Part shown: positions 1 to 64,000 of the stretch, piece by piece
Numbering within the stretch: position 1 is the stretch's first letter
Layout of the letters: the number at the start of each line of letters is the position of its first letter
Assembly: GCA_963930775.1 (NCBI GenBank)
Contig: OZ005691.1
Location: 3,286,001 to 3,350,000, forward strand
Length of the DNA: 64,000 nt
From: Cliona cf. orientalis
Taxonomy: Eukaryota; Porifera; Demospongiae; Clionaida; Clionaidae
Direction: 5' to 3'
Notes under the pieces: generated by a model
What the model saw: only the letters and a program-made list of their open reading frames with translations
Database searches by the model: none
Told to the model about the DNA's origin: nothing
Translations under genes and position numbers: made by a program

Positions 1-117
1 TTACTTACAGGATATGGCAATGTTTATTGCATTGGCAGCTGGGCTTGGCAAATTTTTATTCAGTGAAATTTTCAAATGCACGGTATTGCTCAGGAAGAAA
101 CACAATAGTTATCGTAC
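1..117. other. Left edge, unassigned
   Basis: Homology to the other two syntaxin blocks begins only near position 105. The preceding bases do not match the intron that should follow, and the last (membrane-anchor) exon of this syntaxin copy is not in view. It may lie beyond the left edge or be lost. Confidence 0.4.
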
Positions 118-539
118 CTGATCAACGACCATTGTTGCTAGGTCTCGATACATTTCACTGATCTCTGAGATGGACTGGACAATAGCTGTTATCTCCTTTT
201 CTCTCTCCTCTATCATGGCTACACTGTTCTCCACCATCGACATTTGTTGCCGAGTGAACCCCTGTCATTAAAGGCAATAATAATATACATAATAGAGGGT
301 GCAGGGAATGGGCATTGAGTGTCATGCACTGACCTTGTCGTAGAGGACCTGTGGATCTTCCTCCTCTTCCTCTCCAAACACTGATGCTGTGGGTTTCACC
401 TCCCCACCAACAACACGCTCCTCCCTGTGCTTCATCCCTATACACAAGTAAAAGTCGTTATACATGTATGCACATGTAGATGTTACTGTATACAAGGAGT
501 GAGAGGGGGAGAGGGAGTGAAAGAGAGAGAAAGACTATG

Positions 540-735
540 GTAGTATGGTTGTCCCTCATGTTATGCATACTACTGTATACAGGGAATGGAAGACGGAGGA
601 GGGAGAAAGAGAGAGAGAGAGTTTGGGGAGGGGGGGGCTTCATCCCTATGTATACAGGGAGTGGAAACAGAGGGAGGGAGGGAGGGAGAGAGAGAGAGAG
701 GAGTGGGAGGGGGGAGGGACAGAGAGAGAGGACTA
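540..735. repeat. GA-rich purine tract in a syntaxin intron
   Basis: Long AG/GGA-rich simple sequence. Related tracts lie at the same intron position in the other copies (about 19,930-20,130 and 42,170-42,390). Open frames through it on both strands are by-products of low complexity. Confidence 0.8.
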
Positions 736-1146
736 TGTACACGAATGTACACCGGGTGGTACATGTACATGTATCTTCCGCTAAACTCACTCTTGAGGTA
801 AGACGATTGAGACTTTCTGAAGTTGACTGAGAGATCTTGTCGAGAGATGGCCAGCGATGTGGTGACGTTCTTGGCCACTTTCCTCTCTTGGTCTGAAGCA
901 TCTTTGCTTTTGCGTTGATAGTTTGTAGACCTCTCTTTGCTCTTGTAAACATCTGGATTTACAATATTTGTGTGTACCACAGTGTCCTGGTTACATATAA
1001 ATTTCTATATACCCAGGATATAAATTGCATAAGTTTGTATAGAAGGTGTTACATTGACCCATGAAATGCAGTTTAGGGGCTTACCCTGGACACTCAAAAA
1101 TTCAGTATAATTAGTATTATTCTAAGACAGTTGGGGCGTTTTTTCT

Positions 1147-1168
1147 GGGGGGGGGGGGGGGGGGGGGG
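1147..1168. repeat. Poly-G tract, 22 G
   Basis: Uninterrupted run of G in a syntaxin intron, present at the equivalent place in copy 2 (20,592-20,624) and copy 3 (42,841-42,865) with different lengths. Confidence 0.9.
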
Positions 1169-2013
1169 CGACAGCTATACAAGTGGATGTGGTTTGGTAG
1201 CTGAGCGAAGATAATATTATTGTAGCCGGAGTATTAATCAATGAGTAGAAGATATGTCTACCTGTTAATCGATGTCTACCTGTGTGATTTCCTGAGTTAG
1301 AATCTCTATCTCTTGTTCTTCCTCCACATCATCAAAGACATCGGGACGAGTGGCGTGTTTGTCCCGAAGCTGACTCAGCTCTTGCACTGCATACATGTAG
1401 TACAGGCATCAATGTCACTGCTCTATACACTGTGGAACCCCAAAGGACTCTCCCATAGTGAGAACATCTCCCTTAATAAGGATACCATGCAAGGTCCCAG
1501 CAATAAATACACTAGTTACAAAAGAGTTTAAAGTTCCCCCAGAATGAGGATGCCTCCGTTAATCGAGCCAGTTTAAGCTTTCCTAAGGCACCTTGCTACA
1601 TACATGTACATGCACATAATGTATATATACCTTGTTACATACATGCACATGTACATGTATATACATCTACACTACACTCACTTCTTCTCTTGATGGTGGT
1701 CACCTCGTATTCAATCTCATCCAGCAAATGTGTCCTACATGTGTTTATACATGCATGTATTAATTCACAACAATAATTATTACGACGTGTATTAATGACA
1801 TAAATGTAAGTGATTTTAGTAGTCATGTGTACCGGACATACAGTGCACACTCTACCATTGATGTGGCTCACCATTCTGGAGCTATGGTGTAGGCGCTGTG
1901 CACTGGGTCATCATCCACAGCACCTCGAGTTGGAACAAGAGCTATCGTGTCCGAACCAGCATGCTAGATTATGTGTGTGTGTTTCATAAAAATATAATAT
2001 TATTATTATATTT

Positions 2014-2440
2014 GTGAGTAAACAACAACCGTGTTTTGCCATACTAGGAATTCCAAATGTTAATAGGGAATTCCCCCTCAATCCCAGCCTGACCTGTGAC
2101 GTGTACGCTGCTCAGCGCACACACAAACTTCAATTCAATGCACTTCCCCACGCACCATTAGCTGCTGTTGGTCTGGGTGGAACACCACCACCCGAAGATC
2201 TTCCTTAAGCAATTCGATTTCGCTGCTTTCGTATCCTTTATAGTACATGTATGTGGAGATTCTCCTGTTTCGATCTTTCTTAGTTCAAGGACTTCAATTT
2301 CTCCATTTCTTGGCGCACACATTGACGATGGTACATGATGATTTTATCAGATCTCCTTGTCTCAGTGGAATCCTTGAATTTCTGTCTGTGATTCTTGGCA
2401 CTTTAACTTCCGCTCCGTTTTCCGGCACCTTCTGAAGATA
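2014..2440 (-). pseudogene. Remnant of the long syntaxin-16 cassette exon, copy 1
   Basis: This stretch aligns in minus orientation to the 594-base exon of copies 2 and 3, from the [14 protein letters not shown] end upstream. Internal blocks, including the region coding [11 protein letters not shown], are deleted, and the 5' part beyond about 2,436 is missing. It cannot encode the full segment. The first exon with the start codon is also absent, so copy 1 has no intact 5' end. Confidence 0.65.
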
Positions 2441-2947
2441 TAATCTATGGTGTTGTAATGTGAGCTATTATAATTATTATCATGTCTGTGTCAGCATGCT
2501 AGAAGATACGTTTCAGTGAGTGTGTGTAGGTGTGAGGGTATGAGTGACAGTGTGCTGTGCTGTGTGTGTGCATGTGCATGAAACACATAATGGAACAGGA
2601 AAGTCACTAGAGCAAAATTGAAAACTGGTACTGTGGTTAGACATCAAATTTAATGGAGTTAATCGTTTTATAAACCACATCAAATGCAAAATGGCTTTTT
2701 AAGAGCAGTGTATGCGCCACTCTAGTGCCTTCCTGCATAATGCATACACGGATACGGATCATACCCATACAATGTACGTGTACCAGAAGTATCTACTCCT
2801 GAATGTACGTATACGCACAATAATAGATTACCTACAACTAAAAATAAAGTATAGAATAACAGCAACAAATTGCTAGTGTGTATGAAATCATTGCTATCCA
2901 CCCAGATACACGCACAACGTCTCACAACCACTGCCTGGGATACTTAC
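2441..2947. other. Spacer between syntaxin and SLC7 remnants, copy 1
   Basis: AT-rich sequence with TGTG-rich stretches and no coding exon I can support. In blocks 2 and 3 the equivalent interval holds the remaining SLC7 exons, so copy 1 has lost six downstream SLC7 exons here. Confidence 0.5.
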
Positions 2948-3667
2948 GTATGATAGTGAGAGCAATGAGCTTGACAACACTCTCTGGGACCTCACAGCCA
3001 ATGAAGAAGGGGCGAGTCAAGTACCTGGCACAGGTCATCGTGATGATGGACACTGCCACACCTCTCAGCAAGAGAACATTCGTCCAGGTGTAGAGAAACG
3101 AGACCAGAGACCCAAGCATCTCGACCCAGCGATTCTTCTTTTGAAAGGAGTACGTTTCCAGCAAGATGGCGTACTCTCCTCTTGTCTTTCTCACTAGCAG
3201 GCCCAGCTCAAGGTAGCACATTGCCCCAGCCAGAGCCACTGTCCCTCCAAACGCCCAGCAAAGCAAGCTCACTCCAAACGATCTGGCATAGTTCAAGATA
3301 CCAGACTGGGTGATGAAGATGCCTGAGCCTATATTAAAACTGATTGATGACTACAAATACTCCAGAGAATGCAGTGATTTCTCTCTTTAGAGTTACTTTG
3401 CTCTGCCTCTCTGCTGCAATGCCGCCACTGCTAGTGCTGTGGCGTGCTGGTGATCCAATACACCCAGCGCTGCGGAATAGGGGTCTGGTTTACGAGACTA
3501 GTGCTGTGGATGTTTGTCAGAGTCCCCACAGTGTTGGCTGCTTCCTCCTTTGATACTGACACGTCAGCTGAATTTTCATGACTAGTTTTATCGTTATGAT
3601 CCACAAACAGTAGTTCTTGGTCACTGCCTGGCGAGAGATAATTCTCGTCAACTTCTGAGATCTCCAT
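2948..3667 (-). pseudogene. SLC7 amino-acid transporter, copy 1: first exon only, broken
   Basis: The minus strand keeps the first coding exon: start near 3,667 (MEISEVDENYLSPG), the KREITAFSG segment, CYLELGLLVRK, and the GCEVPESVVKLIAL loop whose cysteine corresponds to the one SLC7 light chains use to bond SLC3. A donor (GTAAGT) follows at 2,947. The frame is broken at the conserved GSGIF motif: after VVINQF the sequence runs into a stop where copy 2 continues MGSGIF. An insertion near 3,440-3,490 adds unrelated codons. All later exons are missing. Confidence 0.8.
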
Positions 3668-3821
3668 ACACATGTAGTTTGTAGGTGAGCTCCAATTAGG
3701 AAACAAGCCCCGCCTCTTCCATAAGAGGGGTGGGGCTGCAAAAATAGAGGCTGACACTCCCTGCCCCTATTAATCCGCTAGAGCGGTAGTTCGGAGCTAG
3801 CTGACGGCGTTGATTGGTGAT
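3668..3821. promoter_or_regulatory. Shared divergent promoter region, block 1
   Basis: About 150 bp separates the start of the SLC7 exon (minus) from the ATG of the death-domain/ROC-COR gene (plus). The spacing is about 170 bp in block 2. Conserved pieces include the CCCCGCCTCTTCCATAAGAG stretch and GTTGATTGGTGAT (CCAAT-like on the opposite strand) just before the ATG. No TATA box is obvious. A bidirectional promoter is an inference. Confidence 0.4.
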
Positions 3822-4089
3822 ATGGCAGAGGGGCCAGCTGGTGATCAACGTGGAGGGAGTATGAACACAGAGCAGGATTTATTACTTCAACGAGAACAGC
3901 CGGCAACTCTAGAATATCGAGTCACCTCCTCCCACGGCAGCTCTAGGGAGGTGAGCCCCGCTCCCACTGCTGCCCCTGCCCCCGGTGCTAAAAAGCCAGG
4001 CTACTTTAGTGAGAATGGATACTTCATGAAGCTGTCCAGACAAAAGAGACAAAGAACAGAACAAGAAATCAAGAAAAGATTCAAACCAG
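3822..4089 (+). CDS. Gene 1, exon 1 (N-terminal region)
   Basis: Starts MAEGPAGDQRGG and ends KKRFKP plus one base before a GTGAGA donor. It contains a Ser/Ala/Pro-rich middle and a basic, probably helical end (LSRQKRQRTEQEIKKRF). Its frame is open in both copies, although lengths differ (268 versus 277 bases, a multiple of three), which supports coding use. Confidence 0.7.
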
Positions 4090-7000
4090 GTGAGACTGGC
4101 TGAGTGATAGTTGTGGCGTAAATGCACCTACATGTACATGTATCCTAGTATGTAGATCAATGCAGTACATGTGCATGACATAATTAAGGTACCTCTAATA
4201 AATGCACTGGAAGCATTTTTAATTCGAGCAAAGTACATGTATATATTCAGTTAATACAAAGATCGCCCAATCTAGGCATCTTTAATGCTAACCAACGGAT
4301 ACTATTGTATTCTTCTTATTACCCCGCGTGCGCGCATGCGCAGCAGGGGGTAAAGCAATCGGTTTGTCTGTCGTCTGTTGTCTGTTGTCTGTTATCTGTC
4401 CGCACAAAAATCGGCAAATCTCAACATTTAGGCAAAAGTAGGATCAATAAATGGGATAAAATGATGTAAGACAGCGAAAAAACACCTTCTGTCTCATTCT
4501 TAACACTAGACAATACCCAGGGAAGCTACAAATCGTGCGAGTATGTCGGACACGCCTACTTCGGACACGCCCACCTAGTACCTCCTAAAGTCTATTGCGC
4601 ATGCTCGAGCTGCTCTCTATTTCCAGGGAGTCTACTACGCATGCTCGAACGGCTCTACAGCATACTTCCAGCTCAAAATTTGTGATCGTGGACCTCAGAA
4701 GGGAACGACAAAGTTCATGAGTAGCAAGAGATCCAGAGAAGCTACAAATCGTGCGAGTATATCGGACACGCCCACCTACTAGGGTAGTAGTACCACATGA
4801 AGTCTATTGCGCATATATATACTCGAGCTAATCTAGGGAGTCTACTGTGCATGCTCGATCTGCTCTACAGCATACTTCTAACTCAAAATTAATGTCATTT
4901 GTGATCATGGATCTCAGAAGGGAACGAAAAAATTCATGAGTAGCAAGAGATTAAACTTCAAAGAATAGAGGTCTCTAACAAGAGGCATGGCCATGGACGA
5001 TATTGCCATGGCACGCGGGGTATGTGCTCTATGAGCTCTAGTTATACATATACTTGCCCTATGACCTAATTCCTTGTGCTGGTGTGACCTAGAAATGGCA
5101 AGCTTGGATGGTTTGAGTTTCAAGTGAAATTTCCCGAGAGAAGGTTGCCATGTTGACTAATGAAGGTGTGGGTGTGTTAAGCACGAGGGCTAGTGCAAAG
5201 GTCATGAGGTCATCAGCCCCACATAAACGGTACATCTATATAATAAGGCTGCAAAGAATGCTAGAGGGAGACAGAAATCGTCTACAATCACAGTCAGCTC
5301 AACCGCACGAGGAGTGGCTATAGAAGGCGATAGAGGTAGGATAGACGTGCTGCTCACCGAGCTGTACAATCGTGAGCCTGGCATCTATGCAGCTGTCCTG
5401 CCAGGCTATTAAAACGCTGCTATAATTTGACTGTTTGCATAGAATAGACACTATGTGGAGAGGACTATCAGGTAGGTGCACAGCAACTATGACTGTCGTG
5501 CTTGGATTCATTGTCCATGGTCTTCACAATCTATGGCTTCAGTCTCTACTCCAGTCCATAATATACAAGTATAAAAACAATTGAATAAAATTGAAGAATG
5601 AAGTAGGGATGGCAGGATCAAAAAGTACACAAACAAGAGATATCGCAACTACTATACATCCCTACGCTTGCTTTTCTCGACTATTATGCACCTATTAATG
5701 TCGACGTGTTTGTTGAGTGTGGTATGTGGGAGATATTCGTGTAGGTTGTTCCCTAGTTGTCACGATGGTTTGGGTTTATCAGTTTTGATTCAATCGCATT
5801 ATTACTGGTCACGTATTTTTGCATCCCTCAAAAAGCAAGCGTAGGGATGTATAGTAGTTGCGATATCTCTTGTTTGTGTACTTTTTGATCCTGCCATCCC
5901 TACTTCATTCTTCAATTTTATTCAATTGTTTTTATACTTGTTTCTGTTCTTTTTTAATCAGTGCACTTAGTGTAATTTATCAATGCCATCTTACATGGTT
6001 TGCTCATAATTTTTGTCCAGTGTAATTAAGTGGAAGATGGGAGGTACCGAAGTTTGCAAAATTCGTAGCCACGCCCCTCATTAACTAGCGTTCATATGGC
6101 TTGTATTAATAATATGATGAAGCAAGCTGACAAAGAAGGCTGCTTTAGGCGCCCCAAGTAGTGATGAGACTCTTCCGCTTAGGGAGAAAATAAAGTTCTA
6201 AGTTTTATTGTTGGCAGCAGCTAGCTACCCGGCATAATTTTATGATCTGTAATTTTACCGCTCCTCTAGACTTTGCGATCATGTGGTACTATGGTGTAAT
6301 AGTACTAGCGCTACTCGCGCTAGCGAGTAGCTCGCCTATGCCTAGCACCTTACCGCTCCTCGAGCCTTGCACCTTCATATTCATATCCATGATCGATCCA
6401 GCGTACCGCTGCACGCACTAGCGATAGCGCTAGCGCTAGAGCTAGACTAGACCTTGTACCTCGCCTAGGGCCAGGCGCAGTCACATGACTTCACCATGGC
6501 AACCCATTCCGAGCATGCGCATTATATAAAAAAAAATGGCGTATCAGACACACCCAATCATTAATGCGCCGTACACACCCACTATTACGTAACTGTCGAG
6601 ATAATGCCAAACTAGCGTGCCACTGCACTGCGCGCTACAAAATAGAGTGGATTTATATGAAAACTAAGGTGAGAGGTCCAGACAGTCTTGAGTTAGCCCT
6701 GGAAATGAGAAAGAAAGAAAGAAAGAAGAAAGAAAGATTGAGAAATGGCCATTTTTTTGAACATCTGGTTCTGGCATATACAATTGATTTGATGAATGAT
6801 CTTGGTCTTGTTAGATAGATAATTTGCTGGAGATTCTGATTTTCACACTTAGAAATTTCATAAAATTACCTATTTTGAGATATTTGGGTATTTGTAATGT
6901 ATTACATATATGGCATATCCGGGCCATCCCTACTTATAGAGTCTACCGACTCTATGATGTTGAGTCCGACAGAATCTTTCTCAGCTCAGGCTCGCCCCAA

Positions 7001-10000
7001 ACAGGCCCTGCATGTCACTTGTATTATCATTTCACTTGTCTGACTCAGTCTATACTTGTGGTTCTTCGTCATAATAATCGTGTGCGCGTGTATTAATGTC
7101 ACCTTGTTGCACATTGCAGGTCTGACTGTTGATAATGTCAGAAAGGCACTACATGGAATACCCTGGCGTAAGGTTGGTGAGATGCTGTCCATTCCACACT
7201 CCAAGCTCAGTGAAATTGAGGGGGAGTATCGCAGTGATGAGGAACGTGAAGTAGCAGTGATCAGATACTGGATCCTTAGAGATCCATTTGCATCATGGAG
7301 AAAGATTATAGAGCGACTTGAAGACCAGTTGAAACATGATCATGCTATTACACTCTATCACTACAGTGAGGAGCTGACTGGTATGTTGGGAGCACAACCA
7401 TACACCTCATGCACCCCAATTACTGCTACATGTACATGTGTACATGTTGGTAGATGTAGATTAATACATGTACTGGTTGAAAAAACATCATAGAGTAAGA
7501 TTCGCCAGTGAGAATAGGTGGCAAAATTGAAAAAAGACACTATTGATGAAAATTTATGGTTCTCTACAGTGTTAGACTTTACTTGGCATATGTATTACAC
7601 GTACAATGTGTACATGTACCACAGATACATATACATGTTTGGGAATTTCATGCTTATGAAACATCCATTTTATGATATTGTATAGGAATGACCTCACATT
7701 AATATTGTGCATGTATTTGCAGCCATGCCCTTTTGAGTATGACAAGTTATAACGAAAATTTCCAAATTATTTTTTAGTATTAAGTATGCGGAAAGATCCA
7801 TACATAAGCACACATACACATGCTCACTACCACTACTGATAATGATATTGTGAGAGTGGCTATTTCAATGGCACATGTATATCCATTCCTTCCCCTCTCA
7901 GACTCCAGCCTCACTCACAGCAATCTATCAGCAGTGCTGGAGACAGTGGAAGTGGGGGAGCTATGGGTCTACCTCAGTGTACCATTCAGTGTGTGGGGGA
8001 AGCTACGGCAGCAGTGTGACAATGATGAGGAGCGTAGGAATGAACTGATTAGCTGGTGGCTGCAGTATTCTCCCTATGCTTTTGATTCTTGGAAGTGGCT
8101 CTCTGGTCGACTTCTCCACTATGGGGAGGAGAGTGCTTTAGCTGCTGCAAAGAGATACATCCATCAAACACCTGGTATGAGTGTGGTTAATTATCGGCAT
8201 GCACACATACATGTACATAGTGTTGTGTATAATCAGTGTTGCGTGATTATGGTAAGGGGACATCACAAGCCTAGCCCCTATTGAGGATAGGCATGTATTA
8301 GTATGATAATATTATTTCTAAGGTACAAGTATGTTTAATGTCACAATCATGGGATACTGTGGCTAGTATGCATGATCAGTACATGCTCACAAAACATAGA
8401 GACATAGTTCATGTACAAACAGTATCCTGCCTATGCAAGATTGTCCACTAGTACCAAGCGCATGCGCAGATGAAAGTGGCATGAACTTTGAACCTGTACC
8501 AATTATTGCACAGGCCACACCCCTCACAGCAAGTAGTTGCTCTGGCTCCAACTAAGTATGCAATGGCAACGTTCTCACTCTGCTCGAATGTCGCTACCGG
8601 ACTACTGACAGGTATGACAAAGAACAGACCTCACCTCTCACTTCGCTTGAGGCTCAGTGGCTAGCGTCAGCGCCTGCTTAGCAGGCTTTTCGAAACGCAC
8701 GGCGCTTTCACGCCAATCGTTCGACAATGTGTCTCTAGCTGTAGCTATGGCCCGAGGCATTAAAGCCACTCTCCTTTGTACGCACAGCCCTACAGTTTTG
8801 ACCAATCCTGAGCCTTGTAATGCGGACTTTCTCTCTGTCCGTGCCGCCGGTTTATAGCAACCGGGCGCATCCAAGATGCATATCCATGCCCTCATGTAAT
8901 GACGCGGACTATATAAGAAAAATGACCGTCTAAAAAATACTTTTCGTTGTATATCATAGAGTCGGTAGACTCTATAAGTAGGGATGGCCCGGATATTGCC
9001 ATATATGTAATACATTACAAAAACTTGAATAACTCAGAGCAACTTAAATTTTAAGATTTTTAACTCTCATATTCATGATCTACGCCAGAATATGTATCTA
9101 TCAAGCCCCCACACATCCATGGAAACGATCAGGTGTGCCTGAACCAGCTGTGTAAAAAATAGCCAATTGTCAATCTTTCTTTCTTTTTCATTACCAGGGC
9201 TAGCTCAAGACTCTCTGGACCGCTCACCTTAGTTCTCATATAAATCCACTCTATTTTGTAGCGCGCAGTGCAGTGTCACACTAGTTTTGTGTTATCATGA
9301 CACCGTTACGTAATGGTGGGTTTGGTCAGCGCATTGTACGATTGGGTGTGTCTTATATGCCATTTTGTTATATAATGCGTATGCTTATAATGTGTTACCA
9401 TGGTGAAGTCATGTGACAGGAGTTAAGCGCTGGCGCCGCGCGCCACCGCATCGATCACGCGGGCACGGGCAGACTGGACCTGGAGAACGAGCTAGGCTGT
9501 GAAAAACTTCTATTTAGGGTGCAAACCTAAAAAGTTAGTAAGTTTAATGTTGGTAGCAGCTTCTCTGGGTCTGGGAACGAGGCTAGTCACTGAGCATACT
9601 GTTTATTATGCCAAGATCTAGAGCTTGCCTATGTAGAGTACGGCCGTGGCCGCGGTACGGTAACGACGACCTAGTGAGGGGCGTGGCTAAGACTGCGCGC
9701 GAGCAATTTTAGGCTTGTCATCCTGGATACGTATACTATAATAGCATTATTATGCCACTGCACCATTGAAAGTGAAGTTAAGAGCCAATGAGAACATCAT
9801 AATAGATAGCATTGATGAAATAAGAGAAACAAAAAAAAGAACAGAAACAAGTATAAACTAGAGCTCTCTCGAGCACAAAACCCTCGGCGCGCTGCATGGC
9901 ATTAGCTAAATGCTTCAACAGTTGCATGCAGAAAGGAGGTAGCTAAAGGGCTGGGGCCGGGGTGAGACAGGGATGAGGCTAATGTTATACTTGCACAGCA

Positions 10001-13000
10001 GTCACGGTTATTCAAGGTGCAACGGCTCATAGCAGCAACAACTCTAGTGTGTTGTATCGAACTCTACACTGTGGTGTAGTCGCGTGTGGAGATTGAAGGG
10101 TATGGCTTGCGAGACTAACTATGGTGTAGAGATCAACTTAACTTCCCTCACTGTAGCCTAAACTCCAATTCTTGGGTTCTTAGCTAGCTACATCTTAACT
10201 TGACGAATTATGATGCACAGTCTTGGTACAAGACTGAAGTACACTGAGCAAAATTATATTGCATGTCCAATATTATCACAACTCACTTGCCGGGTTCAAG
10301 CACTGTAATCCCATGCATGCATACAAGCCAGAGTGTCAAAGGGTACCATAAGAATACAGGAAGCTTTGTGTGGGATGACAGTGGCTTCTTTTCAACTCCA
10401 AGGCTTAGGACGAAAAAGGGGTCTAGCTTGATAGACTGTACTAGCCAGTGGGGGATTGATGCAACCGCGCATGCGCTGAGGGTTAATAGACGTACATACC
10501 GTATATAGCGCGCAACCTATTTATACGTTAAGTCATGCTATCGCTAGCTCGGGCAAAGTCAAGAAGCTTAGAATCGGCAAATGACGCCAAAACTGGCGAA
10601 CAAAGCGTTTTCGGAGAAATCCATACAAATCATGGGTTTGGAATGCCATAAGGAACCTTGCAACACCGAAAATTGGACTCGCAAACGAGGTATGTAGCAG
10701 CTAGCGTGGTAACAGACAGACAGACAGACAAACCAACTACCGTAACCCTCGCGCATGCGCCGAGGGTTAAAAACAATGAAATTGAAAGGAGAAGTAGGGA
10801 TGGGAGGGCCAAAAAGTATACAAACAAGATTTGTAGGGATAATCATGTCCACTATACATCCCTACGCTTGCTTTTTGAGTAGGTGCAGGAATAAACTAAC
10901 CAGGCAGTAATGCGACAGTCAATCCCCCCACCCCTACGAGCCAAGCATTAAGCTAGCATTAATTTCTCTTGGTTAAGGATAGCACCAATGAATCATCGTC
11001 AACAGGCATATGGTAGCCATAATCGAAAAAAGCAAGCGTTGGGATGTATAGTGGACATGATTATCCCTACAAATCTTGTTTGTATACTTTTTGGCCCTCC
11101 CATCCCTACTTCTCCTTTCAATTTCATTGTTTTTTATACTTGTAGTATAACAATCTCTACGTGAGTATTATGGTAGGCAGGTACATTGTATACTGGAGTT
11201 GGATACTCTCCTCTCCATATGATTGTACATGTACTCTTGGCTAAAGGTGATGATAACTGCATTTGTCTTGAGTTACGTCCTAATGCATGTACATGTTATT
11301 TTCATTGGTATGTGTATATGTTATTGTATTTTACTTTCATTGGTATGTACATGTACATATGTACACATAAATTTGTTTTCATATTTCCATCTGTGAATGC
11401 ATGAGGCATGCGTGTTGCCTCTTGGATGCTCTCCTCTCTTTACAGACCCAACACTAACCCTCAACAATGTCACTGCTGTAATCAAAGATGTCCAGCGGTG
11501 GGAGGGTGTGGCTGATTGGATTGATATTCCTTACAGAAAACGTGAAGAGCTGAAGAGTCAGAATCCTACCACTGACCAAGCCAAACAAGCCTGCTGGGAC
11601 TATTGGCTCCGTCACCACTCAGCCCCCTCCTGGAGGATATTGGCTGATGGGCTTTATATGTACAAGGAACATGGAGCATTGGAGGTGCTGCAGATGAATT
11701 ACCTCAAAGGTGAGTCTATTGGAGCTTACCACAGTCTCCTGGGTAACTGAGCACGTAACAACCCTGTTGCCTGAGATTTGATCAAGTCTGAGGGTGTATA
11801 TGGGCTATATGTGTTATTACATGTACATGTATCCCACGTGATTGGTCCACAGTGTGGCGCACGCAATGCCGTCCATAGTGACTGTTGCAGTATAAGTTAG
11901 TAAGCAATCGATCTTTAAATGTAATGGACGGTCTCAAAAATGTCTTGTTCTTCATTTCTCATTGTTTGGCTTGAAGCAGTGGACCATCATTAAACCAGTG
12001 CTTCAGCTGCTGACTCGAATAGTAGTGAAGTTGCTTTTCAATGTGCATGACAAACATTTTTGATGAGCCTCTATTAGTGACTAATTACACCAGGGGCGTA
12101 GGAACAGGTCCGGCAGACCCAGCGGCTGCTGGACTAGTGTTTGAGCCTGCCTTCGTGATACAATTGAAAACCTTACCTGCTATATTTTGCTAGAACTCGG
12201 CTCAAAGTTCTGAATAGCGCTCACTTTTAATAATACTAGAGCTCTATAGAGCACATACCCCGCACGCTCTGTAGCCACTGTAGCGCAACACTCTGTGGCA
12301 TAGCTGTTTTATGACTTGACGACCCTTTCCAACACTGAGCTTGAGCATGCGCAGTCACATCAGCATACTATTGTGCTTAAAGAATGGGTGTGGTCGATAA
12401 ACCACAGGCATGCTGAATAAAAGTGCACGATTTGTAACACTAGTAAGTCTTTTTGAGCAATTCAAAGCACATACAAACCAGTTTTTCACCGATGTCTACC
12501 GATTGGTTGTGCTTACAGCACGCATATATGCCTAGAACGTGAGATCTGGCGATTTTTGTGCTGCCGACAATGACAGACAGACAAACGGATTGCTTTACCA
12601 CTTGCGCATGCGTGTGGGGTAATAAGCACAGTATGAACAGGAATGAACTTTGATCTATTGCTAGGTAGCAATGTATACTGCTACACAGGCAAGGAATCCT
12701 CTATAAGTGAACTGCTTTTGGGGGGGGGGGGGAGGGGGGGACATCATGCTTGACCAACCAAAATTTGCTTCCTACGCCCCTGTACACTGCATCTACATAG
12801 GCAGGTTAAGTAGGGCTACATGTATAGCTAGCTACCACCCGAGTTTCATGTAACAATTTTAAGTTTTGTGCAATTTTCTGGTGAAGGTCGTCAGTTGCTA
12901 CACACATGAAAATCCTAGTTACATGTAATTCTTTCATTTTAATAATAGAAAACTATTTAGGGTTAATGTGGCTTAATAAGTCCTTGATTTGAGTAAGGAC

Positions 13001-16000
13001 TACCGTGTAGCCAGAAAATTTGGCGGAGAATTAAATTTGCAACCGCCAAATTAAAATCTGCCAAAATTTCCTACTTGCATATGTACATATGGTGATCCCG
13101 TACCGAACCACCAAATTTAAATCTGCCAATATTCTTGCAATAGCAATTTTGGGCTCATCCGCCAAATGTAAATTCCCGCCAATATTTCCGGCTATACGGG
13201 TGGCTTCTTGCTATACTATATGCAATGAAAAATATTTTTCAGACGATCAATTTTCTTATATAGTCCGTGTCCTAACCTGGAGGGCATAAAAGATGCGCTC
13301 TCCTACAAGTTCAGAAGACTCATGATTGGTCAGAATTGTTGTGCCGTGTGCACAAACAAGGTTACCAGGGCCTTGCGCCTAGGGGCCATAGAGATGCATT
13401 CTCGAGCTTGAACGAGCGGCGCAAGCGCCGCACATTTCAACAGGCCTGCTTGGCAGGCCACCGAGCCTCAAGCGAAGGGAGAGGTGATGTCTGCTCTTTG
13501 TCATGGTCTGGTGGTAGATTCGACGTTCGAGCGGAGTGAGAACGTCGCCATTACACGGTGAGTTTGAGTAGCTGCTCAATGAGGGGGTGTGGTCTACACC
13601 AGTTCGGTGTTGCTTTCATCTGTGCATGCGCACTGTACTAACTACTCGATTATACATAGCATGTAGTGTTCAGTCATGATTGTGACATCAAACATACTTG
13701 TAGCTTAGTAATAAATATGGCACTAATTATTAACTCATCTTCCTCGCTTGTATAAACGATGTTCAATATCATATACCGTATTTATTCGAATAGAAACCGC
13801 ACCCCGAACAGTATTATCATGATTAACAGATATAGGCATGCAGGGTTGGGGTCTCGTGATATTAATTTTATCATGAACAATTGTTACACTGGTCGCACTA
13901 GTATTAAAATAATGTACGTAGCTGTACAGAACACTTTGAGGTTCCCAAATGTGGAGTTATGCTATCCAGATTAAAAATGATTAGATCACGATTACATAAC
14001 TAAGCCGCCCTCGTATAGTAGCCGCTACTGGAGGTCCGCCAAAGAAATAGTAGCCGCCCGCGAATAGTAGCCGCACACATGCGTGAACACAGTTTAAGTG
14101 GGTGTGGTCACGTTCACACGCCATGAACAATCGTCAGTTCGAGGCAAAAGCATTACAGAAGACGTCCCTGGCTTGGTTCTGCTGCTGTTTTTCGATCATA
14201 ATATCTCGACTATTCGAAAAGTAGTCCTAAAAATCTAGTCTATCACAAGATACCACCGGATTGACGCAAAGCTGTCCTCGAATAAGAGCTTCCCTCGATT
14301 AGTAGCCGCATTCCAGCAAGGCTGAAATTAATAGTAGCCACGGCTACTATTTGAATAAATACTGTACATGCATGTATTGTATGTACAGGGGCACTGTGTG
14401 CTCATACGAAGGTGTACTGAAATACTACTGTTTCTGAAACAGTGACTCTGATTGGTTGAAACTATAGGCCAAATTATGGTTGATATTCTCCCTATAACTT
14501 GCTTGTGTTCATACACATCCTCCCCTTTCACCTATGGCATTGGTATACTACATGTACATGGAATATATAATCAAGATACTGATAGCATGCAGCCATAACT
14601 TTCCTCATCCATGCTGTGCTTTAAATAGCAAGTGAATCTATAGCCTTACGTGGAGAAGGGTATTGGTCTTGGTTCTACTTTGTACATGGAAATTGTACCA
14701 GGATTGACAAATTCTAATATGCATATTGTATATACATTTAGCTAATGGTAGTACGTGGTATAAAATTTTATATTTTTGGACCAATCCGCAGAAATGTCAA
14801 ATGTTAGTACCCATAGTCACCCTAAGGTACATGTACAGTAACTCTCACCAGAGATGGTGTGTGTGTCTGTACATATATGTCTGTCTATTACCCGTCTATT
14901 GCCTCTGTGGTTCATATCGGCCGCATGCTTGCATTTTGTAACTTAAAATTTTTTTCTTAAAAGATATGGATTTTTACGACTAGCCATGATATTAATTAAC
15001 CCTCGGCACATGCGCGAGGGTGACATTATTCGTTGTATCTGTCTATCTGTCTATTATCAAGCTAGCGGCTACATAACTCGTTTGTGAGTCCACAAGTGCA
15101 ACGTCATAAGTACGGTCTCATAAGGTTCCTTATGGTGTTCCAAACACATGTATTATGTGGATTTCGCTGACTTGCTTACTTCATAAGTTTTGGCGTTATT
15201 TGCTGATTCTAAGCTTCTTAACCTGGCTTTACGTATAAATAGAACGTTGTGTGTTGCGTGCTGATATAGTAAGCTTATGTACATAATGGTAACCATCTGT
15301 GCATGCGCTGTAAGGTTACAGTAATCGTTGACTCCGTGCTGATCGCCACCTTCTTCGCTCCCTGGCGAGTGAAGCTTTCAATAGATGTAGCTGACGACAG
15401 AGGCTATAGATCCAATAAGACAACTGGCTCATCGTTGATTGGAGCGCAGTTTACCGTACTTAATCTAATACTATGCATTATATTTGATTAACTACGGTAA
15501 TAATACCAACTTCAGTGCTGATTCAAGATGTTTTGAAGAAGCTAGCTAATGTTCCCAAGGAGGCTACTGTGAGGGACATTATCGGCACCGTAGTGCGGAG
15601 TTAGATACAACACACCAGGGTTGTTACCGTGAGCCGTTGAACTTTGAACAACACTGCTGCAGTGCGAGTATAACATTAGCCTCGCCCCCCAGCCTTTACA
15701 TTGAAATTCGATAAAGGGTTGAAGATGAGGCTGCTACATGTACAATATGTTAAATAGTGTGCTGTCATTGCCTGCTTGTGCAGCTGTACAATACCATATG
15801 CGACGCACCCAGGGTTTTATATGCTCTAAAGAGTTCTAGATGGTGATAGCATCAATATCAAAAGTTAAGTGAAAAAATATTAATGTTATAACGGTATATC
15901 TTTAGGTACCAGTGAATCACGGCGTCTTTTTGAGGTCTCGATGAAGTTTGGCTTTGTAGATGCTTCCGTGGATAAAATGTTGTTCCACGGAAGTGCAGGT

Positions 16001-18537
16001 GTCGGCAAAACCTGCACTATGAGCATTGTCGCAGGAGAAAAAATACCCGAAGCTCGACACAGTACCCCCATAGCCACCCGCCCCGTAACCATCTTTCAAA
16101 TGCTGTTGTCAAAGGAGATATGGCTCAAGTACACGTCGGAACAACGACTGAAAATCTGTGCATGGCTGTCGAAATTGGGACTTGGACCGGAACTGGTCGA
16201 GGTGTTGAAACAGGGAGCAGCAACTCCAGCTCTAGATCCAACCAGTGAGGAAGGTAGCAACCAGGAGGAGAGTGGCGTAGAACAAGTACAAAGTCCACGG
16301 AGCCCAGGTGCCACAGCTCTTCAACCAGAGCAGTCTGCAGCCCAAGTCAGTGAGCAGCATGCTGATCGCTCAAGTATTGCAGCACAACCATCTACTGCTT
16401 CTGTCGATCCTAAAGTGATCAAAGTGATCCAGGAGGTCCTTGATAAGATGTTTGAGCTGATTGATAAGTGCTCCGAGTCAGAAGACCCAATCTCCTTCCT
16501 GCGTAAGATCCTCATCACTGATTGTGGAGGGCAGCCTCAATTTCACGAGATCCTACCCATCTTCTTGAAAAGGATGTCTATGATCGTATTCGTCATTAAG
16601 CTATCGGAAGAGCTTTCTAGCCGTCCAATGATTGAATACTACGAGAATGGGAAATCCTTGGGCACTCCTTATGAATCCGACCTGACCACTGAGCAGCTCC
16701 TCCAGCAAGGCCTTCGATCACTCCACTCTCATCGCTCCAGCAAAGATAAAGGTGATAATGCTCCACAGATCGTGGTCGTTGGCACTCATAAAGACAAGGA
16801 GGGAGAGTGCAAGGAATCCAGGAAAGCAAAAAATCAGAAGCTGCGAGAAATGCTTCTACCCGCCTTCAAAGATGAGATCATCTACTACCAGGTAGATACT
16901 GAGGATATCCTCTTCCCTATGAATGCAAGGTGCCCTGGCCAAGAAGAAGAGGATATGGCACAAGTGGTTCGGAACAGAGTGCGCAGATCAAAACCAAGGC
17001 GAATTCCTCTTCCATGGATGGCTCTAGAGATTGTGCTGGATGAAATCACTCACGTTCTTCAGCGTGGACTACTCCACAAGAATGAATGCCTTGAAGTTGC
17101 TCGCAGGCTTCACTTTGATGAGAGCACCCTAGAAGCAGCTCTAATGTACCTTGATGAGCTGTCTCTGATCCTCTACTATCCCGATATTCTTCCAGACCTT
17201 GTCTTCACCAACCCACAGGTGCTTTTGGACAAAGTCTCGGAGCTAGTAAAAGTCCATCACGATTTGAGAAAGCGCACTGCTGGAGATAAGGCATGGAAAG
17301 AGTTCTTCAGTCATGCTCTCATCACCGTCGAATTTCTTTCGCAAAAGGATTTCGATAAGCACTATGTGCCTCGCCTCTTTATGCCAAAACACCTGGTGGT
17401 TTTCTGTCGAAAGCTCTTCATTTTTGCCAACTATTCTGAAGGAAAATTTTTCGTCCCTTGCCTTCTTCGAATGCTTGGCCGTGATGATGTGTCAAAGTAT
17501 CGCCTGTCACATGACTACCATCTCACACCACTTGTCCTCCACTTCACTGATGGCCCTCCACGTCGTGGCATCTTCTGTGCTCTTCTCTGTTTCTTGACTT
17601 CACCAGAGAACCACTTCCCAGGACCATGGAAGTTGAAGATGCCGTCAGCTGGATCAGTCACTCCCACTTGCCTCCACCGCAACTGTGTCCAGTTCACCAT
17701 TTGTGGGGTCAAAGTACCTTGCAGTGTGACACTCATCGACACCTTGCTTCAGTTTGAGGTACACGTGAAAGTTTCAAAGCAAGCTGCATGCAAGGTCTGC
17801 CCGACAATCAAACGTGCTATCACTGCTGGGCTGCAGAAGGCTAACGTCGCTTTAGGCTACACAAACTCAACACCATCTTTTGCCTTTCTCTGTCCTTGTG
17901 GAGCTGGAGAGCCTCATCCTGCTACCATTGGAGATGGATTTTGGATCTGCACTTCTGATCAGGAAGAGGGAGACGAGTTTTCACCAAACCAGCAGCTGTG
18001 GTTAGATGGAGACGTTCTTTTGGAGGAAAAATCAGGTATGATTTTTAACTGAGTTACTTCTAGGTCATATTTTTTGGTTTTATACTGCCATTAAACTAAT
18101 GAGAATTGGATGTGTAGTGATTATTCCAAGCCCTTTATATAAGCCATCCTCCAGATTTAGCTATCCCGTGTGTCTTAAAATATATTTACGCATCAGATTC
18201 TGTATATGTACATGTAGGTTCATCTCCGACGATGGCTGAGCTGCTTCGCTTTCGTGCTGGTGACAGTCACATCAACATACCTCGGGAGGTGGGAACAAAG
18301 TACCACAATCTTGGAGTACAGCTTCTCCACGAAAGCTTTGGATACATCAGATCACTGGAGAGAGAACTCCATGAGAATGCAGAGAGAATCAACTGCCAAA
18401 TTTTTCAAGAGTGGCTAGACGGCAAAGGAAGGAAGCCTACGTCATGGGGTACGGTGGTGGGGGTACTCAATGACATTGAAATGGGAGAACTAGCAAGTAA
18501 AATTGAAACCAGCCTCAACATTCATACACGCGACTAA
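3822..18537 (+). CDS. Death domain x3 - ROC-like GTPase - COR - death domain protein, gene 1
   Basis: Six exons: 3822-4089, 7120-7380, 7902-8174, 11446-11709, 15906-18035 and 18218-18537. All junctions are phase 1 with GT/AG borders, giving 1,171 residues. Residues 1-89 are a charged region without a recognised domain. Three death-fold repeats follow (about 90-355), then a ROC-like GTPase with P-loop GSAGVGKT (384-391), DCGGQ switch motif (561) and GTHKD base-recognition motif (648), then a COR-like region, a Cys/His module (CPCGAGEPH) and a C-terminal death domain. Human DAPK1 and LRRK2 supply the ROC-COR analogy; the death domains suggest homotypic signalling complexes in the cytoplasm. The protein is very similar to gene 2. 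An alternative first exon (5453-5471) is possible. The start was chosen as the first ATG conserved in both copies. Confidence 0.8.
4318..5041 (-). mobile_element. Hairpin-ended non-autonomous element, reverse orientation
   Basis: Inserted in intron 1 of gene 1; gene 2 lacks it at the matching place. One end carries the palindrome around GCGCGCATGCGC next to TTACCCC, followed by TGTCTGTT repeats. The other reads AGAGCTCATAGAGCACATAC in the element's sense. The same ends occur at 12236-12623, 27041-27664 and 35518-35901. No coding capacity. The structure resembles Helentron-derived short elements; this family assignment is an inference. Confidence 0.6.
5246..5412 (+). pseudogene. Relic of alternative terminal exon, gene 1
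   Basis: Homologous to 31961-32133 in gene 2. The frame still reads KAAKNARGRQ through RGRIDVLLTEL to a TAA at 5410-5412, but the upstream portion containing the acceptor is missing, so it cannot splice to exon 1 in the same way. See the gene 2 entry. Confidence 0.5.
5453..5471 (+). other. Possible alternative first micro-exon (MWRGLSG)
   Basis: ATGTGGAGAGGACTATCAG is followed by GTAGGT. It is in phase 1, like exon 1, so it would join the first death-domain exon in frame to give MWRGLS-G-LTVDNV. The nineteen bases and the donor are identical in gene 2 (32175-32193). Whether it is used is unknown. Confidence 0.35.
5566..6956 (-). mobile_element. Composite foldback element, copy i (1.39 kb)
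   Basis: Absent from the matching intron of gene 2, where the flanks are joined (near 32,283). One end carries two 110 bp arms, 5566-5675 and 5831-5940, that are perfect reverse complements. The far end (6956) has CATAGAGTCGGTAGACTC on the minus strand. Two further copies exist at 8955-11142 and 62388-63729. The interior is non-coding and includes GC-rich CGCTAGCG palindromes around 6300-6440. Confidence 0.8.
7120..7380 (+). CDS. Gene 1, death-domain exon 1
   Basis: 87 codons beginning LTVDNVRKALHGIPWRKVGE. The spacing of hydrophobic residues and tryptophans (IPW, VIRYWIL, ASWRKII) fits six-helix death domains. Acceptor TTGCAG before 7120, donor GTATGT after 7380, phase 1 at both ends. Confidence 0.8.
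7902..8174 (+). CDS. Gene 1, death-domain exon 2
   Basis: 91 codons, DSSLTHSNLSAVLETV onward, with the typical ISWWLQ and SWKWLSGRL tryptophan pattern. Phase 1 at both ends. Copy 2 differs at several surface residues (VGELWVYLSVPF versus VWRLGDFLDVPL). Confidence 0.75.
8600..8735. repeat. GC-rich palindromic repeat, related to 13375-13560
   Basis: Contains GCCTGCTTAGCAGGC and the phrase CGCTTGAGGCTC. The inverse of the same phrases occurs around 13,435-13,500, next to matching ACAAAGAACAGACC/TGCTCTTTGTCAT ends. In gene 2 this stretch is replaced by a shorter sequence. Probably a short mobile repeat. Confidence 0.45.
8955..11142 (+). mobile_element. Composite foldback element, copy ii, with nested insertion
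   Basis: Starts CATAGAGTCGGTAGACTC at 8955 and ends TTTTTTATACTTG at 11142. Gene 2 has an empty site (TTGTATATAGTATAAC near 34,244). The left foldback arm is split by another element at 9858-10769; its remainder runs to about 10,876, and the right arm covers about 11,026-11,142. The arms match each other, including a segment that differs from the other two copies. Confidence 0.75.
9858..10769 (+). mobile_element. Hairpin-ended element (long form), nested
   Basis: Begins CTAGAGCTCTCTCGAGCAC and ends in the palindrome TAACCCTCGCGCATGCGC plus CGAGGGTTA, preceded by GACAGACAGACAGACAAACC. It interrupts the AGTATAAA/AACAATGAAA sequence of the foldback arm, so it is younger than its host element. 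About 910 bp, non-coding. Related long copies lie at 14996-15840 and 37192-38036. Confidence 0.65.
11446..11709 (+). CDS. Gene 1, death-domain exon 3
   Basis: 88 codons, DPTLTLNNVTAVIKDVQRW onward, with CWDYWL and SWRILADGL in the expected death-fold places. Phase 1 at both ends; acceptor CTCTTTACAG and donor GTGAGT. Confidence 0.78.
12091..12782. mobile_element. hAT-like MITE, with a nested hairpin element
   Basis: Terminal inverted repeats CAGGGGCGTAGGAACA and TGCTTCCTACGCCCCTG, flanked by TACAC on both sides. It contains a poly-G run (12,720-12,740) and a nested element at 12236-12623. Gene 2 holds the same nested pair (from 35373), so both insertions predate the duplication. Confidence 0.65.
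12236..12623 (+). mobile_element. Hairpin-ended element (short form)
   Basis: Starts CTAGAGCTCTATAGAGCACA and ends GCGCATGCGTGTGGGGTAAT, with GACAGACAGACAAAC before the end. Same family as 4318-5041. Confidence 0.65.
13001..13200. repeat. Small MITE rich in TTTGGCGG
   Basis: Ends TACCGTGTAGCCAG and CCGGCTATACGGG are inverted repeats. Internal blocks alternate between ATTTGGCGG and CCGCCAAATT. Present in gene 2 at about 36244-36461, so older than the duplication. Confidence 0.55.
13375..13560. repeat. GC-rich palindromic repeat
   Basis: Contains the hairpins GGCGCAAGCGCC and GGCCTGCTTGGCAGGCC. This stretch and its flanks (13,210-13,700) are missing from gene 2, so it is an insertion private to gene 1 or a deletion in gene 2. 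Open frames through it are not convincing. Confidence 0.45.
13774..14366. mobile_element. MITE with ACCGTATTTATTCGAATAG ends
   Basis: Ends TACCGTATTTATTCGAATAG and CTATTTGAATAAATACTGTA are inverted repeats. Gene 2 lacks the element, joining the flanks as ATACCATATACATGCATG near 36,555. The interior repeats TAGTAGCCGC phrases. Non-coding. Confidence 0.7.
14996..15840 (-). mobile_element. Hairpin-ended element (long form), reverse
   Basis: The palindrome TTAACCCTCGGCACATGCGC opens the left end and the AGAGCTCT-type end (seen as GAGTTCTAGA) closes the right. Present in both gene copies (gene 2: 37192-38036). Non-coding. Confidence 0.5.
15906..18035 (+). CDS. Gene 1, ROC-COR exon (710 codons)
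   Basis: A single large exon holding the whole GTPase and COR part. G1 is GSAGVGKT, G3 DCGGQPQF and G4 GTHKD. About 170 residues separate G1 from G3, filled by a Ser/Gln/Glu-rich linker (about 16,200-16,400). The COR-like part runs from LPWMALEIVLDEITHVLQRG through FTNPQVLLDKVSELV. Near the C end is a putative metal-binding cluster FLCPCGAGEPHPATIG, ending WICTS. Acceptor TATATCTTTAG, donor GTATGA. A NACHT assignment does not fit the DxGGQ and THKD motifs. Confidence 0.85.
18218..18537 (+). CDS. Gene 1, C-terminal death-domain exon
   Basis: Joins in frame after KSG to SSPTMAELLRFRAG, with IFQEWLDGKGRKPTSWGTVV in the last helices. The downstream stretch LASKIETSL closes the fold. It stops at TAA after HTRD. 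Gene 2 has an almost identical exon. Confidence 0.8.
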
Positions 18538-19149
18538 TAGTTGTCATCTTTTGTTTATTTATGTTTGCTTATTAATTTTAATGCTGTTGAAATTTTCCCC
18601 AGTTTTAAGGATTAAAATGTTCATCTTTGTGTGGTTGTGACGTCTGATTTCACGTGTCTAATAGGATGTTGATTACTCTGCTCAGCGCTAGCGCAGTAAC
18701 TTTCTGTATTCTGTGGTATGCAAAAGACATACCACATAACAGTTACAGTTCATACAAGAGAGAATAATTATAAGTCAAGAGCCATTCTGTGAATCTGTGA
18801 ATTACTTTTAGGCATGCCACATCCACCTATAAGATTCAACATTCCTTGAAAAATTCTTCCTTGAAATGCTCTGATCTGCAAAAGTTATCTCTCTCAATAG
18901 TTTCCCGCTATACAGTATTGGCCCCACAAAATTTTCTGATATTATAATTATGGGAATAAAAGGATGCGAACCCAAATCCCCACCCCCTTCATGCTGCTTG
19001 AGAACACCATACAATGATTTTGACACGATACTTGACAACACAACAATAAATTAAGCATCAAAAAGAAAGATGTGCACCAGACATGAACACGCCTCACTGA
19101 GAAAAAGAAAGGCAAGCACCTTGGACTTGGATAATACTATACCAGTTAA
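18538..19149. other. Tail-to-tail spacer between gene 1 and syntaxin copy 2
   Basis: Contains the 3' ends of both genes. AATAAA-like signals are visible on the minus strand side only weakly. No exon recognised. Its counterpart is 40759-41384. Confidence 0.45.
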
Positions 19150-20589
19150 CTAAATTGTATGCTTGACTACTTGGTAAATGACGAGTGCGACTATAGCCAG
19201 GGCAATGAGAACAACCAGCACTAGAATGACAATAAGTTTGATGGACCTCTTTTGGTGTTTCTCTGCTTTCTCCAGCTCCTCTACTCCCTTGGAGACCTTG
19301 TGGGCTGTCTGCTCGATGTTGTAGTCAATGCGATCCAGTATTGTACCCTAATATAGTGTTGCAGTATGTAACATAAAAATTAAGTATTGTCCAGGGTATA
19401 CTGTAGCGAGCATAATAGTTATCGTACCTGATCAACGACCATTGTTGCTAGGTCTCGATACATTTCATTGATCTCTGAGATGGACTGGACAATAGCTGTT
19501 ATCTCCTTTTCTCTCTCCTCTATCATGGCTACACTGTTCTCCACCATCGACATTTGTTGCCGAGTGAACCCCTGTCATTAAAGCAAATAATAATATACGT
19601 AATAGGGGGTGCAGGGAATGGGTGTTGAGTGTCATGAACTGACCTTGTCGTAGAGGACTTGTGGATCTTCCTCCTCTTCCTCTCCAAACACTGATGCTGT
19701 GGGTTTCACCTCACCACCAACCACACGCTCCTCCCTGTGCTTCATCCCTATACATAAGTAAAAGTCGTTATATATACATGTAGATGTTACCGTATACATG
19801 TATATACATGGAGCGGGAGGGGGAGAGAGGGAGTGAAAGACTATGGGTGGTATGGTTGTTTCTGTGCTTCATCGTTATACATAATGGCATAAGAGTGATA
19901 CTAGCATGTTATGCATGCTACTATATACAGGGAATGAAGACGAAAGAGGGGGAAAGGGAGAGAGAGCTTTTTTTGGGGGGGGGGGGGGGTGGTGCTCTAT
20001 CCCTAGATATTACGCATAACGGCATAAAATTCAAGTTGCTAGATATTAGTGTATATATACAGGGAATGGAAAACAGAGGGAGGGAGAGAGGGAGGGGGGG
20101 TGGGAGGGGGAGGGACAGAGAGACAGGAAGAGGGAGAATAATATGTAACTATGTACATGTACATGGACATACATTGTACATGTATCTTCCGCTAAACTCA
20201 CTCTTGAGGTAAGACGATTGAGACTTTCTGAAGTTGACTGAGAGATCTTGTAGAGAGATGGCCAGCGATGTGGTGACGTTCTTGGCAACTTTCCTCTCTT
20301 GGTCTGAAGCATCTTTGCTTTTTGCGTTGATAGTTTGTAGACCTCTCTTGGCTCTTGTAAACATCTGGATTTACGATAATATTATTTGTGCATACCATAG
20401 TGTCCTGATTACATATAAATGCCTGTGGCCAAGTGAACATTTTAGCCCGCATTGGCACTTACCTACATGTAGGATATAAATTGCATACATTTGTATAGGT
20501 GGTACATTGACCCCATGAAATGCAGTGTATAGGGGCTTACCCTGGACACTAAAAAACTCAGTATATAAGACAGTTAGGGTGTTTTCTCT

Positions 20590-20626
<37 letters not shown>

Positions 20627-23110
20627 TGCAATAGCCATACAAGTGGATGTGGTTTGCTAGCTGAGCTAAGATAATATTATTGTAGCCAGAGTACATGTAT
20701 TAGTCGGTGAGCTGAAGATGTCTACCTGTGTGATTTCCTGAGTGAGAATCTCTATCTCTTGTTCTTCCTCCACATCATCAAAGACATCGGGACGAGTGGC
20801 GTGTTTGTCCTGAAGCTGACTCAGCTCTTGCACTGCATACATGTAGTACAGGCATCAATGTCACTACTCTATACACTGTGGAACCCCAAAGGACACTCCC
20901 ATCATGCAAGGTCCCAGCAATATATACATTATGAAAGAGTTCAAAGTTCCCCCAGAATAATCGGGCCAGTTTAAGCTTTCCTAAGGTGCCTTGCTACATA
21001 CATGTACATATACATGCACATATATTATGCCTTAATTGTTACATACATGCACATGTACATGTATATACATCTACACTACACTCACTTCTTCTCTTGATGG
21101 TGGTCACCTCATATTGAATCTCATCCAGCAAATGTGTCCTACATGTGTTTATACATGCATGTATTAATTCATAACAATAATTATTACGACGTGCAAGTCA
21201 TGCGTTTTATTACGTCAACATAAGTGACTTTAGTAGTCATGTGTACCGGACATACAGTGTACACACTACCATTGATGTGGCTCACCATTCCGGAGCTATG
21301 GTGTAGGCGCTGTGCACTGGATCATCATCCACAGCACCTCGAGTTGGAACAAGAGCTATCGTGTCCGAACCAGCATGCTAGATTATGTGTGTGTGAGTGT
21401 GTCATGAAAGTATTATATTTGTGAGTAAACAATGTACATGTACATGTAACAATTACGGTACACTGCTGCAGAGAGAATTACGCAATCTATGTAACATTGT
21501 TACATAAACCATCAAGTCCATGTTCATGTGTACATGTAGCTATCTAATGCGTGACTGTATTTGGACGTAATTTGTTACAAATTTGAAACAGGAAATTGAC
21601 GTGGTTATCAATTAATTTACTTTACAACCGTGTTTTGCCATACTAGGAATTCCAAATGTTAATAGGGAATTCCCCCTCAATCCCAGCCTGACCTGTGACG
21701 TGTACGCTGCTCAGCGCACACACAAACTTCAATTCAATGCACTTCCCCACGCACCATTAGCTGCTGTTGGTCTGGGTGGAACACCACCACCCGAAGATCG
21801 TCCTTAAGCAATTCGATCTCGCCGCTTTCGTGCCTTCTTGACTTCTTTTTAGGCCGGTCTTCAATTATTACAGGGTTTTCCTCCTTTATAGTATAACATG
21901 TATGTTGGGATTCTTCCGTTTCGATCTTTCCTAGTTCAATGATTTCAATTTCTCCATTTTTTGGCGTACGTGTTGATGATAACTTTGATTCTGTCCGATC
22001 TCCTTGACTCGGTGGTGTCCTAGATCTTTTGTCTGTGATTCTTGGCGTTATGAGTCGCTTGAAACTTTCGCTTCGTTTTCCGGCACCTTCAGAAGATGCG
22101 CTTGACGAGTGACGCTGACTGGTATAGGTGACTTTTATTGAATTGATGTATTCGACTGATTGGTGGGGGGCTTCGAACTTATCGTGCAGTGATGATGATG
22201 AATGAGTGCTTCGACTTACGGTGACGGATGAACTGGAGTGATGATTGACAGTTGATGATGATGATGAGCAGGGGTTAGGGCTGGGATTGAGGAGGAGGGG
22301 GGAGGGGCATAACGGCTGGCCACGCCCATGGCCACTCTCAGAGGTACGCTGTGACCAAAGAGAAATTATTAGGCATATGAACCAGGGGGCTAAAAGTTAA
22401 GTGAGCCTTGCATGCATGCTTAGTGTATGCGTGATTCATGGGAAAAGAATAAGAAAACGAAGTTTATCAGAAATTACTACGTGTACATACATGTACAATA
22501 GTTTTCTATACACATGTAATCAGGAATTAAGCAAGGGAAAAAATATTTACATACACGGTTTTTTTTGGTTACAGCAATATTGGAACATCATTGATCATGA
22601 GTTACACTGCTGTGTAATTCATAAGCTTGTCTACATGTATACATAGAATGTTCTCACTATTTGACATGGGCCACCATGAATCAAACCAAGATCAATGTAC
22701 ATGTACATGTGACTGACTACTAGTCTTGATCATGACAACAGGATTTATAAGCTAGACTAGCACATGACACACAACAAGGCCAATCGCTAAGATTTGAGTA
22801 GAGGTACAGTACAGTTTTGATCAGAAACAACAGAGGAGTGTGGGATAGAGCTTCCACTCCAATGACCATCACTGTCTGTAGTTTTCTCTCCTCCCCTTCT
22901 CTTTAGTCTCTACATGTACATCTCTCTGTCTCTCTCACACACACACAGACACACACACATACGTATTCTACGGACAGCTGACAAGAGACCTACTCACCCT
23001 CATGCCTCACATCTTATTCCTCCAAACACACACACACACACACAAACACTCACCCATCGAACTTCCTCTGAGTCTGACTGATGGTTTCTCATGGCGTTTT
23101 GTCGATAGTA
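19150..23110 (-). CDS. STX16: Syntaxin-16-like SNARE gene, copy 2 (5' truncated)
   Basis: Minus-strand exons: 23054-23110 (partial first exon), optional 21755-22348, then 21286-21377, 21086-21138, 20726-20832, 20202-20364, 19644-19747, 19428-19571 and 19150-19347. All internal frames and phases are intact. The Habc part matches syntaxin-16 ([32 protein letters not shown]). The Qa-SNARE motif runs from [10 protein letters not shown] to NIEQTAHKV with the zero-layer Q in VVDQ, and a single membrane anchor ([15 protein letters not shown]) precedes a short tail. The first exon has lost its ATG and about 27 residues, including the [12 protein letters not shown]-peptide. An internal ATG in AMRNHQ could start a shortened protein. 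It may be a pseudogene or use a new promoter. Confidence 0.7.
20592..20624. repeat. Poly-G tract, 33 G
   Basis: Longest G run in the window, in the syntaxin copy 2 intron at the position equivalent to 1147-1168. Confidence 0.9.
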
Positions 23111-23269
23111 CAGTATATTGTATAAAGGCATAACTAGTCCTTATGATAAAATTTTAACTACGAAACAAAATTATTTTAGAACACGAAAGCTATAGGCATG
23201 ATAGGTTATTTCTGCAAATTGTGCTCCGTTATATCCCACTAAAGTATGCATGCACTAGTATCGTGATCT

Positions 23270-26105
23270 TACAGTATTCTTCAATAGTCCCAGCAGAGTG
23301 GTGCCCACAGCAATCAGGGCAGGGGCGGGCTCTTGAACGATGGGAAGAATAATCACCACAATGGACGAAATTGACACAAAGATAGCGACAGGAATGATGA
23401 AGTAGCCCTGCATGCATATAAACACATACATGTAGCTCACTTTGAGGCTGTGCATATACAGTAGACTGACAGCCAAACCACCAAATTTAATTCCTAATTT
23501 TCTGGCTATGCAGGCATCTTGATTACTCTATATAGGCAGCAAGGGTGTAATAGTCTTGATACCAGACACACTAAATTTCATGGGGATGTGCATGTTATAT
23601 GGCCCAATTATTCACAGTCACGAAATTGCTGTCAGGGATAAAAATTTTGGCTGTACAGTACAAGCCTTATAATACACATGATGTAGCTATAATATTATGA
23701 TGCATACCTTAAAGAACCTTGGTTGACTGGCGTGTGTGTAACTCTCATGATGAACAGAGCAATGATGACCAGGAGGTGGAAGAAGAAGGAGGCAACTGAG
23801 TATGTCTTGATGAGGTCCGCTATCCTACCAGCACTGATCATAACCGTAGACAACACACCCTGGCATGTGTAATGGAGAGTGCATGTCATTGTCATTGTAC
23901 TCAGGCTATAATGGCCACTCCACCTCTCCTATATTATACAGAAGGTCCAACTGGCCAAAACAGGCTTAATAATGCATTTTCTAACTAAAATAAAGGTAAT
24001 AATTTGTTAGCTTTTCTTCATTTTTTAAAGACTTGATGGCTAAACTAAAGCTGTCAAAATCAGTCATGTGGTTCTCACCAATAAGATGAGGGCGGGAATG
24101 GGTGTCCTTCGCTTAACGTGCAGTCCCCTGAAGAAGTCTGGGAGCAGATTGTCTCGAGCAGCTCCGAATATCAGTCGTGAGGTGATGTAGATGCTACCAT
24201 GCAGCACCAAACGTGGAGAAGGATACCAATATTGGGATCACAACAAGACCTGCTTTTCCCAATGTAGCCGCACCAAAGGGCTGCAAGTGAGACATAATTA
24301 TCACCAGGAGCACATCACATGCATTAAAGTTATAATTATATATATATATATTCATATGTCATTGAAAGAATCCATCAAAATGAGCCATTTTTAATGTGTT
24401 CAAGAGTTTCATGAACTCTAATGTTATGGGGTACAACGTATGAATTTCGAAGACGACCAGCACCCGACTCATGCTAAAGTTGTCACCTTACAGTAGATAT
24501 CAGCTGAATATTAACAGGTCAGCTCTGATCACGGTTAGAAAAGGTACATGTACATGTAAGCTATTGTTCCATTGCTAGCCAGCCATTCATTAGACAGGAC
24601 AGTAGCATAGTTTAATACAAAGAGCTATACCATCACTTATGAATTAAAATAGTGATCTCACCAGTGCCACTGCCTCAGCTGCTAAGATCTCCTCATAGGG
24701 CAGCACTATGAAGAAAGCAGTGTTGACCAGGAGATAGCAGACACACTACAGGCACACCAACCAACAGAGAGACAGACAGAGTCCTTGAAGTATACAGAGC
24801 AAAAACAGGAAAATTACACACATTGTACTTCTTATGAACATGAGATTTAGTGGCTCGCATAAAGCTAAAGGTATACCTTTCAATATTCTTGGCCTCTTCA
24901 ACAGCATAGTTCATAATATTCCTAAAAATTAGTTGTGGAAATATTTATACACTCACACACAAACACATACACACGCCCATCACGCAAGTGATGATAGCGG
25001 TGTCCTTCAAAGGATCAAACACACACACACACACACTCACTCACCATGCATCATAAGCCCACAGCACTCCATAGAGAGCCAGAGCCACTGATGAGACAGA
25101 AGGCTCATGACACTCTAGCGGTTGAAACGGCTGGTGGAGTCTCTCTGGGACACTCTGACGAATACCAACCGTGATGACACCCACAGCCACAATGAAGGCA
25201 ATGGCCAGAAGCTTGAGACCAGAGAAGAGCATCGTTACTTGAACAGTCAGCTTGATGCCATAGATATTCACTAGAATTAGGATCACTGCATGGACATGAA
25301 AGAAGTAGAGTGTTGTTAATAATAATTATCCAAGCATCAAAAATACAAGTTTATGCATTGACGAGTAAGAAAGTAAACCAACTAAATCTATAGCCCATTA
25401 CCAGCCTTCCACGCCCAATACAGCCAACTTACGCATGATAGCGAGAGCAATGAGCTTGACTGCAGCCTCTGGGACCTCACAGCCAATGAAGAAGGGGCGA
25501 GTCAAGTACCTGGCACAGGTCATCGTGATGATGGACACTGCCACACCTCTCAGCAAGAGAACATTCGTCCAGGTGTAGAGAAACGAGACCAGAGATCCAA
25601 GCATCTCAACCCAGCGGTTCTTCTTTCGAAAGGAGTACGCTTCCAGCAAGATGGCATACTCTCCTCCCGTCTTTCTCACCAGCAGGCCCAGCTCAAGGTA
25701 GCACATTGCCCCAGCCAGAGCCACTGTCCCTCCAAACACCCAGCAAACCAAGCCTCGCTCCAAATGACCCAGCGTAGTTCAAGATACCGGACTGGGTGAT
25801 GAAGATGCCTGAGCCCATAAACTGATTGATGACTACATATACTCCAGAGAAGGCAGTAATTTCTCTTTTTAGAGTTACTTTGCTCTGCCTCTCTGCTGCA
25901 GTGCCGCCGCTGCTAGCGCTGTGGATGGTTGTCAGAGTCCCCACAGTGTTGGCTGCTTCCTCCTCTGATGATGATCTCACGTCAGCAGAATTTCCATGAC
26001 TTGTTCTATCAGGATATCGGCACGATTCACTAGCAGCAGTTCTTGGTCACTGCCTGGCGAGAGACAATTCTCGTCAAGTGCTACAGAACTTGAGATCTGC
26101 TCCAT
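23270..26105 (-). pseudogene. SLC7 amino-acid transporter, copy 2 (multiply frameshifted)
   Basis: Exons are recognisable from the start near 26,105 (MEQISSSVALDENCLS) through 25433-26105, 25045-25285, about 24876-24920, 24663-24790, 24075-24280, 23715-23870 and a truncated last exon ending near 23,270. Frame breaks are visible in at least four: an extra base in GSFGARLGLL, a two-base loss in the GVPVVCVCYLL segment, a two-base loss at STFGAA-NGS, and an AC-run change at MRVTH. The exon coding LILVNIYGIKLTVQVT is clean. The C-terminal part is cut off by the deletion that also removed the start of syntaxin copy 2. Confidence 0.85.
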
Positions 26106-26276
26106 AGTTTGTAGGTGAGCTCCAATTAGGAAACAAGCCCCGCCTCTTCCATAAGAGGGGTGGGGCTGCAAAAGTAGAGGCTGACACTCCCTGCAGAATA
26201 CAGAATGCACAAACGAACATGGCGTACTAAGGAACAAAGCAGTTAAAGGAGTTAGCTGACGGCGTTGATTGGTGAT
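26106..26276. promoter_or_regulatory. Shared divergent promoter region, block 2
   Basis: The interval between the SLC7 copy 2 start and the ATG of gene 2. The CCCCGCCTCTTCCATAAGAG stretch and the GTTGATTGGTGAT element directly before the ATG match block 1. With SLC7 dead here, the region may now serve gene 2 only. Confidence 0.4.
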
Positions 26277-26553
26277 ATGGCAGAGAGGCCAGCTGGTGAC
26301 CAACGTGGAGGGAGTATGGACACAGAGCAGGACTTGTTGCTTCAACGAGAACAACCAGCAACTCGAGAATATCGAGTTATCTCCTCCCCCGGCAGCTCTA
26401 GGGGGGCGGCTAGCCTGAGCCTTGCTGCCACTGCTGCCCCTGCCCTCGGCGCCAAAAGATCAGGCTACTATAGTGAGAATGGATACCTCATGAAGCTGTC
26501 CAGACAAGAAAGACAAAGAATAGAACAAGAAATCAAGAAAAGATTCAAACCAG
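26277..26553 (+). CDS. Gene 2, exon 1 (N-terminal region)
   Basis: MAERPAGDQRGGSMDTEQDL onward, ending KKRFKP plus one base before GTGAGA. Nine bases longer than in gene 1, frame kept. Confidence 0.7.
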
Positions 26554-29500
26554 GTGAGACTTGGCTGAGTAATAGTTGTGGCGTAAATGCACCTACATGT
26601 ACATGTATCCGCAGGGTTTCATTTAGAGGGGGCACTCGCCCCCCCTTGGAAGCTGGCTGCCCCCTCCCCCTTGAGAATTGCCACAAACCATATACGTAAT
26701 ATAAAAAGTTTGAATGGCGAAAAATATCGAAATGGGCACTTTTTTGCTCCTTTTCAACACAAATTATTTTCAGCTTCACGCTCCGCGCAGGAGGAAACAT
26801 ACTGTAGGGGAACCAGTAGGTATCACTGACAAAACAGGTCTCAGAAACCACCAGAAACAGTATCAGCAGTTAAAAATGCCACGGTAAAATTTTCCTGGGG
26901 GAGCGTACCCCCAGATCCCCCTAGTTAATGAGCACTATGTTATTCTTGGCTGATAAAAAACACTAGTAGTACAATCCTTGCCCCCCTTTACTCTGTAATT
27001 TTCGCGTTTGCCCCCCCCCCCCTTGATGAAAATCCTAAACTAGAGCTCTGTAGAGCACATACCCCGCGCGCACATTGCGCAATCTAAAGATTTACTTTCG
27101 GTGCATGGCTATAATTTTGTCAGTGAACTTGAGAGAAATAGCTAGCTATAAGTGGAAAATTATGATGCTGCTTAGTTGTCCCGGAAACACGTAGCTAAAA
27201 CAGCGCTCTCTGCACCCAGACTAGGAAGTTATGAACTTGTACCTATATTATCTTACATAGTGATTAGTTCCATGGGGCTTCAGATTTCAGTCACTATAAT
27301 AATATAGAAGTCACGAGCATTATTTAGAACATCGACGATCTTTACCAGTCATACGCTTGTTAGTTATGCACATGAGCAGAAAGCACAATGGGCATGCATA
27401 TGCATTGATGGGCACTGTCGATAGGCGTGGCTACGGTGGCCAACAAAAAGGCATTATTTGTGACGCTCGTGGACCGTATCCCTCGATTTGACACTCACTG
27501 AAGCCAGTTTTTCGCCGAATTCGATTGATTCGTTGTGCTTACGAGTCGCTTAGACGCCTACTTCTCGAGATATGGCGATTTTTGTGCTAACGACAACGAC
27601 AACGACAACAACAACGACACGACCGATTACTTTATAATACCCCTTGCGCATGCGCGCGGGGTAATGAAACCCTGTATCCTAGTATGTACATGTACTGTAG
27701 ATCAATGCAGTACATGTGCATAACATAGTTAAGGTGCCTAATAAATGCACCGGAAGCATTTTTTAATTCGAGTAAAGAATATATTCTGTGTATTAACACA
27801 ATATATAATTGGGGCGAGCCGGCAGTACTACGAGAAAAACGCTGTACTTATGTATGTTTGTATGTATGTAGCGATACGTCAAACACTTGCTCGCTAGCTC
27901 ATAGCACATGCGCGTAATCATTGCGGTAAAGATCGTCAACGTTGGCCGCGCTAACTCTAAATGTAGCTCACCAAAAGATGCAGCTCGCAACCATTCGAGT
28001 AGACGGCTAGAAAACAAGAAAAGGTAAGGCATCAGTACAAGTATCTACAGCAAAATTGAAGGCTAGGCCTATAGTCTGGGTGCAAGGACTACAGTGCTTC
28101 CTTTGCAGGTCTACAACGCTAGGCGCTGTAACCACAATATATAGAGTATCAGTTTACATTAGTACACGCTCAAGCTCACGCTTGCTCAGCACATGGTGCA
28201 CTGATTTAATTATTGCGTATTGCGTAATCGATTATTACATTGCGCTTGCGCGGGTATGCTCGCGCGCGCTCAGTACAGTGTGTATCATTCAATGTGGTAG
28301 CCATTATTTGCAGTGTCTGAACTTTAGCTAGTTAGCGAGATATCAAGGTACTATTCTGACCCATACTACGATTTGGAAGATGCATCTAACAGTTTTGACG
28401 TTCAGTGGCGCCATTTTCAGCCGCAGCTGTCCATTTCTGGCCCAAGACTTGCCCCAGCGCCTCCAAACTTCGCGTGCCATCCTACACTCTGCCTTCTACC
28501 TCCCGGCTATCAACTGTACAACCATCTCCATATGTACAAGTAAGTTTTTTGCCTGTTAGTTGTGAATCATCATCAAGTTCTAGCTAGACCATGTGGTGCA
28601 TGGTGGGCATTATTTGAAATTGGGCCAGTACAGTTAATAAGAATACACCCCTGTTGAGGAACACTTTTCCAGTTCCCCTGAAGACAAGTAATCAGATAAA
28701 TTTCCCCCAGAAGACGTAATTAAAATGGAGGCAGTGACCCCCAAGTCATCGTTAAAATGCACCATTTTACCCCCAGAACATCATTAAAATAGCCTCAACA
28801 CCCCTCAAGACTTCATCAAGTCAAGCTACCCCCTCAGGATGTAATTATCATTCCTCAACAGGGGTGTATCTTTATTAACTGGAATAGCCCATTATTCTCC
28901 CTTGCAGATCCATGATGATCCCAACCCTCGACAGCCCCAAACACTTGTACCCCAGTCAAGGATTCACACAGAGGTGAGTCATTTCAAGTTTAGCTTAATC
29001 TTTGAATACTCTATGGGCTCATCTTTTTACATGTTTGTATACATGTACATGTACATGTAGCTAACTAAAATTTGGTAGTCATTAATAAAGGGTTGTATTC
29101 ATCCATGCTGCATATATCCCTATTGTAGGAGATAGATTCAGCCACACTAGACTTGTCCGAGCACACCATCAGCTATGTTGTACGAATTATTGATCCCGAT
29201 TGCAAAACACAATTCGTTACAAAGGTTTGGCATGATATTCATACAAAATTTACATCTGCTAAACAACTGAAACAGAATTTAATAGCAACATTTGAAGACA
29301 AGCTTCCTACGCTATCTGAATTAAAGTGTGGATATCTTGAGAAGCGTACCAATGCCAAACGCTGGATTGAAGACAACAAAGATCTTGAGGCAATGTATAA
29401 AACATTTAGCAATAAGGCCGAAATAACATTATGGTGTGAGGGCCCTTCATCTGAAAAAAGCATGGAGAGGACTACAATGCGCCGCAGTACCGAATGTGGG

Positions 29501-32500
29501 CAAGAATGAAGCATAATGGGCAACATTCCAGCTTAGACGAGGCGCCACCATACCCACTTTTCAATGGTGGTACTAAGAAACCACCAGCTAAACGTGAATC
29601 TGCATTAAATGAGGCCTTGACCAATTGTGCAAACGTCGTCGTGAGTGCGATTACAGGAAACAATCCTGTTTCGGCGCCTGGACCAGTATCTCCTGGGAAA
29701 CGCGCTCGTGTTTCGGGGCTATACTTGGAGCAATTGGAGAGGCTGAGGGCGCTTCAGCAATCAGGAGTGCTTACACCCGAAGAATTTGAAGAGCAAAAAG
29801 CTTATGCCTTGAAAAACATCCGTGAACTCAATAAATGAAATGGAAAATGCTATCTAAATTCGACAGTAACACACAAATAATAATGATAATAAAATGTTTA
29901 GTCTCTGTGTATGTATCCACAATCTTTGACCCATCCATAACAGTCACTTGGTGTAACACTAGCAAAAGCTGAAAGTATAGCATCCTCAATTTCTGAACCC
30001 TCAAGAACTTGAATGAGTGGATCATTAGCTCTTAGATAGGCTTTAACTTTTGAAAAACACTCCTCAATTGGCATGATGTCGGGGGAGTATGGTGGGAGAT
30101 AGATAACTATAGCTCCAACTTCTTCAATGAGGGCCACAACTTTGTCCACATGATGGATACTAGCATTATCCATGACTACTACACTTCTTGGATTGGTACA
30201 ATTAAAGGGCATTAAGTAGGGGAGGAGGCACCATTCAACATAATCACAAGACATGTCCCCATCCACACTTTCTGTCGTAATATGAACATCTAGCATTCCA
30301 TCCATGCTCATACCAGCTATTGTTGAGTATTGTTTTCCTTTAATAAGTAATCTATCTGAAACAGCTCGCATTCCCTTCAGAGCATATCCATATCGGCGAA
30401 GTGCACAACGCTTGTCTGAGCCGGTTTCATCTACAAAAACCAGTGTCTGTGGTTCATACAGTGACATTTCAGACATAATACTGTGCCCTAAGCTCCTCAC
30501 TCCTTTGGAGTGCTCTGTAGGTTAGCCTCTTTCGGGAAAATTTCTATATTTGCAGGAATTTACAAATAGCTGATACAGATATTACAGTGCCAGTTGTTTG
30601 AAGTACAAGATGTTGCAGTTCATGGAGACACATGGAAGGGTTGTCTACAATAGCCTCCATGATGGTAAATTCATCCACTGTACTTAACTTCTTGCATGTA
30701 TTCTCATGATATCCTTGGATACTGCAAACAGTTCCTGTTTCCTCAAACAATTGCACTGTCCTACTCACTGTTGTAGGGTCAACATTTAGCTGCTGTGCCA
30801 CTTTCGCGTAGGAAAGCCCCAGCACACATCGTTGATACATGTAAACCATGCGCCACCTCAAATCGCTAGAATAGGCCTTAGATCGCGCACTCTCTATAGA
30901 CATCTTGCACTCTGGTTTGCTCTATCCTCGCGCCAGGCTCTCCCGCGCTGGCGCGAGGCTAGGTTTGCTCCACTGCACGGTCAAAATTCAAAAAAAAAAT
31001 TGCGCACCTGCACTCTGAGGTAAAAATTACGTGCGGGGGCGTTCTGTTGACAAAACGGAAGCCCCACTAGTTGCACCCAGCTACAACTAGTGGTTGCAGT
31101 ACTCAGCACTTTGACTCTGCAAGGGTGTAGAAAAGCACTAGCTAGCTGTACAATTCTGTAGCCACATACATGTAGTAGTCAGAGTAGCCTCAGTGGCAAA
31201 ACTCCCGACGTACTGGGGATGAATCATGCATGCTCCTCATCCCTTGGTCTTCATAGTGACAAGATAGACTGACTCACTGAGTCAGTCTATCTTGTCAGCT
31301 GAGCAACAGATAGCTGCTTGTACTAGAGGGGCATCCCAATATCCCCCCTCTACTATTTAAAAAAATATGAGCGAAGGCTCGCCCCCTCAATGATTTACAT
31401 CACCCTAGTATTATTAATACAAAGAATGCCCAATCTAGGCATCTATAGTAACCTTGTGCTTAGGTACCGGATACTATTGTATTATACTTGCCCTATGACC
31501 TAATTCCTTGTGCTGGTGTGACCTAGAAATGGCAAGCTTGGATGGTTTAAGTTTGAAGTGAAATTTCCCAAGAGAAGGTTGCCATGTTGACTAATGAAGG
31601 TGTGGGTGTGTTAAGTGCAAGGGCTAGTGCAAAGGTCATGAGGTCGTCAGATCCCTGATATTGGACATGATTGGGACAAACCTAAGCGAGCCCCACATAA
31701 ACGGTACATGTATGTGTGAATTGTATATATATTATTATTATGGTACGTCGGTCACGCAAAATATATGCCCAGCATGGCTCTATGGACATAAGCGTGAAAT
31801 ATTCTATTGCGCATTCTTATGCCTTCATGAGCCCACGGGCCGTATGTACGCTGTTCTAGTTTAGCCAATTACAGATTTACACTCGTGCAGCATGAAATTG
31901 CTATTGCAACTTGCCATGAACGCTGAACCAGGGACCCTGGCTGAGCCAAGTGTAAACCAGAGACAAAGAAGGCTGCAAAGAATGCTGGAGGGAGACAAAT
32001 TGTCTTCAGCACAGTCAGCTCAACCGCACGAGGAGTGGCTATAGAAGGCGATAGAGGTAGGATAGACGTGCTGCTCACCGAGCTGTGCAATTGTGAGCCT
32101 GGCATCTATGCAGCTGTCCTGCCAGACTATTAAAAACACAGTTATAATTTGACTGTTGACATAGAATAGACACTATGTGGAGAGGACTATCAGGTAGGTG
32201 CACAGCAACTATGACTGTCATGCTTGGATTCATTGTCCATGGTCTTCACGATCTATGGCTTCAGTCTCTACTCCAGTCCATAGATCTATATCAAGTCCGA
32301 CAGAACCTTTCTCAGCTCAGGCTCGCCCCAAACAGGCCCTGCATGTCACTAGTATTATCATTTCACTTGTCTGACTCGGTCTATACTTGTGGTTCTTCAT
32401 CATAATAATCATGTGCGTGTGTGTTAATGTCACCTTGTTGTACATTGCAGGTCTGACTGTTGATAATGTCAGAAAGGCACTACATGGAATACCCTGGCGT

Positions 32501-35500
32501 GAGGTTGGTGAGATGCTATTCATTCCAGACTCCAAGCTCAGTGAAATTGAGGGAGCGTATCGCAGTGGTGAGGAACGTGAAGTAGCAGTGATCAGATACT
32601 GGATCCTCAGAGATCCATTCGCATCATGGAGAAGAATTATACAGCAACTTGAAAAGCAGTTGAACCATGATCATGCTATTACACTCTATCACTACAGTGA
32701 GGAGCTGACTGGTATGTTGGGAGCACTAACCACACACCTCATGCATCCCAATTACTGCTACATGTACACGTGTACATGTTGGTAGATGTAGATCAATACA
32801 TGTACAAACATCATAGAGTAAGGATTCGCCAGTGAGAATAGGTGGCAAAATTTAAAAAGAGACACTATTGGTGAAAATTTATAGTTGTACAGTGTTAGAC
32901 TTTACTTGGCATACATGTATGTATTACATGTACAATGTGTACATGTACCACAGATACATAATACATGTATGGGAATTTCATGCTTATGAAACATCCATTT
33001 TATGATATTATTGTATAGGAATGACCTCACATTAATATTGTGTATGCATTTGCAGCCATGCACTTTTGAGTATGACAAGTTATAACGAAAATTTCCAAAT
33101 TCTTAGTATTAAGTATGCGGAATGATCCATACTAAAGTCAAAAATACATAAGCACACATACACATGCTCACTACCACTACTGATAATGATATTGTGAGAG
33201 TGGCTGTTTCAATGGCACATGTATATCCATTCCTTCCCCTCTCAGACTCCAGCCTCACTCACAGCAATCTAGCAGCAGTGCTGGAGACAGTGGAAGTGTG
33301 GCGGCTGGGGGACTTCCTCGATGTACCACTCAGTTTGTGGGGGAAGCTACGGCAGCAGTGTGACAATGATGAGGAGTATAGGAATGAACTGATTTGCTGG
33401 TGGCTGCAGTGTTCTCTCTATGCTCTTGATTCTTGGAAGTGGCTCTCTGGTCGACTTCTCTACTTTGGGGAGGAGAGTGCTTCAGCTACTGCTAAGAGAT
33501 ACATCCATCAAACACCTGGTATGAGTGTGGTTAATTATCGGCATGCCACACATACATTGTACAACGTGTCATATGTAATGTGTATTGCGTACACAGTGTC
33601 GTGTATAATCAGTGTTGCGTGATTATGGTAAGGGGACATCACAAGCCTAGCCCCTATTGAGGATAGGCATGTATTAGTATGATAATATTATTTCTAAGGT
33701 ACAAGTATGTTTAATGTCACAATCATGGGATACTGTGGCTAGTATGCATGATCAGTACATGCTCACAAAACATAGAGACATAATACATGTACAAACAGTA
33801 TCCTGCCTGTGGAAGATTGTCCACTAGTACCAAGCATACGCGCAGATGGAAGTGGCATGAACTTTGAACCTGTACCAATTATTGCACAGGCCACACCCCT
33901 CACAGCAAGTAGTTGCTCTGGCTCCAACTAAGTATGCAATGGCAACGTTCTCACTCTGCTCGAATGTCGCTACCGGACTACTGACGCATGTCGCTTTCAT
34001 GCTGATGGTTCGACAATGCGTCTCTAGCTGTAGCTATGGCCTGAGGCTTTAAGGCCACTCTTCTTTGTGCACCTGCCCCTAAAGTTCTTACCAATCCTGA
34101 GCCTAGTATTGTGGACTTTCTCTCCACCCGTGCCGCGCATTCATAGCAACCGGGCGATCGAAGATGCGTATCCATGCCCCCATGTAATGACACTGACTAT
34201 ACATGTATAAGAAAAATGACCGTCTGAAAAATATTTTTCGTTGTATATAGTATAACAATCTCTACATGAGTATTATGGTAGGCAGGTACATTGTATACTG
34301 GAGATGGATACTCTCCTCTCCATATGATTGTACATGTACTCTTGGCTAAAGGTGATAATAACTGCATTTGTCTTACAGAGTTACTGTAAATCACGAATAA
34401 TTCGATGTTAAAACAGTTTCAGACAGCATGACTTGTGCGAAAATTAAACACACAAAATACATGCGCAATATTAACGACAATGCGGTACAGGGTCGTTTGT
34501 CCGAAAATTATTTAACGCGAAAAATTATCGCATGAAATATTTTAGACACGAAATATTCGCGATTTATGGTACGTCCTAATGCATGTACATGTACATATTA
34601 TCGTATTTTAATTTCATTGGTATGTGTATATGTACATATGTACATATGTACACATAAATTTGTTTTCATATTTCCATCTGTGAATGCATGAGCAATCATG
34701 CATGTTGCCTCCAGGACACTCTCCTCTCTTTACAGACCCAACACTAACCCTCAACAATGTCACTGCTATAATGAAAGATGTCCGGCAGTGGGAGAGTGTG
34801 GCTGATTGGATTGGTATTCCTCTCAGCAAACGTCGTGAGCTCAAGAGTCAGAGCCCTACCACTGACCAAGCCAAACAAGCCTGCTGGGACTATTGGCTCC
34901 ATCACCACCCAGCCCCCTCCTGGAGGATATTGGCTGGTGGGATTTATGAGTGGCGGGAACATGGAGCATTGGAGGTGCTGCAGATGAATTACCTCAAAGG
35001 TGAGTCTATTGGAGCTTACCACAGTCTCCTGGGTAGCTGAGAACATAGCAATCCTGTTGCCTGAGAAGTCTGAGGGTGTATATGGGCTATATGTGTTATT
35101 ACATATACATGTATCCCACCTGATTGGTCCACAGTGTGGCGCACGTAATGCCGTCCATAGTGACTGTTGCAGTATAAGTTAGTAAGCAATCGATCTTTAA
35201 ATATAATGGACGGTCTCAAAAATGTCTTGTTCTTCATTTCTCATTGTTTGGCTTGAAGCAGTGGACCATCATTAAACCAGTGCTTTAGCTGCTGACTTGA
35301 GTAGTAGTGAAGTTGCTTTTCAATGTGCATGACAAACATTTTTGATGAGCCTCTATTAGTGACTAGTTACACCAGGGGCATAGGAACAGCTCCGGCAGAC
35401 CCAGCGGCTGCTGGACTAATGTTTGAGTCTGCCTTCGTGATACAATTGAAAACTTTACCTGCTATATTTCGCTAGCACTCGGCTCAAAGTTCTGAATAGC

Positions 35501-38500
35501 GCTCACTTTTAATAACATCAGAGCTCTATAGAGCACATACCCCGCACGCTCTGTAGCCACTGTAGCGCAACACTCTGTGGCATAGCTGTTTTATGACTTT
35601 ACGACCCTTTCCAACACTGAGCTTGAGCATGCACAGTCGCATCAGCATACTATTGTGCTACAAGAGTGGGTGTGGTCGATAAACCACAGGCATGTTGAAC
35701 AGAAGTGCACGATTTGTAGCACTAGTAAGCCTTTTTGAGCAATTCGAAGCACATACAAACCAGTTTTTCACCGATATCTACCGATTGGTTGTGCTTATAG
35801 CACGCACAGATGCCTAGAACGTGAGATCTGGTGATTTTCGTGCCGCCGACGACGACAGACAAACCGATTGCTTTACCCCTTGCACATGCACGTGGGGTAA
35901 TAAGCACAGTATTAACTGGAATGAACTTTGACCTATTGCCAGGTAACAATGTATACTGCTACACAGGCAAGGAATCCCCTACATGTATAAGTGAACTGCT
36001 TTGGGGGGGGGGGGGGGGGGGGGGACGTCATGCCTGACCAACTAAGTTACATGTAAGTAGGTCTACATGTATAGCTAGCTACATGTACCATCCGAATTAC
36101 ATGTAACAATTTTAAGTTTTGTGCAATTTTCTGGTGAAGGTCGTCAGTTGCTACACACATGAAAATCCTAATTCTTTCATTTTAATAATAGAAAACTAAT
36201 TAGGGTTAATGTGGCTTAATAAGTTCTTGATTTGAGTAAGGACTACCGTATAGCCAGAAGATTTGGCGGGGAATTAAATTTGGCGGTTTGGCGGTCTATA
36301 TTACAACCGCCAAATTAAAATCTGCCAAAATTTCCTACTCACATATGTACATATGGCGATCCCATACCGAACCGCCAAATTTAAATTCACCAATATTCTT
36401 GCAATAGTGATTTTGGGCTCAACCACCAAATTTAATTTCCGCCAATATTTCCGGCTATACGGTATGTTACCGGGTGGCTTCTTGTAATAAATATAGTGAT
36501 GTAATGACACTAATTATTAATGCATCTTCCTTGCTTGTATAAACGATGTTCAATACCATATACATGCATGTATTGTGTGTACAGGGGCACTGTGTGCTCA
36601 TACAAAGGTGTACTGAAATACTACTGTTTCTGAAACAGTGACTCTGATTGATTGAAACTATAGGCCAAATTGTGGTTGATATTCTCCCTATAACTTGCTT
36701 GTGTTATACACATCCTCCCCTTTCACCTATGGCATTGGTATACTGCATGTACATGGAATATATAATCAAGATACTGATAGCATGCAGCCATAACTTTCCT
36801 CATCCATGCTGTGCTTTAAATAGCAAGTGAATCTATAGTCTCCCCCAATCCCCACATGGAGAAGGGTATTGGTGTTGGCTCTACATTGTACATGGAAATG
36901 GTATCAGGGTCGACAAATTTTAATGCTCTATAAAATGCGTAGCTAATGACAGTGGTATAAAATTTTACATTCTTGGACCAATCCACAGAAATATCAAATG
37001 TTAATACCCATAGTCACCCTAAGGTACGTGTACAGTAACTCTCACCAGAGATGGTGTGTGTGTCTGTACATGTACATTGTATGTCTGTCTATTACCCATC
37101 TATTGCCTCTATGGTTCATATCGGCCCCGCGCTTGCAATTTGTGGCTAAAACTTTTGCTTAGAAGATTTTTACGACTAGCCAGGACATTAATTAACCCTC
37201 GGCGCATGCGTGAGGGTGACATTATTCGTTGTATCTGTCTGTCTGTCTATTATCAAGCTAGCGGCTACATAACTCGTTTGCGAGTCCACAAGTGCAGTGT
37301 CATAAGGTTCCTTATTCTGTTCCAAACACATGTATTGTGTGGATTTCGCTGACTTGCTTACTTTATAAATTTTGGCATTATTTGCTGTTTCTATGCTTCT
37401 TAACCTGACTTTACGTATATTAAATAGAACGTTGTGTGTTGCGTGCTGATATAGTAAGCTTATGTACATATTATTTGTGCATGCGCTGTAAGGTTACAGT
37501 AATCGTTGGCGCTGTGCTGGTCGCCACCTTCCTCGCTCCCTAGCGAGTGAAGCTTTTGATGGATGAAGCTGACAACAGGGGCTATATATCCAATAAGACA
37601 ACTGGCTCATCATTGAAAACGCGCGTTTTTCTGGTAAAGGTCGTCAATCACTCCATATATAATCGTTACGAGAAATTCGTGAAAATTAATGCTAATTTAT
37701 TGCGTTAAATTGGATCATGCGTTGTATTCTATTAACTATGGTAATAATATAGACTTCAGTCCGGCTACTATGAGGGACATTGTCGGCACCGTAGTGCGGA
37801 GTTAGATACAACACACTAGGGTTATTACCATGAGCCATTGAACTTTGAACAACACTGCTGCAGTGCGCGTATAACATTAACCTCGCCCCCAGCCCTTTAC
37901 GTTGAATTTTTGATAAAGGGTTGAAGATGAGGCTACTACATGTATGTTGAACACTGTGCTGTCGTTGCCTGCTTGTGCTGCTGTATAATACCATATGCGA
38001 AGCACCAAGGGTTTTATATGCTCTAAAGAGATCTAGATGGTGATAGCATCAAGATCAATAGTTAAGTGAAAAAATTTAATGTTATAATGGTATATCTTTA
38101 GGTACCAGTGAATCACGGCGTCTTTTTGAGGTCTCAATGAAGAGTGGCTTTGTAGATGCTTCCGTGGATAAAATGTTGTTCCACGGAAGTGCAGGTGTCG
38201 GCAAAACCTGCACTATGAGCATTGTCGCAGGAGAAAAAATACCCGAAGCTCGACACAGTACCCCCATAGCCACCCGCCCCGTAACCATCTTTCAAATGCT
38301 GTTGTCAAAGGAGATATGGCTCAAATACACGTCGGAACAAAGATTGAAGATCTGTGCATGGCTGTCGAAATTGGGACTCAGACCGGAACTCATCGAAGTG
38401 TTGAAACAGGGAGCAGCAACTCCAGCTCTAGATCCAACCAGTGAGGAAGGTAGCAACCAGGAGGAGAGTGGCAGAGAACAAGTACAAAGTCCACGAAGTT

Positions 38501-40758
38501 CAGGTGCCGAGCAATCTGCAGTCCAAGTCAGTGAGCAGCGTGCTGATCGCTCAAGTATTGCAGCACAACCATCTACTGCTTCTGTCGATTCCAAAGTGAT
38601 CAAAGTGATCCAGGAGGTCCTTGACAAGATGTTTGAGCTGATTGATAAGTGCTCCGAGTTAGAAGACCCAATCTCCTTCCTGCGTAAGGTCCTCATCACT
38701 GATTGTGGAGGGCAGCCTCAATTTCATGAGATCTTACCCATCTTCTTGAAAAAGATGTCTATGATCGTGTTTATCATTAAGCTATCGGAAGAGCTTTCTA
38801 GCCGTCCAATGATCGAATACTACGAGAATGGAAAATCCTTGGGCACTCCTTATGAATCCGACCTGACCACTGAGCAGCTCCTCCAGCAAGGCCTTCGATC
38901 ACTCCACTCTCATCGCTCCAGCAAAGATAAAGGTGATGATGCTCCACAGATTGTGGTCGTTGGCACTCATAAAGACAAGGAGGGAGAGTGCAAGGAATCC
39001 AGGGAAGCAAAAAATCAGAAACTGCGAGAAATGCTTCTACCCACCTTCAAAGACGAGATTGTCTACTACCAGGCTGCCACAAATGACATCCTCTTCCCTA
39101 TGAATGCAAGGTGCCCTGGCCAAGAAGAAGAGGATATGGCACAAGTGGTTCGGAATAGAGTGCGCAGATCAAAACCAAGGCGAATTCCTCTTCCATGGAT
39201 GGCTCTAGAGATTGTGCTGGATGAAATCACTCACGTTCTTCAACGTGGACTACTCCACAAGAATGAATGCCTTGAAGTTGCTCGCAGGCTTCACTTTGAC
39301 GAGAGCACCCTAGAAGCAGCTCTAATGTACCTCGATGAGCTGTCTCTGATCCTCTACTATCCCGATATTCTTCCAGACCTTGTCTTCACCAACCCACAGG
39401 TGCTGTTGGACAAAGTCTCTGAGCTTGTGAAAGTCCATCACGATTTGAGAAAACGCTGTGGAGATAAGGCATGGCAAGAATTTTTCAATCATGCTCTTGT
39501 CACAGTCGAATTTCTTTCTCAAAAGGATTTCGATAAGCACTATGTGCCTGGCCTCTTCATGCCTGAAAACCTGGTGATTTTCTGCCGAAAGCTCTTCATT
39601 TTTGCCAACTATTCTGAGGGGAAATTTTTCGTCCCTTGCCTTCTCCGAATGCTTGGCCGTATTGATGTCTCAAAGTATCGCCTGTCACATGACTACCATC
39701 TCACACCACTTGTCCTCCACTTCACTGATGGCCCTCCACGTCGTGGCATCTTCTGTGCTCTTCTCTGTTTCTTGACTTCACCAGAGAATCACTTCCCGGG
39801 ACCGTGGAAGTTGAAGATGCCATCAGCTGGATCAGTCACTCCCACTTGCCTCCACCGCAACTGCGTCCAGTTCACCATTCGTGGGGTCAAAGTACCTTGC
39901 ACTGTGACACTCATCGACACCTTGCTTCAGTTTGAGGTACACGTGAAAGTTTCAAAGGAAGCTGCATGCAAGGTCTGCCCAATAATCAAACGTGCTATCA
40001 CAGCTGGGCTGCAGAAGGCTAACGTCACCTTAGGCTACACGAACTCGACACCATCTTTTGCCTTTCTCTGTCCTTGTGGAGCTGGAGAGCCTCATCCTGC
40101 TACCATCGGAGATGGATTTTGGATCTGCACTTCGGATGAGGGAGAGGGAGACAAGTTTTCATCAAATCAACAGCTGTGGTTAGATGGAGACATTCTTTTG
40201 GAGGAAACATCAGGTATAATTTTTAACTAAGTTACTTCTAGGCCATATTTTTTTGCCATTAAACTTATGAGAATTTGCTGTATTATGATTATCCTAAGCC
40301 CTCTAAGCCATCAAGTTTGCTCCTCTAGATTTATCTCACATGTATCTAAGAACTAATTAAAGTATATACACGTTTGTAGATTTATTCCACGTGTATCTTA
40401 ATATTATTAATTTACATATCTGTATGTACATGTAGGTTCATCTCCGACGATGGCTGAGCTGCTTCACTTTTGTGCTGGTGACAGTCACATCAACATACCT
40501 CGGGAGGTGGGAACAAAGTACCACAATCTTGGAGCACAGCTTCTCCGCGAAAGCTTTGGATACATCAGATCACTGGAGAGAGAACTCCATGAGAATGCAG
40601 AGAGAATCAACTGCCAGATTTTTCAAGAGTGGCTAGACGGCAAAGGAAGGAAGCCTACGTCGTGGGGTACGGTGGTGGGGGTACTCAATGACATTGAAAT
40701 GGGAGAACTAGCAAGTAAAATTGAAACCAGCCTCAACATTCACACACCCAACTATTAG
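26277..40758 (+). CDS. Death domain x3 - ROC-like GTPase - COR - death domain protein, gene 2
   Basis: Exons 26277-26553, 32451-32711, 33246-33518, 34736-34999, 38102-40213 and 40436-40758. All junctions are phase 1 and the predicted protein is 1,169 residues. Architecture as in gene 1: N-terminal basic region, three death domains, P-loop GSAGVGKT, DCGGQ, GTHKD, COR-like region, CPCGAGEPH cluster and C-terminal death domain. It differs from gene 1 mainly in the first exon, death domain 2, and the Ser/Glu/Gln linker, which is six residues shorter (SPRSSGAEQSAVQ). No stop or frameshift is seen. Intron 1 has absorbed two large insertions that gene 1 lacks. An extra exon (31961-32133) could end a short isoform, and 32175-32193 could start an alternative transcript. 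Confidence 0.8.
26612..27674. mobile_element. hAT-like MITE with a nested hairpin element
   Basis: Ends CAGGGTTTCATTT and AATGAAACCCTG. The left half has CCCCC-rich blocks typical of one old MITE type (GCACTCGCCCCCCCTTGG). The element interrupts TGTATCC/TATCCTAG, which is continuous in gene 1 near 4,140. A second element occupies 27041-27664. Confidence 0.65.
27041..27664 (+). mobile_element. Hairpin-ended element (short form), nested
   Basis: CTAGAGCTCTGTAGAGCACA at the start and TTGCGCATGCGCGCGGGGTA at the end; a CAACGAC repeat precedes the terminal hairpin. Same family as 12236-12623. Confidence 0.65.
28406..29838 (+). pseudogene. Transposon passenger gene: ubiquitin-like/PB1-like fold plus SHOCT-like C end
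   Basis: Exons about 28406-28539, 28908-28973 and 29129-29838 join in frame (PSPYVQ-IHDDPNPRQ, then RIHTE-EIDSATLD). An N-terminal half of about 95 residues (ISYVVRIIDPDCKT to ITLWCEG) resembles ubiquitin-like/PB1 folds by pattern only. Next comes YRMWARMKHNGQH. The C end, LERLRALQQSGVLTPEEFEE, has the pattern of a SHOCT motif, a short helical oligomerisation domain. The frame slips at the A6 run near 29,453-29,458; the downstream frame continues GEDYNAPQYRMW without loss, implying one missing A. Similar proteins are, to my recollection, common in cnidarian and sponge genomes, but I cannot name a family. The first exon's upstream end is uncertain. Confidence 0.55.
28623..28893. mobile_element. 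MITE in the passenger gene intron
   Basis: About 40 bp inverted ends, each containing CAGTTAATAA and ATACACCCCTGTTGAGGA. About 270 bp, non-coding, with repeated CCCC(C)AGA phrases. It stops about 15 bp before the exon 2 acceptor. Confidence 0.7.
29898..30903 (-). pseudogene. Tc1/mariner-superfamily (IS630-like) transposase, DD34E, broken
   Basis: Minus strand. The start at 30903 opens a helix-turn-helix region (SYAKVAQQLNVDPTTVSRTV), then a second recognition-like part. The catalytic core shows LVFVDETGSD, VVMDNASIHH and YSPDIMPIEE; 34 residues separate the second D from E. It ends YGWVKDCGYIHRD. An in-frame TAG follows KFLQI near 30,545, and the frame shifts after LRAQY (near 30,490), where reading resumes as MSEMSLYEPQ. 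Both are breaks in an otherwise recognisable 330-residue enzyme. It would cut and rejoin DNA at the transposon ends. No nuclear localisation signal was sought. Confidence 0.85.
31258..31296. repeat. Perfect hairpin, 19 bp stem
   Basis: GACAAGATAGACTGACTCA followed by C and its exact reverse complement. Located in the right arm of the transposon insertion. Confidence 0.85.
31961..32133 (+). CDS. Possible alternative terminal exon of gene 2 (short isoform)
   Basis: An acceptor (GTGTAAACCAG) precedes 31961. Joined in phase 1 to exon 1 it reads KP-E-TKKAAKNAGGRQ, continuing through GRIDVLLTEL to a TAA at 32131-32133. That would give a 149-residue protein without death domains. I do not recognise the sequence. 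The matching stretch in gene 1 keeps the frame but lacks the acceptor. A transcript with this exon would exclude the rest of the gene unless another start (32175) is used. Confidence 0.4.
32175..32193 (+). other. Possible alternative first micro-exon, gene 2
   Basis: Identical to 5453-5471: ATG, six codons plus one base, then GTAGGT, in phase with death-domain exon 1. Confidence 0.35.
32451..32711 (+). CDS. Gene 2, death-domain exon 1
   Basis: 87 codons, LTVDNVRKALHGIPWREVGE onward; same boundaries and phase as in gene 1. Confidence 0.8.
33246..33518 (+). CDS. Gene 2, death-domain exon 2
   Basis: 91 codons, DSSLTHSNLAAVLETVEVWR onward, with CWWLQ and SWKWLSGRL. The most diverged of the death-domain exons between the two genes. 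Confidence 0.75.
34382..34571. mobile_element. Small MITE with CTGTAAATCACGAATA ends
   Basis: Inverted ends TACTGTAAATCACGAATA and TTCGCGATTTATGGTA. Gene 1 has an empty site at GAGTTACGTCC (near 11,270). Confidence 0.65.
34736..34999 (+). CDS. Gene 2, death-domain exon 3
   Basis: 88 codons, DPTLTLNNVTAIMKDVRQWE onward; same splice phases as gene 1. Confidence 0.78.
35373..36045. mobile_element. hAT-like MITE (paralogue of 12091-12782), right end lost
   Basis: Starts CAGGGGCATAGGAACAGCTC. It holds the nested hairpin element 35518-35901 and a poly-G run at 36003-36024. The right inverted repeat seen in gene 1 is missing here. Confidence 0.6.
35518..35901 (+). mobile_element. Hairpin-ended element (short form)
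   Basis: GAGCTCTATAGAGCACATAC at the start and CACATGCACGTGGGGTAAT at the end. Paralogue of 12236-12623. Confidence 0.6.
36244..36461. repeat. TTTGGCGG MITE (paralogue of 13001-13200)
   Basis: ACCGTATAGCCAG and CCGGCTATACGG ends in inverted orientation. Confidence 0.55.
37192..38036 (-). mobile_element. Hairpin-ended element (long form), reverse
   Basis: Paralogue of 14996-15840: TTAACCCTCGGCGCATGCG at the left, GAGATCTAGA at the right, CTGTCTGTCTGTCTATT inside the left end. Confidence 0.5.
38102..40213 (+). CDS. Gene 2, ROC-COR exon (704 codons)
   Basis: The same motifs as gene 1 in the same order. Substitutions cluster in the linker between G1 and G3 and in a short stretch after the G4 motif (YYQAATNDILF versus YYQVDTEDILF); the P-loop, DCGGQ, GTHKD and the Cys/His cluster are unchanged. 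No frame interruption over 2.1 kb. Confidence 0.85.
40436..40758 (+). CDS. Gene 2, C-terminal death-domain exon
   Basis: SSPTMAELLHFCAGDSHINI onward; one residue longer at the end (HTPNY) than gene 1. The acceptor TGTACATGTAG is shared. Confidence 0.8.
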
Positions 40759-41384
40759 TTGTCATCTTTTGTTTATTAATTTTCTGTAGTGATTTCAGTT
40801 TGCTTATAATTAATTTTAATGCTGTTCAGATTTTTTCCAGTTTAAAGGATTAAAACATTCATCTTTGCGTGGTTGTGACGTCTGATTTCACGTGTCTAAT
40901 AGGATATTGATTACTCTGCTCAGCGCTAGTGCAGTAACTTTCTGTATTCTGTGGTATGCAAAAGACATATATACTGCACAACAATCTATGGTTCAAGGGA
41001 GAATACAAGTCAAGAGCCATATCTGTGAAAGTTACTTGTAGGCATGCCACACCCACCTATAAGATTTGCTTAACATTCCTTGAAAATTTTCTCCTTGAAA
41101 TGCTCTGATCTGCAAAAGTCATCTCCTTTAATAGTTTCCCGCTATAAAGTATTGACCCCACAAAATTTTCTGATATTATAATTATGGGAACAAAAGAATG
41201 CAAACCCAAATCCCCACCCCCTTCATGCTACTTGAGAACACCATACAATAATTTGATATTTTATACTTGACAACACAACAATAAATTAAGCATCAAAAAG
41301 AAAGATGTGCACCAGACATGAACAAGCCTCACTGAGAAAAAGAAAGGCAAGCACCTTGGACTTGGATAATACTATACCAGTTAA
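40759..41384. other. Tail-to-tail spacer between gene 2 and syntaxin copy 3
   Basis: Counterpart of 18538-19149; no exon recognised. Confidence 0.45.
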
Positions 41385-44300
41385 CTAAATTGTATGCTTG
41401 ACTACTTGGTAAATGACGAGTGCAATAATAGCCAGGGCAATGAGAACAACCAGCACTAGAATGACGATCAGTTTGATGGACCTCTTTTGGTGTTTCTCTG
41501 CTTTCTCCAGTTCCTCTACTCCCTTGGAGACCTTGTGGGCTGTCTGCTCAATGTTGTAGTCAATGCGATCCAGTATCGTACCCTAATATAGTGTTGCAGT
41601 ATGTAGCAAAAACATTAAGTATTGTCCATGCCAGGGTAGACTGTAGCAAACACAATAGTTATCGTACCTGATCAACGACCATTGTTGCTAGGTCTCGATA
41701 CATTTCATTGATCTCTGAGATGGACTGGACAATAGCTGTTATCTCCTTTTCTCTCTCCTCAATCATGGCCACACTGTTCTCCACCATCGACATTTGTTGC
41801 CGAGTGAACCCCTGTCATTAAAGCAAATAATAATATACGTAACAGGGGGTGCAGAGAATGGGCGTTGAGTGACATGAACTGACCTTGTCGTAGAGGACCT
41901 GTGGATCTTCCTCCTCTTCCTCTCCAAACACTGATGCTGTGGGTTTCACCTCCCCACCAACAACACGCTCCTCCCTGTGCTTCATCCCTATACACAAGTA
42001 AAAGTCGTTATATGTACATGTAGATGTTACCGTATACATGTATATACATGGAGCGGGAGGCGGAGAGAGGGAGTGAAAGACTGTGGGTGGTATGGTTGTT
42101 TCTGTGCTTCATCGTTACACATAATGGCATAGGAGTGATACTAGCATGTTATGCATGCTACTATATACAGGGAATGGAAGACGGAAGAGGGGGAAAGGGA
42201 GAGAGCTTTTTTTTGGGGGGGGGGGGGGGGGGGGGAGGGGGGAGGGGGGGTGGTGCTCTATCCCTAGATATTACGCATAACGGCATAAAATTCAAGTTGC
42301 TAGATATTACTGTATATATACAGGGAATGGAAAACAGAGGGAGGGAGAGAGGGAGGGGGGGTGGGAGGGGGAGGGACAGAGAGACAGGAAGAGGGAGAAT
42401 AATATGTAACTATGTACATGGACATACATTGTACATGTATCTTCCGCTAAACTCACTCTTGAGGTAAGACGATTGAGACTTTCTGAAGTTGACTGAGAGA
42501 TCTTGTAGAGAGATGGCCAGCGATGTGGTGACGTTCTTGGCCACTTTCCTCTCTTGGTCTGAAGCATCTTTGCTTTTTGCGTTGATAGTTTGTAGACCTC
42601 TCTTGGCTCTTGTAAACATCTGGATTTACGATAATATTATTTGTGCATACCATAGTGTCCTGGTTACATGTAAATGCCTATGGGCATGTGAACATTTTAG
42701 CCCGCATGGGCACTTACCTAGGATATAAATTGCATACATTTGTATAGGTGGTACATTGACCCCATGAAATGCAGTGTATAGGGGCTTGCCCTGGACACTA
42801 AAAAACTCAGTATATAAGACAGTTAGGGTGTTTTTTCTTTGGGGGGGGGGGGGGGGGGGGGGGGGCAATAGCCATACAAGTGGATGTGGTTTGCTAGCTG
42901 AGCTAAGATAATATTATGTATTAGTCGGTGAGCTGAATATGTCTACCTGTGTGATTTCCTGAGTGAGAATCTCTATCTCTTGTTCTTCCTCCACATCATC
43001 AAAGACATCAGGACGAGTGGCGTGTTTGTCCTGAAGCTGACTCAGCTCTTGCACTGCATACATGTAGTACAGGCATCAATGTCACTACTCTATACACTGT
43101 GGAACCCCAAAGGACACTCCCATCATGCAAGGTCCCAGCAATGAATACATTATGAAAGAGTTCAAAGTTCCCCCAGAATGAGGATGCCTCCGCTAATCGG
43201 GCCAGTTTAAGCTTTCCTAAGGTGCCTTGCTACATACATGTACATATACATGCACATAATATATTATGCCTTAATTGTTACATACATGCACATGTACATG
43301 TATATACATCTACACTATACTCACTTCTTCTCTTGATGGTGGTCACCTCATATTGAATCTCATCCAGCAAATGTGTCCTATACGTGTTTATACATGCATG
43401 TATTCACAACAATAATTATTACGAAGTGCAACATGTACATGTAAGTCATGCGTTTTATTACGTCAACATAAGTGACTTTAGTAGTCATGTGTACCGGACA
43501 TACAGTGTACACACTACCACTGACATGGCTCACCATTCCGGAGCTATGGTGTAGGCGCTGTGCACTGGATCATCATCCACAGCACCTCGAGTTGGAACAA
43601 GAGCTATCGTGTCCGAACCAGCATGCTAGATTATGTGTGTGTGAGTGTATCATGAAAGTATATATTTGTGAGTAAACAATGTACATGTACAGTGCAACCA
43701 AGCAAGAGAGCAAAACTTTTTAAAACCATATTTTTGGGCTAAAAACTATATAGACAGACCTACTTGATATCAAAATGGCCACAACAATCATTTTTATTGT
43801 GTTTTACAAAATTGCAAATTTCCCATATATAGCTAATACAGAAGCCACATGTGCAGGCCAGTTTTCATAGATTTTTCACTGATTTTGGATAAAAGTGGTT
43901 ATATCTCGGAAGTGGTAAGGAGTCAAGACTTCAAATTTGGGATTTAGTAACTTTATTACAAGTGCTATCAGCCCACCAAGTGGAATTTCTTAACTAGAAC
44001 TAAATAGGAAAAAATGTGCCTAACATATTTGGCCCTCCGAAAGGGATTTTAGGACAATATCTGGTTAGCAATACACTGCACAGCCTCTACACTCATGTCG
44101 AATTAATTTCATATGGATGTGCATGACTGGGTAGAGCGCACACCCTTAACCGAAAACAATACTCATTTAATGTGCCTAACATATTTTGGAGAGCCATGTT
44201 ATCTTATGAAGCCATAAAAAAGGAAGTAATCTTGGTTACATCCCGTAATTTAAATTTTATGTAGAGTTTATGTTGAAGAAGGTTGGCACCAAATTTCAAA

Positions 44301-46124
44301 CTCTTATCTATAATAGATTTTATTTTATGAGTCAAAATAGGCTCAAATTCTGAAATAAAAAAGTTTTGCTCTCTTGCTTGGTTACACTGTACATCTAACA
44401 ATTACAGTACACTGCTGCAGAGAGAATTACGCAATCTATGTAACATTGTTACATAAACTATCAAGTCCATGTTCATGTGTACATGTAGCTATCTAATGCA
44501 TGACTGTATTTGGACGTAATTTGTTACAAATTTGAAACAGGAAATTGACGTGGTTATCAATTAATTTACTTTACAACCGTGTTTTGCCATACTAGGAATT
44601 CCAAATGTTAATAGGGAATTCCCCCTCAATCCCAGCCTGACCTGTGACGTGTACGCTGCTCAGCACACACACAAACTTCAATTCAATGCACTTCCCCACG
44701 CACCATTAGCTGCTGTTGGTCTGGGTGGAACACTACCACCCGAAGATCGTCCTTAAGCAATTCGATCTCGCCGCTTTCGTGCCTTCTTGACTTCTTTTTA
44801 GGCCGGTCTTCAATTATTACAGGGTTTTCCTCCTTTACAGTATAACATGTATGTTGGGATTCTTCCGTTTCGATCTTTCCTAGTTCAATGATTTCAATTT
44901 CTCCATTTTTTGGCATACGTGTTGATGATAACTTGGATTCTGTCCGATCTCCTTGACTCGGTGGTGTCCTTGATCTTTTGTCTGCGATTCTTGGAGTTAT
45001 GAGTCGCTTGAAACTTTCGCTTCGTTTTCCGGCACCTTCAGAAGATGCACTTGATGAGTGACGCTGACTGGTGTAGGTGACTTTTATTGAATTGATGTAT
45101 TCGACTGATTGGTGGGGGGCTTCGAACTTATCGTGCAGTGATGATGATGAATGAGTGCTTCGATTTACGGTGACAGATGAACTGGAGTGATGATTGACAG
45201 TTGATGATGATGATGAGCAGGGGTTAGGGCTGGGATTGAGGAGGAGGGGGGAGGGGCATAACGGCTGGCCACGCCCATGGCCACTCTCAGAGGTACGCTG
45301 TGACCAAAGAGAAATTATTAGGCATATGAACCAGGGGGCTAAAAGTTAAGTGAGCCTTGCATGCACGCTTAGTGTATGTGTGGTTCATGGGAAAAGAATG
45401 AGAAAACGAAGTTTATCAGAAATTACTACGTGTACATACATGTACAATAGTTTTCTATACACATGTAATCAGGAATTAAGCAAGGGAAAAAAACATTTAC
45501 ATACACGGGTTTTTTGGCTACAGCAATATTGGAGCAACATCGATCATAAGCCACAGTGCTGTATAATTCATAAGCTTGTCTACATGTATATTATAGAATG
45601 TTCTCACTATTGGACATGGGTCACCAGGCCCACCATGAATCAAACTGAGACTATAAATGTACATGTGACTGACTACTAGTATTGACCATGACAACAGGAT
45701 TTACAAGCTAGACTAGCACACGATACACAATATGACCAATGGCTAAGATTTGAGTAGAGGTACAGTTTTGATCAGGAACAACAGAGGAGTGTGGGATAGA
45801 GCCTCCACTCCAATGACCATCACTGTCTGTAGTTTTTCTCTCTCCCCTTCTCTTTAGTCTCTACATCTCTCTCTCCCTCCCTCTCTCTCTCTCTCTCTTT
45901 TTCTCTCACACACATACGTATTCTACGGACAGCTGACAAGAGACCTACTCACCCTCATGCCCGTATCTTAAACACACACATACACTCACCCATCGAACTT
46001 CCTCCGAGTCTGACTGATGGTTTCTCATGGCGTTCTGTCGGTAGTGAAGGAACTCGGGCGTCAGTATTCGAATCACTCCCATCTGGGAGAGGGAGGACAC
46101 GGTGACCGCGCTGAAAGTCGCCAT
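41385..46124 (-). CDS. STX16: Syntaxin-16-like SNARE protein, copy 3 (intact)
   Basis: Minus-strand exons 45990-46124 (ATG), optional 44704-45297, 43534-43625, 43325-43377, 42947-43053, 42457-42619, 41884-41987, 41668-41811 and 41385-41582. Without the optional exon the product is 331 residues, close to human syntaxin-16 (about 325). The first exon holds [18 protein letters not shown], aligning with the LTDAFLLLRNNSIQNRQ N-peptide. Habc residues follow ([21 protein letters not shown]), then the Qa-SNARE motif with zero-layer Q at about residue 266 and a C-terminal anchor at about 304-325. By family, it is a t-SNARE for endosome-to-trans-Golgi fusion. All phases agree. It is the only copy with a full 5' end. 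Confidence 0.87.
42841..42865. repeat. Poly-G tract, 25 G
   Basis: Third member of the positional series 1147 and 20592, in a syntaxin intron. Confidence 0.9.
43690..44389. mobile_element. hAT-like MITE, 700 bp, private to syntaxin copy 3
   Basis: About 30 bp inverted ends starting CAGTGCAACCAAGCAAGAGA (right end CAGTGTAACC). Flanked by TACATGTA and TACATCTA, a 7-of-8 target duplication as hAT elements make. Copy 2 shows the empty site near 21,440. No coding capacity. Confidence 0.85.
44683..45297 (-). CDS. Long Ser-rich exon of the syntaxin-16 locus
   Basis: Open for 204 codons from the acceptor at 45298 ([12 protein letters not shown]) to a TGA at 44683. It is rich in Ser and His, then has a charged part ([30 protein letters not shown]) ending [15 protein letters not shown]. 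Phase 0 on entry. If the GTGCGT at 44703 is used as a donor it is exactly 198 codons and re-enters the syntaxin frame. If not, it ends an alternative short product. Copy 2 has the same 594-base length and frame (21755-22348). I do not recognise a domain. Confidence 0.6.
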   Translation of the reverse strand, partial: RTSESGHGRGQPLCPSPLLLNPSPNPCSSSSSTVNHHSSSSVTVNRSTHSSSSLHDKFEAPHQSVEYINSIKVTYTSQRHSSSASSEGAGKRSESFKRLITPRIADKRSRTPPSQGDRTESKLSSTRMPKNGEIEIIELGKIETEESQHTCYTVKEENPVIIEDRPKKKSRRHESGEIELLKDDLRVVVFHPDQQQLMVRGEVH

Positions 46125-46169
46125 TGAAGAGTGAAAAGTACGCTCACTGGTGCGCAGCACAGCACTTTT

Positions 46170-46560
46170 TTTGGGCTAGCTGTTTAGTAAGTCATGTGAT
46201 ATCCGGCATTACGTCATGCCATAAGGAAATTAAATTTCGCGGGCGCAGCGCAATAATTTCTCTGAGCCAATGAATATTCTGACAATAGACAAAATATTAT
46301 TGTGCATGACATTTACAATGATAATTATTATTATTAGCTATTTATCTTGAGTTTGTTCCCTTGATGACTGAGTGCTGAGCAGATTATTGATATGCCAGGA
46401 GATTCGCCCTGTGACAATAAGAAGAATACGCATGATGACTACTTTACGGGTATTAATTATTATAATGCCACGTACAGTATATTGGATATTGGATTGTTCC
46501 ATCCTAATTAGGGTGATATGTTTAATACTTACTATTCTGGATGTAGCCTTTAATTAGAGG
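46170..46560. other. Spacer between syntaxin copy 3 and SLC7 copy 3
   Basis: No exon supported. The sequence recurs at about 59,913-60,320, where it follows the broken membrane-protein copy, so it marks the edge of a duplicated SLC7 unit. Confidence 0.6.
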
Positions 46561-46848
46561 AGGTACATGTAAACGCATGATTTTATCCCGCTTCATTAGA
46601 GGGGTTGTGTGATTAGGGATTACCGTAATTTCGGTCACACATAATAAGTCACACCTACTGAAGTTCATGCATGCAAATTAAAAGGCGACCGCTACTAAGC
46701 TCTATCGTTCATAGACATCATATACATGTACATTTACTATACACATACATGTACTATAAAGTATTGACTTGCATGACTCAAATAAATTTAAATATCCCGC
46801 ATAAAAAGGTTGCTGGCTTTACAGTACACATACTACATGTACATGCAG

Positions 46849-47642
46849 CTAAAATAATTTTTCCGTGTGGCCTAATTCAAACTGGTAGAAGACCCCAGTC
46901 TGAGAAAGAGTAAATAAAAGAATCCTTGCTAAGCAGAATGTACACACAGCGAATGTTAGGCACAACAACAAACACACATAAACATTCGGTTTGAACTTAC
47001 TGCTTATTCTATCGAGAAATGCTGGTCTTAGTTTCCAAGGCATCTCCATGACAAGAAAGATGTAGAAAGGGATTCCAATGAACGTGGCGCTGAGAGCAAG
47101 CAGCGTTGGCTGAGGCTTTTGAAGGATTGGAAGAACGACGAGAAACAGAGAAGAGAGGATAGCAAATACGGCAATGGGGATGATGAAGTACCCCTGAATG
47201 GAGGTAATGAGAAAGGGGAGGAGAGAGAGGGAGGGACACAGAGAGTAAAACGATTAACGCAAAATCACAAGTACATGGTTGTATAATAAGTATTATGCCA
47301 CATATACTTGTGCATTGGTAGGAGTATGTAATTATTTTGTACATGTACAATGTATAGTACAAGTGTACCTTAAAGAGTCTGGGCTGGTCGCGGTGTGTGA
47401 CTCTCATAATGAACACTGAAATGAACACTAGCATGTAGAATACAAAAGCAGCAGCTGAAAATGCCTCAATCAGCTCACCAATGTCACCAACACTGATCAT
47501 TATGGTCGCCATGGTAGCCTGGAACAAAGAAAGGAAGGTAGAGTGTATACAATGTTCACAACATCCTTGAAGTACCTACAGCTATTCCTCCCTCCCTTCC
47601 TCCCCCTCGGACCTCCCCACACCCCTCTCTCTCTCCTTCTCT

Positions 47643-47673
<31 letters not shown>

Positions 47674-50600
47674 CCACATCACACAGACCTTTCCTTTCTC
47701 CCTCTTCCCTCACCCTCACATAAAGGCCTAGACAAACTAACAGATCCATACTATACATACATGTACATGTACATAACATTGTACAAACAGGACTAAACTA
47801 CAATAAACAGTACAGCATACACTATAATGAAGGAACTGACCAGAAAGAAGAGAGCTGGAACTGGCGTCTTATACTTTGTGTGCAGCCCACTGAGGCAGTC
47901 GGGCAGAAGGCTATCTCTAGCTGCTCCGAATATCAGCCTCGATGACGTGTAGACACTGCCATTAGCTGCTCCAAACGTAGAGAAGGCGACAAAGATGGGG
48001 ATGAGCACCAAGCCGGCCTTGCCCAGAGTGGCATCACCAAATGGCTGCAAGGAAATACAAAACATCACAATACTGAAAGACATGAATACAACTACTTTGC
48101 AGTGCAGAAAAAAATCAATTTTCGCCAACACAGTAAAGGTCACCATATCCCAATGCAATCATTAAGAGGACAAAAGTGATAGATTTTTGCCAAAATTGGT
48201 GAAAATAATTATTTTTCCTGGCGAAAGTTTTCACGTACAGTTTATATGTATAATAATATTATGTATAATATTATTATTATATTATACGTGTAACTGTCCA
48301 ACTGACCAGTGCCACTGCTTTGGCGCTGAGTATCTCCTCGTAGCTGAGCACTAGGAAGAAGGAAACGTTGACCAGCAGATAGCACACAGTAACCACGGGA
48401 ATACCAACAAACAGAGATATTGGCATCGTCCTGCAACCACAGATACATGCATGTATACGTGTACATGTTACTTGTACATGAAATTTCATGAGAAGTTGGC
48501 CTACGTTCTCTCCATTTGCTGTAGGATCTGATCATTAAATTTTACGAAACAAACGAAGATTCTTTGCGGACAACTTAACTGTTCGGTAAAACTTGCCGAT
48601 GTTTCGACTAGATGCTCTAGTCATCCTCAGGGCAAAACTGAAGCGAGGTGCGCAAAGAATCTTCGTTCGTTTCATGCAAATAGCAACTGAGAACGATGTC
48701 ACTTCATTAAATATTACAATAACCGTGCTACCAACCTTTCAACATTTTTCATCTCCTCAATAGCATAATTCATAATGTTCCTAGAGTAAAATGGGCAGGA
48801 AAAAAATGAAAGTGCATGGAAAGCCTGAGGCTCCAGTGCGGCCTACATACAGATTGTATATATGTGACCTGCTACGAGAAAAGGGACCATTTGTGGACAG
48901 CGATAGTATTCAATTTTTATGCCCAAATAGCTTGCTTTCAATAGAATTATGTAGCTGGTTGTGAGTAGCTACAGCCTATGCGTGTGTAGGCACAAATAGA
49001 GTGGATCAGCTACATGTACAGTACATTACTCCATATATGCAACAAGCCACATACTACGAACAAAAAAACTCTCAAATGGTCCCTTTTCTCATAGCTGGTC
49101 ACATATAATATAGCTGTACAACAACAAACAATACTCATGTGTGTATTGGCATAGTGGTTACCAGCTATTCTACTGGATAACAATATTATAGTTATACTAC
49201 ATTCATTTAGAATAGTTTGTTTGTACTAACCAGGCCCGTAGCCAGACTTTTTAAAAGGGGGGGTGCACATGTGTATGGGTTTAATTACTATAATGTCTCG
49301 CAACAAGGGTTGGAATATTTCTTGCTTACTTTTATGCAATGCATGTATGCAAGTATTGGTCACAACTGCTTGTTGATTGAGGTGTGATGCTAATTAGCTG
49401 CACTAAGTGTGGTTTTATCAAGCTGATAGAGAGGATAGCATGCAGCCTCAGTCTATTACTCATGCAATTAAGAACCGACATGCAATTGTTAGGCTGAAAA
49501 AAGGGGGGTGCACGTGCACCCCCCTGCACCCCCCCTGCCTACGGGCCTGCTAACTTCTATAGCGAATATATGGCGTGTGCTAGATATATTGCTACACGAA
49601 ACTTTTCCAGCGCAAAAAAATTTGCATATGAAATTAACGCGAATTATGATAGTATCATAATACATGTACATGTTCTCACCAGCCATCGTAGGCCCACATG
49701 ACACTATAGAGCGCCAGGGCAACAGACGAGGGGGTGGGTTCGTGACCTTCCAGCGGCTCAAACGGCTGTTGTAGCTCACTGGGATAGCACCGATTGATGA
49801 TGACTGTGATGATACCCACTGCTACTATGAAGGCTACGGCCAGTATCTTGAGCCCGGAGAAGATCACAGTCACTCGAGCCGTCAGCTTCACACTGTAGCA
49901 GTTGACCAGGATCAGAATAACTATATATTATATACAAGGGAAATAGTGACAATAACTATTGTAAAATTGTCAGCTAGTATTATGGGAATAGGTACATTTA
50001 AGCAATGTAGCTAAGTGCATTATTTACTAATGTGTGCATACCCATTGCCACATGCTCTGGTAATGTCAAGGGGCTACATGTACTGTGTAGAGAAACCTAC
50101 GAAGTGCAGCCAGAGCAATGAGCTTGACAACACTCTCTGGGACCTCACAGCCAATGAAGAAGGGGCGAGTCAAGTACCTGGCACAGGTCAGCGTGATGAT
50201 GGATACAGATGCACCCCTCAGCACAAACACAGTAGTCCACGTGAACAGAAACGAGACCAGAGACCCAAGCATCTCGACCCAGCGGTTCTTCTTTCGAAAG
50301 GAGTATGCTTCCAGCAAGATGGCGTACTCTCCTCCGGCCTTCCTCACCAGGAGCCCTAGCTCAAAGTAGCAGAGGGCTCCTGCCAGGGCAACGACAGCAC
50401 CAATGATCCAACATGCAATGCTCAGCCCAAACGATCCAGTATACCCGAGGATGTTCGATGGAGTGATGAAAATCCCGGACCCAATCAACTGACCAACGAC
50501 GAAGCCAATGCCGGACAGAGGAGTAATCTCCCTCTTTAGAGCTAATTTTCCGGTTTCTGGCCCATCTGCATCAGTCAGGCTCTTGGCCTTCGCTAAGATA

Positions 50601-50758
50601 CGAGAGAACTTTGATTTTACTCCAACGCCAGCAGTGGAGGATGGATCGGCATCAGGATCAGTGTTGCCATCAAGCGGTTTAAACAGTAGCTCCTGGTCGC
50701 TACGTGGCGACTGGGCGTGATCTTGAAGTCGTTCAGAACTAGAATCTTCCAGCTCCAT
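46849..50758 (-). CDS. SLC7-family amino-acid transporter (light-chain type), copy 3
   Basis: Minus-strand exons 50101-50758, 49680-49920, 48736-48780, 48307-48430, 47841-48044, 47369-47518 and 47001-47193 or read-through to a stop at 46849 (588 residues). TM1 carries GSGIFITPSNILG, followed by CYFELGLLVRKAGGEYA, YDGWNIMNYAIEEMKNVER, and the FGAANGSVYTSSR segment typical of the family. GCEVPESVVKLIAL has the cysteine that pairs SLC7 light chains with an SLC3 heavy chain. A strong donor (GTAAGT) after DRISS suggests one more small exon I could not place. The 70-residue N-terminal tail before KREITPLSG is long and acidic. All frames are intact. Confidence 0.85.
47590..47690. repeat. CT-rich pyrimidine tract in an SLC7 intron
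   Basis: CCTCTCTCT-type simple sequence, with counterparts at about 45,850-45,910 and 61,495-61,680. Confidence 0.8.
48545..48677. mobile_element. Short MITE with AACGAAGATTCTTTGCG ends
   Basis: Inverted ends around AAACGAAGATTCTTTGCG. Also present in SLC7 copy 4 (about 53,436-53,566), so it predates that duplication. Confidence 0.65.
48864..49102. mobile_element. MITE with GTGACC...AAAGGGACCATTT ends
   Basis: Ends GTGACCTGCTACGAGAAAAG and CTTTTCTCATAGCTGGTCAC are inverted repeats. SLC7 copy 4 lacks it near 53,750. Confidence 0.7.
49231..49549. mobile_element. hAT-like MITE with CAGGCCCGTAG ends
   Basis: CAGGCCCGTAGCCAG at the left and CTGCCTACGGGCCTG at the right, with CTAAC repeated at both flanks. 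G- and C-rich tracts lie inside each end. Confidence 0.75.
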
Positions 50759-51076
50759 CGCAAATGCATTCCAGGTAATAGTTGGTAATGGTCGCAAAAT
50801 AAACAATAATGAAGGTGCGCGACAATTGGGATAGTTCATATACCTCGACGCATGCGCACTCAAGTTACAAGTAAACTTTGATGATAGTAATAGTGATCAC
50901 GTATCATGATTGTATTTTGTACTAGAAAAGTAGCATATGCACATAAAAGATTATGCATCTAACTGCTAAAATTTAATACAATTATTACTAATAAACATAT
51001 TGCCACAACTAAGATGCTGAAACCAAAAAATTGTTCAGTGTGATATGTTTATGTATCAACTGTATTGGAGTTGTAG
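50759..51076. promoter_or_regulatory. Upstream region of SLC7 copy 3
   Basis: Between the SLC7 start and the 3' end of the next gene. Holds TGCGCGACAATTGGGATAG, repeated at about 55,592. No death-domain gene is attached here, unlike blocks 1 and 2. Confidence 0.35.
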
Positions 51077-52600
51077 TTAATCGTACTCATTTATGAGAGG
51101 TCTATCTTCTTCATTCACTTCACTCATCTTGATTATGGTCAATAGGAGTGTTTTACACTTCTTGCAGCACTGTATAGCCTTAGGGAAAACACTAGCCAGG
51201 ATAAGGAATACCAGGTAGCTAAGAACAATCAAGACACATGTGGCTGCAACAATCCCAGTCGTCAAGTTGGAGTACATAAATTCTTCAGCATAATGCATAG
51301 TTATCGATATGAATGCACTAATAATTGTGAGTAGAAGGATGATATCCACAATGTTATCTCTCTTTTTCTTGTATGGATGGAACTTAGCTACAAGAGTTAG
51401 AGCGAAAACAACCAGGAGTGCAGCAGCTGGAAGATAGAGAATGTAGTTAAATATGGATGCCATTAGAAGATTCAGAAATCTAACTGCCAGGTAGAGTGTG
51501 GCAAAGTGGCGATAATCATGTGTAGTGTCCTCATAGCAGCCGTGAAATGAATCCATGTAAATTTGAAGCACTAGCCTGCTTTTTTGACTTAAGCAATAAT
51601 TAAGAAGTCTTTGAAAACATTTGAAGGGATAAAGAGCTAATAGAACCAAGGGGAACACATTAAACAACAGTAGCATAAACAGTGCTAGCAGTAGGATCGG
51701 AATATAGTCCTTCGAAGTCATATCTACTCTACCATCATAATACCAGTATGCCTTGAGTATGTGGTTGCCATGCACATCATAGAGGTGTGAGAATCTCAGG
51801 AGTTCAAAAGATGTATTGAGAATTTTGATATAGGATAGGACAATGAAAGTGGCAAAACATGGACAAGGTAGCTTCGAATGTTCCATTGTCTCCGAAAGAT
51901 AGCTAAGCATCTGTGAAATGGCTTCCAAAGCCAAACAACAAAGGCAAAATTATCATGCAGCTTGACCAAGATGAAGGTGAGTAGTATGAGGAATAATGGA
52001 TAGATGGCAATAGCATACTCAAGCAACAGTATTTGCTGGTAGTTTAAATCAGGATGAATACAGATATATCCATACCAGCTTCGAAAGAAGTCAAGGTTCC
52101 AAATGGTACCAATTGCAATGACGAGCTTGAGAATAAATTGAGAGAAATCGTGATAATGATCACTCACCAGATTATGGGAATAAAAATTTCGAATCGTTGG
52201 TGGACTTGCAGCAATTTGACTGACCATGACGAAAGCATTAAGTGTTGAGGAAGTAACTGATATCCTGAATATAATCACTATAATGTAAAAAATTGTTAGT
52301 GGAAGAAAAGCAGCAACTATGAACTTAATCCATCCATTTTTGTAATTGTTGCATTTGACACAGCCAAGATAATATGAATAGCCAGGGAGGGTGTAGTTTT
52401 CTGCACATTCTCCGCAAAGCTGTCCCTTTCGATTATAAAAAGGACACAATCTGCTGTCCTCATAGATCTGAGACACGCTAAAGTTCCTAGGTAGTCTCAC
52501 TGAGTTACCATAGGGACAGGTACCAAGGAGTGTGGTATTCACATCATTATCATTGTTTAGCATGAAGCAAAAGAATTTCACAGTGAGTTGTATAGTTAAG
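51077..52600 (-). pseudogene. Multi-pass membrane protein with Cys-rich ectodomain, copy a (broken)
   Basis: Aligns along most of its length to the whole gene at 55911-57611. The 5' end, with signal peptide and the first cysteines, is missing: homology stops at about 52,598 and SLC7 copy 4 begins. A one-base loss near 51,855 shifts the frame after SYLVH; the downstream frame continues to a proper C end (DRPLINEYD). A pseudogene by truncation and frameshift. Confidence 0.8.
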
Positions 52601-52604
52601 GCCT

Positions 52605-53830
52605 AGACAAACTAACAGATTGATACTATATTATATACATGTACATGACACCGTACAAACAGGACTAAACTACAATAAACAGTGCAACGTACACTATAAT
52701 GAAGGAACTGACCAGAAAGAAGAGAGCTGGAACTGGCGTCTTATACTTTGTGTGCAGCCCACTGAGGCAGCCGGGCAGAAGGCTATCTCGGGCTGCTCCG
52801 AATATCAGCCTCGATGACGTGTAGACACTGCCATTGGCTGCTGCAAATGTAGAGAAGGCAACGAAGATGGGGATGAGCACCAAGCCGGCCTTACCCAGTG
52901 TGGCATCACCAAATGGCTGCAAGGAAATACAAAACATCACAATACTGAAAGACATGAACATAGCTACATGTACTTCGTATAGCAGAAAAAATCAGTGATA
53001 AATTTTCGCCAACACAGTAAAGGGCACCATATCCCGATGCAATCATTAAGTGATAAATTTTTTGTCAAAATTGGTGAAAATATTTCTCTTGGTGAAAGTT
53101 TCTACGTACACATAGCTACATGTATTATGTATATATACGGTGCATAATATTATGTTCTCTATACTCCATTTAATGATTATACATGTAACTATCCAACTGA
53201 CCAGTGCCACTGCTTTGGCGCTGAGTATCTCCTCATAGCTGAGCACTAGGAAGAAGGAAACGTTGACCAGCAGATAGCACACAGTAACCACGGGAATACC
53301 AACAAACAGAGATATTGGCATCGTCCTGCAACTACAGATATAATGTGTATATTATGTGTACATGTTACTTGTACATGAAATTTCATGATAAGTTGGCCTA
53401 TGTTCTCTCCATTTGCTGTAGGATCTGATCATTAAACAAACGAAGATTCTTTGCGGACAACTTAACTGTTCGGTAAAAGTTGCCGACGTTTCGACTAGTA
53501 GATGCTCAAGTCATCCTCAGGGCGAAAGTGAAGCGAGGTGTGCAAAGAATCTTCATTTGTTTCATGCAGATAGCAATTGAGAACGATGTCACTTCATTAA
53601 ATTTTACAATAATCATGCAACAAACCTTTCAACATTTTTCATCTCCTCAATAGCGTAATTCATAATGTTCCTAAAGTAAAATGGACGGGGAAAAAATGAA
53701 ATGAAAGTGCATGGAAAGCCCGAGGCTCCAGTGCGGCCTACATACAGATATTATATTATTATACTCATAGCTGTACAACAACAAACAACACTCATGTGTG
53801 TATTGGCAAGAGTATTGGTATAGTGGTTAC
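52605..53830 (-). pseudogene. SLC7 fragment, copy 4 (three exons)
   Basis: Exons 53626-53670 (NIMNYAIEEMKNVER), 53202-53325 (TMPISLFVGIPVVTVCYL) and 52713-52916 (PFGDATLGKAG onward) match copy 3 with clean frames and splice sites. Both ends are missing: the left joins the truncated membrane-protein copy and the right is cut by the PHD-ORF insertion. It cannot make a transporter. Confidence 0.85.
53436..53566. mobile_element. Short MITE, paralogue of 48545-48677
   Basis: AACGAAGATTCTTTGCGG and CAAAGAATCTTCATTTG in inverted orientation. Confidence 0.6.
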
Positions 53831-53868
53831 ATAATCAGTTCCCCTTCCTCCATCATCGTACGTGAATA

Positions 53869-54897
53869 ATGGCCAAGGGAAGACGTGGAAAGAGCGCCGC
53901 TGCCTGTGGGAAGAAAGCAGCCAATGCAAACAGCACCAAGTCGATTGATGCTGGTGAAGAAACGAGCTGTGGTCTCTGTTGCAAAGTCGTGAAGGATGAA
54001 GATAACGAGTCGTTAATTTTATGTGAAGGTCTCTGTGGACAATGGTTTCACAGATATTGTGCAGGTGTAACAACTATACAATTCGAGCAGCTATCAAACA
54101 GTGAGGAACCTTTTTTCTGTTATGCATGCTTTCAGCAAGCCTACAGAGCAAAAGTAGCTTCCCTAGAAGACAAAATCACCTCCCTCGTTGTCGAACTCGA
54201 GGAGCTAAAAGGTGCCTACCGTGATCGCGAAAGAAAGTTGAATCCTCAAACGGAAAAAGAGCCTCAGTGGTCTCAAGTTGTCAAGCGTGGTAGGCGGCAA
54301 AATTCCCACCCTCCATCGGTTGCAACAACGACTGTACAGATGCACAGTACCAGCTCCCACTCTGGAGGAACTACGAACGGCAGTTCCCGACAGCACCCCC
54401 CTTCTCGGCGTAAGAAAGAAGGTATTCCTATCAGTGGAGCAAGACGTATATGGAGGACCCACGACTCTACAACTACCAGGGCGGTAAGAAAAGCAATTGC
54501 CAATCTAACGTCAGTACCTGTGGATGATTTGAAGATCAAAAGGAAGTACAAAACTGCTGGAAACGATCCTAGCTCAACAGCAGCTAAACGTGTAATCAGA
54601 TGGTGGTTTGTAGTTAGGGCAAATGAAAAAATCCTGCAGCAGCTAGATGGAGATTGGCATAAAGTAGCTTTGCAAACGGATTGGGAACTCACACCACTTC
54701 TACAATATGTTAACTCTCAGGGTCAATCAAATTCCACTCAAGAAAACGATGGAACGCCCCAAAACTCTACAAACGACCCTGAATCACCCAATGAGCCCCC
54801 ACCTACAACAGATGAATCTATTGAACAAAACAGGACCTCAGACTCTCCTCAACAGCAAATGTTATCACAACCTAACAACCTGAAATTACTAGTTTAG
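53869..54897 (+). CDS. PHD-finger protein resembling ORF1 of CR1-like LINEs
   Basis: 342 residues, intact. Residues 34-88 form a PHD zinc finger (CGLCC, CEGLCGQWFHRYC, CYAC pattern). A short coiled coil follows (LEDKITSLVVELEEL), then a Ser/Pro-rich spacer and a compact domain around RRIWRTHDSTTTRAVRKAI, RWWFVV and KVALQTDWELTPLLQY that resembles the nucleic-acid-binding part of LINE ORF1 proteins. The tail is Asn/Pro-rich. A LINE protein would coat its RNA; a PHD finger could read histone tails. There is no ORF2, and the intact frame in a lone ORF1 is notable. Confidence 0.7.
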   Translation: MAKGRRGKSAAACGKKAANANSTKSIDAGEETSCGLCCKVVKDEDNESLILCEGLCGQWFHRYCAGVTTIQFEQLSNSEEPFFCYACFQQAYRAKVASLEDKITSLVVELEELKGAYRDRERKLNPQTEKEPQWSQVVKRGRRQNSHPPSVATTTVQMHSTSSHSGGTTNGSSRQHPPSRRKKEGIPISGARRIWRTHDSTTTRAVRKAIANLTSVPVDDLKIKRKYKTAGNDPSSTAAKRVIRWWFVVRANEKILQQLDGDWHKVALQTDWELTPLLQYVNSQGQSNSTQENDGTPQNSTNDPESPNEPPPTTDESIEQNRTSDSPQQQMLSQPNNLKLLV

Positions 54898-55590
54898 ATA
54901 TCCGCTCAAACACATACATAAGTTTTTATAGTGTTACACACACATGTTCACACATGTATATGCTCATATGCACATATTAATATTGTTTTCTGAAGTGGAA
55001 TCTATTCTTAAAGTGTAAGACGAGCACTGAGTTCTTTAGAAGCAACAAAGAGTTTAAAGTGTGTGCACTTTTCTATGTATCATATTTTTTGACAGAAATA
55101 GTCTAGCTAAGGGTAGTTTGAGCCAAAAATTTCATTTTTCATATTTTCAACACATTTTCTCGTATGTACACATGTTATTTTATACAAAGTAAAATGCTTA
55201 TTGAGCTCTTTTCAACTGAACACTTCAAAAATGGTTAAAACTACTAAAAAATTTGAAATCAGCACCTTGAGTTACCCCTAGAAGCATAAAATGCTCTGGA
55301 GAAGTGAGCAACATGGAGCAAGTTGAAGTTATCTATTAGCAATATTTGTGTGCCACAGTAGTTAAGTATGTGGTATTTATGGAGTTTCCCTGAAGCCCTG
55401 CAATGCCGGAAGTGGTTACAACCCAACACTTTGGATACTGTAGTGTAGTGTTATCTTTACTGAAGCCTGTGGTGCAAGTTTGGTGTTCGTAGCACATTGC
55501 AGTGGGTAGTTATGATCCCTGAAACTTCGTAATATTTACATGTGTGCAGGTTTTTTATAGGCAATTTTTTGGGGTTCTGACATGCCTAAC
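54898..55590. other. AT-rich 3' region after the PHD ORF
   Basis: No coding exon, tandem repeat or poly-A end recognised. Confidence 0.4.
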
Positions 55591-55910
55591 AATGAAGGTG
55601 CGCGACAATTGGGTGAGTTACATACCTCGGCACATGCGCACTCAAGTTACAAGCTGGAGCAATGTATAATTATTGTACTACTATAATGTAAAGATCCTAG
55701 AGCTTGATACCGCCCTTCCTTAAACCTTGATGATAGTATTAGTAATAAGTGATACATATATTTGTACTAGAAAAGTAGCATAGGCACATGTATCATGTTG
55801 CCACAACTAAGATGCTGAAACACAAAATTGTTCAAAGCATGTCTAGATCTTATCATTAGCATAATGTGTGACATGTTTATGTATCATTTGTATTAAAAGT
55901 TGTAGGTTAA
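55591..55910. other. Spacer homologous to 50,800-51,076
   Basis: AATGAAGGTGCGCGACAATT and the CATGCGCACTCAAGTTACAA phrase match the upstream region of SLC7 copy 3. It therefore marks a duplicated SLC7/membrane-protein boundary whose SLC7 exon 1 is gone. Confidence 0.55.
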
Positions 55911-57611
55911 TCAGTGCTCATTTAAGAGAGGTCTATCTTCTTCATTCACTTCATTCATCTTGATTTTGGTCATAAGGAGTGTTTTACATTTCTTGTAGCA
56001 CTGTATAACCTTAGGGAAAACACAAGCCAGGATAAGGAACACTTGGTAGCCGAGAACAATCAAAACAGATATGGTTATAATGAGAACATTCGTCGAGTTG
56101 GTGTACATAAACTCTTCAGCATAATGCATACTTGATGATATGAGTGCAGTAATAAATGTGAGTAGCAGGATAATGTCAACAGTGTTATTTCTCTTGCTCT
56201 TGTATGGCTGGAACTTAGCTACAAGAGTTAGAGCGAAAACAAACACGAGTGCAGCAGCCGGAAGATAGAGAGTGTAATTAAATACAGATGCCATTAGAAG
56301 ATTTAGGAATCTCACTGCCAGGTAGAGTGTGGCAAAGTGGCGATAATCATGTGCAGTGTCCTCATAGTAGCCGTGAAATGAATCCATGTAAATTTGAAAC
56401 ACTAGCCTGGTTTTTCGACTTAAGCAAAAATTAAGAAGTGTTTGAAAACATTTGAAGGGATAAAGAGCTAACAGAACCAAGGGGAATACATTAAAGAACA
56501 GTAACATAAACAGTGCTATCAGTAGCAGCGGAATATAGTCCTTCGAAGTCATATCCACTCTACCATCGTAATACCAGTATGCCTTGAGTATGTGGTTTTT
56601 ATGCACATCATAAAGTTGTGAAGGTCTCAGTAGTTCAAAGGATGTATTGAGAATTTTGACATATGATAGGACAATAAAGGTGGCAAAAGCATGGACAAGG
56701 TAGCTTCGAATGTTCCATTGTCTCCGGAAGACAGCTAAGCATCTGTGAAATGGCTTCCAAAGCCAAACAACAAAGGCAAAATTATCATGCATCTTGACCA
56801 AGATGAAGGTGAGTAGTATGAGGAATAATGGATAGATGGCAATAGCATACTCAAGCAAGAGTATTTGCTGGTAGTTCAAGTCAGGACGAATGCAGATATA
56901 TCCATACCAGCTTCGAAAGAAGTCAAGGTTCCAAATGGTAACAATTGTAATGGCGAGCTGGAGAATAAATTGAGACAAATAGCTAACATGATAAGGATTA
57001 CTCACCAGATTATGGGAATAAACGTTTTTAATCACTGGTGGACTTGCAATAATTTGACTGACCATGACGAAAGCATTAAGTGTTGAGGAAGTAACCGATA
57101 TCCTGAACATAATCACTAGAATATAAAAAAATGTTAGTGGAAGAAAAGCAGCAAATACGAACTTAATCCATCCGTTGTTGTAATTGTTACATTTGACACA
57201 GCCAAGATAATATGAATAGCCAGGGAGGGTATAGTTTTCTGCACATACTCCACAAAGCTGTCCTTTTCGATTGTAAAATGAGCACAATCTGCTGTCCTCA
57301 TTAATTTGGGTCACATTTAAGGTCCTAGGTACTCTCTGTAAGTCGCCATAGGGACAGGTGCCAAGGAGCGTGGTGTTCACACCATTACTATCAAGTACCA
57401 TGAAGCAAAAGAATTTCACAGTGAGTTGTATAGTTAGCGTTTCTGGATTGCAGATAATTATATTTGAGAGACTATCTCCACAGATACATTCACTGCCAGA
57501 AGGGCTTGGATATGTCCATACAGGACAGGTAGACAGGTCTGAGCTGTCTGCACACATAGTAAGCATGTTAATTAGAAAGAAACTGATCAGAAAATGCACC
57601 AAATGTGGCAT
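55911..57611 (-). CDS. Multi-pass membrane protein with Cys-rich ectodomain, copy b (intact)
   Basis: One open exon of 566 residues. Residues 1-22 look like a signal peptide. Residues 23-148 are Cys-rich, with paired cysteines (CICG, LCGVCAENY, CVKCNNY) and possible N-glycosylation sites. About eight or nine hydrophobic segments follow from residue 149 to 540 (LSQFILQLAITIVTIW, LLLEYAIAIYPLFLILL, TFIVLSYVKIL and others), ending in a basic cytoplasmic tail. I do not recognise a named family; similar proteins are, to my recollection, numerous in sponges. A receptor or channel role is only a guess. There is no visible TATA box. Its two relatives nearby are broken. Confidence 0.8.
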   Translation of the reverse strand: MPHLVHFLISFFLINMLTMCADSSDLSTCPVWTYPSPSGSECICGDSLSNIIICNPETLTIQLTVKFFCFMVLDSNGVNTTLLGTCPYGDLQRVPRTLNVTQINEDSRLCSFYNRKGQLCGVCAENYTLPGYSYYLGCVKCNNYNNGWIKFVFAAFLPLTFFYILVIMFRISVTSSTLNAFVMVSQIIASPPVIKNVYSHNLVSNPYHVSYLSQFILQLAITIVTIWNLDFFRSWYGYICIRPDLNYQQILLLEYAIAIYPLFLILLTFILVKMHDNFAFVVWLWKPFHRCLAVFRRQWNIRSYLVHAFATFIVLSYVKILNTSFELLRPSQLYDVHKNHILKAYWYYDGRVDMTSKDYIPLLLIALFMLLFFNVFPLVLLALYPFKCFQTLLNFCLSRKTRLVFQIYMDSFHGYYEDTAHDYRHFATLYLAVRFLNLLMASVFNYTLYLPAAALVFVFALTLVAKFQPYKSKRNNTVDIILLLTFITALISSSMHYAEEFMYTNSTNVLIITISVLIVLGYQVFLILACVFPKVIQCYKKCKTLLMTKIKMNEVNEEDRPLLNEH

Positions 57612-58557
57612 GGCTGGTCCAGAACTCTACACTGTAACACACCTCTCTATAGCTATAGCTATATAATATTATAGTGCTACTGCTTGAAGCTATTGTACTC
57701 TTATATTAGCTATATATAATATAATAGCTTCAGTTTGTAACAGCATTATTGACTATTACGCTTGACATGTATATAGATTATAAATATTTAGATGAGTAGG
57801 TACACCCCTCACATTCTAACCTGACATATATTTAGTATCAACTTACTACAGTATAATTTTACCTTCTTTGGTCATAATGGAGCTTGAATCAATTAGAACA
57901 TGAATAGCTGGAATAAGCATGCATCGATATCTACATGAAAATACAATACTTGGGTCCATGCATGGACTTATATAATAATATTATATGCTACATATTGAAT
58001 GTATATAATATTATGGTAACGTAGTGTACAATATTATGTATAGTACACTATCAGTATACATGTACCTCACAGTGAAAGCCAGCAATGTGCATGCACCACT
58101 ATAATTTCTAAAAGCAACCCTGTAGCTATGTGTGGGCATTGAAACCATCACCCCTAGAGATTTCTGTCAGTTTTTGTAGCAACATGAGAAATTATAGCCG
58201 CATTTGGCTAAAATACTATACATATAATATTATTATACCCCTTGAAGGCTAAAACGTATACATATAGTAATATTATAATAATATTTTCATGTTATAATCA
58301 TGCGGGGCATTTGCAATGAACATAATATATATATAGCATGCAATTTTGCCCCCATGGCATGTATTGCATACATTAATAATTTTATTATTCATGGCAGCTA
58401 TATACTATACTAGAAATTATCATGGTATACATATGTGGGTGCCTATACTAGTATTATCACTTTCCTGGGTACTTATAATATTATATAGCTACCTCGCTAT
58501 TGTACTGATCATGATGCATTATATTATAGTATTAGCTATAGTTGTGGAATAATATAG
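57612..58557. other. AT-rich spacer
   Basis: Dense TATAATATTA-type sequence, no exon seen. Confidence 0.5.
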
Positions 58558-58770
58558 CTCTTCGAAGTCATACTACCATCGTAATACTGAGTATATGCCT
58601 TGAGTACGTGGTTATCATGCATATCATATAGCGTTATGAGGGTATCAGTATAGTTCAAAGGATGTATTGAGAATTTTGACATAAGATTCCAATAGGACAA
58701 TAAAAATGGCAAAAGCATGGACAAGGTATCTTTGAATGTTCCATTGTCTCTGAAAGTCTTAGACAGCTAA
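58558..58770 (-). pseudogene. Membrane-protein copy c, central fragment
   Basis: Matches about 56,540-56,745 of the intact copy (TATGCCTTGAGTACGTGG, GGATGTATTGAGAATTTTGA) with small insertions that break the frame. Confidence 0.75.
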
Positions 58771-59324
58771 TTAGCATCCTTAAAACGGACACAACCAAAC
58801 TTGAGGGCTCATAATATTTAAACTCAATCAAATTCATTAACCCTTATATCCATGCTTGATAGTGCAACGACCCTCAACCTTGCCATATACACAGTATTAA
58901 TATCATAGCAATAATGATACTGAAAACATGTACGCTCACATTAATAAATTCTAAGAGAAATGATGCCAACAACCGATCAAATACAGCTTCTTGAACTTGG
59001 ATGGCCAGACAGTACCACTGTGAGAGTGATCCCCACCCACCACTGATTTTAACACTTAATAATAAGAAGTTCCTTATTGTGCATCTCTTGATGATATCGA
59101 TAGTAATAAGTAATACCTGTATCATGTATTTTGTACTAGAAAAGTAGCGTATGAAAAATTATGCATCTAACTATAATAATTATCATTAATTTTCACCAAC
59201 AAACATGTTGTCATAACTAGACTAGCATGCTATAGAGTATAAAATTGTTCATATCATTATTCTGGGATAACATATATTATGTGACATGTATATGTATCAA
59301 CTATATTGGAGTTGTAGTTTAATC
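58771..59324. other. Spacer inside membrane-protein copy c
   Basis: Does not align to the intact gene; no exon recognised. Confidence 0.4.
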
Positions 59325-59912
59325 AGTACTCATTTAAGAGAGGTCTATCTTCTTCATTCACTTCACTCATCTTGATTTTGGTCAACATATAGGAATGTTT
59401 TACATTTCTTGCAGCACTGTATAGCATTAGGGAAAATGCAAGCCAAGATAAGGAACACCAGGTAGCCAAGAACAATCAAGACGGATATGGCTACAATGAC
59501 TTCATTCGCCAAGTTGGGATACATAAAGTCTTCAGCATAATGCATAGTTGACGATATAAATGCACTAATAATTGTGAGCAGCATGATGATGTCAACAATG
59601 TTGTCTCTCTTTTTCTTGTATGGCTGGAACTTAGCTACAAGTGCTAAAGCGAAAACAAACACGAGTGCAGCAGTGGAAAGGTAGAGAGTGTAGTCGAATA
59701 TGGATGCCATCAGAAGATTCAGGAATCTCACTGCCAGGTAGAGTGTGGCAAAGTGGCGATAATCATGTGCAGTGTCCTCATAGCAGCCGTGAAATGAATC
59801 CATGTAAATTTGAAGCACTAGCCTGCAGTTTTGACTTAAGCAAAAATTAAGAAGCCTTTGAAAACATTTGAAGGGATAAAGAGCTAATAGAACCAAGGGG
59901 AATACATTAATT
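59325..59912 (-). pseudogene. Membrane-protein copy c, C-terminal fragment
   Basis: Covers the last third (NVFPLVLLALYPFKCFQRLL to CKKCKTF), then a frame change replaces the usual KMNEVNEEDRPLL end. Homology stops sharply at 59,912, where sequence from the SLC7 unit begins. Confidence 0.8.
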
Positions 59913-60724
59913 TCTAGTAAGTCATGTGACATCCGGCATTACATCATGTCATAAAAGAAATTAAATTTCGCGGGCGCAGCACCATAATTTCTCTGAGCCA
60001 ATAAATAATTATTCTGACAATAGACAAAATAGATTTTGTGCATGACATTATTTACATTAATTATTAGCTATTTATCTTGAGTTTGTTCCCTTGATGACTG
60101 AGTGCTGAGCAGATTATTGATATACCAGGAAATTCGCCCTGTGAGAATAAGCAGAATACGGATGATGACTACTATTATATTTTTACGGATATTAATAATT
60201 ACAATGCCATGTAATCAATTATTTTATCACAACGTGATATTGGATTGTCCCACCCTAACTAGGGTGATACGTTTTATACTAATCTTACTGTCCTGGATGT
60301 AGTCTGTAAAAATATTATTAGTGGAGGTAAATGATTTTGTCCCACTTCATTAAGGGGGTTGTGTGGATATTAGGGGTAATTTTGGTCACACATAAGTCAT
60401 GCCTACTGTAGGTTCATGCAAGTTGAAGACGACCCCCAGTAAGCTCTACCATTCATAGAACACATATATTTTACCATAAAGCATTGACTTGCATGATTCA
60501 AATAAATAAATATCCCGCATAAAAGGTTGCTGGCTTTACAGTACACATACTACATGTACATGCAGCTCAAATAATTTTCTGTGTGACCCAGGGCCTAATT
60601 AAAAAGCAGTAGAAGATCCTAGTTTGAGAAAGAGTAAATAAAAGAATCCTTGCTTAGCAAAATGTACACACAGCAAATACTTGATACAACAATAAACACA
60701 CATAAACATTCGGTTTGAACTTAC
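59913..60724. other. Duplicated spacer downstream of SLC7 copy 5
   Basis: Counterpart of about 46,183-47,000. Possibly contains the unplaced last SLC7 exon; no clear candidate. Confidence 0.5.
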
Positions 60725-61605
60725 TGCTTATTCTATCGAGAAATGCCGGTCTCAGTTTCCGAGGCGTCTCCATGACAAGAAAGATGTAGAAAGGGATTCC
60801 AATGAACGTGGCGCTGAGAGCAAGCAGCGTTGGCCGAGGCTTTTGAAGGATTGGAAGAACGACAAGAAACAGAGAAGAGAGGATAGCAAATACGGCAATG
60901 GGGATGATGAAGTATCCCTGAATGGAGGTAATGAGAAAGGGGAGGAGAGAGAGGGAGAAAAAGAGAGACACAGAGAGTAAAACTATGGCAAAATAAAATC
61001 ACAAGTACCGTAAATCTGGAAATTTTCGTTGTAAAAATATTTCGTAGTCAATGGCAGCTACGAAAATTGATCTTACGAAAATTAGCATGCACTATTAATG
61101 CTAATGCGGTAAGGGGTCGTTCCTACGAAAACTTTTTTACATGAAAATTTATCATACGAAAGTTTCTTTACACGAAAATTTCCAGATCTACGGTACATGG
61201 TTGTATTATGCCACATGTACTTGTGCATTGGTAGGAGTATGTAACTATTAAATTTTGTACAATGTACAGTGTACCTTGAAGAGTCTGGGCTGGTCGCGGT
61301 GAGTGACTCTCATGATGAGCACTGAAATGAACGCTAGCATGTAGAATACAAAAGCAGCAGCTGAAAATGCCTCAATCAGCTCACCAATGTCACCAACACT
61401 GATCATTATGGTTGACATGGCAGCCTGAAACAAAAAAAAGGAAGGTAGAGCAATGTACACAACATCCTTGAAGTAGTGATGCCTATGTACAGCTATCCTC
61501 CCTCTCTCGGACCTCCCAACGCCCCCTCTCTCCTTCTCTTCTCCCCTCCCCCTCTTTCTCACTCTGATTCTCTCTTCCCTCCCCCTCTCTCTCTTTCCCT
61601 CACTC

Positions 61606-61637
<32 letters not shown>

Positions 61638-64000
61638 CTCTCTCTCTCTCTCACATACACACACATACACACACACTCACTCAGTCCTTTCCTCCCTCCC
61701 TCTTCCATAACACTCACATAAAGGCCTAGACAAACTAACAAATAGATACTATATATACATGTACATAACATTGTACAAACAGGACTAAACTACAATAAAC
61801 AGTACAACATACACTACAATGAAGGAACTGACCAGGAAGAAGAGAGCTGGAACTGGCGTCTTATACTTTGTGTGCAGCCCACTGAGGCAGTCGGGCAGAA
61901 GGCTATCTCTTGCTGCTCCGAATATCAGCCTCGATGACGTGTAGACACTGCCATTAGCTGCTCCAAACGTAGAGAAGGCGACAAAGATGGGGATGAGCAC
62001 CAAGCCGGCCTTGCCCAGAGTGGCATCACCAAATGGCTGCAAGGAAATACAAAACATCACAATACTGAAAGACATGAATACAACTACTTTGTAGTGCAGA
62101 AAAAATCGGTGATAAATTTTCGCCAACACAGTAAAGGTCACCATATCCCAATGCAATCATTAAGAGGATAACGCGTGTATTTACTATGGGCATAGAGCCG
62201 TGGTATAACTTCCATATACCACGGTTGGCGGTCATAGTACAAGCCACTTAGACTATAGCCTTATCGTGATTTATTTGAATTGTACGCTCGAGGCGTGCAT
62301 TTAAACCACTCGGCTTCGCCTCGTGGTTTAAATGCCCGCCTCTCGCGTATATACAATTCAAATAAACCACTCAAGGCTATAGTCTATCATAGAGTCGGTA
62401 GACTCTATAAGTAGGGATGGCCCGGATATACCATATATGTAATACATTACAAATACCCAAATATCTCAAAATTGGTAATTTTGTGAAATTTCTAAGTGTG
62501 AAAATCAGAATCTCCAGCAGATTGTGCATCTAACAAGACCAAGATCATTCATCAAAACAATTGTACACGTCAGAACCAGACGTTCAAAAAATAGGCCATT
62601 TGTCAATCTTTCTTCTTTCTTTCTTTTTTTTTCATTATCAGGGCTAACTCAAGACTGCCTCCACTGCTCATCTTACTTTGAGTATAAATCCACTCTATTT
62701 TGTAGCGCGCAGTGCAGTGGCACGCTAGTTTGGCATTATCTCGACAGTTACGTAATAGTGAGTGTGTACGGCGCATTATCGAATGGGTGTGTCTAATACG
62801 CCATTTTATGATATAATGCGCATGCTCGGAATATGTTGCCATGGTGAAGTCATGTGACAGCGCCTGGACAAGGCCTACTGGACGTAGGCGCTAGGCGAGC
62901 TAGCTATTACTAGCTCGTACATCGCTAGCGCGTGCAACGGCGCGCTGGGCCGATCATGGATATGAAGGTTCAAGGCTCGAGGAGCGGTAAGGCGCTAGGT
63001 ATAGGCGAGCTACTCGCTAGCGCTTGCAGCACTAGTGCTACGCTGGATCGGTCATAGATATGAAGGAACAAGGCTCGAGCAGCGGTATTAAAACGTACTC
63101 AAATCATAAAAATAATAATTATTATGCCGGATAGCTAGCTGCTGCCAACAGTAAAATATAGAACTTTGTTTTCTCCCTAAGCGGAAAAGTCTCATCACTA
63201 CTTGGGCCGCTAATAATGCAAGTTAATGAGGGGCGTGGCAAAGAATTTTATGCACCTCCCATCTTCCACTTGATCAGAAGTTATGAGCAAACCATGTAAG
63301 ATGGCATTGATAAATTACACTAAGTGCAATAAAAAAGAACAGAAACAAGTATAAAAACAATTGAATAAAATTGAAGAATGAAGTAGGGATGGCAGGATCA
63401 AAAAGTACACAAACAAGAAATAATCACATCTACTATACATCCCTACGCTTGCTTTTTGAGGGGTGCAAAAATAGCCAGTAATAACTATGAAGCGATTGAA
63501 TCAAAACTGATAAACTGAACCATCGTGACAACTAGGGAACAACCTGCATGAATGTCTCCCACATACCACACTCGACAAACACGTCAACCATGATTATAAT
63601 AGGTGCACAATAGTCGAGAAAAGCAAGTGTAGAGATGTATAGTAGATGTGATTATTTCTTGTTTGTGTACTTTTTGATCCTGCCATCCCTACTTCATTCT
63701 TCAATTTTATTCAATTGTTTTTATACTTGTTATATTATACATGTAACTGTCCAACTGACCAGTGCCACTGCTTTGGCGCTGAGTATCTCCTCGTAGCTGA
63801 GCACTAGGAAGAAGGAAACGTTGACCAGCAGGTAGCACACAGTAACCATGGGAATACCAACAAACAAAGATATCAGCATCGTCCTGTAATCACAGATACA
63901 TGCATGTATACGTGTAGATGTTACTTGTACATGAAATTTCATGAGAAGTTGGCCTATGTTCTCTCCATTTGCTGTAGGATCTGATCATTAAATTTTACGA
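60725..64000 (-). CDS. SLC7-family amino-acid transporter, copy 5 (runs off the right edge)
   Basis: Exons in view: 63760-63883 (TMLISLFVGIPMVTVCYLL), 61833-62036 (PFGDATLGKAGLVLIPIFVA), 61275-61424 (ATMSTIMISVGDIGEL) and 60725-60917 (GYFIIPIAVFAILSSLF). Splice sites and frames are clean and nearly identical to copy 3. Upstream exons lie beyond the window. The intron at 62,175-63,735 has absorbed a 1.5 kb insertion that copy 3 lacks. Whether the whole gene is intact cannot be told here. Confidence 0.75.
61006..61194. mobile_element. Small MITE with TACCGTAAATCTGG ends
   Basis: TACCGTAAATCTGGAAATTT and its inverse at the right end. SLC7 copy 3 has the empty site (CACAAGTACATGG near 47,270). 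Related in form to 34382-34571. Confidence 0.75.
61495..61680. repeat. CT/CCT-rich pyrimidine tract
   Basis: Counterpart of 47590-47690, expanded. Confidence 0.8.
62251..62384. repeat. Foldback repeat, 134 bp
   Basis: GACTATAGCCTT at the left pairs with AAGGCTATAGTC at the right; inside, TTTATTTGAATTGTA and GCATTTAAACCAC pair with their inverses around a short CTTCGCC loop. A smaller hairpin (CCGTGGTATA) lies just upstream near 62,194-62,223. Confidence 0.75.
62388..63729 (+). mobile_element. Composite foldback element, copy iii
   Basis: Starts CATAGAGTCGGTAGACTC and ends TTTTTATACTTG. Arms at 63346-63456 and 63619-63729 are reverse complements with about two mismatches. Same family as 5566-6956 and 8955-11142. 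Inserted in an intron of SLC7 copy 5. Confidence 0.8.

Follow-up and report, generated by a model that had tools for sequence, protein, structure and literature searches.

A very large ROCO gene family with diversified N-terminal death domains in the sponge Cliona cf. orientalis

Gene models and domain identity at the locus

The window, a 64,000-nucleotide stretch of the Cliona cf. orientalis genome, contains two genes on its forward strand, A and B, for both of which the exon models predict the protein layout E1-DD1-DD2-DD3-ROC-COR-DD4. Gene A opens with an exon that carries the start codon, a low-complexity N-terminus and a conserved basic tail (E1, 3822..4089), followed by DD1, a six-helix death domain (7120..7380), DD2, a death-like domain (7902..8174), DD3 (11446..11709), a ROC GTPase with a long insert between G1 and G3 and then COR (15906..18035), and the C-terminal death domain DD4 (type 1) with the stop codon (18218..18537). 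The corresponding exons of gene B lie at 26277..26553 (exon 1), 32451..32711 (DD1), 33246..33518 (DD2), 34736..34999 (DD3), 38102..40213 (ROC-COR) and 40436..40758 (DD4, type 1, with stop). A preliminary description of this DNA had reported six matching phase-1 exons, an open frame of about 1,170 codons per gene and intact G motifs. The exons are indeed colinear, with GT-AG introns in phase 1 in both genes and outer ends at 3822 and 40758 as described; the models are uninterrupted at 1171 and 1169 amino acids, and G1 (GSAGVGKT), G3 (DCGGQ) and G4 (THKD) are present in A and B.

We assigned the domains by Pfam, with matches taken at E up to 0.1 for the counts per domain. Alignments used 27 of 28 full DD1 pieces (A2), 23 of 24 (A3), 23 of 23 plus gene A (A4), 18 of 25 plus gene A (A5) and 16 of 30 plus gene A (A6). 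All 17 family members matched Roc, with weak scores (best 1.7e-4), and the match of gene A (E 0.0024) is below the curated cut-off. G1 and G3 are invariant across the 17 ROC rows, and G4 reads THKD in 16 of them and THED in L027. COR-A was matched by 4/17 members (best 5.2e-6), but not by gene A; profile comparison of the COR-A region with a canonical COR-A segment of the same genome gave the expected order at E 5e-4 and a probability of 31%. A PDB sequence search with the ROC-COR profile returned nothing convincing (best E 0.019), and the AF2 model of ROC-COR was discarded (pLDDT 31). Pfam Death was matched by DD1 in 16/27 members, by DD3 in 12/24, by DD4 in 18/19 (best 5e-9) and by DD2 in 0/23. 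Profile-profile comparison links DD2 to both DD1 and DD3 (97% and 98%). DD1 of gene A was modelled by AF2 with a pLDDT of 84.9, and its best Foldseek match is a chain of the Fas/FADD death-domain complex (TM 0.74, E 0.0047); the DD3 profile had no match in the PDB at E up to 1. We assign DD1-DD4, as predicted domains, to the death domain superfamily, DD2 solely via its homology to DD1 and DD3; DD1 alone was modelled. The HMM check proposed earlier was thus borne out for Roc and for Death in DD1, DD3 and DD4, but not in DD2, and COR-A was recovered in four members only. Exon models and Pfam Roc, COR-A and Death matches uphold a ROCO layout with several death domains; the sponge origin holds as well. 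With Pfam, E1-DD3, DD4 and the ROC-COR exon gave no match to a protein kinase, which DAPK1-type (group 3) Roco proteins have at the N-terminus, or to the N-terminal LRRs of LRR-ROCO proteins (group 1, MFHAS1, brown algal). E1-DD3 and the ROC-COR exon also gave no TRADD-N match with E up to 1, assuming that Pfam covers these TRADD-N variants.

The flanking syntaxin and SLC7 copies had both been called decayed. The syntaxin label holds (Pfam SNARE, 7e-15), but beside A and B the four translated syntaxin exons have open frames and hardly differ; a third copy, located where the window begins, has a one-base gap that shifts the frame in one of the three exons examined. The SLC7 copies beside A and B do contain frameshifts, read by eye, and a further SLC7 first-exon ORF (50066-50896) is open and matches AA_permease_2.

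Family size and genome distribution

The family motif GGQPQFHE gave 146 exact codon matches genome-wide (control 0), and the ROC-COR exon has 13 near copies in the genome. Among the motif places listed on chromosome 3, 86/90 had a DD1-like and/or DD3-like exon upstream, with 0 in the opposite-strand control, and 12 of the 13 genome matches of gene A E1 lie on chromosome 3 near the family. E1, DD1, DD3 and ROC occur in the same order and on the same strand at 12/13 loci of cluster W, as do DD1, DD3 and ROC at 6/6 loci of cluster V. Since the exon order of A and B recurs at other loci, their layout is beyond chance. By these counts the sponge is predicted to have well over a hundred copies of the multi-death-domain ROCO gene. 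A and B had been presented as twin genes; the pair belongs to the 13 near copies, in a family of 146 motif places, and the many copies rule out a twin-paralogue reading. The collected exon pieces exclude short ones of v1 (DD2, E1) and v5 (E1). Arrays with DD exons lie at 2.95-3.04, 3.19-3.33 and 3.60-3.82 Mb.

An AG precedes 17/17 DD1, 18/18 DD2 and 17/18 DD3 locus pieces, the acceptor being absent at one DD3 exon, and a GT follows every one of them; these pieces represent 17, 17 and 16 distinct genes, the DD1 and DD2 sets including A and B. Such conserved splice sites, together with the order and strand kept at the W and V loci, make it highly improbable that the death-domain exons end up in other transcripts than the ROC-COR exon, a reading for which the long introns, one of them in gene B with a transposase ORF, could be cited.

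Diversifying selection and exon sharing in DD1-DD3

In site models, M2a was favoured over M1a with LRT values of 112, 163 and 138 for DD1, DD2 and DD3, and omega was about 7-9 in 16-17% of codons (d1, with its stop, and the truncated d6 were left out for DD1, and d2 for DD2). In gene A DD1, the hypervariable codons form two patches, one at 7179..7199 (codons 7179, 7188 and 7197; end of H2, H2-H3 loop and start of H3) and one at 7323..7331 (three codons; end of H5 and H5-H6 loop). In the controls, ROC-COR was not hypervariable (p 0.073 in W and 0.84 in V) and DD4 hardly so (p 0.97 for type 2 and 0.036 for type 1); this control run produced numerical warnings (division by zero). Positions under selection coincide among DD1, DD2 and DD3 (p 1e-5 to 8e-5). 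Nine DD1 sites chosen in W and V had tree-free dN/dS of 6.2 and 6.5 in two other clusters, with 95% intervals above 3.3, and the twelve DD1 columns that vary most in W and V were more variable in the 10 Mb cluster too (p 1e-4). A tree-free regional test was significant for DD1, DD2 and DD3 in W and for DD2 in V, where the intervals for DD1 (0.70-2.86) and DD3 (0.99-3.62) span 1; dS is likewise elevated in the hypervariable region. The tree-free tests left d1 and d6 out of W, and L061 on chromosome 14 stood outside the F clusters both there and in the 10 Mb column, fourfold and site-coincidence comparisons.

Between A and B, omega was 0.19 in ROC-COR, which is under purifying selection, 0.37 in DD4, 0.39 in E1 and 0.59 in DD1, and exceeded 1 in DD2 (3.1) and DD3 (2.0). 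The earlier proposal that selection had kept both copies, for which dN/dS between the two genes was the suggested check, therefore holds for ROC-COR, DD4, E1 and perhaps DD1, but not for DD2 and DD3. Taken with the site-model omega of 7-9, the DD2 and DD3 values point to a large diversifying family and not to two conserved paralogues. From these alignments, a few predicted surface positions of DD1-DD3 change very fast between copies and the remainder is fixed, a pattern also known from receptors of immunity or self-recognition.

The DD exons of clusters W and V are alike even at fourfold sites, with identities of 0.91 (DD1), 0.94 (DD2) and 0.94 (DD3); in the same genes the values are 0.46 for ROC-COR and 0.48 for E1 (one V gene). 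Silent-site constraint was rejected as the cause in the case of DD1, which against the 10 Mb cluster has a fourfold identity of 0.37 and a dS of 1.46. The introns flanking the DD exons do not align between W and V. Mean alignment scores of the DD1-DD2 intron were 309 within W and 392 within V (shuffled 108 and 121), and between W and V 96 (shuffled 85), with 91 upstream of DD1 (shuffled 96); outside exons, W and V match in a few short stretches of 23-116 bases. Because the DD1-DD2 intron aligns within each cluster and hardly between them, we disfavour a transfer of the whole DD1-DD2 genomic segment from W into V. The joined DD exons and ROC conflict in topology (ROC topology under DD data, p 5.8e-5; converse, p 9e-28) and also in branch length; V as a clade was not rejected in separate DD trees (AU p 0.45, 0.39 and 0.20 for DD1, DD2 and DD3). 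These topology tests omitted d1, d3 and v1, and the intron alignment omitted d2, d6 and v1. DD exons thus appear to have been exchanged between clusters, and the route may be ectopic gene conversion confined to what homology remains, or some other exon-precise one. Recombination among copies can inflate M2a.

The apparent swapping of DD exons, the stop in DD1 of d1 and the 81 haplotypic duplications removed in curation according to the Cliona cf. orientalis genome paper would suit an ordinary expanding family in which the signature of positive selection is an artefact of recombination, gene conversion, uncollapsed haplotypes or decaying copies. We regard this as very unlikely, since 58/64 ROC rows are stop-free, the ROC-COR and DD4 controls come from the same genes, tree-free and cross-cluster tests agree, and seven direct tandem copies can hardly be read as haplotypes.

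Predicted recognition role and related systems

A and B belong to a very large ROCO family of the sponge, and we see an even chance that in this family DD1-DD3 form a recognition head, ROC-COR a switch and DD4 an output. Our favoured reading is a diversified, GTPase-switched recognition family, probably with an immune or allorecognition role. The three N-terminal death domains would constitute the diversified head, ROC-COR the GTP-switched core and the C-terminal DD4 a mostly conserved output. The contact faces described for death domains include the type I and type II 'b' faces (PMC7156525), on which the variable residues (end of H2, H2-H3 loop, H3 and H5-H6 loop) would lie. These faces would determine the partner or ligand of each copy; binding by the head would change the GTPase state of ROC and the COR dimer, and DD4 would then recruit an adaptor common to the copies and so trigger an immune, cell-death or allorecognition response. 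The plain signalling scaffold suggested earlier leaves the hypervariable contact faces unexplained.

The same faces serve contacts between death domains, and other Death exons are abundant in the genome (150/150 scored candidates, and so at least 150, above cut-off; 1292 candidates in all). The variable faces might thus pair with co-evolving partner death-domain proteins in insulated parallel pathways with no non-self ligand; this is unlikely, as an omega of 7-9 that recurs in other clusters exceeds the need of simple duplicate divergence. Sponges also live with dense bacteria, and the Foldseek matches of DD1 include 6aci and 6ac0, death domains that a bacterial effector binds or modifies. The copies could accordingly be attacked by, or act as decoys for, microbial effectors directed at death domains, with variable residues that evade or trap them, a scenario we hold to be quite improbable, given that selection covers whole contact faces and not one modified residue.

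Within the recognition reading, it is possible, though on balance doubtful, that the death domains are variable modules of a germline-diversified repertoire. Their exons would then come from a pool shared between clusters by exon-precise exchange or homogenisation, which would join heads to different ROC-COR switches in new combinations. Such a pool, if real, would amount to a modular self/non-self recognition system built on neither LRRs nor immunoglobulins. Sponges are not known to have antibodies or lymphocytes. A recognition role would bear on how they separate self from non-self and manage dense microbiomes, and death domains, normally conserved adaptors, would have a variable recognition role in this sponge. 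More than 100 ROCO genes with death domains that vary at fixed contact positions provide named genes and codons to test, and suggest that these domains can act as variable binding surfaces.

Among the papers listed, titles and abstract openings pointed to none on multi-death-domain ROCO genes under diversifying selection. DAPK1 (Roco group 3), as described in PMC6337361, has ROC-COR followed by a C-terminal death domain, as is predicted for the sponge proteins, but it carries an N-terminal kinase and one death domain, whereas the sponge family has three extra N-terminal death domains and no kinase was found. Amphimedon TRADD-N proteins are a large sponge expansion with 1-3 N-terminal death-superfamily domains, and roles against invaders have been proposed for families of this type (PMC8195603); they combine TRADD-N with ankyrin, LRR, kinase or other C-termini, unlike the ROC-COR plus DD4 of the present family, which gave no TRADD-N match. 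The canonical LRR-ROC-COR genes L007 and L008 of the same genome resemble the A/B family in Roc and in its putative COR-A, but have strong scores for both and LRRs, which were not matched in the A/B family. A close parallel is with the brown algal LRR-ROCO genes (Teng et al. 2024, PMC11378527; Zambounis et al. 2012, cited there), which are described as proposed immune receptors with a ROC-COR core and variable N-terminal modules, one exon each in a fixed phase, under diversifying selection at recurring module positions and with exon shuffling. Their module is a 23-residue LRR encoded by 72-bp phase-2 exons, whereas the sponge module is a whole death domain in phase-1 exons, with a C-terminal death domain added; the sponge genes would therefore work like the algal ones without belonging to them. 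Positive selection at fixed positions of exon-encoded modules was found in the sponge family as well, and would carry the idea of exon-diversified ROCO receptors over from brown algae to an animal that uses a different module.

Gene models and domain composition

Gene A contains six exons: E1, which encodes a short N-terminus (3822-4089), three exons each encoding a death-like domain (DD1, 7120-7380; DD2, 7902-8174; DD3, 11446-11709), a ROC-COR exon in which a long insert separates the G1 and G3 motifs (15906-18035) and an exon for the C-terminal death domain DD4 (18218-18537). Gene B has the same order and the same kind of insert (E1, 26277-26553; DD1, 32451-32711; DD2, 33246-33518; DD3, 34736-34999; ROC-COR, 38102-40213; DD4, 40436-40758). 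Every intron in both genes is GT-AG and phase 1, and the spliced frames run without internal stop for 1171 aa in gene A and 1169 aa in gene B; the two gene models of the preliminary description were right in outline.

Because single sequences gave weak Pfam scores, we scanned sets of copies and counted matches at E values up to 0.1. The proposed series of three death domains, ROC-COR and a fourth death domain was supported by Death matches in DD1 (16/27 members, best 2.6e-5), DD3 (12/24, best 3.2e-5) and DD4 (18/19, best 5e-9) and by Roc matches in 17/17 ROC-COR exons (best 1.7e-4), but none of the 23 DD2 members matched Death at this threshold and only 4/17 ROC-COR exons matched COR-A (best 5.2e-6). 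Profile comparison ties DD2 to DD1 (97%) and DD3 (98%). In a PDB profile search, the RIPK1 death domain was matched by DD4 (2.3e-6) and DD1 (0.0032), and the DD3 profile had no match up to E 1. The AF2 model of DD1, for which window sequences alone were used, folds as a six-helix bundle (pLDDT 84.9). Its top Foldseek matches were chains of Fas/FADD death-domain structures (first match: TM 0.74, probability 1.00, E 0.0047), and no match reached E 0.001. The ROC-COR exon profile aligned, in the expected order, with the COR-A segment found in canonical LRR-ROCO genes from this genome (probability 31%). This alignment, together with the Pfam Roc and COR-A matches, makes the predicted ROC domain well supported and a COR domain likely.

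Genome-wide, at least 147 places passed the cut-off for COR-A (147 among the best 150 of 290 candidates scored) and at least 150 for Death (all of the best 150 of 1292 candidates scored). The overall ROCO and death-domain repertoire of Cliona cf. orientalis is very large. Long-frame Roc matches also form an array near 0.87-0.95 Mb of contig C16, and one of them, locus L008, is LRR-ROC-COR.

Gene clusters and mosaic genes

Genes A and B had been read as twins but are two members of a much larger set of copies. The window lies on chromosome 3, and a search with gene A's ROC-COR exon gave 13 places there at 92-100%, the exon itself included. These places make up cluster W, a direct array at 3.20-3.33 Mb and an inverted array at 3.60-3.82 Mb. 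Further relatives at 55-67% were present among the rows scored in this search (best 63 of 568 candidates), and 58/64 ROC-COR rows were stop-free. The GGQPQFHE codon pattern had 146 exact matches genome-wide and 0 in the reversed control. Among the 100 matches listed, DD1-like and DD3-like exons both lay upstream of 70/90 places on chromosome 3, just one of the two upstream of 16/90 and neither upstream of 4/90; the opposite-strand control gave 0. Exons counted as upstream if they shared the strand, lay no more than 20 kb away and did not reach beyond the previous ROC place; they were drawn from the best 150 DD1-like and best 150 DD3-like exons.

The order E1, DD1, DD3, ROC is retained in 12/13 W loci, and the order DD1, DD3, ROC in 6/6 loci of the neighbouring cluster V (2.95-3.04 Mb). 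An AG acceptor precedes 17/17 DD1, 18/18 DD2 and 17/18 DD3 locus pieces and a GT donor follows every piece checked; the pieces represent 17, 17 and 16 distinct genes, respectively, with A and B within the DD1 and DD2 sets. The DD1 exon of one W copy (C3:3611932-3612192) has an internal stop, although the ROC-COR exon attributed to this copy keeps an open frame. A solitary DD1-like exon outside the chromosome 3 clusters (C17:4762592-4762804) is 74% identical to gene A and is interrupted by a stop.

Identity between W and V at fourfold sites was 0.458 in ROC-COR, comparably low to that between W and the cluster at 10.08-10.39 Mb (0.43), and 0.48 in E1 (single V gene); it was 0.91 in DD1, 0.94 in DD2 and 0.94 in DD3, near the within-cluster values. 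Around DD1 and DD2, the DNA of W and V ceases to be alike near the exon borders, apart from a few short pieces elsewhere. In gene A the likeness begins about 25 (DD1) and 10 (DD2) bases upstream of the exon and ends a few bases after it. The DD1-DD2 intron is alignable on average inside W and inside V. Silent-site conservation inherent to the DD1 exon was ruled out, since its fourfold identity to the 10.08-10.39 Mb cluster is saturated (0.37). Within W, two DD4 types occur on the same kind of ROC-COR (8 and 5 genes), and type 2 clusters with V. The joined DD1-DD3 topology was rejected under the ROC data (AU 9e-28) and the ROC topology under the joined DD1-DD3 data (AU 5.8e-5); taken separately, none of the DD1, DD2 and DD3 exons rejects V as a clade in the AU test. 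Gene conversion restricted to exons, the sole stretches still alike, would be the simplest account of these mosaic genes.

Positive selection on the upstream death-like domains

Between genes A and B, omega was 0.19 for ROC-COR, 0.59 for DD1, 3.1 for DD2 (21 non-synonymous and 2 synonymous changes) and 2.0 for DD3 (22 and 3). Across 18 genes of W and V, single DD1 codons encode up to nine amino acids next to columns that are invariant or nearly so. The M1a versus M2a codon models, run with our own code on exon trees, placed 16-17% of codons in a selected class in DD1 (LRT 112, omega 8.4), DD2 (LRT 163, omega 9.5) and DD3 (LRT 138, omega 7.4). Run on controls, this code gave p 0.073 (W) and 0.84 (V) for ROC; for DD4, p was 0.97 in type 2 and 0.036 in type 1, where a single site was picked.

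Since recombination can inflate tests of this type, we added tree-free tests, dividing dN of the region from H2 to H3 plus the H5-H6 loop (helices from the model) by dS of the exon. The ratios in W were 2.5 (DD1), 3.8 (DD2) and 2.7 (DD3), with all bootstrap intervals above 1; in V they were 3.6 for DD2, and 1.5 (0.70-2.86) for DD1 and 1.9 (0.99-3.62) for DD3, both with intervals that include 1. Nine DD1 sites chosen in W and V gave 6.2 (3.5-12) in six genes at 10.08-10.39 Mb and 6.5 (3.4-15) in four genes at 8.4-9.1 Mb. The twelve most variable DD1 columns of W and V also showed raised variability in the former cluster (p 1e-4), and DD1 column entropies correlated with those of the two clusters (Spearman 0.40 and 0.49, respectively). 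Positions under selection coincide among DD1, DD2 and DD3 (p 2.5e-5, 7.9e-5 and 1e-5).

On the DD1 model, the common selected positions lie at the end of H2, the H2-H3 loop, the start and length of H3 and the H5-H6 loop, and one common to DD1 and DD2 sits immediately before H2. PMC7156525 describes death-domain complexes in which H2-H3 supplies one face of the type I contact, and the H5-H6 loop together with H6 one face of the type II contact; H1, H4 and the H4-H5 loop supply the opposing faces. Mostly one set of contact faces therefore varies, and the selected residues may make up a single exposed patch. The selection and the position of the sites point to DD1-DD3 as a variable head that would meet a changing partner. 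By analogy with known ROCO and death-domain proteins, ROC-COR may serve as a GTP switch and dimer core, and DD4 may recruit a common death-domain adaptor. Recognition of microbes or foreign sponge tissue would best account for the pattern; private wiring between copies and an arms race with effectors are less likely alternatives.

Related systems and neighbouring features

Brown algal ROCO genes, as described in PMC11378527, carry one LRR module per exon; the modules are shuffled, four fixed positions in them are positively selected, and the genes have been proposed to encode immune receptors. The Cliona family likewise has exon-borne variable modules under selection, but the module is an LRR there and a death domain in the sponge. 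Amphimedon has one clade of 357 TRADD-N proteins, most architectural types of which have 1-3 N-terminal death-like domains (PMC8195603); the Cliona family resembles them in these domains but has no TRADD-N match. DAPK1 resembles the Cliona family in its ROC-COR and in the death domain at its C-terminus, and differs in having an N-terminal kinase (PMC6337361). The Cliona family has parts in common with all three systems and fits none of their subgroups: the sequences scanned gave no Pfam match to a kinase, LRR or TRADD-N. We found no prior description of such a multi-death-domain ROCO family in the literature searched.

Syntaxin-like SNARE copies accompany the repeat unit (19150-20390, 41385-42650 and 98-970 (-); Pfam SNARE 7e-15). 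They had been described as decayed, which fits a third copy with a one-base gap in one of three exons compared, but not the copies beside genes A and B, in which four translated exons keep open frames and hardly differ. A 571-aa ORF with hydrophobic stretches (55911-57626, minus strand) has relatives at 51077-52602 and 59363-59938 in tandem repeats and no Pfam match at E up to 0.01; this set may be a further expanded family of membrane proteins. A DDE_3 transposase ORF (29898-30521, minus strand) lies in gene B's first intron, and a PHD finger is encoded by a 343-aa ORF (53866-54897, plus strand) of possible retroelement origin. An element of about 1.4 kb occurs at 5558-6958 and 62386-63738 in inverted relative orientation, the copies being 84-88% alike.
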